A stretch of 64,000 nt of DNA from Paenibacillus sp. FSL M7-0420 (GTDB lineage: Bacteria; Bacillota; Bacilli; Paenibacillales; Paenibacillaceae): NCBI RefSeq assembly GCF_038002345.1, contig NZ_JBBOCJ010000001.1, positions 7,068,001 to 7,132,000 on the forward strand, read 5' to 3'. This document shows, piece after piece, positions 1 through 64,000 of the stretch. The first letter of the stretch is position 1; each line of letters begins with the position of its first letter. Position numbers and translations under genes: made by a program. The notes below the pieces were generated by a model. It ran no database searches. It was not told where the DNA came from and worked only from the letters and a program-made list of their open reading frames with translations.

Positions 1-106
1 ACTTCATGTAAATATTTTTCAATTCTATGCACAGTCCAGACTTCTGTCAATATCATTTGTTACTCTCTTGGTCATCGCCGGGTGTCCTGCACTGCTTCAT
101 TGCATG
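1..106. other. left edge, no gene seen
   Basis: AT-rich sequence downstream of the minus-strand gene that ends at 107. No reading frame with a ribosome binding site and no clear hairpin terminator is visible. Confidence 0.5.
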
Positions 107-1066
107 TTATTTAACCGTAATTTTGGTTTCCAGGTCTTTATAATAAGTTTTAGCCCACTGACCCTGCTTGTCTTTGAACATCTTCCCGCTGGCATCTTTG
201 GAATACGTAAAAGGCTTAACGCTAATGGACTTCGGAACGGCTGGGAATGCACTATAGTTCTGTTCCTCGGAACCGCTTGTCCGGACTTTCTCAAACGGCT
301 TGCCCCATGGCGAAATCACATTTCCTTTCTCGTCCACAAGGTCATATAACATTCTTTCCGGGTTGTTCACCTTGGACTTGGCCGCTGCCGGAACTTCCCC
401 CTTAAAGGTCACCTGCAGAGACATCGTTAACGCGGTCATCTCGAAGGAATTCACCGTATAATTGAATTTGTTGTTCTTCTTGGAGACGCCCGGCTTCAGG
501 CTTAACAGGGTTCCCAGCTTGTTTACTTGAACTTTAAAAATAAACGGCTCCTTCACCCCGTTGGCGTATGCCTTCAGCGTCAGGTCGAATTTGTCCGGGA
601 TTTGCTGCTTCATGGCTCCCTTACTCAAATAGATCAAGGCTGTGTCCGTATCTTCCAAATTGGGAATGATGGAAGTATCAAACAGCAGCTTTTTCCCATT
701 GATTAACACGTCCATATTCCTGGTCTGGTCCATGAAAGAACCGTTCTTGTCCACCGTCCCTCCCTCCTGCCGGATGCCTGCGATAAGTTGATTACTGTCA
801 TAGATCAGATCGGTTAGTGTCAGGGTTACCCCCTCCTGGGTCACGGCCTGATTCGGAGCAGCAGCAAGCCCTTTCTGGAAAACAGCCTTCAGAGTGGCGT
901 TGTCGCTGGCCGCGAACGCGCTGTCAGCCTTAGCATCCTTGTTGACATTGGCTGCCGCCGCTACGGGTACAGTGAATCCCCCGCCGACAACTGCCCCTCC
1001 GAGTACAGCAGTTACTGCTGTTGCTATCATTGCTTTCTTCATCGTATTTAAGCTGATCGTGTACAT
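107..1066 (-). CDS. secreted protein, probable DUF5643-type
   Basis: Protein of 319 residues with a cleavable signal peptide: a basic start (MYTISLNTMKKAM), a hydrophobic Ala/Val/Gly stretch and an AAAAN-type cleavage region near residue 38. The ATG at 1066 is chosen because AAAGGAGAG lies just upstream; the frame stays open further but without a site. The C-terminal half (segments such as NPERMLYDLVDEKGNVISPW, then SVKPFTY) resembles the DUF5643 domain that ends many DUF4179-type Paenibacillus surface proteins. That assignment is from memory of the family. No catalytic motif is seen. It diverges from the sugar importer starting at 1263. Function unknown. Confidence 0.75.
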   Translation of the reverse strand: MYTISLNTMKKAMIATAVTAVLGGAVVGGGFTVPVAAAANVNKDAKADSAFAASDNATLKAVFQKGLAAAPNQAVTQEGVTLTLTDLIYDSNQLIAGIRQEGGTVDKNGSFMDQTRNMDVLINGKKLLFDTSIIPNLEDTDTALIYLSKGAMKQQIPDKFDLTLKAYANGVKEPFIFKVQVNKLGTLLSLKPGVSKKNNKFNYTVNSFEMTALTMSLQVTFKGEVPAAAKSKVNNPERMLYDLVDEKGNVISPWGKPFEKVRTSGSEEQNYSAFPAVPKSISVKPFTYSKDASGKMFKDKQGQWAKTYYKDLETKITVK

Positions 1067-1262
1067 AGTTTCTCTCCTTTGCTTATTAAGAATATACAGG
1101 TATAACGTTCCCCTGCTGCTATTTTGTGACAGGAGCGCAGAATAACCTCCTACCTGCACAAAGTCATTTTTGAATAAACAGGGTCATTTGCAAGAAAGAA
1201 TTCGGTTCATCCGCTCTACTATAATAAGTTCATCCAGAACAAGTAGAGTGAGGTTAGAACTT

Positions 1263-2240
1263 ATGGCAAATCCCGTACCACAAGCTATGAACACCAAGTT
1301 AGCGACACCGCCCCAGGGCCGTTTCGGCCGTCTGCTGCACAATATCGTGCGATACCGGGTGCTGCTGCTGATGCTGCTGCCCACATCGATTATCTTTTTC
1401 ATCAACTGCTATATTCCGATGTTCGGATTATTCATTGCCTTCAAGAACATCAACTACGTGGACGGCATTATGGGCAGTCCCTGGGCCGGGCTCGACAACT
1501 TCCGGTTCCTGTTCGCCACCTCTGACGCCCTGCGCGTAACCATCAACACCGTGGGGTACAATGTGGTCTTCATTATCTCAGGCCTCATTCTCTCCGTCTC
1601 GCTGGCGATTGCGATCAATGAGGTGCGAAACAAGCTGGCTTCGAAGTTCTTCCAGACCGTCATGATTATGCCGAACTTCCTGTCCATGGTCGTGGTCAGC
1701 TTCATCGTCTATGCCTTCCTGCACCCGGAGTACGGCTTCCTGGTCAAGCATATTCTGCCAATGTTCGGCTACTCCTCAGTGAATGCCTATATGCATCCTA
1801 ACGCATGGCCTTACATTCTGTGGATCACCAAAATGTGGCACTCCATCGGGATCGGCAGCGTCATCTACCTTGCAGCCATCACCGGCATCAGTGAAGAGCT
1901 GTACGAAGCTGCGGTGATGGACGGCGCCAGCAAATGGCAGCAGATCACCAAGATTACCCTGCCGCTGCTCACGCCGATCATGGTCATTCTCACGATTCTT
2001 AACATGGGCGGCATCTTCCGCTCTGACTTCGGGCTGTTCTACCATGTGACCCTGGACTCCGGTGCGCTGCGCTCAACTACGGACGTCATCGACACCTATG
2101 TCTACCGGGGCCTGATCCAGCTCAACGACCTGGGGATGTCCTCAGCAGCGAACTTCTATCAATCGGTCGTCGGCTTCTTCCTGGTCATCGGCGCGAACGC
2201 TCTGGCCCGCAAGCTGAACCGCGATACGGCGCTTTTCTAG
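1263..2240 (+). CDS. sugar ABC transporter permease, LplB type
   Basis: Inner-membrane permease (325 residues) of a CUT1-type carbohydrate importer. About six hydrophobic helices are visible, starting with VLLLMLLPTSIIFFINCYIP. The permease EAA loop that docks the ATPase lies near residues 212-230 (EELYEAAVMDGASKWQQI). A TTG at 1170 would extend the frame, but the ATG at 1263 has GAGTGAGG about 8 bases upstream and gives the usual family length. It is followed 15 bp later by a second permease and then a binding lipoprotein. No ATPase is encoded nearby, as is common where one MsmX-type ATPase serves several importers. The substrate cannot be read from sequence; oligosaccharides of plant cell walls are likely. 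Confidence 0.93.
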   Translation: MANPVPQAMNTKLATPPQGRFGRLLHNIVRYRVLLLMLLPTSIIFFINCYIPMFGLFIAFKNINYVDGIMGSPWAGLDNFRFLFATSDALRVTINTVGYNVVFIISGLILSVSLAIAINEVRNKLASKFFQTVMIMPNFLSMVVVSFIVYAFLHPEYGFLVKHILPMFGYSSVNAYMHPNAWPYILWITKMWHSIGIGSVIYLAAITGISEELYEAAVMDGASKWQQITKITLPLLTPIMVILTILNMGGIFRSDFGLFYHVTLDSGALRSTTDVIDTYVYRGLIQLNDLGMSSAANFYQSVVGFFLVIGANALARKLNRDTALF

Positions 2241-2255
2241 AAACGGAGGATTCTA

Positions 2256-3170
2256 ATGACTACTGCATCCCGAAGCAACCCTTATACCAAAGGCTCCACT
2301 ACCGCCCAGATTATTCTGAATGTATTCTTCATCGCCTTCAGCCTGGCATGTATTCTGCCGATCCTGCTCATTGTCGCCATCTCCTTAACCAACGAGAAGG
2401 CCTTGACGCTGCAGGGTTACAAGTTCTGGCCCGATCATATCGATGCGTCTGCGTACCAATATCTGTTCAAGCATTCGGAGACACTGGTTAAGGCGTATGG
2501 CGTCAGCCTGACGGTTACGGTGATCGGAACGGTGCTGGCCGTGCTGCTGATTGCGCTGTATGCGTATCCGCTCTACCGGAAGGATTTTCCCTTCAAAAAA
2601 ACATTCAACTTCTACCTGCTGATCACCATGCTGTTCTCGGGAGGGCTTGTCCCCTTCTATCTGCTGTACGTGAACTATCTCGATCTGAAGGACTCGCTGG
2701 TTGCGCTGATCCTGCCCGGCCTGTCCAATGCCTTCTATATCTTCATCACCCGTACCTTCTTCCAGCAGACGATCCCGGAGGAGATGATTGAATCCGGCAA
2801 GCTGGACGGGGCTTCGGAATGGCGGATATTCTTCCAGCTTGTGCTTCCGATCTCCCTGCCTGTTCTGGCTACGATCGGTCTGTTCACTACACTGATGTAT
2901 TGGAATGACTGGTTCAACTCCATGCTATTCATTAATGACACCGACAAGTTCTCCCTGCAATACGTCATGATTCAGATGATCCGCCAGGCGGAATTCTTCA
3001 AAACCCAGCTTGCCGGCAGCGGTGTCGCCCTGATGGTACAGGAATCCGTTCCGACCGAAAGTCTGCGGATGGCTATGGTCGTGCTGTCGATTGGTCCGAT
3101 TCTGTTCATCTATCCGTTCTTCCAGAAGTACTTCACCAAGGGCCTTACGATTGGTGCGATCAAGGGTTAA
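2256..3170 (+). CDS. sugar ABC transporter permease, YtcP type
   Basis: Second permease of the importer (304 residues), about six membrane helices, with the EAA loop near residues 174-192 (EEMIESGKLDGASEW). ACGGAGG stands before the ATG. The ending KGLTIGAIKG is typical of YtcP/LplC-type carbohydrate permeases. It pairs with the upstream permease to form the channel. The lipoprotein gene starts 70 bp downstream with its own strong ribosome binding site. Confidence 0.93.
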   Translation: MTTASRSNPYTKGSTTAQIILNVFFIAFSLACILPILLIVAISLTNEKALTLQGYKFWPDHIDASAYQYLFKHSETLVKAYGVSLTVTVIGTVLAVLLIALYAYPLYRKDFPFKKTFNFYLLITMLFSGGLVPFYLLYVNYLDLKDSLVALILPGLSNAFYIFITRTFFQQTIPEEMIESGKLDGASEWRIFFQLVLPISLPVLATIGLFTTLMYWNDWFNSMLFINDTDKFSLQYVMIQMIRQAEFFKTQLAGSGVALMVQESVPTESLRMAMVVLSIGPILFIYPFFQKYFTKGLTIGAIKG

Positions 3171-3240
3171 GCGGTCTAGCTCTGGCGTAAATGCCGGTTA
3201 GAATATATGATCTAATTATCATTCGAGGAGGTTCATACAA

Positions 3241-4836
3241 ATGAGAACAACAAGAAGCTCAGGCACGGTGCTTGCCGCTCTGACTGCCGTGATACTGGGC
3301 ATTACCGGATGCGGCGGGGGCAACTCGGGTGCAAACGCCCCGTCCAAGGCAGAATCGACAGCAGCAGCCGCAACAGCAGGCACGGAAGGCAGTACGAATC
3401 CTGATACTTCAACGTTCCGCAAGCTGAAAGTGTACACGGTCGGGAATTTCCCGCAGAATGATACCAAGGCGGTTGTAGATGAGATCAACAAGTATCTCAA
3501 AGAGAAAATCAACGCCGAGATTGACTTCCAGGGACTCCCTTGGTCCTCCTGGGCCGAGAAGATGGCACTGGCTTACCAGTCCGGTGAACAGGTCGATCTG
3601 ACCTTCGCCCCCAACTGGGCCGACTTCGCCAATAACGTAGCCAAAGGCGCGTTCCTTCCGCTGGATGATCTGTTAGCCAAGTATGGACAAGGCATCAAGG
3701 AGACCCTTGATCCCCGCTTCCTGGACGGCGGAACCGTAGACGGCAAAATCTATGCGATTCCTACCAATAAAGAAATTGGTGAGAGCCATACCATTATGTT
3801 CCGCAAGGATCTGGTAGATAAATACGGATTCGATGTGAACTCGATTGAGACGCTGGAGGATCTGGAGCCATGGCTGCAGACGATCAAGGAGAAGGAACCG
3901 GCTATTGCGCCGATCTGGCTCTCCGGCAGCGGCTCCGATACCCTGGGCTACTTCGACAAGACCAGAGAGAGCATGAAGGAGAACTTCCGTTATGAGCTGG
4001 TGGCCGGCGCTCCTGCCGGAATCGTACTGGATACCAAGACTGATAAGATGGTGATCAGCTCCATGGAGTCCGACACCGCAATCTACCGGATGAAGCTCTA
4101 CGGCGACTGGTTCAGCAAAGGCTACATCAATAAAGATGCTGCAACGACCAAAACCAGTACTGAAGACGCTTTCAAGGCCGGCAAGACCTGGATGAAATTC
4201 GGTTCAGACAAACCGGATTCCGACAAGGAAGATTCCATCGCCACCGGCATTGAGCTGGTGAAGCTGAAGGGGAATGAACCCGAGATCAGTACTGCCAGCG
4301 TCAGCAACTCCATGATGGCCATCGGACGCACCTCGATTGATCCCGAGCGGACCATGATGCTGCTGAACCTTCTGCATACCGACCCGGTGCTGGTCAATCT
4401 CATTGACTTCGGTGTAGAAGGACGGCAATATGTGAAGGTGGAAGGCAAGGAGAACTTCATCAAGCTGCCTGACGGCATTGCTACCCGTGCCGATACCGGC
4501 TGGGCGCCGGGCATTGAATGGATGTTCGGTAACCAGACCATAACCTATCTGTGGGAAGGCGAAAGCGCCGACAAGTGGGAGAAATTCAAGGCTTATAACG
4601 AGAGCGCCCATAAGGTGAAGTCCTTCGGCTTCAACTTCAATACCGACGCTGTCAAAACACAGGTCTCCGTGGTCAGCAACATTATCAAGGAATTCCGCCC
4701 GCTGCTGGAAACGGGCAGCCTGGGTGTAGATAAGGTGCTTACGGAGTACAATAAGAAGCTTAAGGCTAACGGCATTGAAGAGATCCGCGCCGAGGTTCAG
4801 AAGCAATACGATGCCTGGAAGGCCAAACAATCCTAA
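3241..4836 (+). CDS. sugar-binding lipoprotein of the ABC importer
   Basis: Extracellular solute-binding protein (531 residues), family 1 type with a C-terminal part like DUF3502. The signal peptide ends in an ITGC lipobox with Cys24 as the lipidated residue, followed by a Gly/Ser/Ala-rich linker to about residue 58. GAGGAGG lies before the ATG. It would hand its ligand to the two permeases upstream. The length matches the long LplA/YtcQ-like binding proteins that go with LplB/YtcP permeases. Two GC-rich hairpins follow the stop and may let this gene be expressed more strongly than the kinase downstream (inference). Confidence 0.93.
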   Translation: MRTTRSSGTVLAALTAVILGITGCGGGNSGANAPSKAESTAAAATAGTEGSTNPDTSTFRKLKVYTVGNFPQNDTKAVVDEINKYLKEKINAEIDFQGLPWSSWAEKMALAYQSGEQVDLTFAPNWADFANNVAKGAFLPLDDLLAKYGQGIKETLDPRFLDGGTVDGKIYAIPTNKEIGESHTIMFRKDLVDKYGFDVNSIETLEDLEPWLQTIKEKEPAIAPIWLSGSGSDTLGYFDKTRESMKENFRYELVAGAPAGIVLDTKTDKMVISSMESDTAIYRMKLYGDWFSKGYINKDAATTKTSTEDAFKAGKTWMKFGSDKPDSDKEDSIATGIELVKLKGNEPEISTASVSNSMMAIGRTSIDPERTMMLLNLLHTDPVLVNLIDFGVEGRQYVKVEGKENFIKLPDGIATRADTGWAPGIEWMFGNQTITYLWEGESADKWEKFKAYNESAHKVKSFGFNFNTDAVKTQVSVVSNIIKEFRPLLETGSLGVDKVLTEYNKKLKANGIEEIRAEVQKQYDAWKAKQS

Positions 4837-4857
4837 ACAAACAAGTGGAAACGACTA

Positions 4858-4879
4858 TGCCGTCCTTTTTAGGACGGCA
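4858..4879 (+). terminator. hairpin after binding-protein gene
   Basis: Perfect inverted repeat TGCCGTCCT-TTTT-AGGACGGCA, 19 bp after the stop codon. No T-tract follows, so it is more likely an mRNA-stabilising or partial terminator hairpin than a full terminator. Confidence 0.55.
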
Positions 4880-4946
4880 CCCGTTTCAGCGAGAAATATA
4901 AGGATAAGTTGTCGTGTGGAACATACCACTTCTTATATTTTAAGCT

Positions 4947-4977
4947 AAGGGGAAGGACGGCAGCCGTCCTTCCCCTT
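4947..4977 (+). terminator. long palindrome before kinase gene
   Basis: A 15-bp arm beginning AAGGGGAAGG is followed, after one base, by its exact complement. Its inner part (GGACGGC/GCCGTCC) repeats the stem of the hairpin at 4858, so the two elements could also pair with each other. No T-run. Confidence 0.45.
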
Positions 4978-5024
4978 TCCTGCCGCTCAGCGTGTAATTG
5001 TACCTAAGGATAAGGGGGAAGACT

Positions 5025-6761
5025 GTGAAACTATCATTGCGATTCAAAGTGAGTGCCCTTGTCCTGCTGCTGGTCACGCCGCTGTTCCTCTTTCTCTCTT
5101 ACACCAACCTCTATTCCACCAACATTGTCCGGGAGAAGGTTGCGAAGTCCGCTTCGGACACGTTGACCCTGCACTTAGGTACACTCGATGAGCTGCTGGA
5201 GCAGACCAGCCATTATCTGCTGCGTACGGCCAATGAAAACATGCTGCTGGAGCTCTATTCCGACAGCGGTCCCGACAGCGTCAATTATTATCTGTCCATC
5301 CGTAAGCTGATGGACCAGTGGTACAGCGATGTCAGCTACTATACCATTATCCGCAGTGTCTTCGTCTACCATCAGGACCGGGATGAACTCTTCCTGAGCA
5401 GCCAGAAGGAGTATTACCAAGAGAAGGAGATGATTGCCTCGGGGCTGTCTTCACACCTCAAGACCCCTAATCTCCAGGCCTCCCTGAAGTGGGAGACCGT
5501 GACCCTCGGCGGAGAGCCGGTGTTATTCAAGGTGCTGCCGGACAAGAGCGGCCGGCTTCTCATGGGGGTACTGGTCAGCATCGACTCTCTGGCCCAGCCC
5601 CTGACCCAGCTGGAGTCTACCGGAGGCAGCGGACAGGTCGGCATGATCGACAATGACGGTAAGTTACTCTGGGGCCAGTTCGCCAGTGAAGATCTTGCGC
5701 TCATCCGCAGCCGGCTTAATCAGCCCAACCCTCGTGCGGATGCCTCGATTCGCCTGAGTAACGGCAATTCGTATCTGCTGATTGACAAGCCCTCTCAATA
5801 TTCCAATCTGAATGTCTTTTTCCTGCTCGACGAGAAATCCATTCTGGACGAGCTGCCGGTCTTCCAGCGGATCATCAAGGTGATTCCCTTCGTCATTATC
5901 CTCGTAATGGTTATCCTGCTGGCTCTGCTTAGCAGACTGGTGTTCAAGCCTATCCAACAATTGACCAGCGGGATGCGCATTCTGGGGAAGGGACAGCTGG
6001 AATACCGGCTGAAGGATGGCAACAGCAGGGAGTTCCAGATCATTACGATGCAATTCAACCAGATGGCGGAGCAGATCGGCAATCTCAAGATTGATGTGTA
6101 TGAGGAGCAGATGAAGGTGCAGCAAGCGGAGCTGAAGCATCTTCAGGCGCAGATCAATCCCCATTTTTTCATGAATTCCTTGAACATCGTCTTTCATCTG
6201 GTAGAGCTGAAGCAATATGCGCTAATCAAAAAAATGATCGGACATCTGGTCTCCCACTTCCGGTTCATCATGAATACCAACGACGCCTGGCTTCCGCTGC
6301 GCAGCGAGCTAGGTCATATTCAGAACTATATTGAGATCCAGATGGTCATGTATCCGAACAAGCTGTCTTATGAGGTGCTGCTTCCGCAGGAGCTTGAGTC
6401 TACGCTGATTCCGCCGCTGCTGATCCAGCCCTTCGTCGAGAATGCCATCAAGCATGGCTTCAATAACAATTCGAAGCCCTTCAATGTCGGCATCACAGTC
6501 AGTGAAGAAGCCGGAGAGAGCGGCGATTCCTGCATTGCCATTCAGATCCGCGATTCCGGGCCGGGCTTCTCCGCGGCTCAGCTCGACAGGCTCAATCATG
6601 GCGTATATGAGCGCAAGCCGACAGACCGCCATCTGGGAATATGGAACGTATACAGACGCATGCTGATGTTCTATAACAACCGGGCACGGCTTACCTTCCA
6701 TAATGCTCCAGACGGAGGCGCGGTTGTGGAAATCAGACTACCTGTTCAAAAGGAGCTGTGA
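5025..6761 (+). CDS. sensor histidine kinase, YesM family
   Basis: Membrane histidine kinase (578 residues). Transmembrane helix near residues 5-28, an extracellular sensor region, second helix near 282-304, HAMP linker, then a His_kinase domain with the phospho-acceptor His380 in QINPHFFMNSL and an ATPase domain (QPFVENAIKHG near 467, a GPGF box near 511). The GTG at 5025 is chosen because AAGGGGGAA precedes it; an upstream TTG lacks a site. It follows the importer genes and is translationally close to the AraC-type regulator, so it probably senses the transported sugar or its binding protein and controls the importer, as such pairs do elsewhere. Confidence 0.92.
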   Translation: MKLSLRFKVSALVLLLVTPLFLFLSYTNLYSTNIVREKVAKSASDTLTLHLGTLDELLEQTSHYLLRTANENMLLELYSDSGPDSVNYYLSIRKLMDQWYSDVSYYTIIRSVFVYHQDRDELFLSSQKEYYQEKEMIASGLSSHLKTPNLQASLKWETVTLGGEPVLFKVLPDKSGRLLMGVLVSIDSLAQPLTQLESTGGSGQVGMIDNDGKLLWGQFASEDLALIRSRLNQPNPRADASIRLSNGNSYLLIDKPSQYSNLNVFFLLDEKSILDELPVFQRIIKVIPFVIILVMVILLALLSRLVFKPIQQLTSGMRILGKGQLEYRLKDGNSREFQIITMQFNQMAEQIGNLKIDVYEEQMKVQQAELKHLQAQINPHFFMNSLNIVFHLVELKQYALIKKMIGHLVSHFRFIMNTNDAWLPLRSELGHIQNYIEIQMVMYPNKLSYEVLLPQELESTLIPPLLIQPFVENAIKHGFNNNSKPFNVGITVSEEAGESGDSCIAIQIRDSGPGFSAAQLDRLNHGVYERKPTDRHLGIWNVYRRMLMFYNNRARLTFHNAPDGGAVVEIRLPVQKEL

Positions 6762-6767
6762 CGTTCA

Positions 6768-8393
6768 ATGTACAGAGTTCTAATCGTTGACGACCAATAC
6801 TTTGCCTTGCTCGGCCTCCAGCAGGGGGTGGATTGGAGCGCGCTTAGCGTGTCAGATGTCTGTCTGGCGGAGAACGTAGACCAGGCGATTGCCGTTCTTG
6901 AGCAGCAGCCTGTAGACCTGCTGATCTGCGATATCGAAATGCCGGGCAGAAGCGGCCTGGAGCTGCTGGCCTGGGTGAAGCAATCCGCTCCCGGCACGCT
7001 GACGATTATGCTGACCTGCCATGCCGATTTCGAGTATGCCCAGCGCGCGATTTATCACGGTGCCTTCCATTATCTGCTCAAGCCGGTAGACTATGAAGAA
7101 TTGATGAAAATCTCCCGTGAGGCGCTATTCGAGATCAGTAAGCAGAGAGAGCAGCAGCAGTTCGAGGCCCTGATCCAGAAGTACCGGAGACAGTGGGAGC
7201 ATCAGCTCCCCCTGCTGGTGGAACGGTTCTGGCAGGATATTCTCAGCCAGCGGGCAGCGCCCGTGCTGGAATCGCTCACCCTTCCGGCGAACACCTATAA
7301 TCTGGATCTGCAGCCTGGAGACCGCTACTTCCTCGCTCTGCTGGGGCTGGAGCAGTGGAAGGAGAACCTTAGCGCACGGGATGAGACGATTATGGAATAT
7401 GCACTGCGCAACATGGCCGATGAGCTGCTGCTAAGCGGGCTGGAAGGCACTGTGCTGCAGGATCAGGTCGGCCATAATCTGGCGGTCATCTACGTGCGTG
7501 GCGATATGAACGCCGCCTGGCATACGCTGGAGCAGAATGGCCGCACCTTCCTGGATACCTGCGGGCGGCTGCTGCATTGCTCCCTGTCGATCTACATCAG
7601 CGCAGGTGTCCCTCTGTCCGGAATCATGAGCGCTTACACGGATGTCACGGAGCGGGAACAACGCAACCTGAACCGTTCGCGTCAGGTGTTCGGACCGGAG
7701 GATCAGGCCTATAGCCGAGATCAGCCGCTTGCGCCGGTGCCTCAGGCAGCGCCTATGCATATCTTCGGAGAGTGGGCGACCCTCCTGGAGCTTGGCGAGC
7801 TGGAGGAGCTGGAGCGCCGCGTGACCCTGTGGTTCTCGGGCATCGGGCCCGGCCGCTGGACAAGTGAGCTGCACCGCCAGCTTATCCACGGCATCCTGTT
7901 CATTGTACACACCGTTCTCGCCAAAAAAGGCTTATCCGCTCACGCCTCAGCGGAGCTGAAGCCCTTGATGGATAAGGAAAATTATCCGAAGCAGTCCGCT
8001 TCGCTCCAGAGCTGGGCGATGGAATGCCTGCGAGCCGTAATGCACTTATTGCAGACAAGCAATAACGTATCCTCGGCCACGGTGTCCAAGATTAGGCAGT
8101 ATATCCGCTCGCGTCTGAGCGAGGAGATCACCCGCGACGAACTCGCGGCCTATGTCTACCTGAACCCGGCCTACTTGTCCCGGCTGTTCAAGAAGGAGAC
8201 CGGGCTGTCGATCTCCGATGTGATCATTCAGGAAAGGCTGCAGAAGGCCAAGCAGCTGCTGGAGGAGACCGAGCTGAAGATCACCGACATCGCCGAGCAG
8301 GTCGGATACACCAGCCTCGGCAGCTTCTCCAACCTGTTCAAGCGGATCGTCGGCGCCACACCGCAGCAGTACCGTGCGCGGAATAAGAAGTGA
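6768..8393 (+). CDS. response regulator with AraC-type DNA-binding domain, YesN family
   Basis: Cytoplasmic regulator (541 residues). The receiver domain covers residues 1-125 with acidic Asp8/Asp9, phospho-acceptor Asp55 (ICDIEMPGRSG) and the conserved Lys in LLKPVDY. A long linker follows, then an AraC/XylS double helix-turn-helix at about 440-541 (NPAYLSRLFKKETG, TDIAEQVGY). The ATG lies 6 bp after the kinase stop, with AAGGAG inside the end of the kinase gene, so the two are coupled. Expected partner of the kinase at 5025 and activator of the importer genes. Confidence 0.93.
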   Translation: MYRVLIVDDQYFALLGLQQGVDWSALSVSDVCLAENVDQAIAVLEQQPVDLLICDIEMPGRSGLELLAWVKQSAPGTLTIMLTCHADFEYAQRAIYHGAFHYLLKPVDYEELMKISREALFEISKQREQQQFEALIQKYRRQWEHQLPLLVERFWQDILSQRAAPVLESLTLPANTYNLDLQPGDRYFLALLGLEQWKENLSARDETIMEYALRNMADELLLSGLEGTVLQDQVGHNLAVIYVRGDMNAAWHTLEQNGRTFLDTCGRLLHCSLSIYISAGVPLSGIMSAYTDVTEREQRNLNRSRQVFGPEDQAYSRDQPLAPVPQAAPMHIFGEWATLLELGELEELERRVTLWFSGIGPGRWTSELHRQLIHGILFIVHTVLAKKGLSAHASAELKPLMDKENYPKQSASLQSWAMECLRAVMHLLQTSNNVSSATVSKIRQYIRSRLSEEITRDELAAYVYLNPAYLSRLFKKETGLSISDVIIQERLQKAKQLLEETELKITDIAEQVGYTSLGSFSNLFKRIVGATPQQYRARNKK

Positions 8394-8486
8394 GCGGGGC
8401 GGGCGGGGACGTTAGGGACACCAGGGGGCACTAGGCATACGAACCGCCGGGCGGGGACATTAGGCCCGCGAATCGCCGCGCAATTG

Positions 8487-8892
8487 CATTGTGGTCGGTT
8501 TTTCGATTACATTTGGTCCGCGCGCCCCCATCCGCCGCATTGTAATCGGTTTTCCGATTACATTTGGTCCGCGCGCCCCCATCCGCCGCATTGTAGTCGG
8601 TTTTCCGATTACATTTGGTCCGCGCGCCCCCATCCGCCGCATTGTAGTCGGTTTTTCGATTACATTTGGTCCGCGCGCCCCCATCCGCCACATTGTAGTC
8701 GGTTTTCCGATTACATTTGGTCCGCGCGCCCCCATCCGCCGCATTGTGGTCGGTTTTTCGACTACATTTGGTCCGCGTGCGCCCATCCGCCGCATTGTAG
8801 TCGGTTTTTCGATTACATTTGGTCCGCACGCGCCCATCCGCCGCATTGTAGTCGGTTTTCCGACTACATTTGGTCCGCGCACCCCCATCCGC
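8487..8892. repeat. 51-bp hairpin repeat array 1, left part (8 units)
   Basis: Eight tandem units start at 8487, 8538, 8589, 8640, 8691, 8742, 8793 and 8844, exactly 51 bp apart. Each unit carries an inverted repeat such as TGTAATCGG-TTTT-CCGATTACA, then TTTGGTCCGCGCGCCCCCAT. Because 51 is a multiple of three, several frames stay open on both strands; these are artefacts. The eighth unit is cut by the IS element at 8892/8893. The array begins about 95 bp after the regulator stop. A degenerate 48-bp direct duplication (GGGCGGGGAC-GTTAGG at 8401, near-copy at 8449) precedes it. Confidence 0.95.
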
Positions 8893-8915
8893 GGTAGCGT
8901 CAAGAAGTTTGTGTA
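8893..8915. repeat. IS256-family left terminal inverted repeat
   Basis: Matches the right end (10284-10306, reverse complement) at roughly two thirds of positions, ending in the shared TTGTGTA block. Confidence 0.8.
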
Positions 8916-8960
8916 AATGAGTAGAAGTACCTCCCCGGGGTTACGGGTTGGGGGTGTAGT

Positions 8961-8997
8961 GTTTCTGGGGGGAGGGGGAACCCCGCCCCCCAGAAAC
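8961..8997 (-). terminator. strong GC-rich hairpin after transposase gene
   Basis: Arms GTTTCTGGGGGG and CCCCCCAGAAAC, extended by GGGG/CCCC across one mismatch, lie just past the transposase stop and inside the IS. A hairpin here could stop transcripts leaving or entering the element. No T-tract is seen. Confidence 0.6.
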
Positions 8998-9009
8998 TGG
9001 ATTCCTTAG

Positions 9010-10203
9010 TTACTCTTCTTCGGCTGTCGGCAACGAAGGGTAGCGGGCTTCATAGAGCTGGCTGAGCTTCTTTTTCACCGTGTCCACCCCAAAGCCAGGG
9101 GTCACTCGCTGCCCAAACCTTTCGTTGTAGCCTAACATCTCCAGATACACGATTTTTTCTGCCGCATCCATGTTGGTCAGACTGTTCATCGGCTTCAGAC
9201 GTTTGCGGATTTCCTTGTTCATTCGCTCAATGGGATTGGACGTGTAAATCGCTTTACGCATCGGTTCCGGGTACTTGTAGAACGTCAGTAACGTAGAAAG
9301 CTGCTCCTCCCAAGACCGCATTTCCTTCGGGTATAACGCATTCCACTTCGCTTTCACCGTGTCAAAGTTCGCCCGGGCCACGACCTCATCCGGTGCATCA
9401 TACACGGTCTTCAGGGCTTTAATTACATCGGTTTTGTGCTCCACCCGGATTTTGGGTAACGTGGCTCGTACTTTGTGCACCACACAATGCTGCACATCCG
9501 CCTGCGGGTAGGTTTCTTTAAAGGCCGCATCTAGCCCCGGCAGTCCATCAAATACACCCAGCAGCACTTCCTGGGCCCCGCGTGCGTACAGATCTTTGAG
9601 CACCTCCCGCCAGCCATTCGAGCTCTCTTGACCCCCCACGTAGAACCCCAGGATTTGACGCTGACCTTCTTCGTCGATTCCCATGGCAAAATAGACGACT
9701 TCACCCCGGACCGTGCCCCGTTTCAGCTTCACGTACAGCCCATCCAGGTAAATCACAGAGTAGCGCTTGCTCAGCGGACGTTTCTGCCACTGGTGAATGT
9801 CCTCCAGCACCGTAGCGGTGATGTTACTGATGGTGGTGGGCGAGTAATGGCTGCCGAACATGCTTTCAATAAATCGGGCCACGTCCCGGGTACCCATGCC
9901 GGATTTATACATCTGGATCACCGCCTCCTCCAGCCAGCCCTCCCGCCGCTGGTACGGTTCAAACATCTGAGTTTGAAAGAGACCCTGGCGGTCCCGGGGA
10001 ACCTGAAGATCCTCAATATGGCCGTATCTCGTGTGCAGATCCCGTGTATAGTATCCGTTACGGCTATTGCTGGCACCGGCTTCTTCACTCGCCATAAACC
10101 CTTGGATTTCGGCACGCAGGAGCGATTCCATATTCTCTTTCATGAAGTCTTTAACAAGTTTTTCAAATAGATTATTTAGCATATGTTCGGGTACAATAGT
10201 CAT
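9010..10203 (-). CDS. IS256-family transposase
   Basis: Full-length DDE transposase (397 residues) of the IS256/MULE-like group, which moves the element through a circular intermediate in known members. Visible catalytic residues: first Asp in YLDGLYVKL, second Asp in GVFDGLPGL, and the Glu in NPIERMNKEIRKR. The C-x4-H feature (QHCVVHKVR) lies between the second Asp and the Glu. The reading frame is intact, so the copy may be active. GGAG precedes the ATG at 10203. Confidence 0.96.
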   Translation of the reverse strand: MTIVPEHMLNNLFEKLVKDFMKENMESLLRAEIQGFMASEEAGASNSRNGYYTRDLHTRYGHIEDLQVPRDRQGLFQTQMFEPYQRREGWLEEAVIQMYKSGMGTRDVARFIESMFGSHYSPTTISNITATVLEDIHQWQKRPLSKRYSVIYLDGLYVKLKRGTVRGEVVYFAMGIDEEGQRQILGFYVGGQESSNGWREVLKDLYARGAQEVLLGVFDGLPGLDAAFKETYPQADVQHCVVHKVRATLPKIRVEHKTDVIKALKTVYDAPDEVVARANFDTVKAKWNALYPKEMRSWEEQLSTLLTFYKYPEPMRKAIYTSNPIERMNKEIRKRLKPMNSLTNMDAAEKIVYLEMLGYNERFGQRVTPGFGVDTVKKKLSQLYEARYPSLPTAEEE

Positions 10204-10283
10204 CGAGTAGGGCTCCTTCTTGGTGTTGTGGTAAACCCGAGGATACCCTACTTTTTTGTTGCCTGGCTAGGCTCCAAATTGTG

Positions 10284-10306
10284 GTACACAACTTACTTTA
10301 CGCCAT
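10284..10306. repeat. IS256-family right terminal inverted repeat
   Basis: Reverse complement begins ATGGCGTAAAG and contains TTGTGTA, matching the left end at 8893. The copy of CCCATCCGC follows at 10307. Confidence 0.8.
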
Positions 10307-10394
10307 CCCATCCGCCGCATTGTAGTCGGTTTTTCGATTACATTGGAGCCGATTGCCCCGCGCCTGCACATTGTGATCGGTTTTTCACATACAT
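10307..10394. repeat. 51-bp hairpin repeat array 1, right part
   Basis: Continuation of the array beyond the IS: unit 9 begins at 10318 and a diverged unit 10 at 10369, still 51 bp apart. Unit 10 has lost the normal right arm but can fold differently (TGTGA...TCACA). The 9-bp target duplication overlaps its first bases. Confidence 0.88.
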
Positions 10395-10466
10395 CTTTCC
10401 ACGCTTCCCGGCGGGCAGGCAGATGTCTTTGGCATACCGCCGCCGCGCCCACCATATCTGCCAAAC

Positions 10467-10505
10467 AAAAAGAGCGAGAGGGCTATATGCCTCCTCGCTC
10501 TTTTT
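10467..10505 (-). terminator. terminator of araBDA operon
   Basis: Arms AAAAAGAGCGAG and CTCGCTCTTTTT flank a short loop 38 bp after the araA stop. Read on the minus strand it ends in a T-run, as a rho-independent terminator should. Confidence 0.88.
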
Positions 10506-10542
10506 AACATTCACTCGCTGTGCACTTTACATGTAACTCTTA

Positions 10543-11967
10543 TTACTTAATAATCACGTATTCCAGACCCACCAGCTTGGCGTAGGTAACGATTTGGTCG
10601 GTAGTCAGGTTGAGCGATACGACCGTGTGGTGGCCGCCGCCGTTCTCGATCCAGGCTCTTACTCCGTCCTGGAAGTTCGGCTTCACCTGCCACAGTACGC
10701 GGGCTACCGGAAGATTCGGAGCCGGAACGGTAGGTTCGAAGGCAGTAACTTCGTTGATTAGCAGCTTGTAATGAGTGCCGAAGTCAGCCATCGATACCAC
10801 GACACCTTCGCCTGCCTTGCCGTCGAAGACGAGACGGGCCGGGTCTTCGCGGTCGCCGATTCCCAGCGGGGAGACAATGATCTTCGGCTGGTTGCTGGCC
10901 AGGCTCGGATCAACCTCCAGCATGTGGGACTGGAGAATCGCTTCCTGTCCGGCTGCCATTTCGTAGGTGTAATCTTCCATGAACCCGGTGTTCAGGTTGT
11001 GGCTCATCACCTTCATCAGGCGGTCCAGGGCCGCAGTCTTCCAGTCCCCTTCACCGGCGAAACCGTAGCCTTGGGCCATCAGGCGCTGAACAGCCAGACC
11101 CGGAAGCTGCTTCATGCCGTGCAGGTCCTCGAAGTTGGAGGTGAAGGCATTGTAGCCGCCTGCATCCAAGAAGCGCTTAAGGGCAATCTCATAGCTCGCC
11201 TGCACCTTCACGCTGGCTTCCCAGTCTTCCTTGCTGTAAGTGCCGTAATCAACGGCATACAGCTTGGTATATTCTGCGAACAGGGCATCAATCCCTTCCT
11301 GCTTCACTTCATTCACATAGGCTACCAGATCGCCGATACCGAAGTAGTCTACGGTCCAGCCGAACTGAATCTGAGCTTCTACCTTATCGCCTTCAGTAAC
11401 ACCAACATTGCGCATGTTGTCGCCGAAGCGGGCAACCTTGATATTGAAGCCTTCGTTATACGCTACGGCAACATCCATCCACTCGGCAATTTGCTTCTGG
11501 ACTTCCGGGCGTTCCCAGTATCCTACAACGACCTTATTCTGCTTCTTCAGACGGGCATTGATAAAGCCATATTCACGGTCACCATGGGCAGCCTGGTTAA
11601 GGTTCATGAAGTCCATGTCAATGGTTGCCCAAGGAATGCTCTCATTGTACTGGGTAGCCAGATGCAGCAGAGGCTTCTGCAGCAGCTTCGTGCCGCGAAT
11701 CCACATTTTGGCCGGGGAGAAGGTATGCATCCAGGTAATTACACCCGCAACCTCATCACGATAGTTCACTTCTTTCATGATGGAGGTGATTTTGTCTGCG
11801 CTAACGGCCAGATCCTGCAATACCAGCGGATAAGGAAGCACCCCGCTGTTGTTGAGCGCATCGGTCATTTCCTGGGCGTGAGCCTTCACTTCACCCAGCG
11901 CTTCATCTCCATACAGGTGCTGCGATCCTACTACGAACCAGAATTGCTTGTCGCTTACTGTTGACAT
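10543..11967 (-). CDS. araA: L-arabinose isomerase
   Basis: Converts L-arabinose to L-ribulose, first step of cytoplasmic arabinose breakdown. The protein has 474 residues, normal for the family, and is recognisable from FWFVVGSQHLYGDEAL at the start, GVITWMHTFSPAKMWI, and the late blocks GFAGEGDWKTAAL and GGGHHTVVS, which carry family metal-site residues. An in-frame ATG at 11976 directly abuts the AGAGG site, so the ATG at 11967, 9 bases after it, is preferred. Third gene of the araB-araD-araA transcript, 40 bp after araD. A rho-independent terminator follows. Confidence 0.97.
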   Translation of the reverse strand: MSTVSDKQFWFVVGSQHLYGDEALGEVKAHAQEMTDALNNSGVLPYPLVLQDLAVSADKITSIMKEVNYRDEVAGVITWMHTFSPAKMWIRGTKLLQKPLLHLATQYNESIPWATIDMDFMNLNQAAHGDREYGFINARLKKQNKVVVGYWERPEVQKQIAEWMDVAVAYNEGFNIKVARFGDNMRNVGVTEGDKVEAQIQFGWTVDYFGIGDLVAYVNEVKQEGIDALFAEYTKLYAVDYGTYSKEDWEASVKVQASYEIALKRFLDAGGYNAFTSNFEDLHGMKQLPGLAVQRLMAQGYGFAGEGDWKTAALDRLMKVMSHNLNTGFMEDYTYEMAAGQEAILQSHMLEVDPSLASNQPKIIVSPLGIGDREDPARLVFDGKAGEGVVVSMADFGTHYKLLINEVTAFEPTVPAPNLPVARVLWQVKPNFQDGVRAWIENGGGHHTVVSLNLTTDQIVTYAKLVGLEYVIIK

Positions 11968-12007
11968 ATCATTCATCCTCTTCTCTACTTGAATTGGTAA
12001 AAGTCAG

Positions 12008-12703
12008 TTACTTCTGTCCGTAATACGCATCCTTGCCGTGCTTGCGCAGATAATGCTTGTCCAGAATCCGCTGCGGCAGCTCCTCGGCGAAGGTGTTCAG
12101 CTGGCGGGCAAAGTGGTTCATCTTGGACACTTCCTCCAGCACCACACTGTTCATGACAGCAGCGTGGGCATCCTTGCCCCACGTGAACGGCGCGTGGCCC
12201 TTCAGCAGAACGCCGGGAATCGCCATCACATCCAGCCCCCGCTGTTCAAAAGTCTCAATGATCACATGCCCGGTCTCTGCTTCATAACCGCGGTCAATCT
12301 CTTCCTGTGTCAGGAACCGGGTGCACGGTACAGAACCATAGAAGGTGTCTGCATGTGTCGTCCCCATAACCGGAACATCCAGTCCGGCCTGAGCCCAGAT
12401 GGTTGCCCACGTGGAATGCGTATGCACGATGCCTCCGATCTCGGCGTAATGCTTGTAGAGTACAGCATGGGTCGCTGTATCCGAGGAAGGACGCATCTCT
12501 CCCTCCACCACATTGCCATCGAAGTCCACAACGACCATATCGCTCGGCTTCATCTTGTCATAGCTGACGCCGCTCGGCTTGATGACGAACAGACTGCTCG
12601 CCCGGTCCACCGCGCTCACATTGCCCCAGGTGTATTTGACCAGCCCGTGCTTAGGCAGCTCCAGATTGGCCTCATACACCTCTTCCTTCAGTTGCTCCAG
12701 CAT
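12008..12703 (-). CDS. araD: L-ribulose-5-phosphate 4-epimerase
   Basis: Class II aldolase/epimerase family protein (231 residues) that converts L-ribulose-5-phosphate to D-xylulose-5-phosphate. Zinc-binding histidines are visible in VHTHSTWA (His94, His96), with a later His in [10 protein letters not shown] context. The substrate loop [10 protein letters not shown] is present. The ATG lies 3 bp after the araB stop, with GGGGGGC inside the end of araB as the ribosome binding site, so araB and araD are coupled. Confidence 0.96.
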
Positions 12704-12706
12704 GTG

Positions 12707-14320
12707 TTAATGCCCCCCGTTCTCTACGAGATGATCTACAGCGGCCTGCTCAATCGCCAGACCCGCCGTGTAGCGTTCCATGAACAATTCAAAGCCCTTC
12801 ACATCCGCCGCAACCGGATGAATGGTCTCGCCTTCGATATCCTTGAAGACCTTCTGGTCGAGGAAATCATCCAGACGCTCCTGCTGCGCTCTGTTCTTCA
12901 TATAAGAAGCCAGAATCGCCATGCCCCACGCGCCGCCTTCTCCGGCTGTTGACATCACAGAGACCGGAACATTCATCGCAGCAGCCACGATTCTCTGTCC
13001 GACGACAGGCGTCTTGAACAAGCCGCCGTGCGCCAGAATGCTGTCGATGGACACCTGCTCCTTCAAGGTCAGAATATCCATCCCAATCTTCAGCGCGCCA
13101 AAAGCGGAGAACAGATGCGTCCGCATAAAGTTGCCCAGCGTGAACCGGCTCTCCGGCGAGCGGACAAACAGCGGCCGTCCCTTCTCCATCCCGGTGATGT
13201 TCTCACCTGAGAAATAGCCGTAGCTGAGCAGCCCGCCGCCATCGGCGTCCGCCTCCAGCGCTTTGTTGAACAGAACGCTGAATAACTTCGCCGGATCAGC
13301 CTTGAAGCCCATCGCCTCCGAGAATTCCCGGAACAAGCCGACCCAGGCATTGATATCGCTGGAGCAGTTGTTGGCATGCACCATCCCTACCGGACTGCCA
13401 TCCGGGGTAGTCACCATGTCGATCTCAGGGTATACCGCTGTAAGGTCCTTCTCCAGCACGATCATGGCGAACACGGAGGTGCCTACAGAGATATTACCGG
13501 TCCGTTTGCGCACACTGTTCGTAGCGACCATTCCGGTTCCGGCATCGCCCTCTGGAGGACAGAGCGGAATGCCTGCCAGCAGGTCCCCGGATTCATCCAG
13601 CAGTCTCGCTCCGGCTTCCGTTAACACCCCTGCCTGCTCGCCTGCAGCGTAGACCTTGGGCAGAAGATCACTCAGCTTCCAAGGGTAATTCTTAGCGGCA
13701 ATCAGCTCATCGAACTGGCTGACCATGGCCGGGTGGTAATCCTGTGAAGCTTCATCTATAGGGAAGACCCCGGAGGCATCGCCAATCCCGATCGCCTTGC
13801 TGCCGGTCAGCAGCCAATGGATGTATCCGCCCAGCGTCGTTACGAACGTTGCCTGCGGGACATGCTCTTCCCCGTTCAGAATCGCCTGATACAGGTGGGC
13901 AATGGTCCAGCGCTCCGGAATATTGAACTGGAACAGCTCTGTTAATTCCTTGGCCGCCGCACCGGTTGTAGCATTACGCCAGGTCCGGAACGGAACCAGC
14001 AGCTCACCCGCGCTGTCAAAGGCCATATATCCGTGCATCATTGCTGAGAATCCGATCGAACCGACAGTAGTAAGCGTAACCCCGTATTTCTGTGCAACCT
14101 CCTGCTTCATCTCGCGGTAAGCCGCTTGCAGCCCCTTGATGATATCGGTGAGGGGATACGTCCAGTACCCGCCTTCCAGCAGGTTCTCCCACTCGTAGCT
14201 TCCGGATGCAACCGTCTCGAACCCCTGATCAATCAGGACGGCCTTGATACGTGTGGACCCAAATTCGATACCCAGTGATGTCTCTCCCTTAAGTATCGCT
14301 TGCTTGATGTTCTGATCCAT
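12707..14320 (-). CDS. araB: L-ribulokinase (FGGY family, AraB-like)
   Basis: Phosphorylates L-ribulose using ATP. The 537-residue FGGY-family protein has the N-terminal ATPase motif [13 protein letters not shown] and the C-terminal signature region ([24 protein letters not shown]). It is shorter and more diverged than the AraB of enteric bacteria, so the exact sugar is inferred from position before araD and araA and next to araR. The ATG at 14320 or a GTG two codons earlier could start it; GAGAGGAG serves both. First gene of the operon, under an AraR-type operator. Confidence 0.9.
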
Positions 14321-14368
14321 GCCCACGTTACTCCTCTCTGAACCAAACTGTGTTACTTACGAATCTAA

Positions 14369-14383
14369 AGAATGCGCTTCCTT
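14369..14383 (-). promoter_or_regulatory. possible cre (CcpA) site for araBDA
   Basis: On the minus strand AAGGAAGCGCATTCT fits the cre consensus WTGNAANCGNWNNCW with one mismatch. It lies just downstream of the -10 box, where CcpA binding would block transcription when preferred sugars are present. Prediction by eye only. Confidence 0.45.
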
Positions 14384-14396
14384 TATGAACAGGTTT

Positions 14397-14425
14397 AGTA
14401 TATTTTTTGTTCGTACATTTGTCAA
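14397..14425 (-). promoter_or_regulatory. promoter of araBDA
   Basis: Minus strand: TTGACA (14420-14425), 17-bp spacer, TATACT (14397-14402). This is a near-perfect SigA promoter, placed 77 bp before the araB start. The AraR-type operator fills the spacer. Confidence 0.88.
14405..14421. promoter_or_regulatory. AraR operator at araBDA promoter
   Basis: TTTTGTTCGTACATTTG matches the known AraR box pattern (ATTTGTACGTACAAAT-like) apart from one core base. It sits between the -35 and -10 boxes, so bound AraR would exclude RNA polymerase until arabinose binds the repressor. Confidence 0.8.
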
Positions 14426-14530
14426 TGATAGATATAAGATATACCTACAAATTTACCGGGAAATCACCCGTATTTTACGCAAATCATGATATATGGTAGA
14501 CACTGGAGGATATTAAGCTTATATTCAAAC

Positions 14531-14551
14531 TATAATATGTACGTACAACTA
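14531..14551 (+). promoter_or_regulatory. araR -10 box and AraR operator
   Basis: TATAAT at 14531-14536 overlaps ATATGTACGTACAACTA (14535-14551), a second AraR-type palindrome with the core GTACGTAC. The layout suggests autoregulation. The -35 region is not clear. Confidence 0.7.
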
Positions 14552-14583
14552 CATTAATTTTTCTACTCTATATAAGAACAACT

Positions 14584-15702
14584 ATGAAAGAAGTGACCCG
14601 TGTGAGAACCAAGTACCAGATCATCTTCGATGAACTCAAAAGCAATATCCTGTCCGGCACCTACAGTGTGGGCGAACAAATCCCTACGGAATCTGCACTG
14701 CAGGAGATGTACGGCGTCAGCCGCCAGACTGTGCGGAAGGCCATTCTGGAGCTGTCCAACGAAGGGTTTCTGCGGAGCGAGAAGGGCTCGGGCACCTATG
14801 TCAGCCACCAGTTCCGGTCCAAATCCGGGAATGGCGCGGGCAAGCGGACCATCGGCGTAATAACCACTTACCTCTCCGATTATATTTTCCCGTCCATTAT
14901 CCGGGGGATTGAAGGCAGGCTCAATGAGGACAACTATTCACTGCTGCTCGCCAGCACCAATAATGATGTGGCCCAGGAGAAAAAGGCGCTGGAGATGATG
15001 CTGTCCTTCGGGGTAGACGGGCTGATCATCGAGCCTACGAAGAGTAACCTGTACAACCCGAACATTGCCTACTACCTGTCGTTTAAGGAGCAGGACGTTC
15101 CGTTCATTATGATTAACGCTTACTATGAAGAGCTGGAGGTGCCGTTCTTCTGTCTGGATGATGTACAGTCCAGCTATCTGGCGACCCGGGAGCTGATCTC
15201 GAAGGGGCATACCCAGATCGGAATTATTGCCAAAATGGACGATCTCCAGGGCAAATACCGCATGAAGGGCTATATCAAGGCGCTCGGCGAGGCCAAGCTG
15301 CGCTTCCACCCGGAGCAGGTGCTCTCCTTCGATACGGAATCCAAGCGTGACCTGTCGGCGAACCTCAAGCAGTTCCTGAAGGATAACCGGGAGGTACTGA
15401 CAGCCCTTGTGTGCTATAACGACGAGGTGGGACTCGAAGTGGTTAACGTATGCAAGCAGCTGGAACTTTCTATTCCAGAGGAGCTGTCGATCATCGGCCA
15501 GGACAATTCCTATATCGCCAAGAACGCTGGCATCAAGCTGACGACCTTAACCCACCCGCAGGAGCAGATGGGCCGGGATGCGGCCGAATGGGTCATTAAG
15601 AAGCTCCAGGGTAAAAAAGATCTGAAGAACAGCACCTACTATCTGCCTGAGCTGGTAGAGGGGGAGACGGTGCGGGTGCTGGAGCCAGCTCCTGCGGAAT
15701 AG
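14584..15702 (+). CDS. araR: arabinose-responsive repressor AraR
   Basis: DNA-binding repressor (372 residues): N-terminal GntR winged helix at residues 1-75 (GEQIPTESALQEMYGVSRQT) joined to a LacI/periplasmic-binding-protein effector domain (GVITTYLSDYIFPSIIRGIE onward). This fusion is the known AraR architecture. It is divergent from araBDA with two operators in between. The ATG at 14584 has no good ribosome binding site; a GTG at 14602 follows AAAGAAGTG and is an alternative start. Arabinose is the expected inducer. Confidence 0.92.
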   Translation: MKEVTRVRTKYQIIFDELKSNILSGTYSVGEQIPTESALQEMYGVSRQTVRKAILELSNEGFLRSEKGSGTYVSHQFRSKSGNGAGKRTIGVITTYLSDYIFPSIIRGIEGRLNEDNYSLLLASTNNDVAQEKKALEMMLSFGVDGLIIEPTKSNLYNPNIAYYLSFKEQDVPFIMINAYYEELEVPFFCLDDVQSSYLATRELISKGHTQIGIIAKMDDLQGKYRMKGYIKALGEAKLRFHPEQVLSFDTESKRDLSANLKQFLKDNREVLTALVCYNDEVGLEVVNVCKQLELSIPEELSIIGQDNSYIAKNAGIKLTTLTHPQEQMGRDAAEWVIKKLQGKKDLKNSTYYLPELVEGETVRVLEPAPAE

Positions 15703-15734
15703 GGTAGTCCGCCCGGAAATAGAAGACAGAGACA

Positions 15735-15787
15735 AACAGCCCTGCCGCTTCACGGCCTGTAACGGTCATGAAGCGGTCAGGGCTGTT
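15735..15787. terminator. bidirectional terminator
   Basis: Arms AACAGCCCTG-CCGCTTCA and TGAAGCGG-T-CAGGGCTGTT, with one bulge, lie between the convergent araR and the lipoprotein gene and can serve both. Confidence 0.82.
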
Positions 15788-15818
15788 CTTATTCAATCCC
15801 GCTGAACCGGCTCAATGT

Positions 15819-16562
15819 TTAGTCCAGCAGAGTAGAGATGCTTATGCTTTCAATCTTAGCGCCCTTCACATGGAAGAGCATATAATCCACGTAGTTGCTT
15901 GGAGCGAACCGGTAGTCATCCTCTTCCTCAGGTGCCCCGTCTCCGGTCAGCTTGCCTTCGGGATAGGCTTTTTTGAGCGTGTCCAGGCTGTCTCCGACCT
16001 TGATATTGCGGACCGTAGTGTACTTCGGATCGGTAATCTTAATGCTGAAGATATAGAACTGCTTGCCGTCACCCGAATCAATCGTCTTAATCTCAAGGCC
16101 CGGGAAGGTATACGTGTTCTCTGTTCTGCCGATCAGGGTATCCATATTCTTACCGTCATCCAAGGAATACGTGTGCGATTTCTTCGCCGTTGCCTTGCCC
16201 AGCATACTCTCCAGCTTAGCATCATCCACAATGTCGGAGAGGGCGATGGTGTGATCCTTATGGACAAAAGCCAGCTCCTTCAGAATCACATTCCCTTCCT
16301 TCTCAATAGTTCCTTCCTTGATCGCCTCGGAGCTGCCTGCTGAAGCCGCAGGGGTTGGCTCAGCCGGAGCAGCTTCAGTCGCCGCAGGCTCAGCAGCCGG
16401 GGTAGCCGAAGCCTCCGGTGCCCCCGTGGCCACCGCTTCAGCTGTAGGTTCTGCCGAAGGGGTGGCCGCCGGAGCGGCCGAATCGGACTGGCATCCGGCC
16501 AGAAGTGTCATTAATAATACTGCGGGCAGCAGCAGCGCTGCCGGTTTTTTAAATGTTCCCAT
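15819..16562 (-). CDS. hypothetical lipoprotein
   Basis: Lipoprotein of 247 residues with lipobox LLAGC and a long Ala/Pro/Thr/Glu linker to about residue 90. A globular C-terminal domain follows with charged, repetitive-looking segments (GKNMDTLIGRTENTYTFPG, IKVGDSLDTLKKAYPEG). The phrase VGDSLDTLKKAYPEGKL resembles domains that measure metal or wall stress in other lipoproteins, but I do not recognise the family. The ATG at 16562 follows GGAGGG; the upstream frame lacks a site. Three 11-bp repeats at its promoter suggest control by the adjacent two-component pair. Confidence 0.85.
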   Translation of the reverse strand: MGTFKKPAALLLPAVLLMTLLAGCQSDSAAPAATPSAEPTAEAVATGAPEASATPAAEPAATEAAPAEPTPAASAGSSEAIKEGTIEKEGNVILKELAFVHKDHTIALSDIVDDAKLESMLGKATAKKSHTYSLDDGKNMDTLIGRTENTYTFPGLEIKTIDSGDGKQFYIFSIKITDPKYTTVRNIKVGDSLDTLKKAYPEGKLTGDGAPEEEDDYRFAPSNYVDYMLFHVKGAKIESISISTLLD

Positions 16563-16618
16563 AAGTAATCCCTCCATGAATGTACGCGATGGACGCGTTG
16601 TTTGTTTGGTATGAGGTT

Positions 16619-16672
16619 AGTATACGAAAAGCATTTATTAGTGTAATAACAGAGTTGTATCATTCTTGTAAC
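16619..16672 (-). promoter_or_regulatory. promoter with three 11-bp repeats
   Basis: On the minus strand, GTTACAAGAAT, GATACAACTCT and GTTATTACACT follow one another (16640-16672), an 11-bp phasing typical of OmpR/PhoB-type regulator boxes. The last repeat overlaps a weak -35 (ATTACA), 17 bp before a -10 TATACT (16619-16624). Probable activator site for the regulator at 18075. Confidence 0.55.
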
Positions 16673-16677
16673 GCATA

Positions 16678-18057
16678 TCACAGGAGCGGCAGCCGGATGT
16701 AGACCGTGGTTCCTACACCGAGCTGGCTCTCTATATCCAGCTGCCCGCCGAACTTCTCGGCGATCTCCTTACAGATGGATAACCCCAGCCCCGTTCCGCC
16801 TGCCGCGCTGGCATTCCTTGCCCGGTAGAACCGTTCCTGTACACGGGTAAGTTCATCCGCGCTGATTCCGATTCCCTGATCGCTGATCTGTACAATGGCT
16901 TCCTGCTCACGGACCGAAGTTTCAATACTTACCCGGGTACGGGGAGCGGAGTATTTAATCGCGTTGTCCAGCACATTGGCGATGGCATGGGACATCAACA
17001 ACTGATTCACTAAGACGAAGGCTGGCGGTCCTTGCTGGATCGTAAGCTCTATCCCCTTACTGTCAGCCTTGGTCCTCAATCCAGCGGCTACCCCCGCAGC
17101 CAGCTGCGCCAGGTCCGTCTTCTCGGCATCGATTCCATCCTGCCCTGCCTTATCGAAGCGCGACAGCATAAGCAGCTCATTGACCAGCCGGGTCAGGCGG
17201 TCCGATTCATTCACCAGATGGAAGTAGATCCGCTGCAGCTCCTCATCCTCGTCCTCACCTTCGTACAAATATTGAGAGAATCCCTTGATAGCAGCAAGCG
17301 GCGTCTTCAGCTCATGCGATACGTTCGAGACAAACTGCTTCTGATACTGGATATAGTCACTGAGCTGAATGCCCATCCGGTTCAAGCCCGCAGCCAGCAT
17401 GCCCAGCTCATCCTTCCTGTTCAGGTGAACCTCCCGGAACTGCTGCCTGGAGAAGCTCTCTGTGGCGCCAAGCAGGTATTTGATCGGCTTCGTCATATTG
17501 CGGGCGATGAATAGACTGGAGAGCGTAATCAGGATAATGAACCCTCCAGCACCGGCGAACAGGATATACCGGATCTGGTCCATCATCGTATAGAAATAAG
17601 AGACATCCTCCACGAACTCGTACACATAGCTGTTCTGATAATATTTGTCTTGGATCGGAACCGCGAAGTACAGCAGGTGATCCTCAGAGACCGTGTATGC
17701 ATAATTGCCCTTAAGGGCGTTCTGGATATTCCCGGGAAAAATGACGGGGGTCTTGTTATTGATCACAATCCCGTCAACAGCGAGTCCCAGCAGCTTCTGG
17801 CTGCTGTCGTAGATCCGCACCTCCTTGACGGAAGCTTTTAACGTCTCCAGCGCGCTTCTCGCCACCTCCTCCATCTGCCCCGCATCTACCTCCTGTTCGT
17901 GTCTGGAGAGCACCTCCCTGAAGGACATCTCGCCCAGATCCGCCTTCTCCATCATTTGCTTCTCTATGGTTACGAAGCTGAAATAGTCAATCGCCTTATT
18001 CACCGAAATAATGATAACGGCAAAGGACAGTACCGAGAACAGCAAATACATTAGCAC
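16678..18057 (-). CDS. sensor histidine kinase (OmpR-type partner)
   Basis: Membrane kinase of about 459 residues: helix at the start (MYLLFSVLSFAVIIIS), extracellular sensor to about 160, second helix near 163-185, HAMP, HisKA with His248 (VSNVSHELKTPL), ATPase domain with NVLDNAIKYS, GIGIS and GTGLGLSICKEIA. Annotated from the GTG at 18057. A better start may be a CTG at 18078 that overlaps the regulator stop (CTGA) and has GGGAGGTGG about 9 bases upstream; it would add KYATRL, the usual charged lead-in to helix 1. Partner of the regulator at 18075. Confidence 0.9.
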   Translation of the reverse strand: MLMYLLFSVLSFAVIIISVNKAIDYFSFVTIEKQMMEKADLGEMSFREVLSRHEQEVDAGQMEEVARSALETLKASVKEVRIYDSSQKLLGLAVDGIVINNKTPVIFPGNIQNALKGNYAYTVSEDHLLYFAVPIQDKYYQNSYVYEFVEDVSYFYTMMDQIRYILFAGAGGFIILITLSSLFIARNMTKPIKYLLGATESFSRQQFREVHLNRKDELGMLAAGLNRMGIQLSDYIQYQKQFVSNVSHELKTPLAAIKGFSQYLYEGEDEDEELQRIYFHLVNESDRLTRLVNELLMLSRFDKAGQDGIDAEKTDLAQLAAGVAAGLRTKADSKGIELTIQQGPPAFVLVNQLLMSHAIANVLDNAIKYSAPRTRVSIETSVREQEAIVQISDQGIGISADELTRVQERFYRARNASAAGGTGLGLSICKEIAEKFGGQLDIESQLGVGTTVYIRLPLL

Positions 18058-18074
18058 CAGCCGGGTAGCGTATT

Positions 18075-18773
18075 TCAGGCGGAGCCACCTCCCAGCTGAT
18101 AACCGAAGCCGTAGACGGTCCGGATATATTTCGGATTCTCGGCATCATCCTCCAGCTTCTTTCTTAAGCGCATGATCGTCATGTCCACGCTGCGGCTGTC
18201 TCCCATGAAGTCATAGCCCCAGACGATCTCCAGCAGCTCATCCCGGGTATAGATTTTGTCCGGGCGCTTCAGCAGCGTCTCCAGAATTCTGAATTCCTTG
18301 GCCGTCAGGGCAACCGGAACGCCGCTTCTCTGCACTACCCTGGTCTCCAGATCGAAGGTCAGCTCCTCATGCGTAATCCGGGTATCTTCAGTATCTGTAG
18401 GCAGGCCGCTGTTCTGGGCTCTCCGGAGCACCACCTTGATCCGCGCCAGCAGCTCCCGGTTATCGAACGGCTTCGTCATATAATCCTCGGCCCCCAGCTC
18501 CAGCCCCAGCACCTTATCGATAATCTCATTCTTGGCCGACAGCATAATGACGGGAACCGCCTGCCGCTTGGTGATTTCCTTACACAGGTCATAGCCGGAG
18601 CAATCGGGCAGCATCAGATCCAGTACCACCAGATCCGGCTGAAAAGCCTCCAGGGCTGTAAGTCCCGCACTTCCGTTCTCCGCTGTCCGCACCTCATAAT
18701 TCTCTCTGCGGAGCACAAGCTCGATCAGATCTCTAAGAGCCGCTTCATCGTCGATTACGAGAATTTTGTTCAT
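18075..18773 (-). CDS. OmpR/PhoB-family response regulator
   Basis: Regulator of 232 residues: receiver with Asp8/Asp9, phospho-acceptor Asp52 (VVLDLMLPDCSG) and Lys in MTKPFDN, then a winged-helix DNA-binding domain (LTAKEFRILETLLKRP, DSRSVDMTIMRLRKKLE, RTVYGFGYQL). The ATG at 18773 follows GGAGGAGGG. It is cotranscribed with the kinase that begins at its stop codon. The likely target is the lipoprotein downstream, whose promoter carries 11-bp repeats. Confidence 0.94.
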   Translation of the reverse strand: MNKILVIDDEAALRDLIELVLRRENYEVRTAENGSAGLTALEAFQPDLVVLDLMLPDCSGYDLCKEITKRQAVPVIMLSAKNEIIDKVLGLELGAEDYMTKPFDNRELLARIKVVLRRAQNSGLPTDTEDTRITHEELTFDLETRVVQRSGVPVALTAKEFRILETLLKRPDKIYTRDELLEIVWGYDFMGDSRSVDMTIMRLRKKLEDDAENPKYIRTVYGFGYQLGGGSA

Positions 18774-18941
18774 CCGATCCCTCCTCCTATACTTAATATT
18801 AACACCGGCAAAGGACGTTAATCTCCCCGCAGCGCAGATCACCTGTTTTCACCGCTTTCCAAAAATAAACCTTCGCAGATGGTTCACCTTGCCCGCTTCT
18901 CAACATACCTTGAATAAACCAACTAGAAAGGGGACAAATCA

Positions 18942-19199
18942 ATGTATCTGCTCTGGGTAATCATCATAGGGGGACTCATCGGCTGGCTAAGCGGTAATCT
19001 GATCGGGCGTGATGTTCCGGGAGGCGTGCTGGGCAATGTAATCGCCGGGTTCATCGGCTCCTGGCTGGGCACCGAGCTGCTTGGTCCAAGGGGCCCTGTA
19101 GTAGGTGGCTTCCACATTGTTCCGGCCATTATCGGCTCCATCGTTGCACTATTGATCTTCTTTGCCCTGGCCCGCGGCGGCGCCTTCCGGCGCCGTTAA
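18942..19199 (+). CDS. GlsB/YeaQ/YmgE-family membrane protein
   Basis: Small membrane protein of 85 residues with three hydrophobic, glycine-rich helices (IIGGLIGWLSGNLIG, AGFIGSWLGTELLG, ALLIFFALARG), the pattern of the transglycosylase-associated family, which is linked to stress in other bacteria. Exact role unknown. AAAGGGG precedes the ATG. It stands alone, with a hairpin terminator downstream. Confidence 0.9.
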   Translation: MYLLWVIIIGGLIGWLSGNLIGRDVPGGVLGNVIAGFIGSWLGTELLGPRGPVVGGFHIVPAIIGSIVALLIFFALARGGAFRRR

Positions 19200-19229
19200 T
19201 CCTTCCCGCCGGCTGCTGCAAAGTCAACA

Positions 19230-19264
19230 CAGAGCCCCTCCTGTTCACCCAGGCAGGGGCTCTG
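19230..19264 (+). terminator. hairpin terminator
   Basis: CAGAGCCCCT and AGGGGCTCTG pair around a 15-nt loop, 31 bp after the small membrane protein gene. Confidence 0.7.
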
Positions 19265-19273
19265 CCATGTCAT

Positions 19274-19302
19274 CCTTACAGAATCCTTAGAATCTGCTCT
19301 TA
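19274..19302 (+). promoter_or_regulatory. possible response-regulator box for the ABC operon
   Basis: CCTTA occurs at 19274 and again 11 bp later at 19285, with a looser third copy (CTCTTA) at 19297, just before the ABC transporter gene. The spacing would suit the OmpR-type regulator encoded at the end of the same cluster. Weak evidence. Confidence 0.3.
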
Positions 19303-19331
19303 GAGTAGAGGCAGAGAAAGGATGATATACT

Positions 19332-20048
19332 ATGCAGGAACATATTCTGGAAATACAAGATCTATGTAAAAGCTTCAAGCGCCAGACAGCCGTCAACAAC
19401 GTATCGTTAACAGTCGCGCGCAATTCCGTCTACGGGCTGCTCGGTCCGAACGGTGCAGGCAAATCCACCCTGCTCAAAATGATTACCGGGATGCTGCGTC
19501 CCGATTCCGGGACAATCCGTTTCCAGGGGCAGGAATGGACCCGGAAGGACTTAAGCCGGATCGGCGTATTGATTGAAGCACCGCCGCTGTACGATAATCT
19601 GACCGCGAGGGAGAATCTCAAGGTACGCACACTGGCCCTCGGACTGCCGCAGTCGCGTATTGAAGAGGTGCTTGCTGTTGTCGATCTGACCGCTACCGGT
19701 AAAAAACGCGCCGGACAATTCTCCATGGGGATGAAGCAGCGGCTCGGCATCGCGATTGCGCTCTTGAACCAGCCGGAGCTGCTGATTCTGGACGAGCCGA
19801 CGAACGGGCTGGACCCGATCGGGATTCAGGAGCTGCGGGAGCTGATCCGCTCCTTCCCGGAGCAGGGAATCACCGTCATTCTGTCGAGCCACCTGCTCTC
19901 CGAGGTGGAGCAGACAGCCGACCATATCGGCATCATCGCAGGCGGCGTGCTGGGCTATCAGGGGGCGATCTCCCCGGATCAGGACCTGGAGGCGCTGTTC
20001 ATGCAGGTCGTAACAGCCCAGCGGAGGGAGGGTGCCGCTCATGCTTAA
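19332..20048 (+). CDS. lantibiotic-immunity-type ABC transporter ATPase
   Basis: ATP-binding subunit (238 residues) of a BcrA/NukF/MutF-type transporter that expels antimicrobial peptides from the membrane. Walker A GPNGAGKST at 38-46, Q-loop region GVLIEAPPLY, ABC signature variant FSMGMKQRLG, Walker B LLILDEPTNGLDP, and the switch His in SSHLLSE. Its end overlaps the next gene. It is followed by two permeases of the EpiE/MutE and MutG types and a two-component pair, the full LanFEG-RK immunity layout. Confidence 0.92.
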   Translation: MQEHILEIQDLCKSFKRQTAVNNVSLTVARNSVYGLLGPNGAGKSTLLKMITGMLRPDSGTIRFQGQEWTRKDLSRIGVLIEAPPLYDNLTARENLKVRTLALGLPQSRIEEVLAVVDLTATGKKRAGQFSMGMKQRLGIAIALLNQPELLILDEPTNGLDPIGIQELRELIRSFPEQGITVILSSHLLSEVEQTADHIGIIAGGVLGYQGAISPDQDLEALFMQVVTAQRREGAAHA

Positions 20049-20769
20049 TATCGTTAGGGCGGAACACCTGAAATGGCGGCGTACCTTCATTCCCAAGCTG
20101 GCCTGGATCGCTCCTGTATTCACTCTGCTCTTGTGCGCTGTTCTGATGGGCGGCGGCTTTTTTCAGAGCGGGTCTTACAACTGGTGGTACACGATGCTGT
20201 TGCCCGGAGCGCTGAGCCTGGTCTGTTCGCTGGCACTGCAGAAAGATGCGAAGCTGAAGTACCGGGGATTACTGGCCTTGCCCTTTACACCGGGAACGCT
20301 CTGGGCCGGCAAAATCCTTGCCTGTATCGGCTGGCTCCTGGCCGCCCTGCTCGTATTCCTGATCGGCGTTACAGCCGGGGGCCTGCTGTTCGGACAGACG
20401 ATTACACTGCTGAGCAGTCTGGCGGGCAGTATACTGATCTTCCTCACCTTCCTGTGGCAGATCCCGCTGTGTCTGTTCCTGGCTGCCCGTCTCGGATTAT
20501 TCGCAGCGGTCCTGCTGAACCTGTTTGGCACCGTTCTGGGTGTAGTTGAATTCGACAAGGGCGGCTTGTGGGACTACATTCCTTATACAATTACCTTCAG
20601 GCTCATGTGTCCGGTGCTGTCCATCCTGCCGAACGGCCTGCCGGTCCCGGCGGACAGCCCGCTGCGCAGCACAGACATGATTCTTCCGGGTACGCTGGTC
20701 TCTCTCGGATGGTTCGCCATCCTGTTCCTGCTCACCACCGTATGGTTCCGCAGACAGGAGGCGAAGTAG
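20041..20769 (+). CDS. lantibiotic-immunity ABC permease, MutE/EpiE type
   Basis: Membrane protein of 242 residues, about six helices, starting with the family-typical MLNIVRAEHLKWRRTF. The ATG at 20041 follows GGAGGGAGG and overlaps the end of the ATPase gene by 8 bp; a GTG at 20032 is the alternative. It would form the channel together with the MutG-type subunit downstream. Confidence 0.9.
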   Translation: MLNIVRAEHLKWRRTFIPKLAWIAPVFTLLLCAVLMGGGFFQSGSYNWWYTMLLPGALSLVCSLALQKDAKLKYRGLLALPFTPGTLWAGKILACIGWLLAALLVFLIGVTAGGLLFGQTITLLSSLAGSILIFLTFLWQIPLCLFLAARLGLFAAVLLNLFGTVLGVVEFDKGGLWDYIPYTITFRLMCPVLSILPNGLPVPADSPLRSTDMILPGTLVSLGWFAILFLLTTVWFRRQEAK

Positions 20770-20770
20770 C

Positions 20771-21529
20771 ATGAATGCACTTCCGGGCCTGCTCAGGGCC
20801 GATCTGCTCAAAATGCGGCGCACCCCGTTTCTCCTGTTCCATCTGGTGACCCCGCTGATCGGGGCTGCCCTGTTCGTGGCCTACTATTCCATCTCCCCTG
20901 CCAGTGAAGCGGGCAAGGTGATGGGGTTCATGCAGGCCGTCGCTTGTGCGTTTCCTACCCTCATCGGGCTGGTCTGTGCGATGGCGGCGGAGCAGGAGGC
21001 CGCCTCCGGAGGGTTCCAGGGGATGCTTGCCCTGCCTGCGGGCAGGACAACAACCTTTTTGAGCAAGCTGCTGCTCCTGCTGGGATTCAGCCTGGGGGCT
21101 GTCCTGCTAGTCTTCGTCCTGTTCAGCCTTGGCTTTGCCGGAATGCTGGGACAGGACCGCCACGGCATCCCCTTTTATCTCACCGGGTCTGTGATCCTGT
21201 TCGCAAGCAATATCCTGCTCTATCTGCTTCACTTCACAGTCAGCCTGCGCTTCGGACGGGGCGTCTCTATCGGCATAGGAATCACGGGAAGCCTGCTCGC
21301 CGCCCTGATGCTGACCGGTCTTGGCGATATCCTGTGGCCGTATATCCCCTTCGCCTGGGGCGGCCGCTTCCTCTCCCTGCTGGAGATTCAGCATTCGGGA
21401 GGCTTGCCGTCTTTTGCCGAAACGAGATTGGCCACCGGCGTATCCATCTGTATAGGAGCAACGATAGCTGCCGGCCTCCTCAGTATGATATGGTTCTACA
21501 AGTGGGAAGGCCGCTCTGCGGATAACTAG
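20771..21529 (+). CDS. lantibiotic-immunity ABC permease, MutG type
   Basis: Membrane protein of 252 residues with about six helices; the start LLRADLLKMRRTPFLLFHL is typical of MutG/SpaG-type subunits. The ATG lies 1 bp after the preceding stop, with GGAGG inside that gene. Completes the F-E-G transporter. Confidence 0.9.
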   Translation: MNALPGLLRADLLKMRRTPFLLFHLVTPLIGAALFVAYYSISPASEAGKVMGFMQAVACAFPTLIGLVCAMAAEQEAASGGFQGMLALPAGRTTTFLSKLLLLLGFSLGAVLLVFVLFSLGFAGMLGQDRHGIPFYLTGSVILFASNILLYLLHFTVSLRFGRGVSIGIGITGSLLAALMLTGLGDILWPYIPFAWGGRFLSLLEIQHSGGLPSFAETRLATGVSICIGATIAAGLLSMIWFYKWEGRSADN

Positions 21530-21562
21530 CTTACTAATCTGTAAATGAAGGAATTAATGATT

Positions 21563-22225
21563 ATGGCCAAAATACTTGTGGTAGACGACGAACCCGCCAT
21601 CCTGTCTCTGATAGCCAACGCGCTCAGTACCGACCGCCATCTGGTAACCACCTTCTCTGATCCCGCGCTGGTGCGCCGGACTGACCTCGGTGCGTATGAC
21701 CTGATTCTGCTGGATGTGATGATGCCCGGCGTGGACGGCTTCACCCTGTGCCGGGAGATCCGCACGGCGGTGGATTGTCCGATTCTGTTCCTGACGGCGA
21801 AGACGCTGGAAAGTGACCTGATGTACGGACTCGGACTGGGCGCGGATGACTATATTATGAAGCCCTTCGGTATAGGTGCGCTGAGGGCGCGGATCAACGC
21901 TCATCTGCGGCGGGAGAGCCGGGAGAAGCGCAACATGCTGTATATGGACCCTGTGCGCTTCAACCTCTCCGGTAAAGAGCTCTACGCCCGGGAGGACAAG
22001 GTGCCGCTGACCAAAAGTGAATATGAAATCTGCGAGTTTCTGGCCCGCCACCGCGGTCAGGTCTTCTCCAAGGAGAATATCTATGAAGGGGTCTTCGGAT
22101 ATGACGGGGAGAGTGACAGCAGCGCCATTACGGAGCATGTCAAGAACATCCGCGCCAAGCTGGGCCGGTACGGGCTTGAGGCCATCGAAACCATCTGGGG
22201 GATCGGATACAAGTGGAAGCTGTGA
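21563..22225 (+). CDS. OmpR-family response regulator (LanR-like)
   Basis: Regulator of 220 residues: receiver with Asp8/Asp9, phospho-acceptor Asp51 (LILLDVMMPGVDG) and the Lys in IMKPFG, then a winged-helix output domain (PLTKSEYEICEFLARH, AITEHVKNIRAKL, ETIWGIGYKW). In-frame ATGs at 21545 and 21557 are also possible; MAKILVVDDE is the natural receiver start. AAGGA precedes it. It likely switches on the F-E-G transporter when the peptide is sensed, as SpaR/NsrR-type regulators do. Confidence 0.92.
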   Translation: MAKILVVDDEPAILSLIANALSTDRHLVTTFSDPALVRRTDLGAYDLILLDVMMPGVDGFTLCREIRTAVDCPILFLTAKTLESDLMYGLGLGADDYIMKPFGIGALRARINAHLRRESREKRNMLYMDPVRFNLSGKELYAREDKVPLTKSEYEICEFLARHRGQVFSKENIYEGVFGYDGESDSSAITEHVKNIRAKLGRYGLEAIETIWGIGYKWKL

Positions 22226-23586
22226 AACAACGTAAAGCCGTGCGCCTGCGCACTTTTTTCCTGCACTATCTGCTGCTGCTCAGCCTGGGCACCGTTCTGC
22301 TGCTGGGAGGATTGCTTGGCGTATTCGCGTTGGCGTTCTCGTGGGGTGCGGTGCTGCCAGCCAACTATGACGAAAAGGAAATTGCCCTGTTCAAGCAGCA
22401 GCTGGCTGCAGGTGCAGCGGACACGGCTACGCAGGTCCCGGAACGGCTGGAGTACACCGTATTCACCCTGGACGGGAAGCCGCTGGCCGGCAATCTGAAT
22501 GCTAAAGAGGCACAGCAGGCCTGGAGAATTACCCGGCAGGGGGACTACAGAGGCTCCTACTTCTACACCACCGCCGAGCACGGACAGAAGCTGTGGATCT
22601 TCCGTTATGTCTTGACGCCGCAGTACGCTTCTCCATTGCTGCGCAGCTCGCTGCCGAACCCCCAGCTTCTGGCCCCCGTGCTCTTTGTGCTCGGGTTTCT
22701 GCTTCAGGCTGGCCTGCTCGCAGCCCGGTTCGGCCGAAAGCTCTCGGAGCGGATGGCCGGGCTGCAGGAAGCGACCGAGAACATCCGGCGCGAGAATCTG
22801 GAGTTCACCGTCCAGCCCAGCGGCATCCAGGAGATTGATGAGGTGCTGGGCTCCCTGGACCGGATGAAGGATGCCCTGCAGACTTCACTGGAGAAGCAGT
22901 GGGAGCTGGAGCGCTCCCGCAGGGAGCAGATCTCTGCGCTGGCCCATGACATCAAGACGCCGCTGACCATTATCCGGGGCAATGCCGAGCTGCTGCAGGA
23001 GATTGTAGAGACTGAGCCGCAGCGTGAATACAGCGGCTATATCCGCCGCAGCGCCGCAGACATCGAAGCCTTCGTGCAGGAGGTCATAGACTTGTCCAGC
23101 CTGCAGGCCGGCTCATCCCGCCAGCAGACTCGGGTCCCGGCTGCCGAGCTTATAGCCGAGCTGGAGCTGCAGATGATGGCCCTCGCAGCAGGCAGGGACC
23201 TGCAGACCTCTGTCCGGCAGGAGAAGCTGCCGGAATTCCTGTTCATTCACAAGGAGCTGCTGCTGCGGGGCATCATGAACCTGATCGCCAATGCGGCCGA
23301 ACACACGCCGACCGGGGGAAGCATTGCCCTGCTCGTCCAGGGCGAAGCCGGGGCGGTTCAGTTCACGGTTACCGATACCGGCAGCGGCTTCTCAGCGGCC
23401 GACCTGCGGGAGGCCACTAACCAGTTCTACCGGGGTGATCCGAGCCGCAGCTCCGGGAATCATCACGGGATGGGGTTATATATTGCGAGGTCTGTAGCTG
23501 AGCAACACGGAGGCAGTCTGCGCCTTAGCAATGTCTCCCCATCCGGGGGCGGGAAGGTCACGATGCGCATTGCCGCGCCTGAGTAG
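22213..23586 (+). CDS. sensor histidine kinase (LanK-like)
   Basis: Membrane kinase of about 457 residues. Helix 1 near 15-42, extracellular part to about 150, helix 2 near 151-172, HAMP, then HisKA with His245 (ISALAHDIKTPLTIIRG) and an ATPase domain (NLIANAAEHTP, DTGSGF, GMGLYIARSVAEQHGG). It starts inside the regulator gene: GTG at 22213, or GTG at 22222 whose GTGA overlaps the regulator stop. Coupled partner of the regulator; presumably senses a membrane-active peptide. Confidence 0.9.
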   Translation: MEAVKQRKAVRLRTFFLHYLLLLSLGTVLLLGGLLGVFALAFSWGAVLPANYDEKEIALFKQQLAAGAADTATQVPERLEYTVFTLDGKPLAGNLNAKEAQQAWRITRQGDYRGSYFYTTAEHGQKLWIFRYVLTPQYASPLLRSSLPNPQLLAPVLFVLGFLLQAGLLAARFGRKLSERMAGLQEATENIRRENLEFTVQPSGIQEIDEVLGSLDRMKDALQTSLEKQWELERSRREQISALAHDIKTPLTIIRGNAELLQEIVETEPQREYSGYIRRSAADIEAFVQEVIDLSSLQAGSSRQQTRVPAAELIAELELQMMALAAGRDLQTSVRQEKLPEFLFIHKELLLRGIMNLIANAAEHTPTGGSIALLVQGEAGAVQFTVTDTGSGFSAADLREATNQFYRGDPSRSSGNHHGMGLYIARSVAEQHGGSLRLSNVSPSGGGKVTMRIAAPE

Positions 23587-23596
23587 CGGCACATCC

Positions 23597-23665
23597 AGTT
23601 CGTGGCTGAATTCCATTGTTCTTAATATTGCTCTTCCTGCGTTCATGGATGATTTCCTCCGATTT
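23597..23665 (+). pseudogene. fossil fragment of an MFS drug-exporter gene
   Basis: Twenty-three codons in the gap after the kinase read SSWLNSIVLNIALP followed by AFMDDFLRF. This closely resembles the first-helix signature of DHA2-type major facilitator exporters (LNxTLLNVALPxIMxDF). No start, ribosome binding site or rest of the gene is present. Probably a leftover of a deletion; a chance match cannot be excluded. Confidence 0.4.
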
Positions 23666-23672
23666 AATAGAT

Positions 23673-24566
23673 TCAGACTTCTCCCCAGTTCCGCTGATAC
23701 AAGCGGCGGGAGGGTGTGTGTTCCGTATGCTCTGTGTACAGGTTAGTTGCGGTTACAAGCGCAGCCACCTTGTCCAGGAAGAACGCCTTCAGCAGCTCCT
23801 GGCCGAGAATCACCTCGTAGACCTGCTGCAATTCCGCCAGGGTGAAGCGCGCAGGCATTAAGTGCAGTGCGATTCCTGTTCTTTCCGTCTCCTGACGCAG
23901 CTGTTCAATGGCATAGGCAATGATCTTAGCGTGATCAAAAGCAAGTCCGTCATTGGACAAGACGGCATACTGCACCGATCTGGCCGCCGGTGCCGCCGTC
24001 ACCGTCTGTTCTACCACCGCAGTCAGCGCCTGGTTTGCGGCCTCCAGCCGCAGCTCATAGGTACGGGTGCGGATGCAGCCTTGCTCCAGCAGCTCTTTAT
24101 GCTCCTGCCGGAGCTGGTAGCTTACCTTGAACCAGGCCGCAGCCTCGGCATCATCCCCTGCCTCTAATTGGCTGCGGCGGCTGTCGACCAGCGCCATATA
24201 ACTGCTGCTGATCACCCAAGTTCGGGGGTCGCGCCCGGGATCGCTGAAGGTGCGAAGCTGCTCCAGATAGACGCCGCTAACCCCAGTCTCCTCATACAAC
24301 TCCCGCGCAGCCGCCTGCTCCCCGCTCTCATGCGGCTCGATGAAGCCGCCCGGCAGCGCCCACTTGCCCAGGCAAGGATGCCCGCCTCTGCGGATGAGCA
24401 GCAAGCGCAGCTCCTTCGCCACAGCCACGGGTATATGGTCTGCCGCTGCATCCGTGGCGGTGAAGATCACCATATCCGTAGCCACTGAAGGCCGCACATA
24501 ATCCCCAGGCCGGTACTGTTCCAGGAATTCCTGTTCCGTAAGTCCGTTACGATCTCTCAATTCCAC
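23673..24566 (-). CDS. NrtR-type Nudix protein (NAD metabolism regulator)
   Basis: Protein of 297 residues: a Nudix domain at about 35-165 with an intact Nudix box (GGFIEPHESGE, then RELYEETGV), then a C-terminal winged-helix-like region (FTLAELQQVYEVILGQ, ending RRLYQRNWGEV) typical of NrtR regulators. NrtR proteins bind ADP-ribose and repress NAD genes; many keep pyrophosphatase residues, as here. The GTG at 24566 is preferred because AGAGGAGG lies 8 bases upstream; a TTG at 24596 overlapping the previous stop is possible. Last gene of a pnuC-nadR-nrtR operon, which strongly supports a role in NAD salvage. Confidence 0.85.
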   Translation of the reverse strand: MELRDRNGLTEQEFLEQYRPGDYVRPSVATDMVIFTATDAAADHIPVAVAKELRLLLIRRGGHPCLGKWALPGGFIEPHESGEQAAARELYEETGVSGVYLEQLRTFSDPGRDPRTWVISSSYMALVDSRRSQLEAGDDAEAAAWFKVSYQLRQEHKELLEQGCIRTRTYELRLEAANQALTAVVEQTVTAAPAARSVQYAVLSNDGLAFDHAKIIAYAIEQLRQETERTGIALHLMPARFTLAELQQVYEVILGQELLKAFFLDKVAALVTATNLYTEHTEHTPSRRLYQRNWGEV

Positions 24567-24592
24567 ACTCTCCGCCTCCTCTGCCCTCTGGT

Positions 24593-25603
24593 TCAATGCT
24601 CCAGCTCACCGAAATAATTCCCGTACGGCTTGAATTTTGCCAGTACACTGTCCACCTTGCTTATACGTTCCGTAAGCGTGCCCCTAAGGGTTATATAGGG
24701 AATCCGCCGCTCCTTCAGGTCTGCGATAATCTGCTTGTGGAACACCTGCCGCTTCTGATCCCCGCTGCGGTCCCACGTATCGTCATACGGAATATCATCG
24801 TCGCACAGGAAGAACAGGTCATAGCGCTGCGCGTTCTCCAGGGCCAGCCGGGTTAGCAGCTCAGGTGCCTTCCCATGGTAATCCAGCGCATACATATACG
24901 TGGTAATCGCATTCGTATCGACGAATAAATACCTATTGGCGTCAAGCAGTGCCTGCTCTTCCCGCTCCAGATGCCCCACCGCGATCTCGTCAAAAGCCTC
25001 CAGCCCAATCCGGCGGTCCACCTGATGCTCTGTCCAGTAATCCCGCCCGTATTCACTGGCGAAGGCCGTACCGTATCTCCGGGCAAGTGCTTCGGTGATC
25101 GTAGACTTGCCGGTAGACATCGCCCCTACAAATACGACCTTGGTAATTAGATCGCGGTAGACTAGCCCGCTGACATAACCCCGGTATTGGTACGGGTCCG
25201 AGCGGACCATCGTGGCCGATACCGGAACCTGCACCCTCGCCTCATCCACCCGACGGTCAATAGCACCCAGCGCCAGACTCATATGTTCTCCGTAGAATTC
25301 ACTCGAATAAAAATGGGTCACCTGCTCGCCCTTCAGCAGCCCGAGAATATACTGCTCCTCCCGGATCTCATGCTCCCTGTCATCCGAGTATCCATCGGGG
25401 CCGTCCCAGGCCTCGATTACCCGGACGGCAGGATAGAGGCTGCGAATCCAGTTCGCCCGGATCTGCAGAGGTACCGGAGAGACCTTGGTCTCATAGATCA
25501 CCACAATCAGTTCGTCAACCTCCCGCAGCGCCGTCTCGAACATGAACTGGTGCCCTTTATGCAGCGGGGCGAACTTCCCGAGTGTTAATCCAAGTGTCTT
25601 CAC
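24593..25603 (-). CDS. nadR: NadR-like NMN adenylyltransferase / ribosylnicotinamide kinase
   Basis: Two-domain NAD salvage enzyme (336 residues). The N-terminal nucleotidyltransferase domain has GKFAPLHKGHQFMF with the HxGH motif. The C-terminal kinase domain has Walker A GAMSTGKST near residue 164. The first domain would make NAD from NMN and the second NMN from nicotinamide riboside. No N-terminal helix-turn-helix is present, unlike enteric NadR, so it is enzyme only; regulation falls to the NrtR protein downstream. ATGA overlap with pnuC shows coupling. Confidence 0.93.
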   Translation of the reverse strand: MKTLGLTLGKFAPLHKGHQFMFETALREVDELIVVIYETKVSPVPLQIRANWIRSLYPAVRVIEAWDGPDGYSDDREHEIREEQYILGLLKGEQVTHFYSSEFYGEHMSLALGAIDRRVDEARVQVPVSATMVRSDPYQYRGYVSGLVYRDLITKVVFVGAMSTGKSTITEALARRYGTAFASEYGRDYWTEHQVDRRIGLEAFDEIAVGHLEREEQALLDANRYLFVDTNAITTYMYALDYHGKAPELLTRLALENAQRYDLFFLCDDDIPYDDTWDRSGDQKRQVFHKQIIADLKERRIPYITLRGTLTERISKVDSVLAKFKPYGNYFGELEH

Positions 25604-26277
25604 GATAGCGCCTCCTTAGCACCTTTGTTCCAATTGTAGTAGCCGTAGACCGCATTGATCAGATAGGCGCTCCACATGACAATCATCAGCAGCCCCTCCC
25701 CGCTGCCTTCCAGCGTCCGGATCACCCAGAGCAGCACGGTGAACATATTCAGCACAATATAGACCAGCCACTGCTCCTTGAAACGGCGCACCATCAGCAT
25801 CGTTGCCACTACCGATAACACGGTAGTCAGGGCATCGATGTAAGGTGAATTCTGCGCAGGAATGAACGATAAGCCGAAGCCCAGCAGCAGCGCTCCCGCC
25901 ACACAGACTGCACCGGTGAGCAGGATGCCCCTCGTTTCCATATGGCGCATGGACAGCCTGCCGCCGTGCATGTTTCTTTTCCACATATAGAAGCCTACAA
26001 TATTCATCGGCACAAAAAATAGCAGATTCAGCATAACCTCGCCGAATAATCCGTTGATATAGGCCAAATAAGCATATCCGAACGTATTATACATCCCGAA
26101 TCCATAGCTCGCCAGCTTCCCCTTCGCCGTCAGCACCACGCATAGTACCCCGGTGATGAAGACCGTGAACCCGAAGAGCGAATCCTTGGACATCACCGTA
26201 AAAGTAACAGCGATCAGCGTAAATATCACCAGCCAGGCGAGTTCAAACCCGCTCCAGTTGCCGGGTGCCTTCTTCAT
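25600..26277 (-). CDS. pnuC: nicotinamide riboside transporter PnuC
   Basis: Integral membrane protein of 225 residues with about seven helices. Family motifs WLVIFTLIAVTF, YGFGMYNTFGYAYLAYINGLFGE (first part) and FYMWKRNM, and the end LINAVYGYYNW, match PnuC. It facilitates uptake of nicotinamide riboside, trapped by the kinase domain of the next gene. The ATG at 26277 follows GGCGGAGGG; earlier in-frame ATGs touch or precede the site. First gene of the operon. Confidence 0.93.
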   Translation of the reverse strand: MKKAPGNWSGFELAWLVIFTLIAVTFTVMSKDSLFGFTVFITGVLCVVLTAKGKLASYGFGMYNTFGYAYLAYINGLFGEVMLNLLFFVPMNIVGFYMWKRNMHGGRLSMRHMETRGILLTGAVCVAGALLLGFGLSFIPAQNSPYIDALTTVLSVVATMLMVRRFKEQWLVYIVLNMFTVLLWVIRTLEGSGEGLLMIVMWSAYLINAVYGYYNWNKGAKEALS

Positions 26278-26342
26278 GCTCATCCCTCCGCCCAATCCGC
26301 TTCTCCCGGAAGCTGATTACTTATTAACTAATTGATAATTAC

Positions 26343-26361
26343 ATTTTGTTAATATCAAAAT
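26343..26361. promoter_or_regulatory. candidate operator upstream of pnuC
   Basis: ATTTTG-N7-CAAAAT is an inverted repeat in the AT-rich promoter region 66 bp before the pnuC start. It could be the site of the NrtR-type repressor made by the same operon. The NrtR site of this lineage is not known to me, so this is a guess from position and symmetry. Confidence 0.3.
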
Positions 26362-26410
26362 AACAGAAATTTGATTGGGATGCAAGCCCGAATCATTGCG
26401 GTACATGCCA

Positions 26411-26441
26411 AAAAAGGGCCATTCCCTAAGGAAGGCCCTAA
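26411..26441 (-). terminator. terminator after Rpn remnant
   Basis: AGGGCC-A-TTCC and GGAA-GGCCCT pair around CTAA; read on the minus strand a T-run follows. It lies beyond the remnant gene that ends at 26506. Confidence 0.75.
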
Positions 26442-26505
26442 AACCTGTTATTTTCATTAACACAGCAAATAATATCGCCTGCCGTTTTGACAGCCTATTT
26501 CAACT

Positions 26506-26820
26506 CTACTTTTTTAGAGCGATAATCTCAGCCTCAGGCAACCCGGAAGCCTTCGCTATAATAGCTGTATCTACTCCAAGCTTAAAAAGCTCCAGAACCA
26601 TCTGATGTGACTTCCTTTTCTCACCGCGAGCTTCGCCCTCAGCAAGTGCTCCTTCAATCATGGAAGCTTCATCATGCAGAAACTTTTGTCTGTCTTCATA
26701 CAATCGGCGGGCCTCGGCATCATGACTAAGAAATTCCAACGTGTCCATTACTTTTTTCAAGACAGGATCGTTCATCGTCAGCACCTCCCAATTGGATTTA
26801 TCGACACCCTTCAAAAACAC
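26506..26820 (-). pseudogene. C-terminal remnant of an Rpn-type recombination nuclease
   Basis: About 104 codons matching only the end of Rpn/PD-(D/E)XK transposase-like proteins: FLKGVDKSNWEVL, then FLSHDAEARRLYEDRQKFLHD, a charged Gly/Glu stretch (ALAEGEARGEKRKS), and GVDTAIIAKASGLPEAEII. The N-terminal nuclease domain is missing and a stop lies just before the first residue. An internal ATG at 26775 follows GGGAGGTG and could still make an 89-residue product, so residual expression is possible. Confidence 0.7.
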
Positions 26821-27015
26821 TTAAAGTAACTTGCTCAAGTGGATTTAAAAGCATGCTAATAATATAACGTAGGATCGAATTTCTCTGTGTTACCATATCA
26901 ATAATTACGGTGAACCCTATAATAATAAACGGAAATTCTAAAAACAAAATTCATCTTGTTTTTCCATAATAATCAAATGTATACTATTGGAATAACATAA
27001 TTTGTGAGGTGCTAT

Positions 27016-28545
27016 GTGAGCGAGCTCTTTATTCCAATTGCTTATGAAGATGTAATTAACAATTTCCCCAGTAGTGAACTAGATCTTAAATTAATGGAGT
27101 TTGTAGAACCGAATGCAGATATGGAAATAGAAATTAATACATTATGCCTTGAAACAAGACACTCAGGTAAAATTGTTTTCATTCTAGGAAAACCAGGAAC
27201 CGGAAAGTCAACATTTATTCATTCTCTAAAGTGGAGACCAAATATTTCTCTAAGAACTCTTGTTTCCATAGACGCTGCTACATTGAACAATAGTTTATCA
27301 GAATTACTTGATGAAGTGAAAAATATCTCAATAGAGGCAACAGAGAAAAAAGATAAAGGACCAACAGCAATAATAATAGATTATTTAGAAGATATGCAAG
27401 GATTTGACGATGGAAATATTAAGAGCTTTTTCCGAAACTTAAACGGAGTTTTAAGAAAAAGTCCGTTATTATTAATATGGCCAGTTACCGAAAAACAAGA
27501 AGTAGATGCGATGCTAAGTTATGCTGAAAGTGTTTCGGGTACATTATTTTTAAAAGGAAAAGAAGTTTTAGACTTTACGGGTCCTCATAGTGAAAAGTTT
27601 GTTGATATTGCTAAAAGAACATTATCTGTATTGAATGCAGGAAAGGAGTTAGATGATTTTAATCTCATTCATGAAGATCTTGTTGATACTTTTGAGGAAG
27701 TTTTAAAGCTTCCTCGAATTGATATCAACTTGAGGGAGTACTATAAGTTGTTAAAGGCGCATTGGCAACAGAAATCTGGATACTTAAATAACATAAATGC
27801 AAAGATACCAAAACCTACAGAAGTATGGTTCTTGTTTGCTTATAAAAATGCTGAGGATATTGTAGCCCAGTTTTCGAGAAAAACAACAAGAATTGAGGAT
27901 GCTTGGAGTGTTATTACTGACCGGTTCTCGGAATATATAAGTAACAATAATCAGAGGAAGGTTGCATGGGATGCCCGGCGGCTACAGTTGGCGTTTTATG
28001 GTGCATTAAAAACTAGAGTAATGTACATGCCAACCAATACTTTAATATCTATTCTAGCATCATATTCAAGCAGTACTGAATTAAATAAAATGCTCGGAAC
28101 AATGGATATCCCTGTTTCTTGGAGAAAGAAATCGACGACAAAATCATCGTTAAAAAGATCCCCAATGTTTCGCCAAATTTTAGGTGAAGTCTATCCATCG
28201 GGTAAGCGAAAGGGTGGGCCTACAGGAGCGGCTTTAGAAAAGGCAGAACCCATATTCGGGAAAACTGTGAATTGGATTAGCACAGTTGGAAGTGATAAGG
28301 CATTAAACCATAGCATAAGTTTAGCCTTAGAGGATGCCGGAATAAGAAATGTTGCTTCTGAGAAACCTCATCCCTGGATTCCAAACATAATTCCTGACAT
28401 TTTTATCGATCTTCCTGATAAACAAATATGTATTGAGTTCCATTATACTAATAAAAATGAACCCTATGTTCTAGCTGACTATGTTTTAAGAAAGCTTGAT
28501 ATATATGTTGCACAATTGACAAGTTTAATAAGTTTGAAACTCTAA
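27016..28545 (+). CDS. P-loop ATPase with nuclease-like C-terminus, likely acquired
   Basis: Protein of 509 residues. Near residues 50-65 lies Walker A (LGKPGTGKST), and near 115-125 a Walker B-like IIIDYLEDM, followed by a beta-strand LLLIWPVTE. The middle is helical. The last 50 residues contain IIPDIFIDLP and ICIEFHYT, an arrangement like the PD...E-x-K core of restriction-type nucleases, though His replaces Lys. The GTG at 27016 follows GAGGTG. The gene is far more AT-rich than its neighbours and sits beside a mobile-type remnant, signs of transfer. I do not recognise a named family; a defence or DNA-processing role is inferred. Confidence 0.8.
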   Translation: MSELFIPIAYEDVINNFPSSELDLKLMEFVEPNADMEIEINTLCLETRHSGKIVFILGKPGTGKSTFIHSLKWRPNISLRTLVSIDAATLNNSLSELLDEVKNISIEATEKKDKGPTAIIIDYLEDMQGFDDGNIKSFFRNLNGVLRKSPLLLIWPVTEKQEVDAMLSYAESVSGTLFLKGKEVLDFTGPHSEKFVDIAKRTLSVLNAGKELDDFNLIHEDLVDTFEEVLKLPRIDINLREYYKLLKAHWQQKSGYLNNINAKIPKPTEVWFLFAYKNAEDIVAQFSRKTTRIEDAWSVITDRFSEYISNNNQRKVAWDARRLQLAFYGALKTRVMYMPTNTLISILASYSSSTELNKMLGTMDIPVSWRKKSTTKSSLKRSPMFRQILGEVYPSGKRKGGPTGAALEKAEPIFGKTVNWISTVGSDKALNHSISLALEDAGIRNVASEKPHPWIPNIIPDIFIDLPDKQICIEFHYTNKNEPYVLADYVLRKLDIYVAQLTSLISLKL

Positions 28546-28653
28546 GTGAATGGAATCCATTGCGGATCTTACGAGCTTTTAACTCGATCTCAAACAAATC
28601 TGTTCTCACCTCAATAGAACTGTATGTATCCAGAGAGCTTGCCAGTTAACCCT

Positions 28654-28683
28654 ATGAGACCCCCTTATCAAAGGCGGTCTCAT
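28654..28683 (+). terminator. hairpin terminator
   Basis: ATGAGACC-C-CCTT and AAGG-C-GGTCTCAT pair around a short loop, about 110 bp after the ATPase gene, followed by TTGTCGTTCTT. The rest of the 28546-28814 gap holds no gene. Confidence 0.7.
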
Positions 28684-28814
28684 TTGTCGTTCTTCTACTA
28701 TCCTTCCATTTGTTGTTGCCTAAACCTCTTTATGCAAATATGATAGATTTATATACTCCAAGATCTTACATATTCTCCACCCTATTAGCGAACATATAAG
28801 GAGGAACGGCAGCA

Positions 28815-31800
28815 ATGTTCAAGAAAAGGATCATGAAACGAAGCTTCATCTTATTTGCCATTCTGGTGTTGGTATTCTCTTCTCTTCAGCTCAGGCCCGC
28901 TCTAGCTCAGGAAGACACGGGCGGCAGGCAGGAAATAACGTACACTGGAGAGGGGTACGAGGTAATCTACACGATTTCCTCCAAGTGGGAAGGCGCCTTT
29001 AACGCAGATGTCACAATCAGGAATACGGGGTACCGGACGCTGGAGAACTGGAGTATTGGTTTTACATCCCCTTATGAGATTACGAATATCTGGAACGGAC
29101 AGGTACAGGCCTACGAGAACGGGATGTATACCATCAAGAATGCGGGCAGCAACCAGGACATTCCGGTAGGCGGCAGTGTGAATTTTGGCTTCACGGCTTC
29201 ATTTGAAGGAGAAGTGCTGCTGCCCGCAGCATTTGCGATACTGGGCGCGCAGCAGATCGTACCGGCCGGGCAATACGAAGCAAGCTTCAAGGTGACAAGT
29301 GATTGGAGCAGCGCTTTTAACGGCGAAATTGCCATTAAAAATATATCGCACTCCGCCATTGAGGATTGGACGCTGGAATTCGATTATGACGGGAAGCTGG
29401 ACCGCTTCTGGACGGCTGACATCACCAGCCATACCGGAAATCATTACGTTATACATAATGCGGGCTACAATGCCAACATTCAGCCGGGTGAGACTCTTAT
29501 CCTGGGCTTCTCCGGGAGTCCGGGGAATGTGGTAAGCGGGCCTGCAGGCTATCAGTTGACGCAGATCTCTTCAAGGCAGGAAGCTCCTGAACCGGAGGGG
29601 GTATCCGTACAGCTCGATACGTACAGCCTCCAGCTTCAGAACAGCCCGGATGGAGACTACTACTTCCTGACCTCGAAGATGGATAAGCTGACCGGAACGC
29701 TGAGCGGGACAGCAAGCGTTACGGCCCTCACTTATCAGATTGAAGACCGAAATAAAGCAGTCCTCCAGCAAGGGACGATCCCTGTAAGTGCGGCGTGGTC
29801 TGCGGAAGGAATCGGGCTTGGCATCGGATACAATCTGCTGAAGCTGCGCGCACAAGTTCAAGACGGGACTGAAGTGACCAAAGAATATATGATCGTGAAC
29901 TTCGACGAGGGCAATCTGGATAACCTCGGGATCGACCGGGAGAAGGACAGCGATAAGGACGGCATCAGCGATTACTATGAGGAGCATTATGGGCTCTCCG
30001 CTACCAGCAAGGATACCGATGGTGACGGATTAAGCGACCGGGATGAGCTGCTCGTGTTGAAGCTGAATCCGCTTGAACCGGACAGTGATAAGAATGGGAC
30101 CGCTGACGGTGATGAAGACTACGATAAGGATGGATTAACCAATCTGGAGGAGCTGCTGCTGGGCACCAGCCTCATCAGCGAGGACAGTGACGGCGACGGT
30201 CTTACGGACGGCGAAGAGGTTCATACGCACAAGACCGATCCCCTGAAGGCCGACACCGATGGCGACGGGCTCTCTGACGCCTGGGAACTCAAGATCGGTA
30301 GCGACCCGCTTGTGCCTGAGGCGAAGTTCGCAAGAACGGTGAAGGCAGAGGATGCCGGGGGCAAGGCCGTTCCAAGTGTGTTCGTTGAAGGGATCACTGC
30401 GGAGCAGGTAGACAGTTTGTCTGTCCAGCCGGTCCAAGACGGCATTCTTAATGATACAACCATTCCCGGATACATTGATCAAGGCTATAATTTCTCCATC
30501 GAGGGAAGCTTTGAGAAGGCAACGATCTCCTTTGAGTTCGATCAGAGCCTATGGAATCAGGCAGACTTTGCGCCGCGGATCTACTATTACAATGAAGAAT
30601 CACAGCTGTTCGAGGAGCTGCCGGATCAGCAGGTGGACGGGAATGTGGTCTCGGCCGGGACGGCTCATTTCTCCAGATACATTCTCCTGAATAAGACGGT
30701 CTACGACCAGGTCTGGCAGTATAAGTTCCTGTATGATGAGGGGCAGGAGCATTATGCCGGGATGGATATCGCCTTCGTCATCGATTCCTCGGGCAGTATG
30801 TCAGATAATGACCGGAACAATGTGAGAATCAGCGTCACCCGGCAGTTTGTTGATCTGCTGACGGACAGTGACCGCGGGGCTGTGGTTGATTTTGACGACT
30901 ATGCTACGGTATTATCCGGCTTCACTTCAGACAAGGCCGTGCTGAGTCAGGCTGCGGGACGGATTGATGCGTATGGCGGAACGACTCTGAGCAGCGGGAT
31001 TGCCAGTGCGCTTAGTCTGTTCGCCGCCGGCGGCAGAGCGGATGTCCTGAAGTACATTATCATGCTCACGGACGGGGAAGGCTCTTATGACACCGCTCTG
31101 ACTAAGCGGGCTGCGGATCAGGGCATCGTCATTTATACAGTGGGCCTGGGGAGCAGTATTTCGACCAGTGTGCTGACCAGCATGGCCCAGGGCACCGGCG
31201 GCAGCTATTATCATGCGAGCAATGCCAGCCAGTTGTATGGAATTTTCGATACGATTGCGGAGACTTCTGACCTGTACAAGGACACCGACAAGGATGGCAT
31301 CAGTGATTATCATGAGAAGGAGATGCAGGCCGGAAGACTGCGTGTTGGTACTGGCGGTGCGGCTATCCGATTGAATTATCTGGATGCTGACAGCGATAAC
31401 GACGGTCTTAAGGACGGGCAAGAGATCCGCATTGTCAAATCCGGCGACAAGGTCTACGCTTATTTGTACTCCAATCCCAACCTGGCCGATACGGACGGCG
31501 ACGGCTTGAACGATGCGGTGGACAGCAGAAGACTGATTCCAGATGTGGAGCAGGCCTTAATCCTTCAATCGAATCACAGGGAAGGGATTCTGAAGACCGC
31601 TGCGCAGGGAACGTCCCCTGTCTCTGACGACCTGACATTCAATGACTACACGTATAGTGAATTAATCAAGCTGGGCCCGGTATTCTCGGTGGCCAGGATT
31701 ACGCCCGAGTCCATGATCTGGGGCGAGATGGCCGTTCTGTTCGCTGTCGGTAAGATAGGTGCAACAGATGATATGAAGTTCGTTCTTGGCGATCTGATCT

Positions 31801-32366
31801 CAACCTTCAAATACAGCAAAACCATAACCGAGGGAACATCGGTAGCCCTTGGCGATACCTTCGATACCAGCAAATACATCAAGTATCATAACAGCCAGCT
31901 GGGCAACGCCGTTATTACTGACTCCAGCACCCAGAACTATGTAGAGCTCATCAAGAATTATGTTGTGCAGGAGCTGCGCAGTAATAACGGTGATCTGTCC
32001 AGGCTGAAATTTGACCCGAACAGCAGCCGGAATCTTGTGAATAATTATGTGAATCAATTTCCGACGAGCCCGTATCCGGTATTTACGGAGAAGAGCAATC
32101 TGGCGTTATCGCTCGCCATTCATGCCTTCCATGGTCAAAATATTACCATTAAGGACTTCAAGAACATCGGGGGGCAATTCAGCGGGAAGCTGGTATTCCA
32201 TTTCTACGATCATTTCGGCCTGGATGCCGATGATGAGATCAATAATCCGGGATTTGTGGACTGGTTCACCCTGCAGCACTACGAACGGTTCAATGGCAAA
32301 TATGTGCCGTTCATTACAACAATTGATTGCGAGCTGGAGTTCAGCGGCTCCGTAAAAACATTCTAA
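28815..32366 (+). CDS. giant secreted protein: two CBM2-like modules, calcium repeats, VWA domain
   Basis: Secreted protein of 1183 residues. Signal peptide to about residue 31 (ALAQ). Two CBM2-like carbohydrate-binding modules near 38-140 and 150-255, each with W-x-GAF-N and conserved Trp residues. An Ig-like segment follows. Acidic thrombospondin-type-3 calcium repeats (DTDGDGLSD pattern) occur near 373-500 and again near 822-900. Between them is a VWA domain with a complete MIDAS site (DSSGS at about 657, GGTTLSSG, LTDGEG). No LPxTG or membrane anchor is seen. It probably binds a polysaccharide surface and another protein. AAGGAGG precedes the ATG. The last 280 residues match nothing I know. 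Confidence 0.88.
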   Translation: MFKKRIMKRSFILFAILVLVFSSLQLRPALAQEDTGGRQEITYTGEGYEVIYTISSKWEGAFNADVTIRNTGYRTLENWSIGFTSPYEITNIWNGQVQAYENGMYTIKNAGSNQDIPVGGSVNFGFTASFEGEVLLPAAFAILGAQQIVPAGQYEASFKVTSDWSSAFNGEIAIKNISHSAIEDWTLEFDYDGKLDRFWTADITSHTGNHYVIHNAGYNANIQPGETLILGFSGSPGNVVSGPAGYQLTQISSRQEAPEPEGVSVQLDTYSLQLQNSPDGDYYFLTSKMDKLTGTLSGTASVTALTYQIEDRNKAVLQQGTIPVSAAWSAEGIGLGIGYNLLKLRAQVQDGTEVTKEYMIVNFDEGNLDNLGIDREKDSDKDGISDYYEEHYGLSATSKDTDGDGLSDRDELLVLKLNPLEPDSDKNGTADGDEDYDKDGLTNLEELLLGTSLISEDSDGDGLTDGEEVHTHKTDPLKADTDGDGLSDAWELKIGSDPLVPEAKFARTVKAEDAGGKAVPSVFVEGITAEQVDSLSVQPVQDGILNDTTIPGYIDQGYNFSIEGSFEKATISFEFDQSLWNQADFAPRIYYYNEESQLFEELPDQQVDGNVVSAGTAHFSRYILLNKTVYDQVWQYKFLYDEGQEHYAGMDIAFVIDSSGSMSDNDRNNVRISVTRQFVDLLTDSDRGAVVDFDDYATVLSGFTSDKAVLSQAAGRIDAYGGTTLSSGIASALSLFAAGGRADVLKYIIMLTDGEGSYDTALTKRAADQGIVIYTVGLGSSISTSVLTSMAQGTGGSYYHASNASQLYGIFDTIAETSDLYKDTDKDGISDYHEKEMQAGRLRVGTGGAAIRLNYLDADSDNDGLKDGQEIRIVKSGDKVYAYLYSNPNLADTDGDGLNDAVDSRRLIPDVEQALILQSNHREGILKTAAQGTSPVSDDLTFNDYTYSELIKLGPVFSVARITPESMIWGEMAVLFAVGKIGATDDMKFVLGDLISTFKYSKTITEGTSVALGDTFDTSKYIKYHNSQLGNAVITDSSTQNYVELIKNYVVQELRSNNGDLSRLKFDPNSSRNLVNNYVNQFPTSPYPVFTEKSNLALSLAIHAFHGQNITIKDFKNIGGQFSGKLVFHFYDHFGLDADDEINNPGFVDWFTLQHYERFNGKYVPFITTIDCELEFSGSVKTF

Positions 32367-32387
32367 ATAAGTAGGCAGGTGAAATGA

Positions 32388-32891
32388 TTGAGCCGCAGGA
32401 CACGAATCTTCATTGGCATGACCCTCATACTGTTGCTTGCAGCAGCAGGCTTCATCATCCGTTATGATCCCTCCGGGGCGAAATACGGACTATTCCATGA
32501 GCATAGCGGGCAGTTTGAGGCCGTGAAGTCGGAGACCCTGCTGCTGATGGACAGCCTGGATGAACGAAGTGATATCGGGAATACCTTCATCTACTCCAAT
32601 AATGGTAATACCACCTCTCCGTTTCATGACAGTGTGAATACAGAAATGCAAGACAAGATCGGACAGATCGCTGCATGGTCCGGAGACAGCCTGGACTTCG
32701 TGCGCTACAGCAGGCAGGACGGGAAGCCGCTCCTCCGGTTCGTATTCGACTGGGAACGGGAGCATGGCCCCACCTATCATATCGTGTATTGCGCAAGTCA
32801 GAGCATGGTGGAGCAGGCCTATGCCGCAGAGCCGGTTAAGTATAAGCTGACTCCGCTGGCCGACGGCTGGTACGGAATCGAGATAGAATAG
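32388..32891 (+). CDS. hypothetical membrane-anchored protein
   Basis: Protein of 167 residues with one N-terminal helix (IFIGMTLILLLAAAGFII) and an extracellular remainder without recognised motifs. A TTG start at 32388 follows AGGTG. It lies 21 bp after the giant VWA protein gene, so it is probably cotranscribed and may help its secretion or anchoring (inference). Confidence 0.75.
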   Translation: MSRRTRIFIGMTLILLLAAAGFIIRYDPSGAKYGLFHEHSGQFEAVKSETLLLMDSLDERSDIGNTFIYSNNGNTTSPFHDSVNTEMQDKIGQIAAWSGDSLDFVRYSRQDGKPLLRFVFDWEREHGPTYHIVYCASQSMVEQAYAAEPVKYKLTPLADGWYGIEIE

Positions 32892-32958
32892 GTACCGTCC
32901 TAACAGGTGAAGGATGCTGGTGCTTTTCTCGTCGTCCGCTTGTAAGGAGCAGGATTGT

Positions 32959-33126
32959 TGCACTTTTTGCAGGATTCCTTTCAAAAAGATACTGGCTGGA
33001 GTACAATGTTGCATTATTTGCACAAATTTCGAAATTTAGAGCGAGTTAGCGCTGGATTTGTTGCATTTCGTGCAGGATTTCAGGCATATACCGCTTCTAT
33101 GAGGTAGCATTGTTGCACTTTCTGCA
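32959..33126. repeat. hairpin repeat array 3, 51-52 bp period
   Basis: Four copies of TGCA-N5-TGCA with T-rich centres begin at 32959, 33010, 33062 and 33114, spaced 51, 52 and 52 bp. Shared context is TGTTGCA...TGCAGGATTTC; the sequence between copies is diverged. It fills most of the 32892-33293 gap between convergent genes; no coding frame is credible here. Confidence 0.75.
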
Positions 33127-33216
33127 GGATTTCTCTATAACTGTTACTTGCTGTGGAGCATGGGGTCCTTCTCTCAGCGCAGCAGTACCCATCGATATTC
33201 GGTTTTCGCATACATT

Positions 33217-33269
33217 AAAGAAGGGGTGTCCCACACCATGCAAATGGCTGAGACACCCCTTTCTTTTTT
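33217..33269. terminator. bidirectional terminator
   Basis: AAAGAAGGGGTGTC pairs with GACACCCCTTTCTTT, with a T-run on the plus strand. It lies between the convergent genes ending at 32891 and 33294. Confidence 0.88.
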
Positions 33270-33293
33270 GAACAAACCGGTTGCCCGCTCTGC

Positions 33294-35405
33294 TCACACC
33301 ACATATTCGGCCATAATCTGCTCAATGTGGAATGGAGTCACTCCCTGATCCACCGAGAATACGGTATCGGCCTGCTGCGGTGACGCGGCCAGTTCGCCGC
33401 GGGCCTTGGCGTGAAGCGTGAACAGTTCATACAGATCGGGCTTTCGGAGCGAGGTCATCGCCTTGCCGATGATTACCATCCCCTTCTGGTTCCCCTCCAC
33501 GTTATTCACATGGAACGGATTTCTGGTCAGGGACAGGTCTGTCCAGATCACGGTCCGCTCCACCAGATCGAGTATCACAGGAATGGCGATTTGGGTATCC
33601 GCCGTGACATCAATCTTGTTCGACACTGTGGCTGACTCATAGATTTCACCAGACCCTGGCTTCTTCCGCATCATCCATCCCGTGAAGCACTCCGGCAGAT
33701 TGCAGTACGGCTGTCCAGTGAAAGAATGGAGGGTAGCCACCACATACCTTCCGCCATACTCAACAATAGAAGGAATATGCAGATCAATGAACTCACTGGC
33801 CCCGTAGGGCGCCGTTACAATATCCCCGCTATGGGCTGCATGATATTGTGCCGAGCGCAGATTGGTATAAGAGATATGCTCTACGTACTTCCAGTTCTGA
33901 TCATACATCACGGCGGACAGGTCAATATCTACGCGGCCTGTGGATGTACCGTCCACCTTCCCTTCCTTCCACCAGCAGAAGAAGCGGATCGTGTTCCCTT
34001 CGGCCATCGGAATCCGGCTTCCCCGTACCAGAGTATGCAGCGCTTTACTGGCCGATCTCTGGGAGAACGGCACAAGATAGTTCTTCAGGCGCTCATCCAC
34101 ATATACCTTTCCCAAGGAAGGCCGGACAGCAAACCGTGCCACCAGTGTCTGCTCGCAGAGATCCACAATATCCCGCCAGGCTTCTTCACTGATCTCTGGC
34201 AGGGTGTTAGGGATGGCCCAGGCTTTGGCGACATTTCCCTTGGGGAAAAACACCCTCAGCTCCGGCAGCTCTCGCTGGCGCTCAAAGTAGTTCTTCACCT
34301 GTAGCAGCACCGGGGTCGATACCTGATCGGCCACTTCGCCAAAGGCCATCACGACATACTCAGGCTCCCGGGTCATCCGCAGCAGCTTCGCCAATCTTCG
34401 TGCGAATTCACCCGGACGCTTCGCCAGCAGATCCAGCGCCGTCCACATCTGGTGATACTGAAGGGCCAGCTCCACACTTCCGTTAAAGGTCGTGAAGGCT
34501 TTTTTGTTGCGCAGGATATCAAAAGCTTCCTCACAGCGCTTATACCGCTGCTTGTATTCAGATGGATGCAGGATCTCGCCGAGACGAATCCAGCGCTCCC
34601 TGTACCTAAGCATATCCTCCGTGATCGGCTGACACCGCTCCAAGAGCCCCAGCAGCAGCCGGCGTTCACTACGCTTGAACTTGCGGAAACGGGTGGGCAA
34701 GGCCAGACTAACATCGCCCCCCGACCAGGCCACCGCCAGCCGCAGCACATCGGTTGCCGTCTTGAAGTAAGGGCTTATTCTCGCCACATCCGCCTTACCA
34801 TGCTTAAGCAGCGACGCCGCCACATAACCGGCATTCTCCTTGAACGGGATCTCCTGCGGCAGGAGTTCATCCAGCTCTTCGTTGGCTGTATTCGCAATCA
34901 CAGCATCGATATCCTTCTGATCCTCTGCCGAGATCGAGCCTCTGGCCTCCATCAGCTGGCGGATTAGGGTCCGGAACTCCGTGATGCTGCCCAGGTCAAT
35001 GACCTTCAGCGTGACTTTCTCCTGAAGCGGTTCTCTCTGCACAGGCTCAGCACCCGGCACTTCCCAAGTGTAGTAATGGAACATCGCATTGAAATACAGC
35101 TCCGCTTCGTCCTCCTGCATGACCTGCTCCGGGAACCCCGGATACATCGGTGCATAATGCACATGCGCGCCAACCATCCGTCTTATATCTGCAATCAGCG
35201 GATAGTACAGCTGCTCGAAGGCCTCGCGGGGCAGCCTCTGGACCGCCCGGAACAAGGCAGGCGACAGGGTATACCCGAGCCCCTGCAGATTGCGGAGAGC
35301 TGCGGCCAAGTACCCCTTCGGGAGCTGTTTCGTGTCAGCAGCGTCAGGTGTGTGTTTCAGCATCATTTTGCCTGCTCTACGCAGGTAAATTCGGTTTATT
35401 TTCAT
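33294..35405 (-). CDS. large protein with TerD-like C-terminal region
   Basis: Cytoplasmic protein of about 703 residues without membrane segments. The region near 480-620 has TerD-type features: GRVDIDLSAVMYDQNW, a HSGDIVTAPYGASEFIDL block, and a later IVWTDLSL. TerD domains bind calcium and occur in tellurium/stress operons; here no other ter gene is nearby. The long N-terminal part is helical and resembles the MXAN_6230/SCO0854 group, but I see no RING motif. The start is uncertain: ATG 35405 has no strong site; ATG 35366 follows GAGCAGG. It is transcribed alone and converges with the VWA pair. Confidence 0.7.
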   Translation of the reverse strand: MKINRIYLRRAGKMMLKHTPDAADTKQLPKGYLAAALRNLQGLGYTLSPALFRAVQRLPREAFEQLYYPLIADIRRMVGAHVHYAPMYPGFPEQVMQEDEAELYFNAMFHYYTWEVPGAEPVQREPLQEKVTLKVIDLGSITEFRTLIRQLMEARGSISAEDQKDIDAVIANTANEELDELLPQEIPFKENAGYVAASLLKHGKADVARISPYFKTATDVLRLAVAWSGGDVSLALPTRFRKFKRSERRLLLGLLERCQPITEDMLRYRERWIRLGEILHPSEYKQRYKRCEEAFDILRNKKAFTTFNGSVELALQYHQMWTALDLLAKRPGEFARRLAKLLRMTREPEYVVMAFGEVADQVSTPVLLQVKNYFERQRELPELRVFFPKGNVAKAWAIPNTLPEISEEAWRDIVDLCEQTLVARFAVRPSLGKVYVDERLKNYLVPFSQRSASKALHTLVRGSRIPMAEGNTIRFFCWWKEGKVDGTSTGRVDIDLSAVMYDQNWKYVEHISYTNLRSAQYHAAHSGDIVTAPYGASEFIDLHIPSIVEYGGRYVVATLHSFTGQPYCNLPECFTGWMMRKKPGSGEIYESATVSNKIDVTADTQIAIPVILDLVERTVIWTDLSLTRNPFHVNNVEGNQKGMVIIGKAMTSLRKPDLYELFTLHAKARGELAASPQQADTVFSVDQGVTPFHIEQIMAEYVV

Positions 35406-35924
35406 AGTAAAAGTGTCCAGGATAGCCGTATCCCTACTCGGTTTCAGTCCATGGGTAGAAGGAAGGAATACAATAGCCTGGACGCCTCCTCTCTGGATAA
35501 GCATCCTTCAGGAGAGCTGCGGCTCTAATTCATCCAATTGAGTAGAAGGAAGAACCGCAATAGCCTGAATATCTCCCGGCGCACTTGCCGCCGTTTGATG
35601 AATCCATCATCGCATACGCTTCTGCAGGCCAACAGGGCGGAAGTATTACGACAGAGGGAAATTTTAACTTATTTTGCCGCCCCGCACCTTATCGCACCCT
35701 GTATTTTAGTTTTTGTTGAGGATATGTTATCATTCTTACGTAAGTTAAATTTTAAATGTCTAGGAGGGATACCTGATGAAAAAGAGATCTATTCAATATT
35801 TGTCTGCTGGAATCGGGTATTCGACTGCTGTTTTTTTCTAGAATTCATGTGGACGGGATAGGTCTGTCCAATATGAAGTAATACTATGAAAAAACAACCC
35901 ATTTAAAAAGGAGACTTATAAGCA
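35406..35924. other. 519-bp gap with small duplication
   Basis: Contains a short imperfect duplication (GTAGAAGGAAG at 35455 and 35542, each followed after a few bases by CAATAGCCTG), 87 bp apart, and the 21-codon frame annotated separately. Longer open frames in this stretch lack ribosome binding sites and family resemblance. Confidence 0.5.
35776..35841 (+). CDS. possible 21-residue peptide or truncated gene start
   Basis: ATG at 35776 preceded by AGGAGGG; encodes MKKRSIQYLSAGIGYSTAVF plus one Phe, then TAG. The basic start and hydrophobic run look like the first residues of a small MltG-like membrane-anchored Firmicutes protein, cut short. It could also be a leader for the RidA gene 83 bp downstream. 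Low certainty. Confidence 0.3.
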   Translation: MKKRSIQYLSAGIGYSTAVFF

Positions 35925-36326
35925 ATGAGCCTAAATAACCATGTCATTCAAAGATATAATCCGGAAAATATAGCAAAACCGGTTGGAAGCTACAGCCATG
36001 TCACTAAGATCAGCAGAGACGCTGAAATGTATGTCTTTTCCGGTCAAATCGGGATCGATCAGAACAATAATATCCCTGCCGATTTCAACCAGCAAGTAAC
36101 CCATACGATGAGCAATATTGTTGACATTCTGTCCTCTCAAGGACTAACTCCCGATCATGTCATCAAAATCAACATCTGGGCCACGGAGGAAATCGATTGG
36201 GATCATTTCTATTCCATCTGGAATAAGGTGTTCGGCCCCACGCCGCCCTCCATGACGGTTGCTTATATCCAGGGATTAGGTCTGCCTGAGTTGAAGATTG
36301 AATTGGATGTGTGGGCCGCTGGTTAG
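35925..36326 (+). CDS. RidA/YjgF-family protein
   Basis: Protein of 133 residues of the Rid family, enzymes that hydrolyse reactive enamine/imine intermediates, or related relatives. Visible: YVFSGQIGIDQN, the central HTMSNIVDILSSQGL helix, VIKINIW and the end PELKIELDVWA. The catalytic Arg usual in true RidA (in an RxxV segment near 105) is not evident: the stretch PPSMTVAYIQGLG replaces it, so it may be a non-deaminase subgroup. AAAGGAG precedes the ATG. A strong terminator follows. Confidence 0.88.
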   Translation: MSLNNHVIQRYNPENIAKPVGSYSHVTKISRDAEMYVFSGQIGIDQNNNIPADFNQQVTHTMSNIVDILSSQGLTPDHVIKINIWATEEIDWDHFYSIWNKVFGPTPPSMTVAYIQGLGLPELKIELDVWAAG

Positions 36327-36347
36327 AGCGTAGAGTAAATTAATACA

Positions 36348-36390
36348 CCCAAAACAAGCCCTAGAAGTATTCTAGAGGCTTGTTTTGGGT
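36348..36390 (+). terminator. terminator after RidA gene
   Basis: CCCAAAACAAGCC and GGCTTGTTTTGGG pair exactly with a 16-nt loop, then a T-rich tail (TTTTATTTTTT). Confidence 0.93.
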
Positions 36391-36494
36391 TTTATTTTTT
36401 ACACATGAATTATGATAAGGTTCAGCATATCATTACAAAAGCAAAACTCATTTGTTATAAGAGAACAATTCCATTCATCCACTCCTTATCCAAT

Positions 36495-36603
36495 TGTCCC
36501 TATTCAATCCTTACTTGTCCTAATTCTTTCCGTGAAAACCTGTGCATCCTTGGTTATCATATGTATCTATTGTCCTTATTCTGTCCTTATTTGTCCCTAT
36601 TCC
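36495..36603. repeat. cluster of TTGTCCYTATT direct repeats
   Basis: Five near-copies of TGTCC(C/T)TATTC occur between 36495 and 36603; the last three are packed at about 10-11 bp spacing. They fill a convergent gap and run into the end of the AlbA-type gene. No known element recognised. Confidence 0.55.
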
Positions 36604-38288
36604 CGATCCAATACATACCTAGCGCCCATTCCATGACCTATAACTTTAACTCCATCTGTCGCAAGGTCTTTTATAACTCGCTGAACCTGTTTACTGGTTA
36701 GACCTGTCATCTGTCTAATCTCTCTGTTCGTTAGCTCTCGCTCCCGCAAGATTGATAGTAACCGAATCTTAATAGCTTCTTTATCCAAGCTCTGTTGTCG
36801 CTCATACGTCATGTTACCTTTCAGATGCTCATATGCCGTTCTGGTTAGAGTGTAGTAGCGTCCTCTCCCACGACCGACAGATTCAATTAGATTCATGTTG
36901 TGTGCAAGTCTACTAAGCAATTCCCTTGCTTGCTCCAGACTTCTTTGTGTGACTAGAGCAGCATTATGCGTATCAATATCTTCATGCCGCATCAAATACT
37001 GAATAATCAGAAGATGGTCGACATCAACAAGCTGATTACTTTCCGTCATTTTATTAATCAAGTTCATAAAACCAGTATTTAAAGGGGAAGCTGTGAATGT
37101 TAGTTCGATATGGTTTCCCACTTCCCTGTATATCGGTGGCTCCTTACCCTCAACTAATAGAGAGCGGTAAATCCGGGAGACACCCAGATTAGAACGGTTA
37201 ACGAGTTTTAAGCGATCCAACAAGTCCATCAGATGATTATTTCTAGCTACTGGAGGATGATGGAGAATATTTAGAGGGGTTATTCCACCTATGAACTTGC
37301 CAGGATTAGTTATGATTAGCTTATCTCGATAATGTTTAAGCATCACTGCACCTATCATTCTAAAATCGCGATGACCGAACGCATTTAGCAACGCTTCACG
37401 TAGTGCAATTCGAGGGTAAGTGCTGAACTCCGGATGCACTAATCCAGATTCGATTGTCACCATTGGATTGTCCACAGCTATAAAACGTTCTAATTCGTGT
37501 AATGCAATAGGTATTGCTTGCGTTCCATCGTCACGATGGGAGTAGTCAGTATCACTCATCATCTTGCGGTAGGACCAACGATATTCAGGTACTAGACGAG
37601 CAATTGCATCAGGCCTTCCAACAAGGAGAATTGCGCCTTTTGTAAGGTGATTTCCTTTCAATGCTCCGATTGAGCTAAGTAAATCCTCATCATTTAAATC
37701 TTTTAGTCCATCAGGCGCTCTCTCAGCAGACATCATTTCTCGTATCCGTTCGACTGCAGATGGAGATATGTTATCCTTCCAGTCTTCGTAAACAATCTCT
37801 GCAGTTAAATCCACTTGACCTGTTGTCTCAACCAGTTGTCTTCTTAAAGTACCTGTGAATGGAATACAATCTTTTCCTTGTCTAATTGTTGCAGCGCCGT
37901 CTGTTAAGGTGTATGGGGGTATACCGGGATACACATGCATCAGAAGAATTCTCCCTGTACCTTCAAAGATTCGGATCTCTTCAAATACAGGCGTTATATG
38001 GGGTTCGCTTCTTTCGTATACACACTTCTGTAAAGTAAGCACATCCACCTCATACGGCACACCAATTAGGGCTTTACTCTTTCCTCTAACGCGATCAGCC
38101 ACACCGAAGACGACTGTACCTCCACCTCCATTAGCCATACAAACTGCCATTTTCACCATAAGAGAGAGGTTATCATTTAAGCTGCGATTGCCCCATTCCT
38201 TAAAATCCAAATCCTGCCCTTCAAGATCGTCAGCGACTACAATGTCCAACTGATCCAGCAAAGATATGATTTCGATCCTAGACTTCAT
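36597..38288 (-). CDS. AlbA-domain (Schlafen-type) putative regulator
   Basis: Protein of 563 residues. The N-terminal AlbA_2/divergent AAA_4-type domain covers about 15-130 (EGQDLDFKEWGN, MANGGGGTVVFGV, TIRQGK). A middle HATPase_c_4-like helper region lies near 290-330 (RIALREALLNAFGHRDF, IITNPGKF). A winged helix ends the protein (LTNREIRQMTGLTSKQVQRV). Such proteins are usually annotated as ATP-binding transcriptional regulators, and relatives appear in defence regions. AAGGGAGA precedes the ATG at 38288. More AT-rich than the average of the window. Targets unknown. Confidence 0.87.
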   Translation of the reverse strand: MKSRIEIISLLDQLDIVVADDLEGQDLDFKEWGNRSLNDNLSLMVKMAVCMANGGGGTVVFGVADRVRGKSKALIGVPYEVDVLTLQKCVYERSEPHITPVFEEIRIFEGTGRILLMHVYPGIPPYTLTDGAATIRQGKDCIPFTGTLRRQLVETTGQVDLTAEIVYEDWKDNISPSAVERIREMMSAERAPDGLKDLNDEDLLSSIGALKGNHLTKGAILLVGRPDAIARLVPEYRWSYRKMMSDTDYSHRDDGTQAIPIALHELERFIAVDNPMVTIESGLVHPEFSTYPRIALREALLNAFGHRDFRMIGAVMLKHYRDKLIITNPGKFIGGITPLNILHHPPVARNNHLMDLLDRLKLVNRSNLGVSRIYRSLLVEGKEPPIYREVGNHIELTFTASPLNTGFMNLINKMTESNQLVDVDHLLIIQYLMRHEDIDTHNAALVTQRSLEQARELLSRLAHNMNLIESVGRGRGRYYTLTRTAYEHLKGNMTYERQQSLDKEAIKIRLLSILRERELTNREIRQMTGLTSKQVQRVIKDLATDGVKVIGHGMGARYVLDRE

Positions 38289-38495
38289 TATCGCGCTCTC
38301 CCTTCTTTGTTAAAATGCAAATCTCGTACTGTATAGTTTTGTCATTACTATTTACGTTTAACCCAAGCTCATGCAACTCCGTCTTCTCTATCCACTCACC
38401 TTATATTGCTTTATTATCCCATATGTCTTCCATTTCTGTCCTGAATAATTTCACTTTTTACTTAATTGCAGTATGCACTTTTCTATACTGTAGAA

Positions 38496-38530
38496 AACAA
38501 GCCGCTATCCTTCCTCTGGATACGGCCTGT
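38496..38530 (-). terminator. terminator of the seven-gene operon
   Basis: On the minus strand, ACAGGCCGTATCC and GGATAGCGGCTTGT pair with one bulge around AGAGGAA, then TTTTC. It lies about 90 bp after the last gene. The rest of 38289-38617 shows no gene. Confidence 0.72.
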
Positions 38531-38617
38531 TCCTTATCTGCCTACATAGGCAGCTCTCTTAAAGAGACCTGTCTAGTCTCCTCTTGTCATCCTTACGCTG
38601 TTCATTCCAACTTCATA

Positions 38618-41128
38618 TCACTCCCCCTCCGCCTTCTTCGGCGCAGGCCGCTCATAAATCACAGCATAAGTCTCATTGCCCAGCAGAATACGTTTGCCCT
38701 GGAACTCGTCATAGATGTTCAACCGCACCGTGCCGCCGTTAAGGGCCTTGTATGCTTTGTTGTTCAGCGGGAAGGACAAGCTGCCCGTGGCTCCCGCACC
38801 AGCCGGTCCGTCTCCCAGAGGCAGAAGCTGCTCCGACGGCTGACCGAACGGATCGATCAGCTCGGCTACGAGCTTATGCTCATTCGCCTCAGCAACATAC
38901 TGCTCACTGCGGGTTAACCGGTAGTTCATCTGTACCTCTATGGACTCCCGGTCTTCAGGCATAGTAGCGGTCACCTGGTTCACGGACAGGGAGTACGGGA
39001 ACAGGTCCAGCTTCTGAAGGGACGGCTGCGGAGCAGGATTGGCCGGACTCAGCCCCAGGCCCACGGTCTGGATGTAAGCGGCCGGCACTGCGCCGGGTGT
39101 GGTCAGCTTGCCTTCGGCGATGCCTTCCCCGAGGAAAAGGGTTAGATCCGACGCATTGATCTCCGGAGGAAGCTTACTCCAGACGGTTACGAGACTCTTC
39201 TCTTTGGGGTTCAGGGCTGCGGCGGACTGCGAGATTACCGCCTCGAAATACTGCCGATCCGGGGTCCGGTAGTAGCCCACCAGCTGCGCCGGCTGGGTCT
39301 TACGTAGTTCCTCGTTGGTCATCACCAGCTCGGTATAGATCAGCTTGGAATCGGTGCCCGGATAGATCCGGCTCTGCCGCTCCAGAATCTCTGCCTTCTT
39401 CCCGGCCAGCTCCAGGCGGAAGGGTTGACCGGCCGCTACGGTTCTTAAGGTATTCTCCACCTGGCTGGTGAACAGCGTAAGGAAATTCGCCTGGGTCTCT
39501 TCCGAAGGATACTGGAGGATCACCTTCAGCTTCGTCAGCTGATAAGAATAGGGAAGGTTCCCCGTGATATACAGAACCGCTGTCTCCTGCGGGGCCAATT
39601 GGCTCTTGGAGCCTTCGATCACCATCTGCGCACTGCCGCTGATATCGAGATCCCCCGCCTTCAGAAGCGCTGTTAGCGCCGGAAGCTGCACATTCGTGGA
39701 CCCTGAGTTGCGGAGGCTGATCTTGGTCACGACCTGATCGCGGTCCGACCACGGCAGGCGTTCCACCGATTCCAGCTTCACCACGAAGGTACCCAGACTG
39801 TTCTGCACGGGGTACTCAGTCGCCAGCAGATGATTCGGCTGTAAGGAGTAGGGAATCTGATAGTAAGCCGCCGGGAAGGCGATCCGGCCCTCTTCTGCCG
39901 GCTCGTTCATCTGTAGCTGGAGCACTCCCTGATTAAGCTTCAGGGGCAGCTCTGCGCTGAGCTCGACCACCCGCTCTTCCAGCGGCTTCAGACTGAGACC
40001 GGCCAGTGCCTTATTGCTGACCGGATAGCTGTACCCTTCGGCAGTCGTCAGGCTGAAGGGATAGGCCGGAATCGTCACCGCTTGGTTGCCTGTGTTGCGC
40101 ACCCGGAATTTCAAGCTCCATTTTGCCAGGTTATCCTCCGAATATACCGCTGCGCTTGCGAGCTGTGTCTCAATTGTATGGTTAGCAACCTTAAGCTTCG
40201 CAACGGCATTAGCGGGTACGGTGAAGTTGGGCGACTGTGCAGCAGGCAGCTTATACTCAGCCACCGGCAGGTTCAGCTGCAGCTCGCTGTCTTCCTGGAC
40301 GAATTGCAGGGACATATTATCCGTCTTCGTATAGGAGGGGATGTCCGCCAGATACTGCACGGTCCGTTGCTCCTTGGGCTGAATCTGGTAATCGGCAGGA
40401 GCGGCATTCAGTTCAAATCTGGAGCCTCCCGAGGATATCAGATATCCCTTCAGGCCCGTGTCCTTAAGCACCTTGGTGCCCGAATTGGCGAAGCTGATGC
40501 CTACCCTGGCATACACTTTTCCGTTAGCCTTAACGATCTGCAGGCTCTCGGCCTTACTGATCACCGGCATACCCGCCAGGACCAGCTTCTTGCTCTGCCC
40601 TCTGGCGGTGGCTACCGAATAGGAACCCGGAATCGTGAACATCCCCAGCTTCTTCTGGTAATTCGTCTGGCTGAAGTCCCAGCCGTACAGGGCGATGCGG
40701 ACTCCGGTTATTTTGGCAGCCTTCCCCGCATTGACATAATACGTGACCGACTGGCTGCTATTAGCCGGAATAGACTTGATCGCAGCACTGCCCGTCACCG
40801 GCTTGCCTTGAATAACTGCGCCGCTTGAGGTAGTAACCTTGGAGAAATAATCAATCAGGCTCACGTTGCTGTTACTCCCGTTGACGTAATTCAGGGTGTA
40901 CGTAATCATATTCCCGCTCTCCTGGGGCTGAAGGGCAGCGTCCAGCAGCTTCACGCTCACCCCGCTCTTCAATGAGACCGCCCCCAGTCCCTCCAGCGTG
41001 GACACGGCGGCTGTAGCCGCCTTTCCCGCTGAAGACCCGGCCGCCGCATAGGCTCCGAAGGCGATGGACTGGCTGAGAACCGCCAGGCTTAGCATGGCGA
41101 CAGCATATTTTCTAGTGGAATAATTCAT
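38618..41128 (-). CDS. large secreted beta-rich protein, unknown family
   Basis: Secreted protein of 836 residues: signal peptide MNYSTRKYAVAMLSLAVLSQ with an AYA-A cleavage region near residue 29, then repeated beta-sandwich-like segments with recurring phrases (ANSGTKVLKDTGLKGYLI, RNTGNQAVTIPAYPFSLTT, LRNSGSTNVQLPALTALL), typical of extracellular Ig-like modules. No anchor or catalytic motif. GGGAGGAGAG precedes the ATG. It closes the operon of importer-type permeases, HlyD-type adaptor, binding protein and two-component pair, so it is probably the exported or surface client of that system (inference). Confidence 0.85.
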   Translation of the reverse strand: MNYSTRKYAVAMLSLAVLSQSIAFGAYAAAGSSAGKAATAAVSTLEGLGAVSLKSGVSVKLLDAALQPQESGNMITYTLNYVNGSNSNVSLIDYFSKVTTSSGAVIQGKPVTGSAAIKSIPANSSQSVTYYVNAGKAAKITGVRIALYGWDFSQTNYQKKLGMFTIPGSYSVATARGQSKKLVLAGMPVISKAESLQIVKANGKVYARVGISFANSGTKVLKDTGLKGYLISSGGSRFELNAAPADYQIQPKEQRTVQYLADIPSYTKTDNMSLQFVQEDSELQLNLPVAEYKLPAAQSPNFTVPANAVAKLKVANHTIETQLASAAVYSEDNLAKWSLKFRVRNTGNQAVTIPAYPFSLTTAEGYSYPVSNKALAGLSLKPLEERVVELSAELPLKLNQGVLQLQMNEPAEEGRIAFPAAYYQIPYSLQPNHLLATEYPVQNSLGTFVVKLESVERLPWSDRDQVVTKISLRNSGSTNVQLPALTALLKAGDLDISGSAQMVIEGSKSQLAPQETAVLYITGNLPYSYQLTKLKVILQYPSEETQANFLTLFTSQVENTLRTVAAGQPFRLELAGKKAEILERQSRIYPGTDSKLIYTELVMTNEELRKTQPAQLVGYYRTPDRQYFEAVISQSAAALNPKEKSLVTVWSKLPPEINASDLTLFLGEGIAEGKLTTPGAVPAAYIQTVGLGLSPANPAPQPSLQKLDLFPYSLSVNQVTATMPEDRESIEVQMNYRLTRSEQYVAEANEHKLVAELIDPFGQPSEQLLPLGDGPAGAGATGSLSFPLNNKAYKALNGGTVRLNIYDEFQGKRILLGNETYAVIYERPAPKKAEGE

Positions 41129-41152
41129 AATTCTCTCCTCCCTTAACTTCGC

Positions 41153-42241
41153 TTAAGCTTGCGGCAGCCGGACCTCGAACCTCGTCCGCAGCTCATTGCT
41201 CTCTACAGACAGGCTCCCGTCATGCTGCTCTACAATATTGCGTGCAATGAACAGTCCCAGGCCGGTCCCGCCCTCCTGATGTGTCCGTGCCCGGTCCCCC
41301 GAGTAATACATCTCGAAGATATGCGGCTGCTCCTCCGGCGGAATGGGATTTCCGTAATTGATGACCTCAACCGCTACTGAACCTGAATCAGGGCGGCTGT
41401 TAATATCCACATAACCGCCTTCCTGCCCGTAACGGGCGGCGTTAGTCAGCAGATTGCCTAATACGCGTACCAGCAGCTCCCCGTCCCCGTAGATTATTAG
41501 GCCAGGAGTCACATTCAGCCGGGAGGTCAGGCCATTGCGCTCGAATACCGGGTACATCTCCTCGTTCAATTGCCGCAGCAATTCGGTAATATCCAGATAT
41601 GTCTTCACCACAGACAGTGTGTCATGGTTCATCCTGGTGATCTCGAACAGCCCGTCAATCAGCTTCTCCAGCCGCTGGGACTTGGTGAAGGCAATCGTCG
41701 CATAATGCCGGATCGTCTCCACTGGTAATTGCTCATCCCTCAGAATCAGATCCAAATATCCGAGAACGGACGTCAGCGGTGTACGCAGATCATGCGCCAG
41801 ATTGACGACTAGCTGGTCCTTGCTGCTCTCGGCGAAATCACCTCTTTGTACCGCCTCCTGCAGCTTGGCCCCGGCCACATTCAGATCCTCTGCGATTGCG
41901 CTGAACTCATCCCTTGAGGCAATCCGCACCTGATTCTGGAAATCTCCGCCCGCCAGATGATGAATCCCCTTGGAAATCTCGTTAAGGTAGCGGATGTACG
42001 GCTTGGTGAACATGAAGAATAAGACCAGCATGATCGGAATGAACAGCATCAGAGACACATTGAAGTCTCCGATCCTGTAGATGAACCGGCGGATTTCCGC
42101 CTCCGGGTCCTCCCACTTCACCCCGGCGTAATAGAGCTGAAGCAGCTTGAAGATCCCGTAGGTGATCCCGGCGGAGAGCAGCATGCTTACGCCCAGTAAC
42201 TGAACCAGTCTGGTTCTGAAGCCCCGGCGTCTCTTAGGCAT
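41153..42241 (-). CDS. sensor histidine kinase
   Basis: Membrane kinase of 362 residues: helices near 11-37 and 60-80, a short extracellular loop between (about 20 residues), HAMP, HisKA with His150 (LVVNLAHDLRTPL), ATPase domain with NLLTNAARYG, EQPHIFEMYYSG and GTGLGLFIARNIVEQH. The tiny outer loop suggests intramembrane sensing of the kind seen in BceS/VanS-like kinases. The ATG at 42241 overlaps the end of the regulator gene; a GTG at 42259 is an alternative. Lies between the regulator and the secreted protein gene. Confidence 0.9.
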   Translation of the reverse strand: MPKRRRGFRTRLVQLLGVSMLLSAGITYGIFKLLQLYYAGVKWEDPEAEIRRFIYRIGDFNVSLMLFIPIMLVLFFMFTKPYIRYLNEISKGIHHLAGGDFQNQVRIASRDEFSAIAEDLNVAGAKLQEAVQRGDFAESSKDQLVVNLAHDLRTPLTSVLGYLDLILRDEQLPVETIRHYATIAFTKSQRLEKLIDGLFEITRMNHDTLSVVKTYLDITELLRQLNEEMYPVFERNGLTSRLNVTPGLIIYGDGELLVRVLGNLLTNAARYGQEGGYVDINSRPDSGSVAVEVINYGNPIPPEEQPHIFEMYYSGDRARTHQEGGTGLGLFIARNIVEQHDGSLSVESNELRTRFEVRLPQA

Positions 42242-42932
42242 TGAACGTGTACCCGACACCCCAGATGGTCTTGATGAACCGGTCCTTGTTCTGATCCTCT
42301 CCCAGCTTCCTGCGCAGGGTGCGGATATGTACCATCACTGTATTCCCGCTCTCATAGTACGCCTCGCCCCATACCTGCTGAAATATGCTCTCTGCACTGA
42401 ACACCTGCTTCGAGTGGCTCGCCAGCAGATAGAGGATGTCGAATTCCTTCGGCGTAAGGTCAATCTCTTCTCCATACAGCGTAACGGTGTGCTGGTCAGG
42501 GGAGATGATCAGCCCGCCCAGCTCCAGAACCGAAGTCAGATGGGCACCCGGAGGCTGGCTGAACTGCAGGGAGCGCCGTAACTGGGAATTGACCCGGGCC
42601 AGCAGCTCCATCGGATTGAAGGGCTTGATCATATAATCGTCCGCGCCCATGACAAGGCCGGTAATCTTATCGAAGTCAGAAGTCTTGGCACTGAGGAAAA
42701 TAATCGGCAGATTATGCTTCACCCGCACCTGGCGGGTGACCTCGTATCCGTCCAGCTTCGGCATCATAATATCCAGGATGGCCAGATCAATGGATTGGGA
42801 CTGAATAGCCTGAACGGCCGCTTGGCCGTCGGATACCTGAAAGCAGTGATACCCTTCCTTCTCCAGGTGCAGGGCAATCAGGCCGGCAATCTCTTTCTCG
42901 TCCTCTGCGATCAGAATAGTAACTCGCTTCAT
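42234..42932 (-). CDS. OmpR/VanR-type response regulator
   Basis: Regulator of 232 residues: receiver with phospho-acceptor Asp54 (LAILDIMMPKLDG), Lys in MIKPFN, winged-helix output (DLTPKEFDILYLLASH, VMVHIRTLRRKLG, KTIWGVGYTF). GGAGGG precedes the ATG. Probably controls its own operon through the 11-bp repeats found upstream of the first gene (47349-47370). Confidence 0.93.
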   Translation of the reverse strand: MKRVTILIAEDEKEIAGLIALHLEKEGYHCFQVSDGQAAVQAIQSQSIDLAILDIMMPKLDGYEVTRQVRVKHNLPIIFLSAKTSDFDKITGLVMGADDYMIKPFNPMELLARVNSQLRRSLQFSQPPGAHLTSVLELGGLIISPDQHTVTLYGEEIDLTPKEFDILYLLASHSKQVFSAESIFQQVWGEAYYESGNTVMVHIRTLRRKLGEDQNKDRFIKTIWGVGYTFNA

Positions 42933-42956
42933 ACCGGGACCCTCCTAGGCCTGAAT

Positions 42957-44282
42957 CTATTCGTTAAGGTACGTAGTCGCCTTGTTCTGAATCAGCTTGG
43001 CCACATCCTCTGCTGTCTTCTGTCCGCTGAAGAACGCGCCTGCTTCCTCGCCGATGATGCTCAGAATCTTCACATCCATCATAGCGAAGTTATCCGCTGT
43101 ATCCATCATGTCTTGGAACACCTTGAATTGTCCCTCAGGAACACTTGCAAGCTTGCCGTCCGGGAGCTTATACGTCCCGCTCTTCACCTGCTGCTGAAGC
43201 TCACTGAACTGCTTGTCATTAAGCGATCGGAGCAGGGAGAAGCCTTCTCTGCTCTGCAGGGACTGAACTTCATCAGAGAGCAGGAACTCCATGAACGTCC
43301 AGGCTTGTTCGGCAACCGGCGATTTGGCCTGTATCGCAAACGTATAGCTCGGAATAATTCTCATGGCCCCGGAAGTTCCGCTATGCGGCTTATACAGCAG
43401 CTTCGGATTGGCAAAATTGGTATACGGAATGTTGATGAAATCCGCCGGGCCCTGTATAACGGCAGAATAGAACAATTGATTCTCGGTCTCCACCGGCTCG
43501 GTGGTCATCAATTTCTCTTGATACATCTCGTTAATCTCCCGCATCATAAATATGAAGGCAGGGGAATCAAACTTGGCCTTGCGTGCAGCTACGTCTACGA
43601 ACTGGTTATAGCCGTCGACCACCATCTCCTGAAGCAGCATATCCGGCGGATTATTCGGAAGCGCGTAGCGGTGTGCGGCCCCCGCTTGTTGCTCCGACGC
43701 GATCAGCGATTTGGATACTTTTTTCCAATCCTGCCAAGTCCAGCTCTTATCAATGATTTCCGCTTGCTTAAGTACATCCCCGTCTCCAAAGAAAGCTCTC
43801 AGGCTGAACCCGGATGGAATGATATAGGTGCCCCCGTTCACCTTCAGCGCATCCAGCACATTCATTTGCAGGTCCTCCTGCTTCAGCGTCTTCGACTGCT
43901 TGAGGTAATCATTCATATCAAGGAATAGCTTCTTGCTCACGTAATCACTGGCGGGCAGACTGCCCGTTTCATAAATATCGGCTCCTTTGCCTGAGAGCAA
44001 TGCCGTACCGGCGGTTTTCTGATACTTCTCATAATCCGGCCCCTCCATCTTCTCGCTGATCCCCTTATACGCCTGAATCTGCAAGTCGATATCCGGGTAA
44101 GCTTGTTCAAACTTCTGCTCAACCGCACGGTAGAACTCACTATCCTGCTGGACCGATAACGTAACAACCGTCTTCCCCCCGGTGCTTGGAGCCTCTGTAT
44201 TGCTCCCTGAACTGCATGCTGACATCATCGTTGTAAAAGCAAGGCTCATCCCCAGAAAGCCCATTTTGTTAATCATTTTCAT
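42957..44282 (-). CDS. solute-binding lipoprotein of the mixed operon
   Basis: Extracellular binding lipoprotein of 441 residues, family 1 type. The lipobox is MSAC near residue 23; the mature domain starts TVVTLSVQQDSEFYRAVEQK. GGAGGTAG precedes the ATG. It lies after the adaptor gene and belongs with the permeases at 45539 and 46428, so a sugar importer can be built apart from the ATPase. The ligand is unknown. Confidence 0.92.
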   Translation of the reverse strand: MKMINKMGFLGMSLAFTTMMSACSSGSNTEAPSTGGKTVVTLSVQQDSEFYRAVEQKFEQAYPDIDLQIQAYKGISEKMEGPDYEKYQKTAGTALLSGKGADIYETGSLPASDYVSKKLFLDMNDYLKQSKTLKQEDLQMNVLDALKVNGGTYIIPSGFSLRAFFGDGDVLKQAEIIDKSWTWQDWKKVSKSLIASEQQAGAAHRYALPNNPPDMLLQEMVVDGYNQFVDVAARKAKFDSPAFIFMMREINEMYQEKLMTTEPVETENQLFYSAVIQGPADFINIPYTNFANPKLLYKPHSGTSGAMRIIPSYTFAIQAKSPVAEQAWTFMEFLLSDEVQSLQSREGFSLLRSLNDKQFSELQQQVKSGTYKLPDGKLASVPEGQFKVFQDMMDTADNFAMMDVKILSIIGEEAGAFFSGQKTAEDVAKLIQNKATTYLNE

Positions 44283-44331
44283 CTTTCGCTACCTCCAATA
44301 ATTGTTCGTATAGTATGCCGTACTCCTACGG

Positions 44332-45516
44332 TTATTGCAGACGTACGCGGTTCCCGTCCTGCAAGGGCTCACTGCTCTCCAAAATAATCATCTCGTCCCC
44401 ATACAGGTTATCCGTCTGAATCATGCTGTCCGGGCCGTTCGTGATACTGGAGCGGATCTGAACCTCGCGGGCGACAAACGTATTGCCTAATGCCCCCCTC
44501 TGCTCCTCGATGGTATAGACGAAGCTGCGCCCGCCCGTCTGATGGATGGCCTTAGTCGGTACCACCACACCCTCCTGAAGGGACGGCTTCTTCAGCTTAA
44601 TCTGAACCTGCTCACCCCCCTGGAGCGAACCCTCATTCATTACAATGAAGACCGTCTTCTGCGCGATGTCCTCCGCCCCGCTGTTATCCTCACCGGCCGG
44701 ACTTCCCGCACGCGCCTGAGCGCTCTTGATCTCTGCAATCTTTCCCGGCAATATCCGGGCCGATGGCCCCTCAGCAGAATGAACCTCCACCTCAAGCTTC
44801 TCCCCCAGGGTAATTCCAAGGCTGGATAATAGCCCAGCGTCCGCTGTGAAATCGAATTGGAACCCCTCGCGGCTGCTCGACAGCACCAGATCCGGCTCGC
44901 CCGATGACAGTATCCCCGGCAGGGCATTCAACTGGGTCACAATCCCGTCGAAGGGTGCCTTAAGCTGCTGCTCCGCCGTTAACCGCTCTCTCAATCCGGC
45001 AATTTTCCGCGCCTGGGTGACCTGATCGACCTTGCCCGCTTCAATCTCGCGCCGTGCCTTGCGAATCTGAAGCTCATCGCCTTCCGCATACGTCTGAATG
45101 AACTGATCCTGCAGCGTCTGCTGCGCGATCTTTTGCTTATCGAGCGCCGCGACTTCATCCTTCAGCTCCGCTTCGGCGACCTGGCTGTCATAGCGGATCA
45201 GCGTCTGCCCCTTCGTGACCCGTTCCCCCTCCTTCACAAGAACCTGCCTGACCTTCCAGCCGCTGGCATTCAGGAGCTTCGCTTCTCTCAAGGGCGTAAG
45301 CTTCCCGCTGCCCTCCAGCGTGAATTCCAGGCTCTTGGTCTGCGGCTTGACCGTGGTCACCTTGGGCAGGGTCAACGACTGCAGCGTATTGCTGAAGAAG
45401 GTGAAGAAGAGTAACACGCCCATGAGCAGAAGGAAGGCTGTTCTGATATTTTTTTTGCGCCTGCGGTCTGCGGGCACTCCTGTAGTCTCCATATTCCGTC
45501 TATCTCCTCCTGCCAT
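44332..45516 (-). CDS. HlyD/RND-type periplasmic adaptor (membrane fusion protein)
   Basis: Protein of 394 residues with an N-terminal membrane anchor (IRTAFLLLMGVLLFFTFFSN), a biotinyl-lipoyl-like half (LNASGWKVRQVLVKEGERVT, then LKAPFDGIVTQLNAL), a coiled-coil hairpin between them at about 105-175, and a beta-barrel/membrane-proximal end (GVVVPTKAIHQTGGRSFVYT). Such adaptors work with exporters, yet no MacB or RND pump is encoded here; neighbours are sugar-import permeases. GAGGG precedes the ATG at 45516; an ATG eight codons in is also possible. Confidence 0.88.
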   Translation of the reverse strand: MAGGDRRNMETTGVPADRRRKKNIRTAFLLLMGVLLFFTFFSNTLQSLTLPKVTTVKPQTKSLEFTLEGSGKLTPLREAKLLNASGWKVRQVLVKEGERVTKGQTLIRYDSQVAEAELKDEVAALDKQKIAQQTLQDQFIQTYAEGDELQIRKARREIEAGKVDQVTQARKIAGLRERLTAEQQLKAPFDGIVTQLNALPGILSSGEPDLVLSSSREGFQFDFTADAGLLSSLGITLGEKLEVEVHSAEGPSARILPGKIAEIKSAQARAGSPAGEDNSGAEDIAQKTVFIVMNEGSLQGGEQVQIKLKKPSLQEGVVVPTKAIHQTGGRSFVYTIEEQRGALGNTFVAREVQIRSSITNGPDSMIQTDNLYGDEMIILESSEPLQDGNRVRLQ

Positions 45517-45538
45517 TAAAATCCCTCACACACGAACA

Positions 45539-46414
45539 TCAGCCCTTGATTCCAGACAATTGAATCCCTTCGATGAAATACGTCTCCGCATACAGAAACA
45601 GCAGGACCATCGGTGCCATATAGATCATGGAAGCGGCGAACGCCAGGCCCTTCTCGCTGCTGACATTCGATAAGTAGACAGACAAGGGCTGTCTGAGCGG
45701 GTCGTCGAGGAAAATAAGCGGCTGCTCCACCATATTCCAATAATCAACGAATAACAGAATCGTCAGAGCGGCCAGGCCCGGCTGGACCATCGGAACAATA
45801 ATCGTATAGAAAATCCGCAAATGTCCGGCTCCGTCCATCTTGGCCGCTTCAATATAGGCATACGGGATATCCAGCATGAACTGCCTGAGCATGAACACAC
45901 CGAAGGCGGCAAAAATACCGGGCAGGATAATGGCACCCGCGCTATTCAGCAGCCCCAGCCGGTCTGCCATGATGTAGTTGGGCACCAATGTGACCTGGAA
46001 GGGCATCAGCATCGTCAGGACATAGACCAGAAACAGCGCTTCCCGGCCCCGGAATCTCAGCTTGGAGAACGCATAGGCCGCGAGCGCGGCGATCAGCGTC
46101 TGTCCGGCAATAATCGGCACCACCAGGAAGACCGAATTCCAGAACATCGACAGGTACATCGGGCTGTCCAGCAGCACCTTGCCGTATTGCTCCAGGGAGA
46201 CCTGGTCCGGCAGCCATTTCAGGTTGGCGAACGGATCGCTCCTGCCTGGAGTTACCTGATTCATCTGTCCGATGGGGCCGTAATTGATCCCGATTTCGCG
46301 GCTGCTCATGAACGAATTGATGAGGGTCACTCCGATGGGGAACAGCATCAGGAGGGCAATCGCCCCCATCAAGACGGTTAACGTCAGCTTTTGTATGACT
46401 TTACCAGCTGCCAA
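45539..46414 (-). CDS. carbohydrate ABC permease (MalG/AraQ type)
   Basis: Membrane protein of 291 residues with about six helices and the EAA loop (YIEAAKMDGAGHLRIFYTI) near residue 190. A TTG start at 46414 follows GAGGTG. It ends with the typical ESxQLSGIKG-like tail (GIQLSGIKG). Pairs with the permease 13 bp upstream. Confidence 0.92.
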   Translation of the reverse strand: MAAGKVIQKLTLTVLMGAIALLMLFPIGVTLINSFMSSREIGINYGPIGQMNQVTPGRSDPFANLKWLPDQVSLEQYGKVLLDSPMYLSMFWNSVFLVVPIIAGQTLIAALAAYAFSKLRFRGREALFLVYVLTMLMPFQVTLVPNYIMADRLGLLNSAGAIILPGIFAAFGVFMLRQFMLDIPYAYIEAAKMDGAGHLRIFYTIIVPMVQPGLAALTILLFVDYWNMVEQPLIFLDDPLRQPLSVYLSNVSSEKGLAFAASMIYMAPMVLLFLYAETYFIEGIQLSGIKG

Positions 46415-46427
46415 GACTCCTTCACCT

Positions 46428-47294
46428 CTATTCCATATACCGCCGGTAGCGGCGTTCCATAGCGAACAATCCCAGCACGATGATCAGAATGCCGCCGACC
46501 ATTAAGGTCGATGCAGCCGTCATCTTCTGGAGGTCAAGCGACAGGAACATATTGTTCATATAGTGCTGCAGCATATAGATACTGTCATGCGGGTAAGCTC
46601 CGGCAATCAGATATGTCTCCCGGAAGACCTTGAAGGAATTAATGACCGACATAATGACGACAAAAAACATCGTAGAGGTTAAATAGACCAGCGTAATGCT
46701 ACGGAACTGCCTTATCCGTCCGGCCCCCTCGATCTGGGCGGTCTCATAATAATCCTTCGGAATCTGCTGCAAGCCGGCCAGGAACAGGATCACGTTATAC
46801 CCGATGTTTTTCCAGACATACATCAGCATGATGACATTCCGCGCAGCCTCCGTCTTCATCCAGTCCACCCGCGTCCGGCCGAAGCCGCTCAGCCAGGCAT
46901 TAAGCACCCCGTTCCAGTCGAACAGGATCTGCCAGACCAAGATAATAGAGGCTACAGGCACGACCAGCGGGAGTACGTACGCAGTTCTCAGCCATTTCTG
47001 AAAATACAATTTCCTGTGCAGCAGCAGCGCTAGTCCCAGCGACAGCACAATCAGCAGCGGAACACTCACCACACTGAAGTAGAAGGTATTAGAGGCCGCC
47101 TTCCGGAAGGATTCGCCCGCAATGACCTCCCGGTAATTATCCAGTCCCACATAGTGGCCCCCTATCGTGCGGTCCATGAAGGAGTAGAACAAGCCCATGC
47201 CGAACGGAATCAGATAAAACAGGGCAAACCCCGCCGCACTGGGCGCCAGAAATAACCATGCAATTGTTGAATCTTTACGGGCCAAATTCTTCAA
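46428..47294 (-). CDS. carbohydrate ABC permease (MalF/AraP type)
   Basis: Membrane protein of 288 residues, about six helices, first WLFLAPSAAGFALFYLIPFG; EAA-like loop DYYETAQIEGAGRIRQFRSI. A TTG start at 47294 follows AGGGAGGGAG. First gene of the seven-gene operon. As with the importer at 1263, no ATPase gene accompanies it. Confidence 0.92.
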   Translation of the reverse strand: MKNLARKDSTIAWLFLAPSAAGFALFYLIPFGMGLFYSFMDRTIGGHYVGLDNYREVIAGESFRKAASNTFYFSVVSVPLLIVLSLGLALLLHRKLYFQKWLRTAYVLPLVVPVASIILVWQILFDWNGVLNAWLSGFGRTRVDWMKTEAARNVIMLMYVWKNIGYNVILFLAGLQQIPKDYYETAQIEGAGRIRQFRSITLVYLTSTMFFVVIMSVINSFKVFRETYLIAGAYPHDSIYMLQHYMNNMFLSLDLQKMTAASTLMVGGILIIVLGLFAMERRYRRYME

Positions 47295-47331
47295 GTTGCT
47301 CCCTCCCTGTACTCAAGAATAGGCTCAACTG

Positions 47332-47370
47332 TTTAAGAACAAGTCGGGTAAAGATTAAAACTTTCTTAAA
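47332..47370 (-). promoter_or_regulatory. candidate regulator box upstream of seven-gene operon
   Basis: Minus strand: TTTAAGAAAGT followed directly by TTTAATCTTTA (47349-47370), two 11-bp direct repeats as bound by OmpR-type regulators, and a further TTCTTAAA at 47332 forming an inverted partner. Located 55-76 bp before the first gene; the operon encodes such a regulator. Confidence 0.5.
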
Positions 47371-47417
47371 TTCTCTGCGCAGCAGCACATTCGGACCGAT
47401 CGCCCTCTCGCCGGCAG

Positions 47418-47455
47418 CAAAAAAGCCGCAAACGGATGCTTCATCCATTCGCAGC
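47418..47455 (-). terminator. terminator of the sigma/anti-sigma pair
   Basis: On the minus strand GCTGCGAATGGATG and CATCCGTTTGCGGC pair (with wobbles) around AAG, then seven T. Lies 22 bp after the membrane partner gene. Confidence 0.85.
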
Positions 47456-47477
47456 TAATTCGTGTAGCGCAAACTCA

Positions 47478-48428
47478 CTACTTCACCGGCTGTACCTCCA
47501 TGACCTTATCCTTGAAGCGGTACGTCACACTAACATTCTCGATAACCGCTGTGTCGTCGTAGGCCAGGGAGCCCTCGAACGCTAACGTGTCATTATCTTT
47601 CCACACAAGTTGACTCGGATAGCTGTAATTCTCATGATCCGTGCGGGACCAGGTGTCCAGCTTGCGCTGCGCGCCGTGTCTGATCCTCGCCGACTCTACC
47701 AGCTCCGGGCTGATTGTCCCCTTCTCCACATTCAGGATCTGCACGAATTCACTTTTGTTAGAGCCGGTGACCACTGCCAGGAGCTTCCGGTCCGGTGACG
47801 GGAGGATTTCCTTAATGTACATGGAAGGGGCCGCGAAGCTGAAATACGGTTCAAGCACATCATCTTGTATGCGCCACAGTACATTCTGGGTACCGTAATC
47901 CGAATAGTTGTTGAATAAGGCGAATACGATGCTCCCGTCGGCCATTTTGTGGAGATACGGACTCTGGTAGCTTTTCGACAGGATATCTGTGGCAAAAGCA
48001 GCCGACTCCGCGATCTTCGCGGAATCACTGGTCAAGAAGGGCTGCAGCTTCTGCAGCGCCAGCTCCCGGGCCTGCGGGTCATTGAAGCTCTCCACCAGCC
48101 GGTTCACCGCAATGTATACATATTCATCGTTGCCGCTGGCTAACGCCTTCAGGAATTTGTCCGCCTTATATTGAGCAGGAGGGGCCAGCTCCATATCCTC
48201 CGCTGTCAGATAACGGATGTAAGGCTCCGCCGCTTTATTCTTTGTGTACTCCGTGGCAAGCAGCGCGGTAGCCGTAGAACTGTAGACGGTCAGGCACGCG
48301 ACCAGTGCGATCCATCTTTTGGAGAACCGGCCTCTCCTGCCCCTTCCTCTTACTCCGCTGTGTTCAGCCGCCGCAATCAGCTCCTCGTCAATCTGCCCGA
48401 TCTCCTTATACAAGTCCTCCCGCTTCAT
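47478..48428 (-). CDS. membrane partner of ECF sigma factor (probable anti-sigma)
   Basis: Protein of 316 residues: a short cytoplasmic part with basic GRGRRGRFSKR, one helix near 39-60 (WIALVACLTVYSSTATALLA), and an extracellular part with a HEAT-like helical stretch then a beta-rich region. It overlaps the sigma gene by 4 bp (ATGA). By position it should hold the sigma factor inactive; no zinc-type anti-sigma motif is visible, so this role is inferred. Confidence 0.8.
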   Translation of the reverse strand: MKREDLYKEIGQIDEELIAAAEHSGVRGRGRRGRFSKRWIALVACLTVYSSTATALLATEYTKNKAAEPYIRYLTAEDMELAPPAQYKADKFLKALASGNDEYVYIAVNRLVESFNDPQARELALQKLQPFLTSDSAKIAESAAFATDILSKSYQSPYLHKMADGSIVFALFNNYSDYGTQNVLWRIQDDVLEPYFSFAAPSMYIKEILPSPDRKLLAVVTGSNKSEFVQILNVEKGTISPELVESARIRHGAQRKLDTWSRTDHENYSYPSQLVWKDNDTLAFEGSLAYDDTAVIENVSVTYRFKDKVMEVQPVK

Positions 48429-48982
48429 AGGTGAACACCCTCCTGGTCTAAATGAATTCTAAGCTTGTTCCGGGTCCTGAACAGGCTGGACTTCACCTTA
48501 CTGCTGCTCATATCGAACCTGCCAGCGAGGGATTCTATGGAATCCGCATACCAATACCGCCTGATGAATAAATTTCGTGTGCCCTCCTCCAGCCCGTACA
48601 GAAATTCGTTGATCAACCGCGCGGTTTCACCGGCAGCAATCTCCGTTTCCACCGTCTCTGCTGCGGGCAGGCAGTCCTCCAACTCCTCCAGAATCACCTC
48701 GAACTGGCGGCTCCGCTTCTTGGCTGTATTATAACCATACTTGTCGAGCGCGATATTGCGGGTGATCCGCCCCAGGAATACCGGCAGCCTTCTCGGCTGG
48801 TTAGGCGGTATAGCGTTCCATGCAGCGAGGTATGTATCGTTCTCACACTCTTCGGTATCGGAAGGGTTAGCAACAATGTTTCTGGCGATCGCCCGGCAGT
48901 ACGCGCTGTATTTGTTCCGGGTTTCCGTGATGGCCTGCTGTGAGCGCTGCAAGTATAGCTGAATGATTCCCTGATCTTCCAT
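48425..48982 (-). CDS. ECF-type RNA polymerase sigma factor
   Basis: Sigma-70 family protein of 185 residues: region 2 (NPSDTEECENDTYLAAWNAI, then FLGRITRNIALDKY) and region 4 (YADSIESLAGRFDMSSSKVK, SSLFRTRNKLRIHL). The ATG at 48982 follows AAAGGAG; an upstream extension lacks a site. Cotranscribed with the overlapping membrane partner, probably self-regulated. Confidence 0.92.
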   Translation of the reverse strand: MEDQGIIQLYLQRSQQAITETRNKYSAYCRAIARNIVANPSDTEECENDTYLAAWNAIPPNQPRRLPVFLGRITRNIALDKYGYNTAKKRSRQFEVILEELEDCLPAAETVETEIAAGETARLINEFLYGLEEGTRNLFIRRYWYADSIESLAGRFDMSSSKVKSSLFRTRNKLRIHLDQEGVHL

Positions 48983-49069
48983 CTGCTGTTTCTCCTTTGG
49001 TATCCTCTTATCTATATAGTAGAGAATTCCGGGTGCCGGTTGCACTTATACGCTAATCTTTTTTTACGC

Positions 49070-49114
49070 AAAAAATCCCGGAACATAAGCATATCACTGC
49101 TTACACACCGGGAT
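49070..49114 (-). terminator. terminator of GH28-type gene
   Basis: Minus strand: ATCCCGG...TAAGCA...TGCTTA...CCGGGAT, a two-part stem followed by TTTTTT. Confidence 0.9.
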
Positions 49115-49133
49115 AGAGATAGTAATCTATAGG

Positions 49134-52100
49134 TTAACCGAGGACCGGCGGGTCCTGCTCATCCGTGCTGTCATCCTCCATGTCTGCCGGTTTCAGGGTT
49201 ACTCTAATGTCCACAATCAGGGTATCCGTCAGCTCCGTATCGGCCCAGGCTGAGCCGTCCCATATCTGCTTGCGGTAGATAACGGTTATCTTGTAATCAC
49301 CTACAGCAGACGGAACATATGCAGCCTGATACACCTCACCCGTTACGGTGAAGACGCCTGCCATACCTTCCTCTGTGGAGCTCCAGGCCTCCGGATGATA
49401 ACGTTCATCTCCGGGGTTGGCAGGTACCAGGCTCTGGTTATAGCCTTCGGCCGTCAGGGTAAGTGTTTCACCTGCAAAAGGGCTGCCCAGGCTAACGCTG
49501 AGCCGGTTGCCTTCAGGCGTAACCGTTTCATACACATCGAGGGTTACCGTCTTAAGCGCACTGGCCGTCACCTTTTGTATCCCTGTAACACGGGCATTAT
49601 CGAACACCGTATTCTGGGAGGTTGTTCGGAAGCCAATCTTACCTGCAGTTAATTCCGTTTGCGGGTTCGTCCATTGGAGCTTCAACTGGCCGTCCACAAA
49701 GCCTAGAATTCTGTTCCCTTTGATGACCGCCTTCAGCGTATACCACTGGCCCGCAGCCGCATCGGCGAAGAGGGTACTGGACACGGGGGTCAGCGTTCCG
49801 TTTACCGCCTTGAACAGCTCCAGCTTCTTGTCGTTGACATTGATCCGGTACATGTAATAGTTGTTGGCGTCCTGCACCCGGAAGAGAATGCCGGCATTGG
49901 CATTCGCGATGGGAACCTTCATCTTGGCTTCAAAAGCAATATCCTGCCATGAATCCCCGGCTGTAATGAGCCCCGTTGAATTTCCTTTTGTCTGGATCAG
50001 GGCTTTAGTACTGCCATCTGTGGTTACACTCCAGGTCCCGCTGGCAGCCGTCCAGCCCGTCGTATTCCCATCCTCAAAGTTATCCGTGAACCGGACAGAA
50101 TTCGGATTGGCATCAATCGGAGTCTCGTCCACATCTGTAACCTGAATCATGAAGCTCTTCTCCAGCGACAGGCCATTGGCGTCAATACTCTTCACCCGGA
50201 TGCTGTAGCTGCTCTTCGCTTCATAATCCGGCGTAGTGCGGAGGATCAGCCTGTCTCCCTGCGGGGCAATGGAGAAGCTGCTGTTATCGGCGTCACCTTG
50301 CCCGGGGACCAGCGCATAAGTAAAGGTCTGACCCGCATCCGGGTGGGCTGTAGTGAAGGTGCCCACTACACCGCCTGGAGTAGTCAGCTCTGGCACCTGG
50401 GTAGCGCTGAGTGTAATATCAGTGGGCGGATTGTGAATGGCGGTCACCTTGGCATCGTCATACCAGACCCCGGCTGAAGTGGTGCGGAAGCCGATTCCGC
50501 CCGAGGTTAATTCATTGACCGGATTGGTCCATGTTGTCTTCAGCACTCCGTCCACATACCCTTTGATAGTGTTGCCCTGGACCGTCGCCTTAAGGGTATA
50601 CCATTGGTTCTTAACAGGCACGAACGAGGTAGTCGAGACCTGCGTCAACGTTCCGGCTACAGCCTTATAGAGCTGCAGCTGGCTTGTGCTGGCATCGATC
50701 CGGTACATATAGAAGTTGTTCTGATCCTGCACCCGGAAGACAATGCCTGCGTTCTCGCTTCCATTAATGAGAGGCAGTCTGGCTCTGGCTTCATACGTGT
50801 AATCTGTCCAGGATGTACCGGCCTTGGCGGTAATCAGCGCCGTCGTGGTCTGGCTGGTGGACAGCACCCGGTTCCCTGTTCGATCGGTTACCGCCCAACT
50901 GTTGGCACCTGAAGCCACGGTCCAATCCGGGAGCAGCCCGGAGGTGAAGTGATCGCTGAACCAGGCCTGATCCGTATTCGCGAAGACGACTCCGCTTACA
51001 TTCTCATTCTTGATGCTCACCTTCAGATCACTGAGATTCTTCGCCAGCGTTCCTTTGACCACCACATTTTCAAAAGTAACCCCGTTCACCATCCCGCCTC
51101 TGGTGGGATTGCCCTGAATAGGGGAATCTCCTCCCGTCTCGCGGACATTGATGTTCCGGAGAATGACATTGCTTACATCACCGGATGTACTGGTGGAGAC
51201 CCGCAGCCAGTAATTGCCGAACTGGTTGATGCCCACCCGTTCAATATCGATATTCTCGAAGGTCACATCCTGGGCCCAGCCTTCGACCGGGAGCGGATTC
51301 TCTGTATAGGCATGATCCACCAGCAGCGCCCGCGCGCTTTGATAGACATACGAATTGCGGATGGTTACGCCAATCTGCGGCGTGCATATGCCCATCCCCA
51401 GCTTGAAGGCGGCGCAGCGTGTCCAGGCGAAGCAGTCCTCGAAGACCACATTCTCCAGATGCTCGATGGCTCCCGGCCAGTCCTTGGACATTCCTTTCTG
51501 CGGCCAGGTCTTGGTGGAGAAGGTATCGTCATCCGAGATGGCAAGGGCATGCTTCACCAGCACGTTCTGGCTCTCATTAATGTCGATGGCATCATCCTCA
51601 AGCGTAAATAAATCCTGGTATCCCTTATAGTTGGTGATGGTCACGTTATCGGAGCGGACCACCAGGAACGCCCAGAAGCCACCGTCCCGCAGGGTTAACC
51701 CGTCGAACTTGAAGTTGCTGGTCGCCATCGGCACCACCAGGTTATTGATGAACCCTTCTCCCTGCTTATGGGTTGCAGGCGGGTTGGTCATCTTGCGTTT
51801 GCGCATTTCTATCCCTTTGCCGTCAATCGTTCCGCGCCCCCGCATGGTGATATTCACGGAATTGGTGGCGGTGCGGATGAAATAGGTTCCATCCGAGATC
51901 GAATCCTTGCGGAAGTCATTCCGGTAGTCCTCGCCCCGGCCTGTACCGACGATGACTGCACCCCCGGCCAGATAGAACGTAACATTGCTTTTGAGGGTCA
52001 GGTTGCTGCTCTTATATACGCCCGCCGGAATATAGACGATACCGCCTCCGGCCTGATTGGCAGCATCAATCGCCTGCTGGATGGCGCCCGAGGTGATCGT

Positions 52101-52676
52101 TGCACCCGTCTTGTCGGCGTTGTACGGTGCAGCGGTCACATTGTAGATTCCCGGGCCGGAGGACGCGGGGATGTCAGTCTCCAGCGGATCGGCGGCGATC
52201 ACGAGTCTTTTGCGGCGCTTGTCCGGGTCCTTCTCATTCGGGTCTTCGTTCGCAGGTGCATTAATGTCGACGATCACATAGGTAGAGGCCGACAGGGTGA
52301 AGGTCAGCTTGTTGCCGTTGACCGTTCCCGTGATGTTCTTGGCCAGCGGGCTGATCGAATACGAGGTGATTGGCTTGTCTGCCGTCACCTCAAGGCTAAT
52401 GGTTCCTTCAAAGGAGAACTGGGCATAATCATAGTCGGGTAAATACTTGACGACGGGGACCGCCTCATTGTTCACCTTCAACGAGTAAACAGAAGACGGA
52501 GTATAGATAGACGGCATCGGGTAATTCTGGATGGTTGCCGGGCCAGCGGCGGCCACCTGCGGCACCGGTTCCGTTCCCGGTTCCGGTTCAGCCGCACCGG
52601 CGGTCTGTGGCGGGATGAACCCCGTGAATGCGACGGCAAGCACCAGCAGCAATCTCAATACTTTGCGAGTAAGCAT
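49134..52676 (-). CDS. secreted modular GH28-type beta-helix protein
   Basis: Secreted protein of 1180 residues. Signal peptide to about 33 (TAGAAEP). A right-handed beta-helix of glycoside hydrolase family 28/pectate-lyase-superfamily type spans about 180-570 (NADKTGATITSGAIQQAID, YIPAGVYKSSNL), with acidic pairs in EDDAIDIN (about 363) and SDDDTF (about 385) as candidate catalytic residues. Two similar CBM66/DUF1080-like modules (about 575-740 and 850-1010, each with AGI(V/L)FRVQDxNN(F/Y)YMYRI) flank a cadherin-like repeat. The tail is unknown. Probably attacks pectin-type polymers. GGAGGAGG precedes the ATG at 52676, and a cre site lies upstream. Confidence 0.85.
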   Translation of the reverse strand: MLTRKVLRLLLVLAVAFTGFIPPQTAGAAEPEPGTEPVPQVAAAGPATIQNYPMPSIYTPSSVYSLKVNNEAVPVVKYLPDYDYAQFSFEGTISLEVTADKPITSYSISPLAKNITGTVNGNKLTFTLSASTYVIVDINAPANEDPNEKDPDKRRKRLVIAADPLETDIPASSGPGIYNVTAAPYNADKTGATITSGAIQQAIDAANQAGGGIVYIPAGVYKSSNLTLKSNVTFYLAGGAVIVGTGRGEDYRNDFRKDSISDGTYFIRTATNSVNITMRGRGTIDGKGIEMRKRKMTNPPATHKQGEGFINNLVVPMATSNFKFDGLTLRDGGFWAFLVVRSDNVTITNYKGYQDLFTLEDDAIDINESQNVLVKHALAISDDDTFSTKTWPQKGMSKDWPGAIEHLENVVFEDCFAWTRCAAFKLGMGICTPQIGVTIRNSYVYQSARALLVDHAYTENPLPVEGWAQDVTFENIDIERVGINQFGNYWLRVSTSTSGDVSNVILRNINVRETGGDSPIQGNPTRGGMVNGVTFENVVVKGTLAKNLSDLKVSIKNENVSGVVFANTDQAWFSDHFTSGLLPDWTVASGANSWAVTDRTGNRVLSTSQTTTALITAKAGTSWTDYTYEARARLPLINGSENAGIVFRVQDQNNFYMYRIDASTSQLQLYKAVAGTLTQVSTTSFVPVKNQWYTLKATVQGNTIKGYVDGVLKTTWTNPVNELTSGGIGFRTTSAGVWYDDAKVTAIHNPPTDITLSATQVPELTTPGGVVGTFTTAHPDAGQTFTYALVPGQGDADNSSFSIAPQGDRLILRTTPDYEAKSSYSIRVKSIDANGLSLEKSFMIQVTDVDETPIDANPNSVRFTDNFEDGNTTGWTAASGTWSVTTDGSTKALIQTKGNSTGLITAGDSWQDIAFEAKMKVPIANANAGILFRVQDANNYYMYRINVNDKKLELFKAVNGTLTPVSSTLFADAAAGQWYTLKAVIKGNRILGFVDGQLKLQWTNPQTELTAGKIGFRTTSQNTVFDNARVTGIQKVTASALKTVTLDVYETVTPEGNRLSVSLGSPFAGETLTLTAEGYNQSLVPANPGDERYHPEAWSSTEEGMAGVFTVTGEVYQAAYVPSAVGDYKITVIYRKQIWDGSAWADTELTDTLIVDIRVTLKPADMEDDSTDEQDPPVLG

Positions 52677-52706
52677 AAATACCTCCTCCAGATCGATTTG
52701 GCTCCA

Positions 52707-52721
52707 GGCAACCGCTTTCAA
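52707..52721 (-). promoter_or_regulatory. cre site upstream of GH28-type gene
   Basis: Minus strand TTGAAAGCGGTTGCC fits the cre consensus with only the last base off, 31 bp before the start codon. Suggests repression by CcpA on preferred sugars. Confidence 0.6.
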
Positions 52722-52773
52722 TTTCCAGCAGGATACATAGAGTCATTCCTTACTATAATCCCGGGCCAAAAAG

Positions 52774-52801
52774 AAAGGAGGGTGGCAAACCCACTCTCCA
52801 G
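52774..52801 (-). terminator. terminator of FlxA-like gene
   Basis: Minus strand GGAGAGTGG and CCACCCTCC pair around GTTTG, then TTTCTTTTT. Lies 50 bp after the gene. Confidence 0.72.
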
Positions 52802-52851
52802 GGACACAATTATACTGTTCTGCACCATCTGTTAACCTTAGATGTTATGCA

Positions 52852-53226
52852 TTAGATGAATGCTTCGAAACGCCCCTCTGCATTCACCGTCGCCGTCCGC
52901 GGATCGGTCTGGCCGATCCCCTTCAGGAACCCCTTCCACTCGGTCCTCATCAGCGGACCCTGGACATTCTGGAAGGCTGTGCTTACGTCGGTGGAAGTAC
53001 TGCTGCCGGCTTTGCGTGCAAGCTGAACCTCCAGCAGCCGGATCTGCCGCTGCAGCTGCTCACGGCGGTAGGGCACGGCCTCGCTGCTCTGTCCCGCGTT
53101 CACCCGGTCCAGCTCCAGCATCAGCCGATCCCGCTGCTTCTCCAGTGAGCTGACATCGCTCTGTGTGCCGCCGTAGGCCATGATGACCTGTACCGGACTG
53201 ATTCCTGATACACTCTGTCCTATCAT
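52852..53226 (-). CDS. FlxA-like small coiled-coil protein
   Basis: Protein of 124 residues with a charged coiled coil at about 25-72 (SSLEKQRDRLMLELDRVNAG, QLQRQIRLLEVQLARK) and no membrane segment. It resembles the FlxA-like family, whose role is unclear. GGAGGG precedes the ATG. Monocistronic, with its own terminator. Function unknown. Confidence 0.7.
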   Translation of the reverse strand: MIGQSVSGISPVQVIMAYGGTQSDVSSLEKQRDRLMLELDRVNAGQSSEAVPYRREQLQRQIRLLEVQLARKAGSSTSTDVSTAFQNVQGPLMRTEWKGFLKGIGQTDPRTATVNAEGRFEAFI

Positions 53227-53413
53227 GATCCATCCCTCCAGTCCTTGGGTCCCGCCGCATTCCGGATGATCGTACCTGTAACGTTTCCGCGCCGGGATTG
53301 CTGTGGCTACAGTTAAAGCTTCTATATCTGTCTATTACCCTGCCTCTTCCGGTATGACTACAGCTTAGCCGCCGGATGACTCTAAAATCTATCAAAAAAT
53401 CCCAAAAAGACAA

Positions 53414-53461
53414 TTTACATAATATGTTATATATGGTATCCTCATGGTGGATGCGCTTACA
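53414..53461 (+). promoter_or_regulatory. promoter and possible cre of esterase gene
   Basis: TTTACA (53414-53419), 17-bp spacer, TATCCT (53437-53442). GTGGATGCGCTTACA at 53447-53461 matches cre with two mismatches and would cover the transcription start. The remaining 53227-53561 gap has no gene. Confidence 0.42.
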
Positions 53462-53561
53462 TTTTATGCCGTAAAAGAAGAGCTCTGCTTCATAGAGGGA
53501 CATAAGAGGACGGATGAATCAGGTTTGGCCTAATCTATTTAAACTAAGGAGGATATGTGAA

Positions 53562-54467
53562 ATGAAGAAGATTATGACTCGTATTGCCGCTTTGGCTCTG
53601 ACGGCAGCACTGATGCTGCCCGCTATGTCCTATGCCTCGCCGGTAGCCGAAGAGCAGGAGTTGAGCCTCTCTGCGGATGCCGCTGCGGCTATAACCAGTA
53701 CCATCACTCCCGCTCCGCAAGGCTATGACGGATACCGCAATAATATTCCCCACGGCAACGTACAGCAGATTTCTTATTATTCGACTACCGTAGGTAAGTC
53801 AAGAAACGCAATGGTATACACCCCTCCGGGCTATACCCCTTCCAAGACCTACAATGTTCTCTACCTGCTGCACGGCATCGGCGGGGATCAGAACGAATGG
53901 CTGAACGGGATGAATCCGCGCAATATCCTGGACAACCTGTACTCCGAGAACAAGCTTGCGCCGATGATCGTGGTGTTCCCGAACGGCCGCGCGATGGCGG
54001 ATGACCGCCCGATCGGCGATATTTATGCACCGGACAAGGTAGCCGCCTTCGAGCGGTTTGAATTCGACCTGATCAATGATCTCATTCCTTATGTCGATTC
54101 CCACTTCCCGGTATACAAAAACAAGCAAAACCGCGCCCTGGCCGGCTTATCCATGGGCGGCGGCCAGACGCTGAACTTCGGGCTCAAGCATCTGGACAAG
54201 TTCTCCTGGATCGGCGCGTTCTCCTCTGCTCCGAATACGAAGCCGGCCTCACAGCTGATCACGAATCCGGCGCAGACGGCCAGCCAGCTGAAGCTGCTCT
54301 GGCTCTCCTGCGGTGCTTCGGACGGCCTGCTTTACATCAGCCAGAACTTCCATAACAGCCTAACCAGCATGAATGTTCCGCATCTGTGGTATCTGGATGT
54401 CGGCGGACATGAAGGCAAGGTCTGGAGCAGCGGACTGTACCAGTTCTCGCAGCGGATCTTCAAGTAA
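53562..54467 (+). CDS. secreted CE1-type esterase
   Basis: Secreted alpha/beta hydrolase of 301 residues. Signal peptide to about residue 27 (MSYASP). The substrate start NVLYLLHGIGGDQNEW forms the oxyanion region, the nucleophile is Ser196 in GLSMGG, and the late His283 lies in GGHEGK. This is the carbohydrate esterase family 1 pattern (feruloyl or acetyl-xylan esterases and tandem-domain xylanase esterases). The ATG at 53562 follows AAGGAGG. The exact ester is not readable; a plant cell wall substrate is likely given the neighbours. Confidence 0.88.
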   Translation: MKKIMTRIAALALTAALMLPAMSYASPVAEEQELSLSADAAAAITSTITPAPQGYDGYRNNIPHGNVQQISYYSTTVGKSRNAMVYTPPGYTPSKTYNVLYLLHGIGGDQNEWLNGMNPRNILDNLYSENKLAPMIVVFPNGRAMADDRPIGDIYAPDKVAAFERFEFDLINDLIPYVDSHFPVYKNKQNRALAGLSMGGGQTLNFGLKHLDKFSWIGAFSSAPNTKPASQLITNPAQTASQLKLLWLSCGASDGLLYISQNFHNSLTSMNVPHLWYLDVGGHEGKVWSSGLYQFSQRIFK

Positions 54468-54480
54468 TTTAGGTCATAGG

Positions 54481-54523
54481 CTGCCCTCTCCCGATCCGTT
54501 ATGGTTGGGGGAGGGCAGTTTTT
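54481..54523 (+). terminator. terminator of esterase gene
   Basis: CTGCCCTCTCCC pairs with GGGGGAGGGCAG, followed by TTTTT. Confidence 0.93.
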
Positions 54524-54558
54524 CTTGATAAGGCCCGGCCAACTTTAAGGAGGGCAAT

Positions 54559-55320
54559 ATGGTGAATGCGATAACGGATTACTATGATTCCTATGATGAG
54601 GAGGGAAGACTGTCCAGGGATAACGGTCATCAGATCGAATGGATCACAACGATGGCCTACTTCAAGAAGCTGTTTAAGCCGGAAGCCTACATTCTTGACG
54701 GCTGCGCAGGGACAGGGAATTACTCTTTTCCACTGGCAGAATTGGGGCATAAGGTCGTAGCCGGAGATCTCGTTCCTCATCATGTAGATATCCTAAGAGA
54801 GAAGCAGAGCAAGCATCCGGTATTGGCCGATATGTATGTAGGAAGCATCACGGATCTATCCCGTTTTGACAGTGAAACCTTTGATGTTGTTTTGAACATG
54901 GGAGCCTTTTATCATATCGGCAATGAAGACCGGCAGCTGGCCATGACCGAATGCCTGCGCGTGCTGAAGCCGGGAGGGCTGCTGGCAGTCTCCTATATTA
55001 ACAATGCAGCCGTTTCGTTATTAAGCATAGGCGATAGGTTAGGGAATATGGATGATGTGCTTACCTGGCATGCCAACCAGACGAAAGATGGTCTATTCCT
55101 ACATATGCCCCCCTTGGAAATGGAACGCATAGCAGCGGCCTATCACACAGAGCTTGTGGCCCATATTGGAACAGACGGCGTCGGTTATCTGTTTGCCAAG
55201 CACATCAATGAGGCACAGCAAGAAGATTTTGAACGCTGGCTTCAGCTTCATCTGCGGACCTGTGAGGACAAGAGTCTGCTCGGGTATAGTTTGCATGGAC
55301 TGGCTATTTTGCGAAAATGA
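54559..55320 (+). CDS. class I SAM-dependent methyltransferase
   Basis: Protein of 253 residues with Rossmann motif I YILDGCAGTGNYSF, motif II region KVVAGDLVPHHV, and motif IV/V FDVVLNMGAFYHI and RVLKPGGLLAVSY. The substrate is not identifiable. AGGAGGG precedes the ATG. Array 2 of the 51-bp repeats begins just after its stop. Confidence 0.92.
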   Translation: MVNAITDYYDSYDEEGRLSRDNGHQIEWITTMAYFKKLFKPEAYILDGCAGTGNYSFPLAELGHKVVAGDLVPHHVDILREKQSKHPVLADMYVGSITDLSRFDSETFDVVLNMGAFYHIGNEDRQLAMTECLRVLKPGGLLAVSYINNAAVSLLSIGDRLGNMDDVLTWHANQTKDGLFLHMPPLEMERIAAAYHTELVAHIGTDGVGYLFAKHINEAQQEDFERWLQLHLRTCEDKSLLGYSLHGLAILRK

Positions 55321-55332
55321 TAGAAATAGACC

Positions 55333-55596
55333 TACCATTCGGCCCACGCGCCCAAGCAACGCCGAATGTGATCGGTTTTTCGATTACATTGGGCCCACGC
55401 GCCCACACAACGCCGAATGTGATCGGTTTTTCGATTACATTCGGCCCACGCGCCCACACAACGCCGAATGTGATCGGTTTTTCGATTACATTCGGCCCAC
55501 GCGCCCACACAATGCCGAATGTGATCGGTTTTTCGATTACATTGGGCCCACGCGCCCACGCAACGCCAAATGTGATCGGTTTTTCGATTACATTTC
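55333..55596. repeat. 51-bp hairpin repeat array 2 (5 units plus partial)
   Basis: Inverted repeats TGTGATCG-N6-CGATTACA begin at 55367, 55418, 55469, 55520 and 55571, exactly 51 bp apart, joined by (C/G)GGCCCACGCGCCCACACAACGCC-type linkers (shown in part). A partial unit precedes them. Same hairpin core as array 1, but a different linker. Lies between the convergent methyltransferase and Nudix genes. Open frames here on both strands are artefacts of the multiple-of-three period. Confidence 0.93.
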
Positions 55597-55664
55597 GCAG
55601 ACGCACTCTCCAAAGAGCACAAGAAAACTGCACGCTCATCGCGTGCAGCCCTTCTCAAGCCCTC

Positions 55665-56144
55665 TTATGGTGTGCCAACACGTAACCATGCTGCTGGAGT
55701 TTTCCTGATGAAATGCTTCTCTACCGAAGCAAGCACTACATCATTCCCCGGTAAAGCGACCCTGTCTATGGCTTCATTCACCGTCAGCCATTCATAATCA
55801 CTATGCTCATGATTAAGAATGACATCCTGGTCGTCATTCACATATCCCACGAACACTGGTGCGACGTAGATATAGTTTTCTTTTGCCGAATAGATCTGGT
55901 CGAAGGTATTGGAAGTGTAGAGAGCAACCCGGGTAATCCCCGTCTCTTCCCGAACCTCTCTTAGCGCAGCCTCCCACGCTTGCTCTCCTTCTTCAATCCC
56001 TCCACCGATGTAGCACCAGGCATCCCTGAGTACCGAACCGGCCCGCTTCAGTAACAGGACATGATGACCAGAGGGTGTATTCTTCAGCAATACTACGGCA
56101 ACACCTGTACAACGTATGGGTACTTCAATGTTCGTCTTCATCAT
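55665..56144 (-). CDS. Nudix hydrolase
   Basis: Protein of 159 residues with a complete Nudix box (GGGIEEGEQAWEAAL, then REVREETGI) at about 48-70. It hydrolyses a nucleoside diphosphate linked to another group; the substrate is unknown, and the layout resembles small dATP/MutT-like members. AGGAGAGG precedes the ATG. Transcribed alone, 31 bp from the VOC gene upstream. Confidence 0.9.
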   Translation of the reverse strand: MMKTNIEVPIRCTGVAVVLLKNTPSGHHVLLLKRAGSVLRDAWCYIGGGIEEGEQAWEAALREVREETGITRVALYTSNTFDQIYSAKENYIYVAPVFVGYVNDDQDVILNHEHSDYEWLTVNEAIDRVALPGNDVVLASVEKHFIRKTPAAWLRVGTP

Positions 56145-56175
56145 GTCCGAAATCCTCTCCTACTCGCTCTCCACT

Positions 56176-56595
56176 CTATCCAAGCTCCGTATAGATCTGG
56201 AACGTCACCCCGAACTTGTCCGTCAGATCGCCGAAGCCGGGGCTGAACGGCTCCTCCCGAAACGGCATATTGACTTGACCGCCCTCCTGCAGCGCATCAA
56301 AAATTCTCCGTGATTCCTCCACACTGTCCGTAGTAACGCAGACCGTTACCCGCTTCCCGCTCTCAACTGGCGTACCGCCGGGAGTATCCGAGAACATCAG
56401 CTCCGTGCCGCCCACCTGTACCTTGGCATGGGCCACCAGACTCCGCACCTCATCCGGGAACGTGTCCGGGAGGTCGGGCATATCACCGTACGTCAGGATG
56501 GAGAGGACTTCGGCACCCATAGTCTGTGCATAGAACTGAATGGCCTCCTGCGTGCGCCCCTCCAGGGTAATGTAGGGAGTAAGTTTGATTGTCAT
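56176..56595 (-). CDS. VOC/PhnB-like protein
   Basis: Protein of 139 residues of the PhnB/glyoxalase-fold group: LTPYITLEGRTQEAIQFYAQ, LMFSDTPGGTPVESGKRVTV, and the end FGDLTDKFGVTFQI. Metal-dependent members handle small molecules, but this subgroup's reaction is unknown. CAAGGAGG precedes the ATG. Next to a SigJ-like sigma factor gene. Confidence 0.9.
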   Translation of the reverse strand: MTIKLTPYITLEGRTQEAIQFYAQTMGAEVLSILTYGDMPDLPDTFPDEVRSLVAHAKVQVGGTELMFSDTPGGTPVESGKRVTVCVTTDSVEESRRIFDALQEGGQVNMPFREEPFSPGFGDLTDKFGVTFQIYTELG

Positions 56596-56670
56596 TGTGT
56601 GTTCCTCCTTGAGTTCGGAATGGTCTCGCTTGTGCGATTCATTAGTATAGACGTTCCGGCCGCGGCAGAA

Positions 56671-57651
56671 TCATCGGTGTTCCGGCAATCCGAAGCAAAT
56701 AAATAATTCAGCATCTATAAAATGATGAACATGCGCGATCTTCCCCCCGCTCAGCTCAAGCACATGAATCGCCCACGGAACCAGCAATCCATCTTCTCCA
56801 GAGGGAACGTACTGGGCAAATGCGGGCCGGTTCCCGTTCACCTGGACGGGCACCATCCGTGATCCCACACAGTGACTGCGTGTGATCTGGTAGAAGGCCG
56901 CGAGATCCGCGCCGCCCTGCACCCACATCGTAAATGGCGGCATCGACAGGCTGCCGTTCTCCTGGAATAGGTCTAACAACGCAGCAATATTGTATTGTTC
57001 AAAAGCCTCCACGTACCGGGTAATCAGTCCTTCGTCCACTTCATTATCATCAGCCTGCAAGGCCTCGGACCGGAGCTGTGCCTTGGCCATGGCTGCCCGT
57101 GCCCGCTGCATCGCGCTGTTCACCGCTGCCACGGTCATCTCCAGTGCCCCGGCGGTCTCGGCTGCCGACCACCGGAATACCTCCTGCAGAATCAGCACGG
57201 CACGCTGGCGGGGCGGCAACAGTTGAAGCAGTGCAATGAAGGACAGCCGGAGGGTCTCTCTGCTGACCAGAATATTACCAGGGTCATCCACATAGCCCGG
57301 AGCGGGCCAGATCCAGGAATGCTGAGGCAGGCTCTCCCTAGGCTCCGTAACGACAGCGGCCGGTTCCGAGAGATCCATCGGCAGTGCCCGCCGCTTGGCG
57401 CTCCTTAGCCGGTCGAGACAGACATTGGTGGCAATCCGGTACATCCAGGCTCGGAGAGAGGCCTGCTGCCTCATCTGCTCCTGGTGCTGCCAGGCCCGGA
57501 TCATGGTATCCTGGACGGCATCCTCCGCCTCGAAGATGGAGCCCATCATCCGGTAACAGTACCCTGTTAGCTCGGAGCGCATGCCCTCCAGCCCGTCCAG
57601 GGTCTCGTAGGTCTCATGGTTATGATTCACTTTAGACAGTCTCTCCTTCAT
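56671..57651 (-). CDS. SigJ-like ECF sigma factor with SnoaL-like tail
   Basis: Protein of 326 residues: sigma region 2 at about 25-95 (EAEDAVQDTMIRAW, WMYRIATNVCLDRLRS), region 4 at about 135-190 (LLPPRQRAVLILQEVFRWSA, then EMTVAAVNSAMQRARAAM) and a C-terminal SnoaL/NTF2-like domain (about 210-320) that usually gates activity in this ECF group. No separate anti-sigma is needed in such members. Its ATG overlaps the ankyrin gene by 4 bp, so it is transcribed at the end of the immunity-type operon. Confidence 0.9.
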   Translation of the reverse strand: MKERLSKVNHNHETYETLDGLEGMRSELTGYCYRMMGSIFEAEDAVQDTMIRAWQHQEQMRQQASLRAWMYRIATNVCLDRLRSAKRRALPMDLSEPAAVVTEPRESLPQHSWIWPAPGYVDDPGNILVSRETLRLSFIALLQLLPPRQRAVLILQEVFRWSAAETAGALEMTVAAVNSAMQRARAAMAKAQLRSEALQADDNEVDEGLITRYVEAFEQYNIAALLDLFQENGSLSMPPFTMWVQGGADLAAFYQITRSHCVGSRMVPVQVNGNRPAFAQYVPSGEDGLLVPWAIHVLELSGGKIAHVHHFIDAELFICFGLPEHR

Positions 57652-58736
57652 GACCCGCCCAGCTCTCCCTCCATGAACTGTATGAGGTAGTGTTCAGGCT
57701 GGGCAACAAATTCCGGGAAGCTGCAAAAATCTGCATACGTCTGATGCTCCAGATCATAGCAGCCGAGCTGCCCCTTCTTCTGCGGATTCCAGACCAGCAC
57801 CAGACCGGAGTAATTATCGATATCGGCAGACAGCCGCAACAGCTTGCGCCGGCCGGCCTTCATCTGAAGGGTGTCGGTGAAGCTGAAGAAGTCGATGTAC
57901 CCGATCTTATATTCATTAGGGGCCAGCGTCAGGCGCAGCTCGTCCCCTGTAAGGAAGCGGACCAGTTCATCCGGCAGTTTATATTTGGCCAGTTCGTATT
58001 TCTTGTTCTCCACATCATGAACATCCGGCGGTTCCAACGCTTTCAGGTATTCCGCCATAGCGGTATGCTTGCTGCTGACCGCAATCGTATACGGCCGCTC
58101 GCCGTCCTTCTCCGTCATCATAAGGTCCGCACCGCGTTCCACCAGGAAGCGGACCATGTTCAGATTGCCCAGCCGGGCAGCTACTGTCAGCGGCGTCGCC
58201 CCATAAGGATAGACCATATCCGGCTTGTTGTAGTTGATATCCACTCCCTGATCCAGCAGATAGGTAAGCGTCTTCAGATCATGGTCCGAGGCGGCTTGCC
58301 GCAGCACGGCACCGGCATGTTGCCGGATGTCCAGACCCAGCTCATGGATCAGCGGGATATTCTTCTTGTTGCCGTAGTAGGCCTGTGAATAAGCGCCCGA
58401 TCCCGTCCGGTTAAGCAGGTCCAGCTTCGCGCCCTGTGCAGCAAGGTATCGGACCAGTTCCTCCTTGCCGTAACGGACCGCCCTCAGGAAGGCCGGATTC
58501 TGAGGTACATTCAGCTTCGCGCCATGCTCCACCAGCAGCTTCACCACCTCGGTCTGCTGTGTGATAATCGCCAGGTCGAGCGGGCTGACTGTGGTATGCT
58601 TGCTAAGCTCTAGCCCCGCTTCAATATCCCAGCCTGCAGCAATAGCCGCCTGCAAGGCCGGAACATCCCCCTGATAGATCTGCATCGCCCGCGCCGGCAG
58701 CACCTCGAATTTCCCTATGTCCTTCAGGACAATCAT
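57648..58736 (-). CDS. ankyrin-repeat protein
   Basis: Protein of 362 residues with ankyrin repeats between about 25 and 235 (VSPLDLAIITQQTEVVKLLVE, PLTVAARLGNLNMVRFLVERG, shown in part), then a C-terminal domain (LPDELVRFLTGDELRLTLAP onward) that resembles parts of SUKH-type or other immunity proteins. The ATG at 58736 lies 7 bases after AAGGAGGA. Ankyrin proteins often serve as immunity proteins to polymorphic toxins. Member of a tight operon with SUKH and DUF4303 genes. Confidence 0.85.
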   Translation of the reverse strand: MIVLKDIGKFEVLPARAMQIYQGDVPALQAAIAAGWDIEAGLELSKHTTVSPLDLAIITQQTEVVKLLVEHGAKLNVPQNPAFLRAVRYGKEELVRYLAAQGAKLDLLNRTGSGAYSQAYYGNKKNIPLIHELGLDIRQHAGAVLRQAASDHDLKTLTYLLDQGVDINYNKPDMVYPYGATPLTVAARLGNLNMVRFLVERGADLMMTEKDGERPYTIAVSSKHTAMAEYLKALEPPDVHDVENKKYELAKYKLPDELVRFLTGDELRLTLAPNEYKIGYIDFFSFTDTLQMKAGRRKLLRLSADIDNYSGLVLVWNPQKKGQLGCYDLEHQTYADFCSFPEFVAQPEHYLIQFMEGELGGS

Positions 58737-58755
58737 CCGCACTCCTCCTTATTCT

Positions 58756-59499
58756 TCACTCCCATGAATACTGCTCGCATCCCTTCGACAGAAGCCACTC
58801 TTTCATCTTGGCCGATACCTGCCCGGCAGCCTGCTCATAGAAGACGGCTACCTCCTGCCCACCCGCCAGATTCAGGCGGATATAGCCGCCCAGATTCCGG
58901 TAGAACAGGTAGCAGACGTAAGGATTCTCAATGAAGAGATCCGGCGGAGACTCCGCCCGGCACAGGCCAGCCAGCTCCGTGAGCGCCAGTTGGCCCTCTC
59001 CCGGCGGCATCCGCAGGAAAAGATGCTCGCGGGTTCCCGTCCATGGCTCATAATAGACGCTCTCCTCCTGGCTCCGCCCATACATCCGGCGGTAGATGCC
59101 GTCCAAGATCAGGGCATAGCTCTCTCCCTTCTCCTGTTCCCCGGATGGCAGCGGGATTGCTTGAATCTGTTCCGCATGACGGGGCAGCCATAGCAGCCCG
59201 TCCACCTTGGGATGAACCGCCAGGAAATCACCGTCCACAGTGGTCCCGATAGCGGTACACTCGCCGATCTGCTGCTCCGTTATAGGGCTATCCTGATCAT
59301 GCTCCCATAATCCGTATTCGGCAAACGGCCGCAGCACCTCTGTGTCAGGGGTCTGCACATTCATCCAGCCCCGATACGTTCCTTCGCCGTACTGCTGCAA
59401 GAACCGGATATAGGCTGGAGGATACAGACCTGCGTTCTCCACTTCAAGCAGGTGCCTGTGATGCTCTGACAGCCCCTTGGGCTCAGATACGATATACAT
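58756..59499 (-). CDS. SMI1/KNR4 (SUKH) family protein
   Basis: Protein of 247 residues with the SUKH start (LYPPAYIRFLQQYGEGTYRG) and GTTVDGDFLAVHPK at about 85-100. SUKH proteins neutralise many different toxins in polymorphic toxin systems. GGGGG precedes the ATG. Second SUKH copy lies at 60110. Confidence 0.88.
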   Translation of the reverse strand: MYIVSEPKGLSEHHRHLLEVENAGLYPPAYIRFLQQYGEGTYRGWMNVQTPDTEVLRPFAEYGLWEHDQDSPITEQQIGECTAIGTTVDGDFLAVHPKVDGLLWLPRHAEQIQAIPLPSGEQEKGESYALILDGIYRRMYGRSQEESVYYEPWTGTREHLFLRMPPGEGQLALTELAGLCRAESPPDLFIENPYVCYLFYRNLGGYIRLNLAGGQEVAVFYEQAAGQVSAKMKEWLLSKGCEQYSWE

Positions 59500-59543
59500 T
59501 CATCATTCCCCCGGTTTCCTGCGTGAGTTATTCATCAATAACC

Positions 59544-60107
59544 TTATTCTGCCGCTTCCGCCAGCCAGGCCCGCATCGCCGGAGCTTCCGCCCGGTTCAG
59601 CCGCAGGGCAATCTCCGTATTCCCCTCATCCGGCGGCATCACTTCGGCAAGCACACATACGTCCTCCCTGGGCTGATTGAGCGCGAACAGACCCTCAGCA
59701 TCCAGCATCCGCATCGCCAGCTCTATGGCCCCCAGCCTCATAGTGAACTCATCGTTCCATGCCTCATCCTCAAGCTCCGCAATAGATGGACGCGCCTGGA
59801 ATAACCGCTTGACCTCATCGAAATACTCATCTCCGAAGCAGCAATACGGCGAATCGGCATACGACCACTTGATCAGCTCGGCGATCTCTGTAGCCGGTGT
59901 GCTGTCTTCCTCTGCCTGTCTGTCCGCCTCCTGCTCCAGGGCCTCCCGTGACCAGGCGGAGAGGCTTGGCGCATGTCCCTCGCCCGTTGTATATAGCGTA
60001 CAGTAATAATAATGCTCCCCATTCGCAAAAAGCGCGCGGAACGACCTCCGGGCCGCCTCCGCAATCTCCGCCGCCAGCCGCTCCACTTCCTTCTGTGCCG
60101 TATTCAT
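59544..60107 (-). CDS. DUF4303-family protein
   Basis: Protein of 187 residues; start EVERLAAEIAEAARRSFRAL, then ALFANGEHYYYCTLYTTGEG and YADSPYCCFGDEYFDEVKRL, typical of DUF4303, a family often found in toxin-immunity clusters. GAGAGGAAG precedes the ATG; only 2 bp separate it from the gene downstream. Confidence 0.85.
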   Translation of the reverse strand: MNTAQKEVERLAAEIAEAARRSFRALFANGEHYYYCTLYTTGEGHAPSLSAWSREALEQEADRQAEEDSTPATEIAELIKWSYADSPYCCFGDEYFDEVKRLFQARPSIAELEDEAWNDEFTMRLGAIELAMRMLDAEGLFALNQPREDVCVLAEVMPPDEGNTEIALRLNRAEAPAMRAWLAEAAE

Positions 60108-60109
60108 GG

Positions 60110-60568
60110 CTACTTCCTCTCGTCGATCAGCTGTTCCAGGAATCCGGCGAACGTGGGAGCATACTCCTCGATCAGATCATTCATGAGGTCATAACGCATG
60201 ACCGGGAATTCCCCCTGCACATCGGGGGCAGAGGTGTCAAAGTAATACAGCTCATCGCTGTCCGGCACGAACAGATCCAGCCGGTGCGGAAACCGGCTGA
60301 CCCACCAATCCTCCGCCAGATTCAGCCTGTGGATATACAGCAGATCCCAGTCGGTATACTCCCTATCCTCGGGAGCAACCAGCGTCAGAATTTGCCCGTC
60401 CCCCAGGCTCCCACCCCCATAACGGGCCAGCCACCAGCGGTAAGACGGCGGCAGCCTGAAGCCTAATTCCTCCTCGGCTTCGGCAATCCAGCTCTCCTCG
60501 GCCCCATGGCCCGGAAACCACCGGACCGGGGAAGGCTTACTTAATAACTCTGTCAGACGCTCATACAT
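60110..60568 (-). CDS. SMI1/KNR4 (SUKH) family protein
   Basis: Protein of 152 residues; ELGFRLPPSYRWWLARYGGG is the SUKH signature, followed by LVAPEDREYTDWDLLY and ELYYFDTSAPDVQGEFPV. AAAGGGG precedes the ATG. A distinct sequence from the SUKH protein at 58756, so probably guards against a different toxin. Confidence 0.9.
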   Translation of the reverse strand: MYERLTELLSKPSPVRWFPGHGAEESWIAEAEEELGFRLPPSYRWWLARYGGGSLGDGQILTLVAPEDREYTDWDLLYIHRLNLAEDWWVSRFPHRLDLFVPDSDELYYFDTSAPDVQGEFPVMRYDLMNDLIEEYAPTFAGFLEQLIDERK

Positions 60569-60600
60569 AGTTGTACTCCCCTTTCCCTGCTAAGGGTTGA

Positions 60601-61137
60601 TTATAGATTGTCAGGATGAACAGCAGCTGGCGCATCATTATTCATGCGCAGCAGGATATACTCAATCTCCTCCAGCGGCAGCTTCAAGGTCCGGCTAACC
60701 TCATGGAGTCCCATCTCCCGGGAGAGGAGGAGGCGTGCCTGATGGATTTCCCCTTCCAGCCAGTTGTTGGCCAGCATCCAGCTCTTCACCCGTTCCTGCA
60801 GCTCTGCTTGGGCAGTTTTACCGGCATGCTTGGTATACTTGGCAATAGATTCTGCCAGATAGCTGTACAGGTGAATGCCCAGAGCCTCGCGCTGCTCATT
60901 CTTGGACATGCGCTGGTACTGCTCATAGCTGAGGCTGATATCCAAATAGAGGGTATGATCCCCGCTGTCAAAGCGTCTGAACGTTCTCCGCCCGTAGCTA
61001 TCAGGTAACACCCGGAACACAACGAAGATATCGTAGGGGAACTCCAATGTATTCGCCAGCTCCTCTAACGGCAGCAATTCATCTCTGAGTACACCCACAC
61101 ATGTTCCATGGGTATCCAGCGTAAAACCCAGTTGCAT
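60601..61137 (-). CDS. hypothetical protein in immunity-type operon
   Basis: Soluble protein of 178 residues: a beta-rich first half (LGFTLDTHGTCVGVLRDEL, DHTLYLDISLSYEQY) and a helical second half (SMEMG-type helices, NWLEGEIHQARLLLSREMGL). It resembles immunity proteins of the Imm44 kind, but this is not firm. GGGGGAGGGG precedes the ATG. Confidence 0.72.
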   Translation of the reverse strand: MQLGFTLDTHGTCVGVLRDELLPLEELANTLEFPYDIFVVFRVLPDSYGRRTFRRFDSGDHTLYLDISLSYEQYQRMSKNEQREALGIHLYSYLAESIAKYTKHAGKTAQAELQERVKSWMLANNWLEGEIHQARLLLSREMGLHEVSRTLKLPLEEIEYILLRMNNDAPAAVHPDNL

Positions 61138-61172
61138 ATTAGCACCCCTCCCCCGCTTAAGACACGCTTGAA

Positions 61173-61445
61173 CTATTTCCCCCTTCTATAGGCATCTGCC
61201 AGCTGGACCAGATACCAGACGGCCGCACCGGTCAGGGCTGCGAACAGCAGATTAATACAGCCGAATACAAGAAATAACTTGGCTTTGCCTGGCCCGATCC
61301 GTACAGCAGCAACGAGCTGGAGAATCGCAGGGAGCAGGAACATCAGCCAGGAGACGGTGATCAGCTTTTCGGTCTTGAAGCTCCACCATACCGCACAGCA
61401 CGATAGAGCCAGCACGCCCCAGGTACAGATGAACTTCAGCGCCAT
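61173..61445 (-). CDS. small membrane protein
   Basis: Protein of 90 residues with three hydrophobic helices (ICTWGVLALSCCAVWW, VSWLMFLLPAILQLVAAV, FGCINLLFAALTGAAVWYLV) and a basic end. GGGAGGGG precedes the ATG. It may protect against a membrane-acting toxin, judging from its neighbours only. Confidence 0.75.
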   Translation of the reverse strand: MALKFICTWGVLALSCCAVWWSFKTEKLITVSWLMFLLPAILQLVAAVRIGPGKAKLFLVFGCINLLFAALTGAAVWYLVQLADAYRRGK

Positions 61446-61479
61446 CGGCTCCCCTCCCTTTCATGAGTAATCCAATAGA

Positions 61480-62103
61480 TCAGCTAGGCCCTGGTTGCCC
61501 ATGGATCACGAGTCCATATTGTCTGACCATCCACGAGTCGCTTAAGTCTTGAGCCGCATCACGGCTTATACGTACAGAGGGCTTCTGTTCGTCCATCGCC
61601 TCCGTATCTTGCGCCGAGAAGCGGAGAGGCTTGGTTATTTTTTGAATAGAGCCGGTGATTTCCTTATACAGGGCGTAGCTCAGCGGCTTGTGCTCCCGGA
61701 CATCCTCATAGAGATAATACTCCCCTTGCTCATCCTGAGCATTGACCCGGTGCCCCTTAGGGCAGGAGATCAGGATACAGGGCAGCTCATTCTCTGCCCA
61801 TTGCCCGTGATAGGGAATAGAAATCCCCTCATTTCTCGCAAAAAAACCGAAGCTCTCTGTATCCGGCAGAACCGATATCGAATAGATGAAGAAAGGGCGC
61901 ACCCCGCTCTCTTTTTCCGCAGCTGTATAATATTGATAGAAGGCGCGATACGCCTCCACCACCTGATTCTGATCATGCTCTGTATGGGTATAATTGGTTA
62001 AATAGTACCGCACTTGCGTAGGCTCCAGAAGCTCTACGACTCTCTTGAACTCCTCGGGTGTGATGAAGAAGCGCTGCTTGTAGAATCCGCTGTTTTTTAG
62101 CAT
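61480..62103 (-). CDS. hypothetical protein in immunity-type operon
   Basis: Soluble protein of 207 residues (KQRFFITPEEFKRVVELLEP, HGQWAENELPCILISCPKGH). No family recognised. It lies 6 bp after the gene upstream, with a modest AGAAG site, so it is coupled to it. Confidence 0.72.
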   Translation of the reverse strand: MLKNSGFYKQRFFITPEEFKRVVELLEPTQVRYYLTNYTHTEHDQNQVVEAYRAFYQYYTAAEKESGVRPFFIYSISVLPDTESFGFFARNEGISIPYHGQWAENELPCILISCPKGHRVNAQDEQGEYYLYEDVREHKPLSYALYKEITGSIQKITKPLRFSAQDTEAMDEQKPSVRISRDAAQDLSDSWMVRQYGLVIHGQPGPS

Positions 62104-62109
62104 CTTCTT

Positions 62110-62688
62110 CTACCACTCATAGGTAACAAACCGTGCTCTGAGCGTCTCTTCATACGGCAGCCATTCCGCATCGCTCCATAGAGACATTCCAGTAATTTCG
62201 GACAGCCGCTCCACCGCTTGCCCGGGGCTGGTAAGGCTGATGAATGCGCCGAAGTTCTCCTCCTCAGCTTGCATCCCGAGCACCCGCTGCATATATTCGT
62301 CAGCTATACGCTCTTCCCGCAGGTGTTCGTATTCCTCCCGGGTCCACGGCTCACAGAAGATTCGTTCGGCCTGGATCTCCCCCTGTTCAAAGAAAGACAG
62401 CTCGAAGATCTCCTCATTCATGTATCCCGCCGTCATCACCGGCTCCTCCAGCAGCCCGGACAACGTTCTGCCAACCTTTTTCACCGTACCCCATACGAAA
62501 TAATCGTGAAGCACGCTGATCCAGCCCTCGTTGCTTTGGCTTACATAGATAACTGCCTTACGCTCCGGCGTCTCAGAATCAGGATAACCCAGAACCTTGC
62601 CATGCTTGGCGATCAGCTCTTTCAAGGCTTGAAGGGTCTTGTCCAGGTCACCTGACTTGATATGCAGATTTGCAAACGATCTTCCCAC
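62110..62688 (-). CDS. hypothetical protein in immunity-type operon
   Basis: Protein of 192 residues when started at the GTG at 62688, which follows GGAGG by 10 bases and gives the natural start MGRSFANLHIKSGDLDKT; an ATG at 62757 has no ribosome binding site. No family recognised. First gene of the minus-strand operon, divergent from the pentapeptide-repeat gene. Confidence 0.7.
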   Translation of the reverse strand: MGRSFANLHIKSGDLDKTLQALKELIAKHGKVLGYPDSETPERKAVIYVSQSNEGWISVLHDYFVWGTVKKVGRTLSGLLEEPVMTAGYMNEEIFELSFFEQGEIQAERIFCEPWTREEYEHLREERIADEYMQRVLGMQAEEENFGAFISLTSPGQAVERLSEITGMSLWSDAEWLPYEETLRARFVTYEW

Positions 62689-62791
62689 GCGTGGATGGCC
62701 TCCTTTAATGGCTTGTCTATAGTTACTTGGCATACTAACATATAAACTAGATTCCATTCATTTTACCAAATTAATGTAAGGAGGGGCTACC

Positions 62792-63418
62792 TTGAATAAG
62801 AAATTCCTCTTGGCCAGATGGCAGGACGACCAGCTCTCTGAAGTGAACCGGCGTCTGGCCGCTATTTCAGGCAAACATAATCTCCATCAAAAGGACCGCT
62901 CCTTTCCCGTCTCCCCATATGGACAGACGGAGGCAGGACTGGAAGATTACCGGGGGGTTACTCTGATAGAGAGCATACAGTACCTCACTCTACAGGGCAT
63001 TGATTTCTCTTATTCACGCTTCGAGGATGCGGCAAGCCTCAATACCTCAACGCTTACCCATTGTTGCCTGGACGGGGTCAAGCTGGACAACAGATTCGTG
63101 ACCCATACCTTCAGCCACTGTTCCTTCCGGGAAGCGAAGCTGAATCGTGCCCGAATCAGCAAGGAGTTCCATGATTGTGATTTCACCGGCTGCAACTTCA
63201 GCAAAGCGATCGCTAATGATGTATCCTTCACCCGCTGCCGCTTTGACGGCGCCAACTTTCGCGGTGCCTTATTCCTGTATTGCCGGTTCGAGGAATGCAG
63301 CTTTGAGGGGGCGCTGTTTCAAGAGGGCTCCATAGCTGGAAGCCGCTTTGCGGGAGAGGGACACTTGCTGCCTGAGTGGGGGAATACGATACTGGATCAT
63401 GTCAAATTTGAGGATTGA
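62792..63418 (+). CDS. pentapeptide-repeat protein
   Basis: Protein of 208 residues; from about 70 to 190 every fifth residue follows the A(D/N)LXX pattern (FREAKLNRARI, CDFTGCNFSKAI, CRFDGANFRGALF, CSFEGALFQEGS), which forms a right-handed quadrilateral helix. Some such proteins mimic DNA; others are toxin-immunity partners. A TTG start follows AAGGAGGGG. Divergent from the immunity-type operon, so it may belong to the same defence. Confidence 0.85.
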   Translation: MNKKFLLARWQDDQLSEVNRRLAAISGKHNLHQKDRSFPVSPYGQTEAGLEDYRGVTLIESIQYLTLQGIDFSYSRFEDAASLNTSTLTHCCLDGVKLDNRFVTHTFSHCSFREAKLNRARISKEFHDCDFTGCNFSKAIANDVSFTRCRFDGANFRGALFLYCRFEECSFEGALFQEGSIAGSRFAGEGHLLPEWGNTILDHVKFED

Positions 63419-63429
63419 TGCAGGTATAC

Positions 63430-63467
63430 AGCACACCCCTCCACTATTTCCAAGGGAGGGGTGTGCT
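63430..63467. terminator. bidirectional hairpin
   Basis: AGCACACCCCTCC and GGAGGGGTGTGCT are exact complements around a 12-nt loop between the convergent pentapeptide and toxin genes. Confidence 0.82.
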
Positions 63468-63509
63468 GATATAAGCCTGACCATAGTTCAAAACAATTTC
63501 AAAATAATG

Positions 63510-64000
63510 TTATCCTTCGAGTATCCGAATAGCAGCTATAACAGCCTCCGCCTGACTCAGTGGAATTTTGTCTTGTTCTCTAAATACATAAATATTTTGC
63601 ATACGCAAATACTCTTCATGAAAATTCATGTCAGTAAGGAGATCATGTAGATAGCGAAAGTCTTTAATCAAACAATCTGACGGAATACCACCAGAACGTA
63701 CTTGCTCTTCTTCCCGCTTTAGTCCAATTAGGTACTGAAGGTTAACTTTTTCTGTAAATAAATTTCGGATTTTTTCGTTAGTAAAAAGCACCATTAAATC
63801 ATACAAATGTTTAGCAACATCAAATGCAAAATCACTTGGATTATCTGTTCTGGAGTTTATATATTGTCTGTATCTTTGATAATAAAACTCGGTAGCAAAT
63901 ACTTTGTCTATAAAGATGCGCTCTAGTTTTATGGTTAATATCTTAAAAGGCCGAACATTAAATTTTGTATCTAGTATATCTTGTGATTCTTTTTGGGCGT
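63510..64000 (-). CDS. AbiEii/AbiGii-type nucleotidyltransferase toxin, 5' end outside window
   Basis: Open frame of at least 162 codons that runs off the right edge; the in-window start codons are internal. It shows KLERIFIDKVFATEFYYQ and then DVAKHLYDLMVL, the K and HxYDL features that end the catalytic domain of AbiEii toxins, and a C-terminal helical part (RSGGIPSDCLIKDFRYLHD). AbiEii proteins are type IV toxin-antitoxin nucleotidyltransferases that abort phage infection; the antitoxin gene would lie upstream, beyond 64000. AT-rich relative to the neighbouring operon, hinting at acquisition. Confidence 0.72.
   Translation of the reverse strand, partial: AQKESQDILDTKFNVRPFKILTIKLERIFIDKVFATEFYYQRYRQYINSRTDNPSDFAFDVAKHLYDLMVLFTNEKIRNLFTEKVNLQYLIGLKREEEQVRSGGIPSDCLIKDFRYLHDLLTDMNFHEEYLRMQNIYVFREQDKIPLSQAEAVIAAIRILEG

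Follow-up and report, generated by a model that had tools for sequence, protein, structure and literature searches.

Results

Three hairpin arrays in the window

The window, a 64-kb stretch of the Paenibacillus sp. FSL M7-0420 genome, contains three arrays of tandem hairpin units. These arrays and their neighbouring features are as follows.

6768..8393, plus strand: response regulator / AraC-type gene (Pfam) upstream of array 1; lagging-strand gene by replichore assignment
8486..8892, plus strand: first block of array 1, made up of eight type-A units of 51 bp with stem TGTAATCGG/CCGATTACA (TRF; unit scan)
8893..10308, no strand assigned: IS256-like insertion sequence in an array 1 linker, ends GGTAGCGTCAAG / CTTTACGCCATCC (sequence; boundaries compared across four copies)
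9010..10203, minus strand: IS256-like transposase ORF, 397 aa (Pfam Transposase_mut, E=6.7e-102)
10305..10395, plus strand: second block of array 1, with two further type-A units beyond the insertion sequence (unit scan, 10326-10395; sequence)
10468..10505, no strand assigned: terminator-like hairpin between array 1 and araA (sequence reading; minus-strand part also predicted)
10543..11976, minus strand: araA, L-arabinose isomerase (Pfam), on the other flank of array 1; leading-strand gene
32958..33131, plus strand: array 3, type-E units TTGCA-n-TGCAGGATT, with a degenerate unit within the 103 spacing (sequence reading; pattern scan)
33193..33216, plus strand: lone degenerate A/A'-like unit TATTCGGTTTTCGCATACATT adjoining array 3 (sequence reading; resembles a G008 unit)
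55336..55594, plus strand: array 2, five 51-bp type-A units, stems extended to 14-15 bp (TRF; folds)

TRF resolved 8486-8892 into 8.0 copies of a 51-bp unit (93% match) and array 2, at 55336-55594, into 5.1 copies of a 51-bp unit (95% match). Array 3 went unreported in the TRF run on the window; its elements end at 32976, 33079 and 33131, giving spacings of 103 (two periods) and 52. Type-E elements elsewhere in the sample are mostly spaced by 51, 52 or 103, the loose pattern including chance matches, and the array 3 pattern is kept at the orthologous site in three of the eight relatives examined (103 and 51 in G085; 103 and 52 in G083 and G043). All three arrays claimed in the earlier note, the degenerate array 3 included, are therefore real, arrays 1 and 2 by TRF and array 3 by its spacing and its relatives. 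The interval 8487-10394 is an array interrupted by an insertion sequence, whose target duplication of 7 to 9 bp is located around 8884-8892 and 10307-10315, and not one 1.9-kb array. An Rfam search of the window returned nothing at gathering thresholds.

A superfamily with a fixed period

The arrays of the window are members of a superfamily of tandem hairpin arrays in Paenibacillus, in which at least six sequence types occur (A, A', B, C, D and E). TRF rows from the stretches sampled in G000 and G008 have a period of 51 in 81 cases and of 52 in 23, and no other period between 40 and 65 has more than three rows. Tandem arrays hold about 2-19 copies, and most match their consensus at about 80-97%, the whole 51-bp unit being repeated, linkers included. 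A unit measures 51 or 52 bp and in types A-D comprises a linker and a palindrome of ~26 nt whose centre is rich in T and whose 3' edge is ATT. Linkers are 24 nt long in 314 of 340 units, with a mean identity of 50%; those of type A are C-rich (46% C, 23% G; C-G skew 0.33 vs 0.095 in the intergenic background). Counted by column across 199 array consensuses, the 5' stem foot is A-[A/T]-T-G, types B-D starting with ATTCAG, and no linear motif common to the families compared was seen.

Motif matches are intergenic in 432/432 cases for type A, 64/64 for A', 47/48 for B, 27/27 for C and 24/24 for D. Same-family neighbours on one strand make up 454 pairs, against 8 neighbour pairs on opposite strands. 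Where A and A' units share a gap, 16 of 18 neighbour pairs have a distance of 51-53; a common register of B with C, or of A with B, was mostly absent, cross-family neighbours often being out of register (72-74 bp, for example).

Like CRISPR, the arrays present palindromes at regular spacing, but the 24-25 nt between them are repeated within every array and there are no variable spacers, in agreement with the earlier view that they are not CRISPR. They also differ from arrays of intrinsic terminators, with their T-run directly 3' of the stem: in types A-D, ATT and the linker come after the stem, and the T-run occupies the loop. The single terminator-like match, at 8738-8750 in array 1, employs this loop T-run.

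Stems covary and are predicted to fold better on one strand

Stem cells are paired in 84.4% of cases, as compared with 56.0% in shuffles, and the stem covariation score is 0.754 against 0.288, each reached by 0 of 500 shuffles; two of the five covariation measures (pairs changed on both sides, and further pair types) were matched by about 60 of the 500. Unrelated sequences thus keep both a pairing stem and a 51-52 bp period, which bears out the earlier proposal of a shared organisation rather than chance tandem duplication. On the array-sense strand 132 cells hold G.T and 24 hold A.C, and the ratio is alike in convergent (15:5) and leading-leading gaps (15:6). Pair types for B-D were extracted in part. 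The array-sense hairpin is the stabler strand in 286 of 326 units; for array 2 the folding z is -9.3 on this strand and -3.4 on the opposite one. Because the array-sense strand tolerates G.T pairs and folds better, the functional form may be a hairpin on one strand, namely the strand that shares its sense with the nascent lagging strand and with head-on RNA.

Most mapped array sites are shared between species, and an IS256-like element inserts into arrays

Most mapped array sites are common to several species and differ in copy number and sometimes in sequence type. Type-A units at the araA-side site number 0, 1, 1, 2, 5, 7, 10 or at least 15 in relatives, and have one and the same orientation wherever they occur. 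Among four genomes with 0-1 type-A matches, each searched over 100 kb, G017 has one 51-bp array, and G047, G026 and G053 have none. IS256-like copies lie inside 51/52-bp arrays of unrelated sequence in 15 of 22 cases by a fixed criterion and in 17 by eye. This targeting, together with the fixed unit length, suggests a reader, whether protein or DNA structure, that takes the array as a phased object and not as a sequence.

Arrays avoid gene starts

The genomic sample comprised 53 blocks (1,630,794 bp) with ab initio gene calls from our own script; the blocks were mostly picked for type-A arrays, which inflates absolute rates but does not build in the gap-type or orientation comparisons. In stretches not selected for arrays, arrays occur at about 14 places per Mb. 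The 77 array-bearing gaps of the sample divide into 33 of 138 convergent, 42 of 511 codirectional (leading-leading 37/420, lagging-lagging 5/91) and 2 of 150 divergent gaps; arrays avoid gene starts. The earlier note placed arrays in convergent gaps, immediately behind a plus-strand stop codon. This holds in the window, and convergent gaps carry arrays more often than codirectional ones (Fisher p=3.2e-6), but as a general rule it fails, codirectional gaps with arrays outnumbering convergent ones. Neither a lack of convergent excess nor freely varying periods, which that note had named as evidence against its proposal, was found. Its suggested roles in chromatin or supercoiling buffering and in convergent-transcript processing gained support from no test made here.

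In the window's three gaps, by sequence reading, each array has a terminator-like hairpin next to it and lies on that side of the hairpin which faces the lagging gene. Of the convergent gaps, 10 of 30 that have arrays and 38 of 95 that lack them contain a terminator in the lagging direction, gaps with any wrong-polarity array being excluded from this comparison, as such arrays were from one array set; replacement of lagging-gene terminators by arrays is thus unsupported.

Array polarity follows replication

The strongest regularity, missed in the earlier note, is the orientation of the arrays relative to replication and not to genes. Polarity follows replication in 76 of 84 arrays of the host genome sample with the replichore border set at 3,787,500, within the polarity-flip interval, so that the array at 3786404 obeys the rule by construction; with the border taken from GC skew the count is 75 of 84. 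The rule is followed by 6 of 6 arrays in lagging-lagging gaps and 37 of 42 in leading-leading gaps, indicating that genes do not set polarity. It extends to 18 of 18 stretches in the second closed genome (G008), to 104 of 114 loci in other genomes (83 of 88 where the local skew is clear) and to 7 of 8 isolated type-A units. In stretches not selected for arrays, 2 of 7 arrays break it.

GC skew and DnaA boxes place the origin near 7.28 Mb; coordinate 0 was thereby ruled out as origin and an apparent polarity exception at 7333415 removed. Polarity flips between 3786705 and 3789377, about 45 kb from the GC-skew peak (terminus) near 3.743 Mb. No convincing counterpart of the Firmicutes dif consensus was found in the sampled stretches or beside the switch, the single match, at 3821299, being weak.

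Arrays in the wrong orientation were not seen to be shorter or more decayed: their median is 5.1 copies vs 5.5 (p=0.34) and, for four such arrays in other genomes, 6.1 vs 5.05 (p=0.27). The inverted array 5669571 also occurs at a P. silagei locus and has remained homogeneous, indicating that wrong polarity is tolerated.

Discussion

We tentatively favour, at a little under an even chance, the reading that these arrays are REP-like tandem hairpin elements coupled to replication, which form one Paenibacillus superfamily and have a putative function. Whole units would be gained and lost during lagging-strand synthesis, the fork would set polarity as units are deposited or amplified, and arrays may survive only at sites where they hit neither a promoter nor a terminator.

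Some observations sit against replication coupling. Orientation-dependent expansion is not directly seen, wrong-way arrays being no shorter. Slippage preserves a period and leaves 51-52 bp common to unrelated families unexplained. The rule-breaking arrays of the unselected stretches belong here too, and the candidate factor is hypothetical.

The main rival, which we consider rather unlikely, holds that the arrays are RNA elements forming a barrier to head-on transcription. Fork-opposing transcripts (lagging-gene read-through or antisense) would be stopped or destroyed by the hairpin string and C-rich linkers before the neighbouring leading-strand gene, cutting replication-transcription conflict and antisense RNA. 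In lagging-lagging, leading-leading and convergent gaps alike, the arrays have the sense that head-on RNA would have; the array-sense strand favours G.U-type pairs, type-A linkers are C-skewed, divergent gaps, where lagging genes start, are nearly free of arrays, and in the window the arrays stand on the lagging-gene side of the hairpin. However, ordinary terminators are not replaced, the G.T asymmetry is no greater in gaps where transcription of the array would come from a lagging gene, the linkers retain their G, and no transcript is known to cross arrays in leading-leading gaps.

It is distinctly unlikely that the units are polar chromosome marks, phased every five helical turns and read as origin-to-terminus signs by a double-strand-binding protein (a translocase, condensin loader or other nucleoid protein). 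The arrays resemble KOPS/SRS, the sites of FtsK or SpoIIIE, in their origin-to-terminus orientation on both replichores and in switching polarity close to the terminus; the maintenance of about five turns despite sequence drift, and an insertion sequence that finds arrays of unrelated sequence, are consistent with such marks. KOPS are single 8-bp sequences (PMC2680272), however, whereas the arrays are long and no linear motif common to their families was seen. Stem compensation and one-sided G.T tolerance indicate a folded strand and not a duplex site, cross-family neighbours are often out of register, and no dif-like site was found next to the switch.

REP elements and BIMEs are short, high-copy intergenic palindromes, found mostly in convergent or codirectional gaps, with G-T stem pairs, tandem clusters and a role as IS targets (PMC3733652, PMC2817692, PMC1525189). 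The Paenibacillus arrays are likewise palindromic, high-copy and intergenic, favour convergent and codirectional gaps and are hit by insertion sequences. A REP/RAYT-like mobile element, whose polarity records Y1-transposase insertion into the single-stranded lagging-strand template, could explain why the arrays are located like REPs, contain G.T pairs and attract insertion sequences, and Y1 transposases (PF01797) occur in 56 of 100 genus genomes, G000 included (3 matches). Several differences nonetheless make this origin very unlikely. Y1 matches are zero in the array-rich G083 and G094 and also in G008, and Y1 presence is uncorrelated with array load; the GTAG/CGTC tetranucleotide is missing at the stem foot; the lagging-strand template bears the weaker-folding sense; and most mapped sites are common to species and not scattered. 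BIMEs alternate in orientation (PMC2817692), whereas the arrays run head-to-tail with one replication-set polarity, at a fixed period and with stems wholly unlike between families.

Neutral variable-number tandem repeats with incidental palindromes, already disfavoured, would explain the wide variation in copy number at one site and the avoidance of gene starts expected of any junk, but are hardly credible given a period fixed across unrelated sequences, replication polarity, stem covariation and transposon targeting across families. Borg tandem repeats lie within ORFs in 43-65% of cases and were described as rapidly evolving and independently arising (PMC9879509). They too are head-to-tail arrays of many different sequences per genome, some with units that fold; the Paenibacillus arrays differ in having one dominant period, intergenic motif units and mostly shared sites, Borg repeats occurring also inside genes. 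A literature search found no description of such Paenibacillus arrays; most subscription papers lay outside its coverage, and absence is unproven.

It is conceivable, if doubtful, that a length-setting, fork-directed Paenibacillus process multiplies unrelated hairpins in 51-52 bp steps with one polarity, that a single machine makes or polices arrays lacking any common sequence, and that the IS256-like element evolved to recognise the product of this machine and not a sequence. An insertion sequence that lands in unrelated arrays offers an independent view of the feature recognised by the cell or by the transposase. Stems that swap sequence but keep pairing and a fixed length would represent an unusual selection on shape and spacing, not letters. 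If the fork sets polarity and unit length, the arrays would be a natural, countable record of fork-coupled amplification in several species, and a direct test of nascent lagging-strand hairpin expansion and contraction in a bacterium would be possible.

Results

Period, abundance and sequence types of the arrays

The earlier note had described three tandem arrays of hairpin units with a period of 51-52 bp, and both the arrays and their period are confirmed, by Tandem Repeats Finder (TRF) for arrays 1 and 2 and by element ends for array 3:

8486-8892: array 1, first block, period 51 (TRF)
8893-10308: IS256-like element within array 1
10326-10395: array 1, second block, two units beyond the IS256-like element
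32976, 33079 and 33131: ends of the TTGCA-n-TGCAGGATT elements of array 3
55336-55594: array 2, period 51 (TRF)

Array 3, which TRF does not report, is an additional array of sequence family E beyond the TRF-counted set, and its element ends give spacings of 103 (two periods) and 52 (one period). Since 51 is divisible by three, several open reading frames of 132-147 amino acids traverse array 1 (8431-8916); these are probably spurious and could get annotated as hypothetical proteins.

The motif TCGGTTTTYCGATTACATT is present in 461 copies (at most two mismatches) in the genome holding the window, and the same pattern read backwards, as a control, in none. Stretches of this genome not selected for arrays yield 7 arrays by TRF over 512,794 bp (13.7 per Mb). 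Across every sampled stretch of this genome and of a second closed genome (G008), TRF returned period 51 in 81 rows and period 52 in 23, with at most three rows for any other period within 40-65. With overlaps removed and periods confined to 48-55, the window's genome contains 84 arrays (75 of period 51, 7 of 52 and 2 of 50), belonging to families A (58), A' (11), B (9), C (4), D (1) and E (1). A genome scan permitting periods of 36-66 gave, among the matches listed, spacings of 51 (350), 52 (21), 50 (3) and 53 (1), as well as multiples; of the scan's 120 titles, 80 were among the matches listed, all of them Paenibacillus. Paired E units occur in 11 of 100 genomes, every listed pair having a period of 51-53 in a search that permitted 41 to 63.

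The type-A motif has at least one match in 45 of 100 genus genomes and at least ten in 22, and the backwards control is near-empty across them, with one exception (G074, 12+5). The C motif was found in 17 of 245 family genomes, all 17 of them among the 32 genomes sampled from the genus of the window, and in 0 of 213 genomes from other genera of the family.

Architecture and folding of the unit

Types A to D follow a common plan: a 20-nt palindrome, centred on TT and edged by ATT on the 3' side, plus a linker. The type-A linker is 24 nt long in 314 of 340 units, and its identity between different type-A arrays is only 50% (shuffled, 34%). Across 30 different stem cores, paired cells make up 84.4% of the stems versus 56.0% after shuffling, and the covariation score is 0.754 versus 0.288; 0 of 500 shuffles reach either value. 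Slid stem registers all score far below the true one. Both-side changes occur at all nine stem pairs, a count that, like the number of pair types, is matched by about 60 of the 500 shuffles. In relatives, the C stem varies as GGG/CCC, GGT/ACC and GGC/GCC.

On the array-sense strand, whose sense is that of the nascent lagging strand, G.T pairs number 132 versus 24 A.C mismatches in 199 array consensuses, which take in orthologues and are thus non-independent. RNA folding makes the array-sense hairpin the stabler one in 286 of 326 units; the fold of array 2 has z=-9.3 on the array-sense strand, against -3.4 on the opposite one.

Hairpins resembling TTAGTGTACCTTTTTCCACTTA, possibly a further type, adjoin IS copies at lags 51-52 in one relative (L295, L308 and L317 in G048) and lie in the araA-side gap of another (L327 in G094). 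At the araA-side site of a third (L321 in G050), an apparent insertion of about 100 bp, judged by eye, interrupts the loop of a lone hairpin unit and separates GGTTT from TTTTTTCGC.

Polarity with respect to replication

Judged by GC skew and DnaA boxes, the origin lies near 7.28 Mb and the terminus near 3.74 Mb. Array orientation follows the replichore in 76 of the 84 arrays with the border at 3,787,500, and in 75 with the GC-skew border. This polarity is kept in gaps between lagging-lagging (6/6), leading-leading (37/42) and convergent (31/33) genes; since both of the first two classes keep it, genes do not set polarity. In the genome holding arrays 1-3, 159 of 165 8-kb windows carry the skew sign of their replichore. 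Array orientation agrees with local skew in all 18 stretches of G008 and in 104 of the 114 genome-scan loci among those listed (83/88 among those with clear skew). By unit hit, the rule is followed by A (406/432), A' (54/64), B (43/47), C (27/27), D (24/24) and isolated A units (7/8); the figure for E, 37/56, comes from a loose pattern that takes in chance matches. Two results count against the polarity: it is broken by 2 of 7 arrays in stretches not selected for arrays, and the eight exceptions show no reduced length (median 5.1 copies, 5.5 for the others; p=0.34).

In two mixed-polarity clusters (C1:892425-892960 and C1:5669529-5669931), rule-following units abut an inverted block, as if part of the array had flipped. 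The GC-skew peak and the polarity switch lie some 45 kb apart (C1:3743000-3787000), and no dif site turned up that would favour either position.

Location relative to genes

By gap class, arrays occur in 33/138 (convergent), 37/420 (leading-leading), 5/91 (lagging-lagging) and 2/150 (divergent), the rate falling roughly three- to five-fold with each gene start bordering the gap. Such a pattern would result if arrays persisted only at places harmless to promoters. In the 34 leading-leading gaps with rule-following arrays, a leading-direction terminator lies ahead of the array in 24 and behind it in 3. That the arrays are simple terminators is disfavoured, because lagging-direction terminators show no depletion in array-bearing convergent gaps (10/30, versus 38/95 in those lacking arrays).

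An IS256-like element in the arrays

Four full-length copies of the element within array 1 occur in the window's genome, all inside arrays (A, A', E and A', the E placement judged by eye). Among 22 full-length copies taken as loci in eight genomes, out of a larger number, 15 lie in arrays by a fixed threshold, namely 62% identity or more across 45 nt at a lag of 49-54 with the IS left out; three of these pass narrowly, with values of 0.62-0.67 against up to 0.58 for the best shuffle. Two more lie in E arrays by eye (17/22), and five are unclear. The insertions that lie in arrays are in linkers of 51/52-bp arrays of differing sequence families, in several species.

Conservation between species

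Where both flanks of a relative's array map into the sampled stretches, the same gap holds an array in 44 of 49 cases, an upper value because those stretches were selected for arrays; arrays are present in 77 of their 799 gaps. In the reverse comparison 45 of 49 pairs match; of the four that do not, one is a site with a single unit in G008. Orientation matches in 39 of 40 A-A pairs. The exception, at 5669571, is opposite to its P. piscarius counterpart (L157) yet agrees with that of P. silagei (L166), and so looks like a local inversion within one lineage.

Of 12 relatives, 7 have A units at the araA-side site of array 1 (1, 1, 2, 5, 7, 10 and at least 15), identically oriented wherever present. 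Of the five relatives lacking them, two (G008 and G048) have differing neighbouring sequence, so their gap may not be the same one. At the array-3 site the E pattern is kept in 3 of 8 relatives, with scattered E matches in a fourth. The type at some sites differs across species, with C against A' or A against E.

Discussion

What stays constant across the arrays is the length of the unit, its fold, its T-rich centre and its polarity; the letters vary. The closest known system is the REP elements, which the arrays resemble in location, G-T pairs and IS targeting, as described in published accounts (PMC3733652; PMC1525189). Unlike REP elements, the arrays have no GTAG/CGTC foot, no alternating orientation and no constant Y1 partner.

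The strand on which folding seems to be selected is that with the sense of the nascent lagging strand, which is also the sense of head-on RNA. A process acting at the RNA level through the array hairpins, such as a barrier to head-on transcription, would share this strand. However, the ratio of G.T to A.C on the array-sense strand is 15:5 in convergent and 15:6 in leading-leading gaps, an equal tolerance although in the latter no transcript is known that would carry the hairpins. For this reason we lean, tentatively, towards a DNA-level, replication-coupled process and consider an RNA-level one less likely. Slippage alone does not explain a fixed 51-52 bp shared by unrelated families, and this constancy is the chief point that any explanation has to meet.
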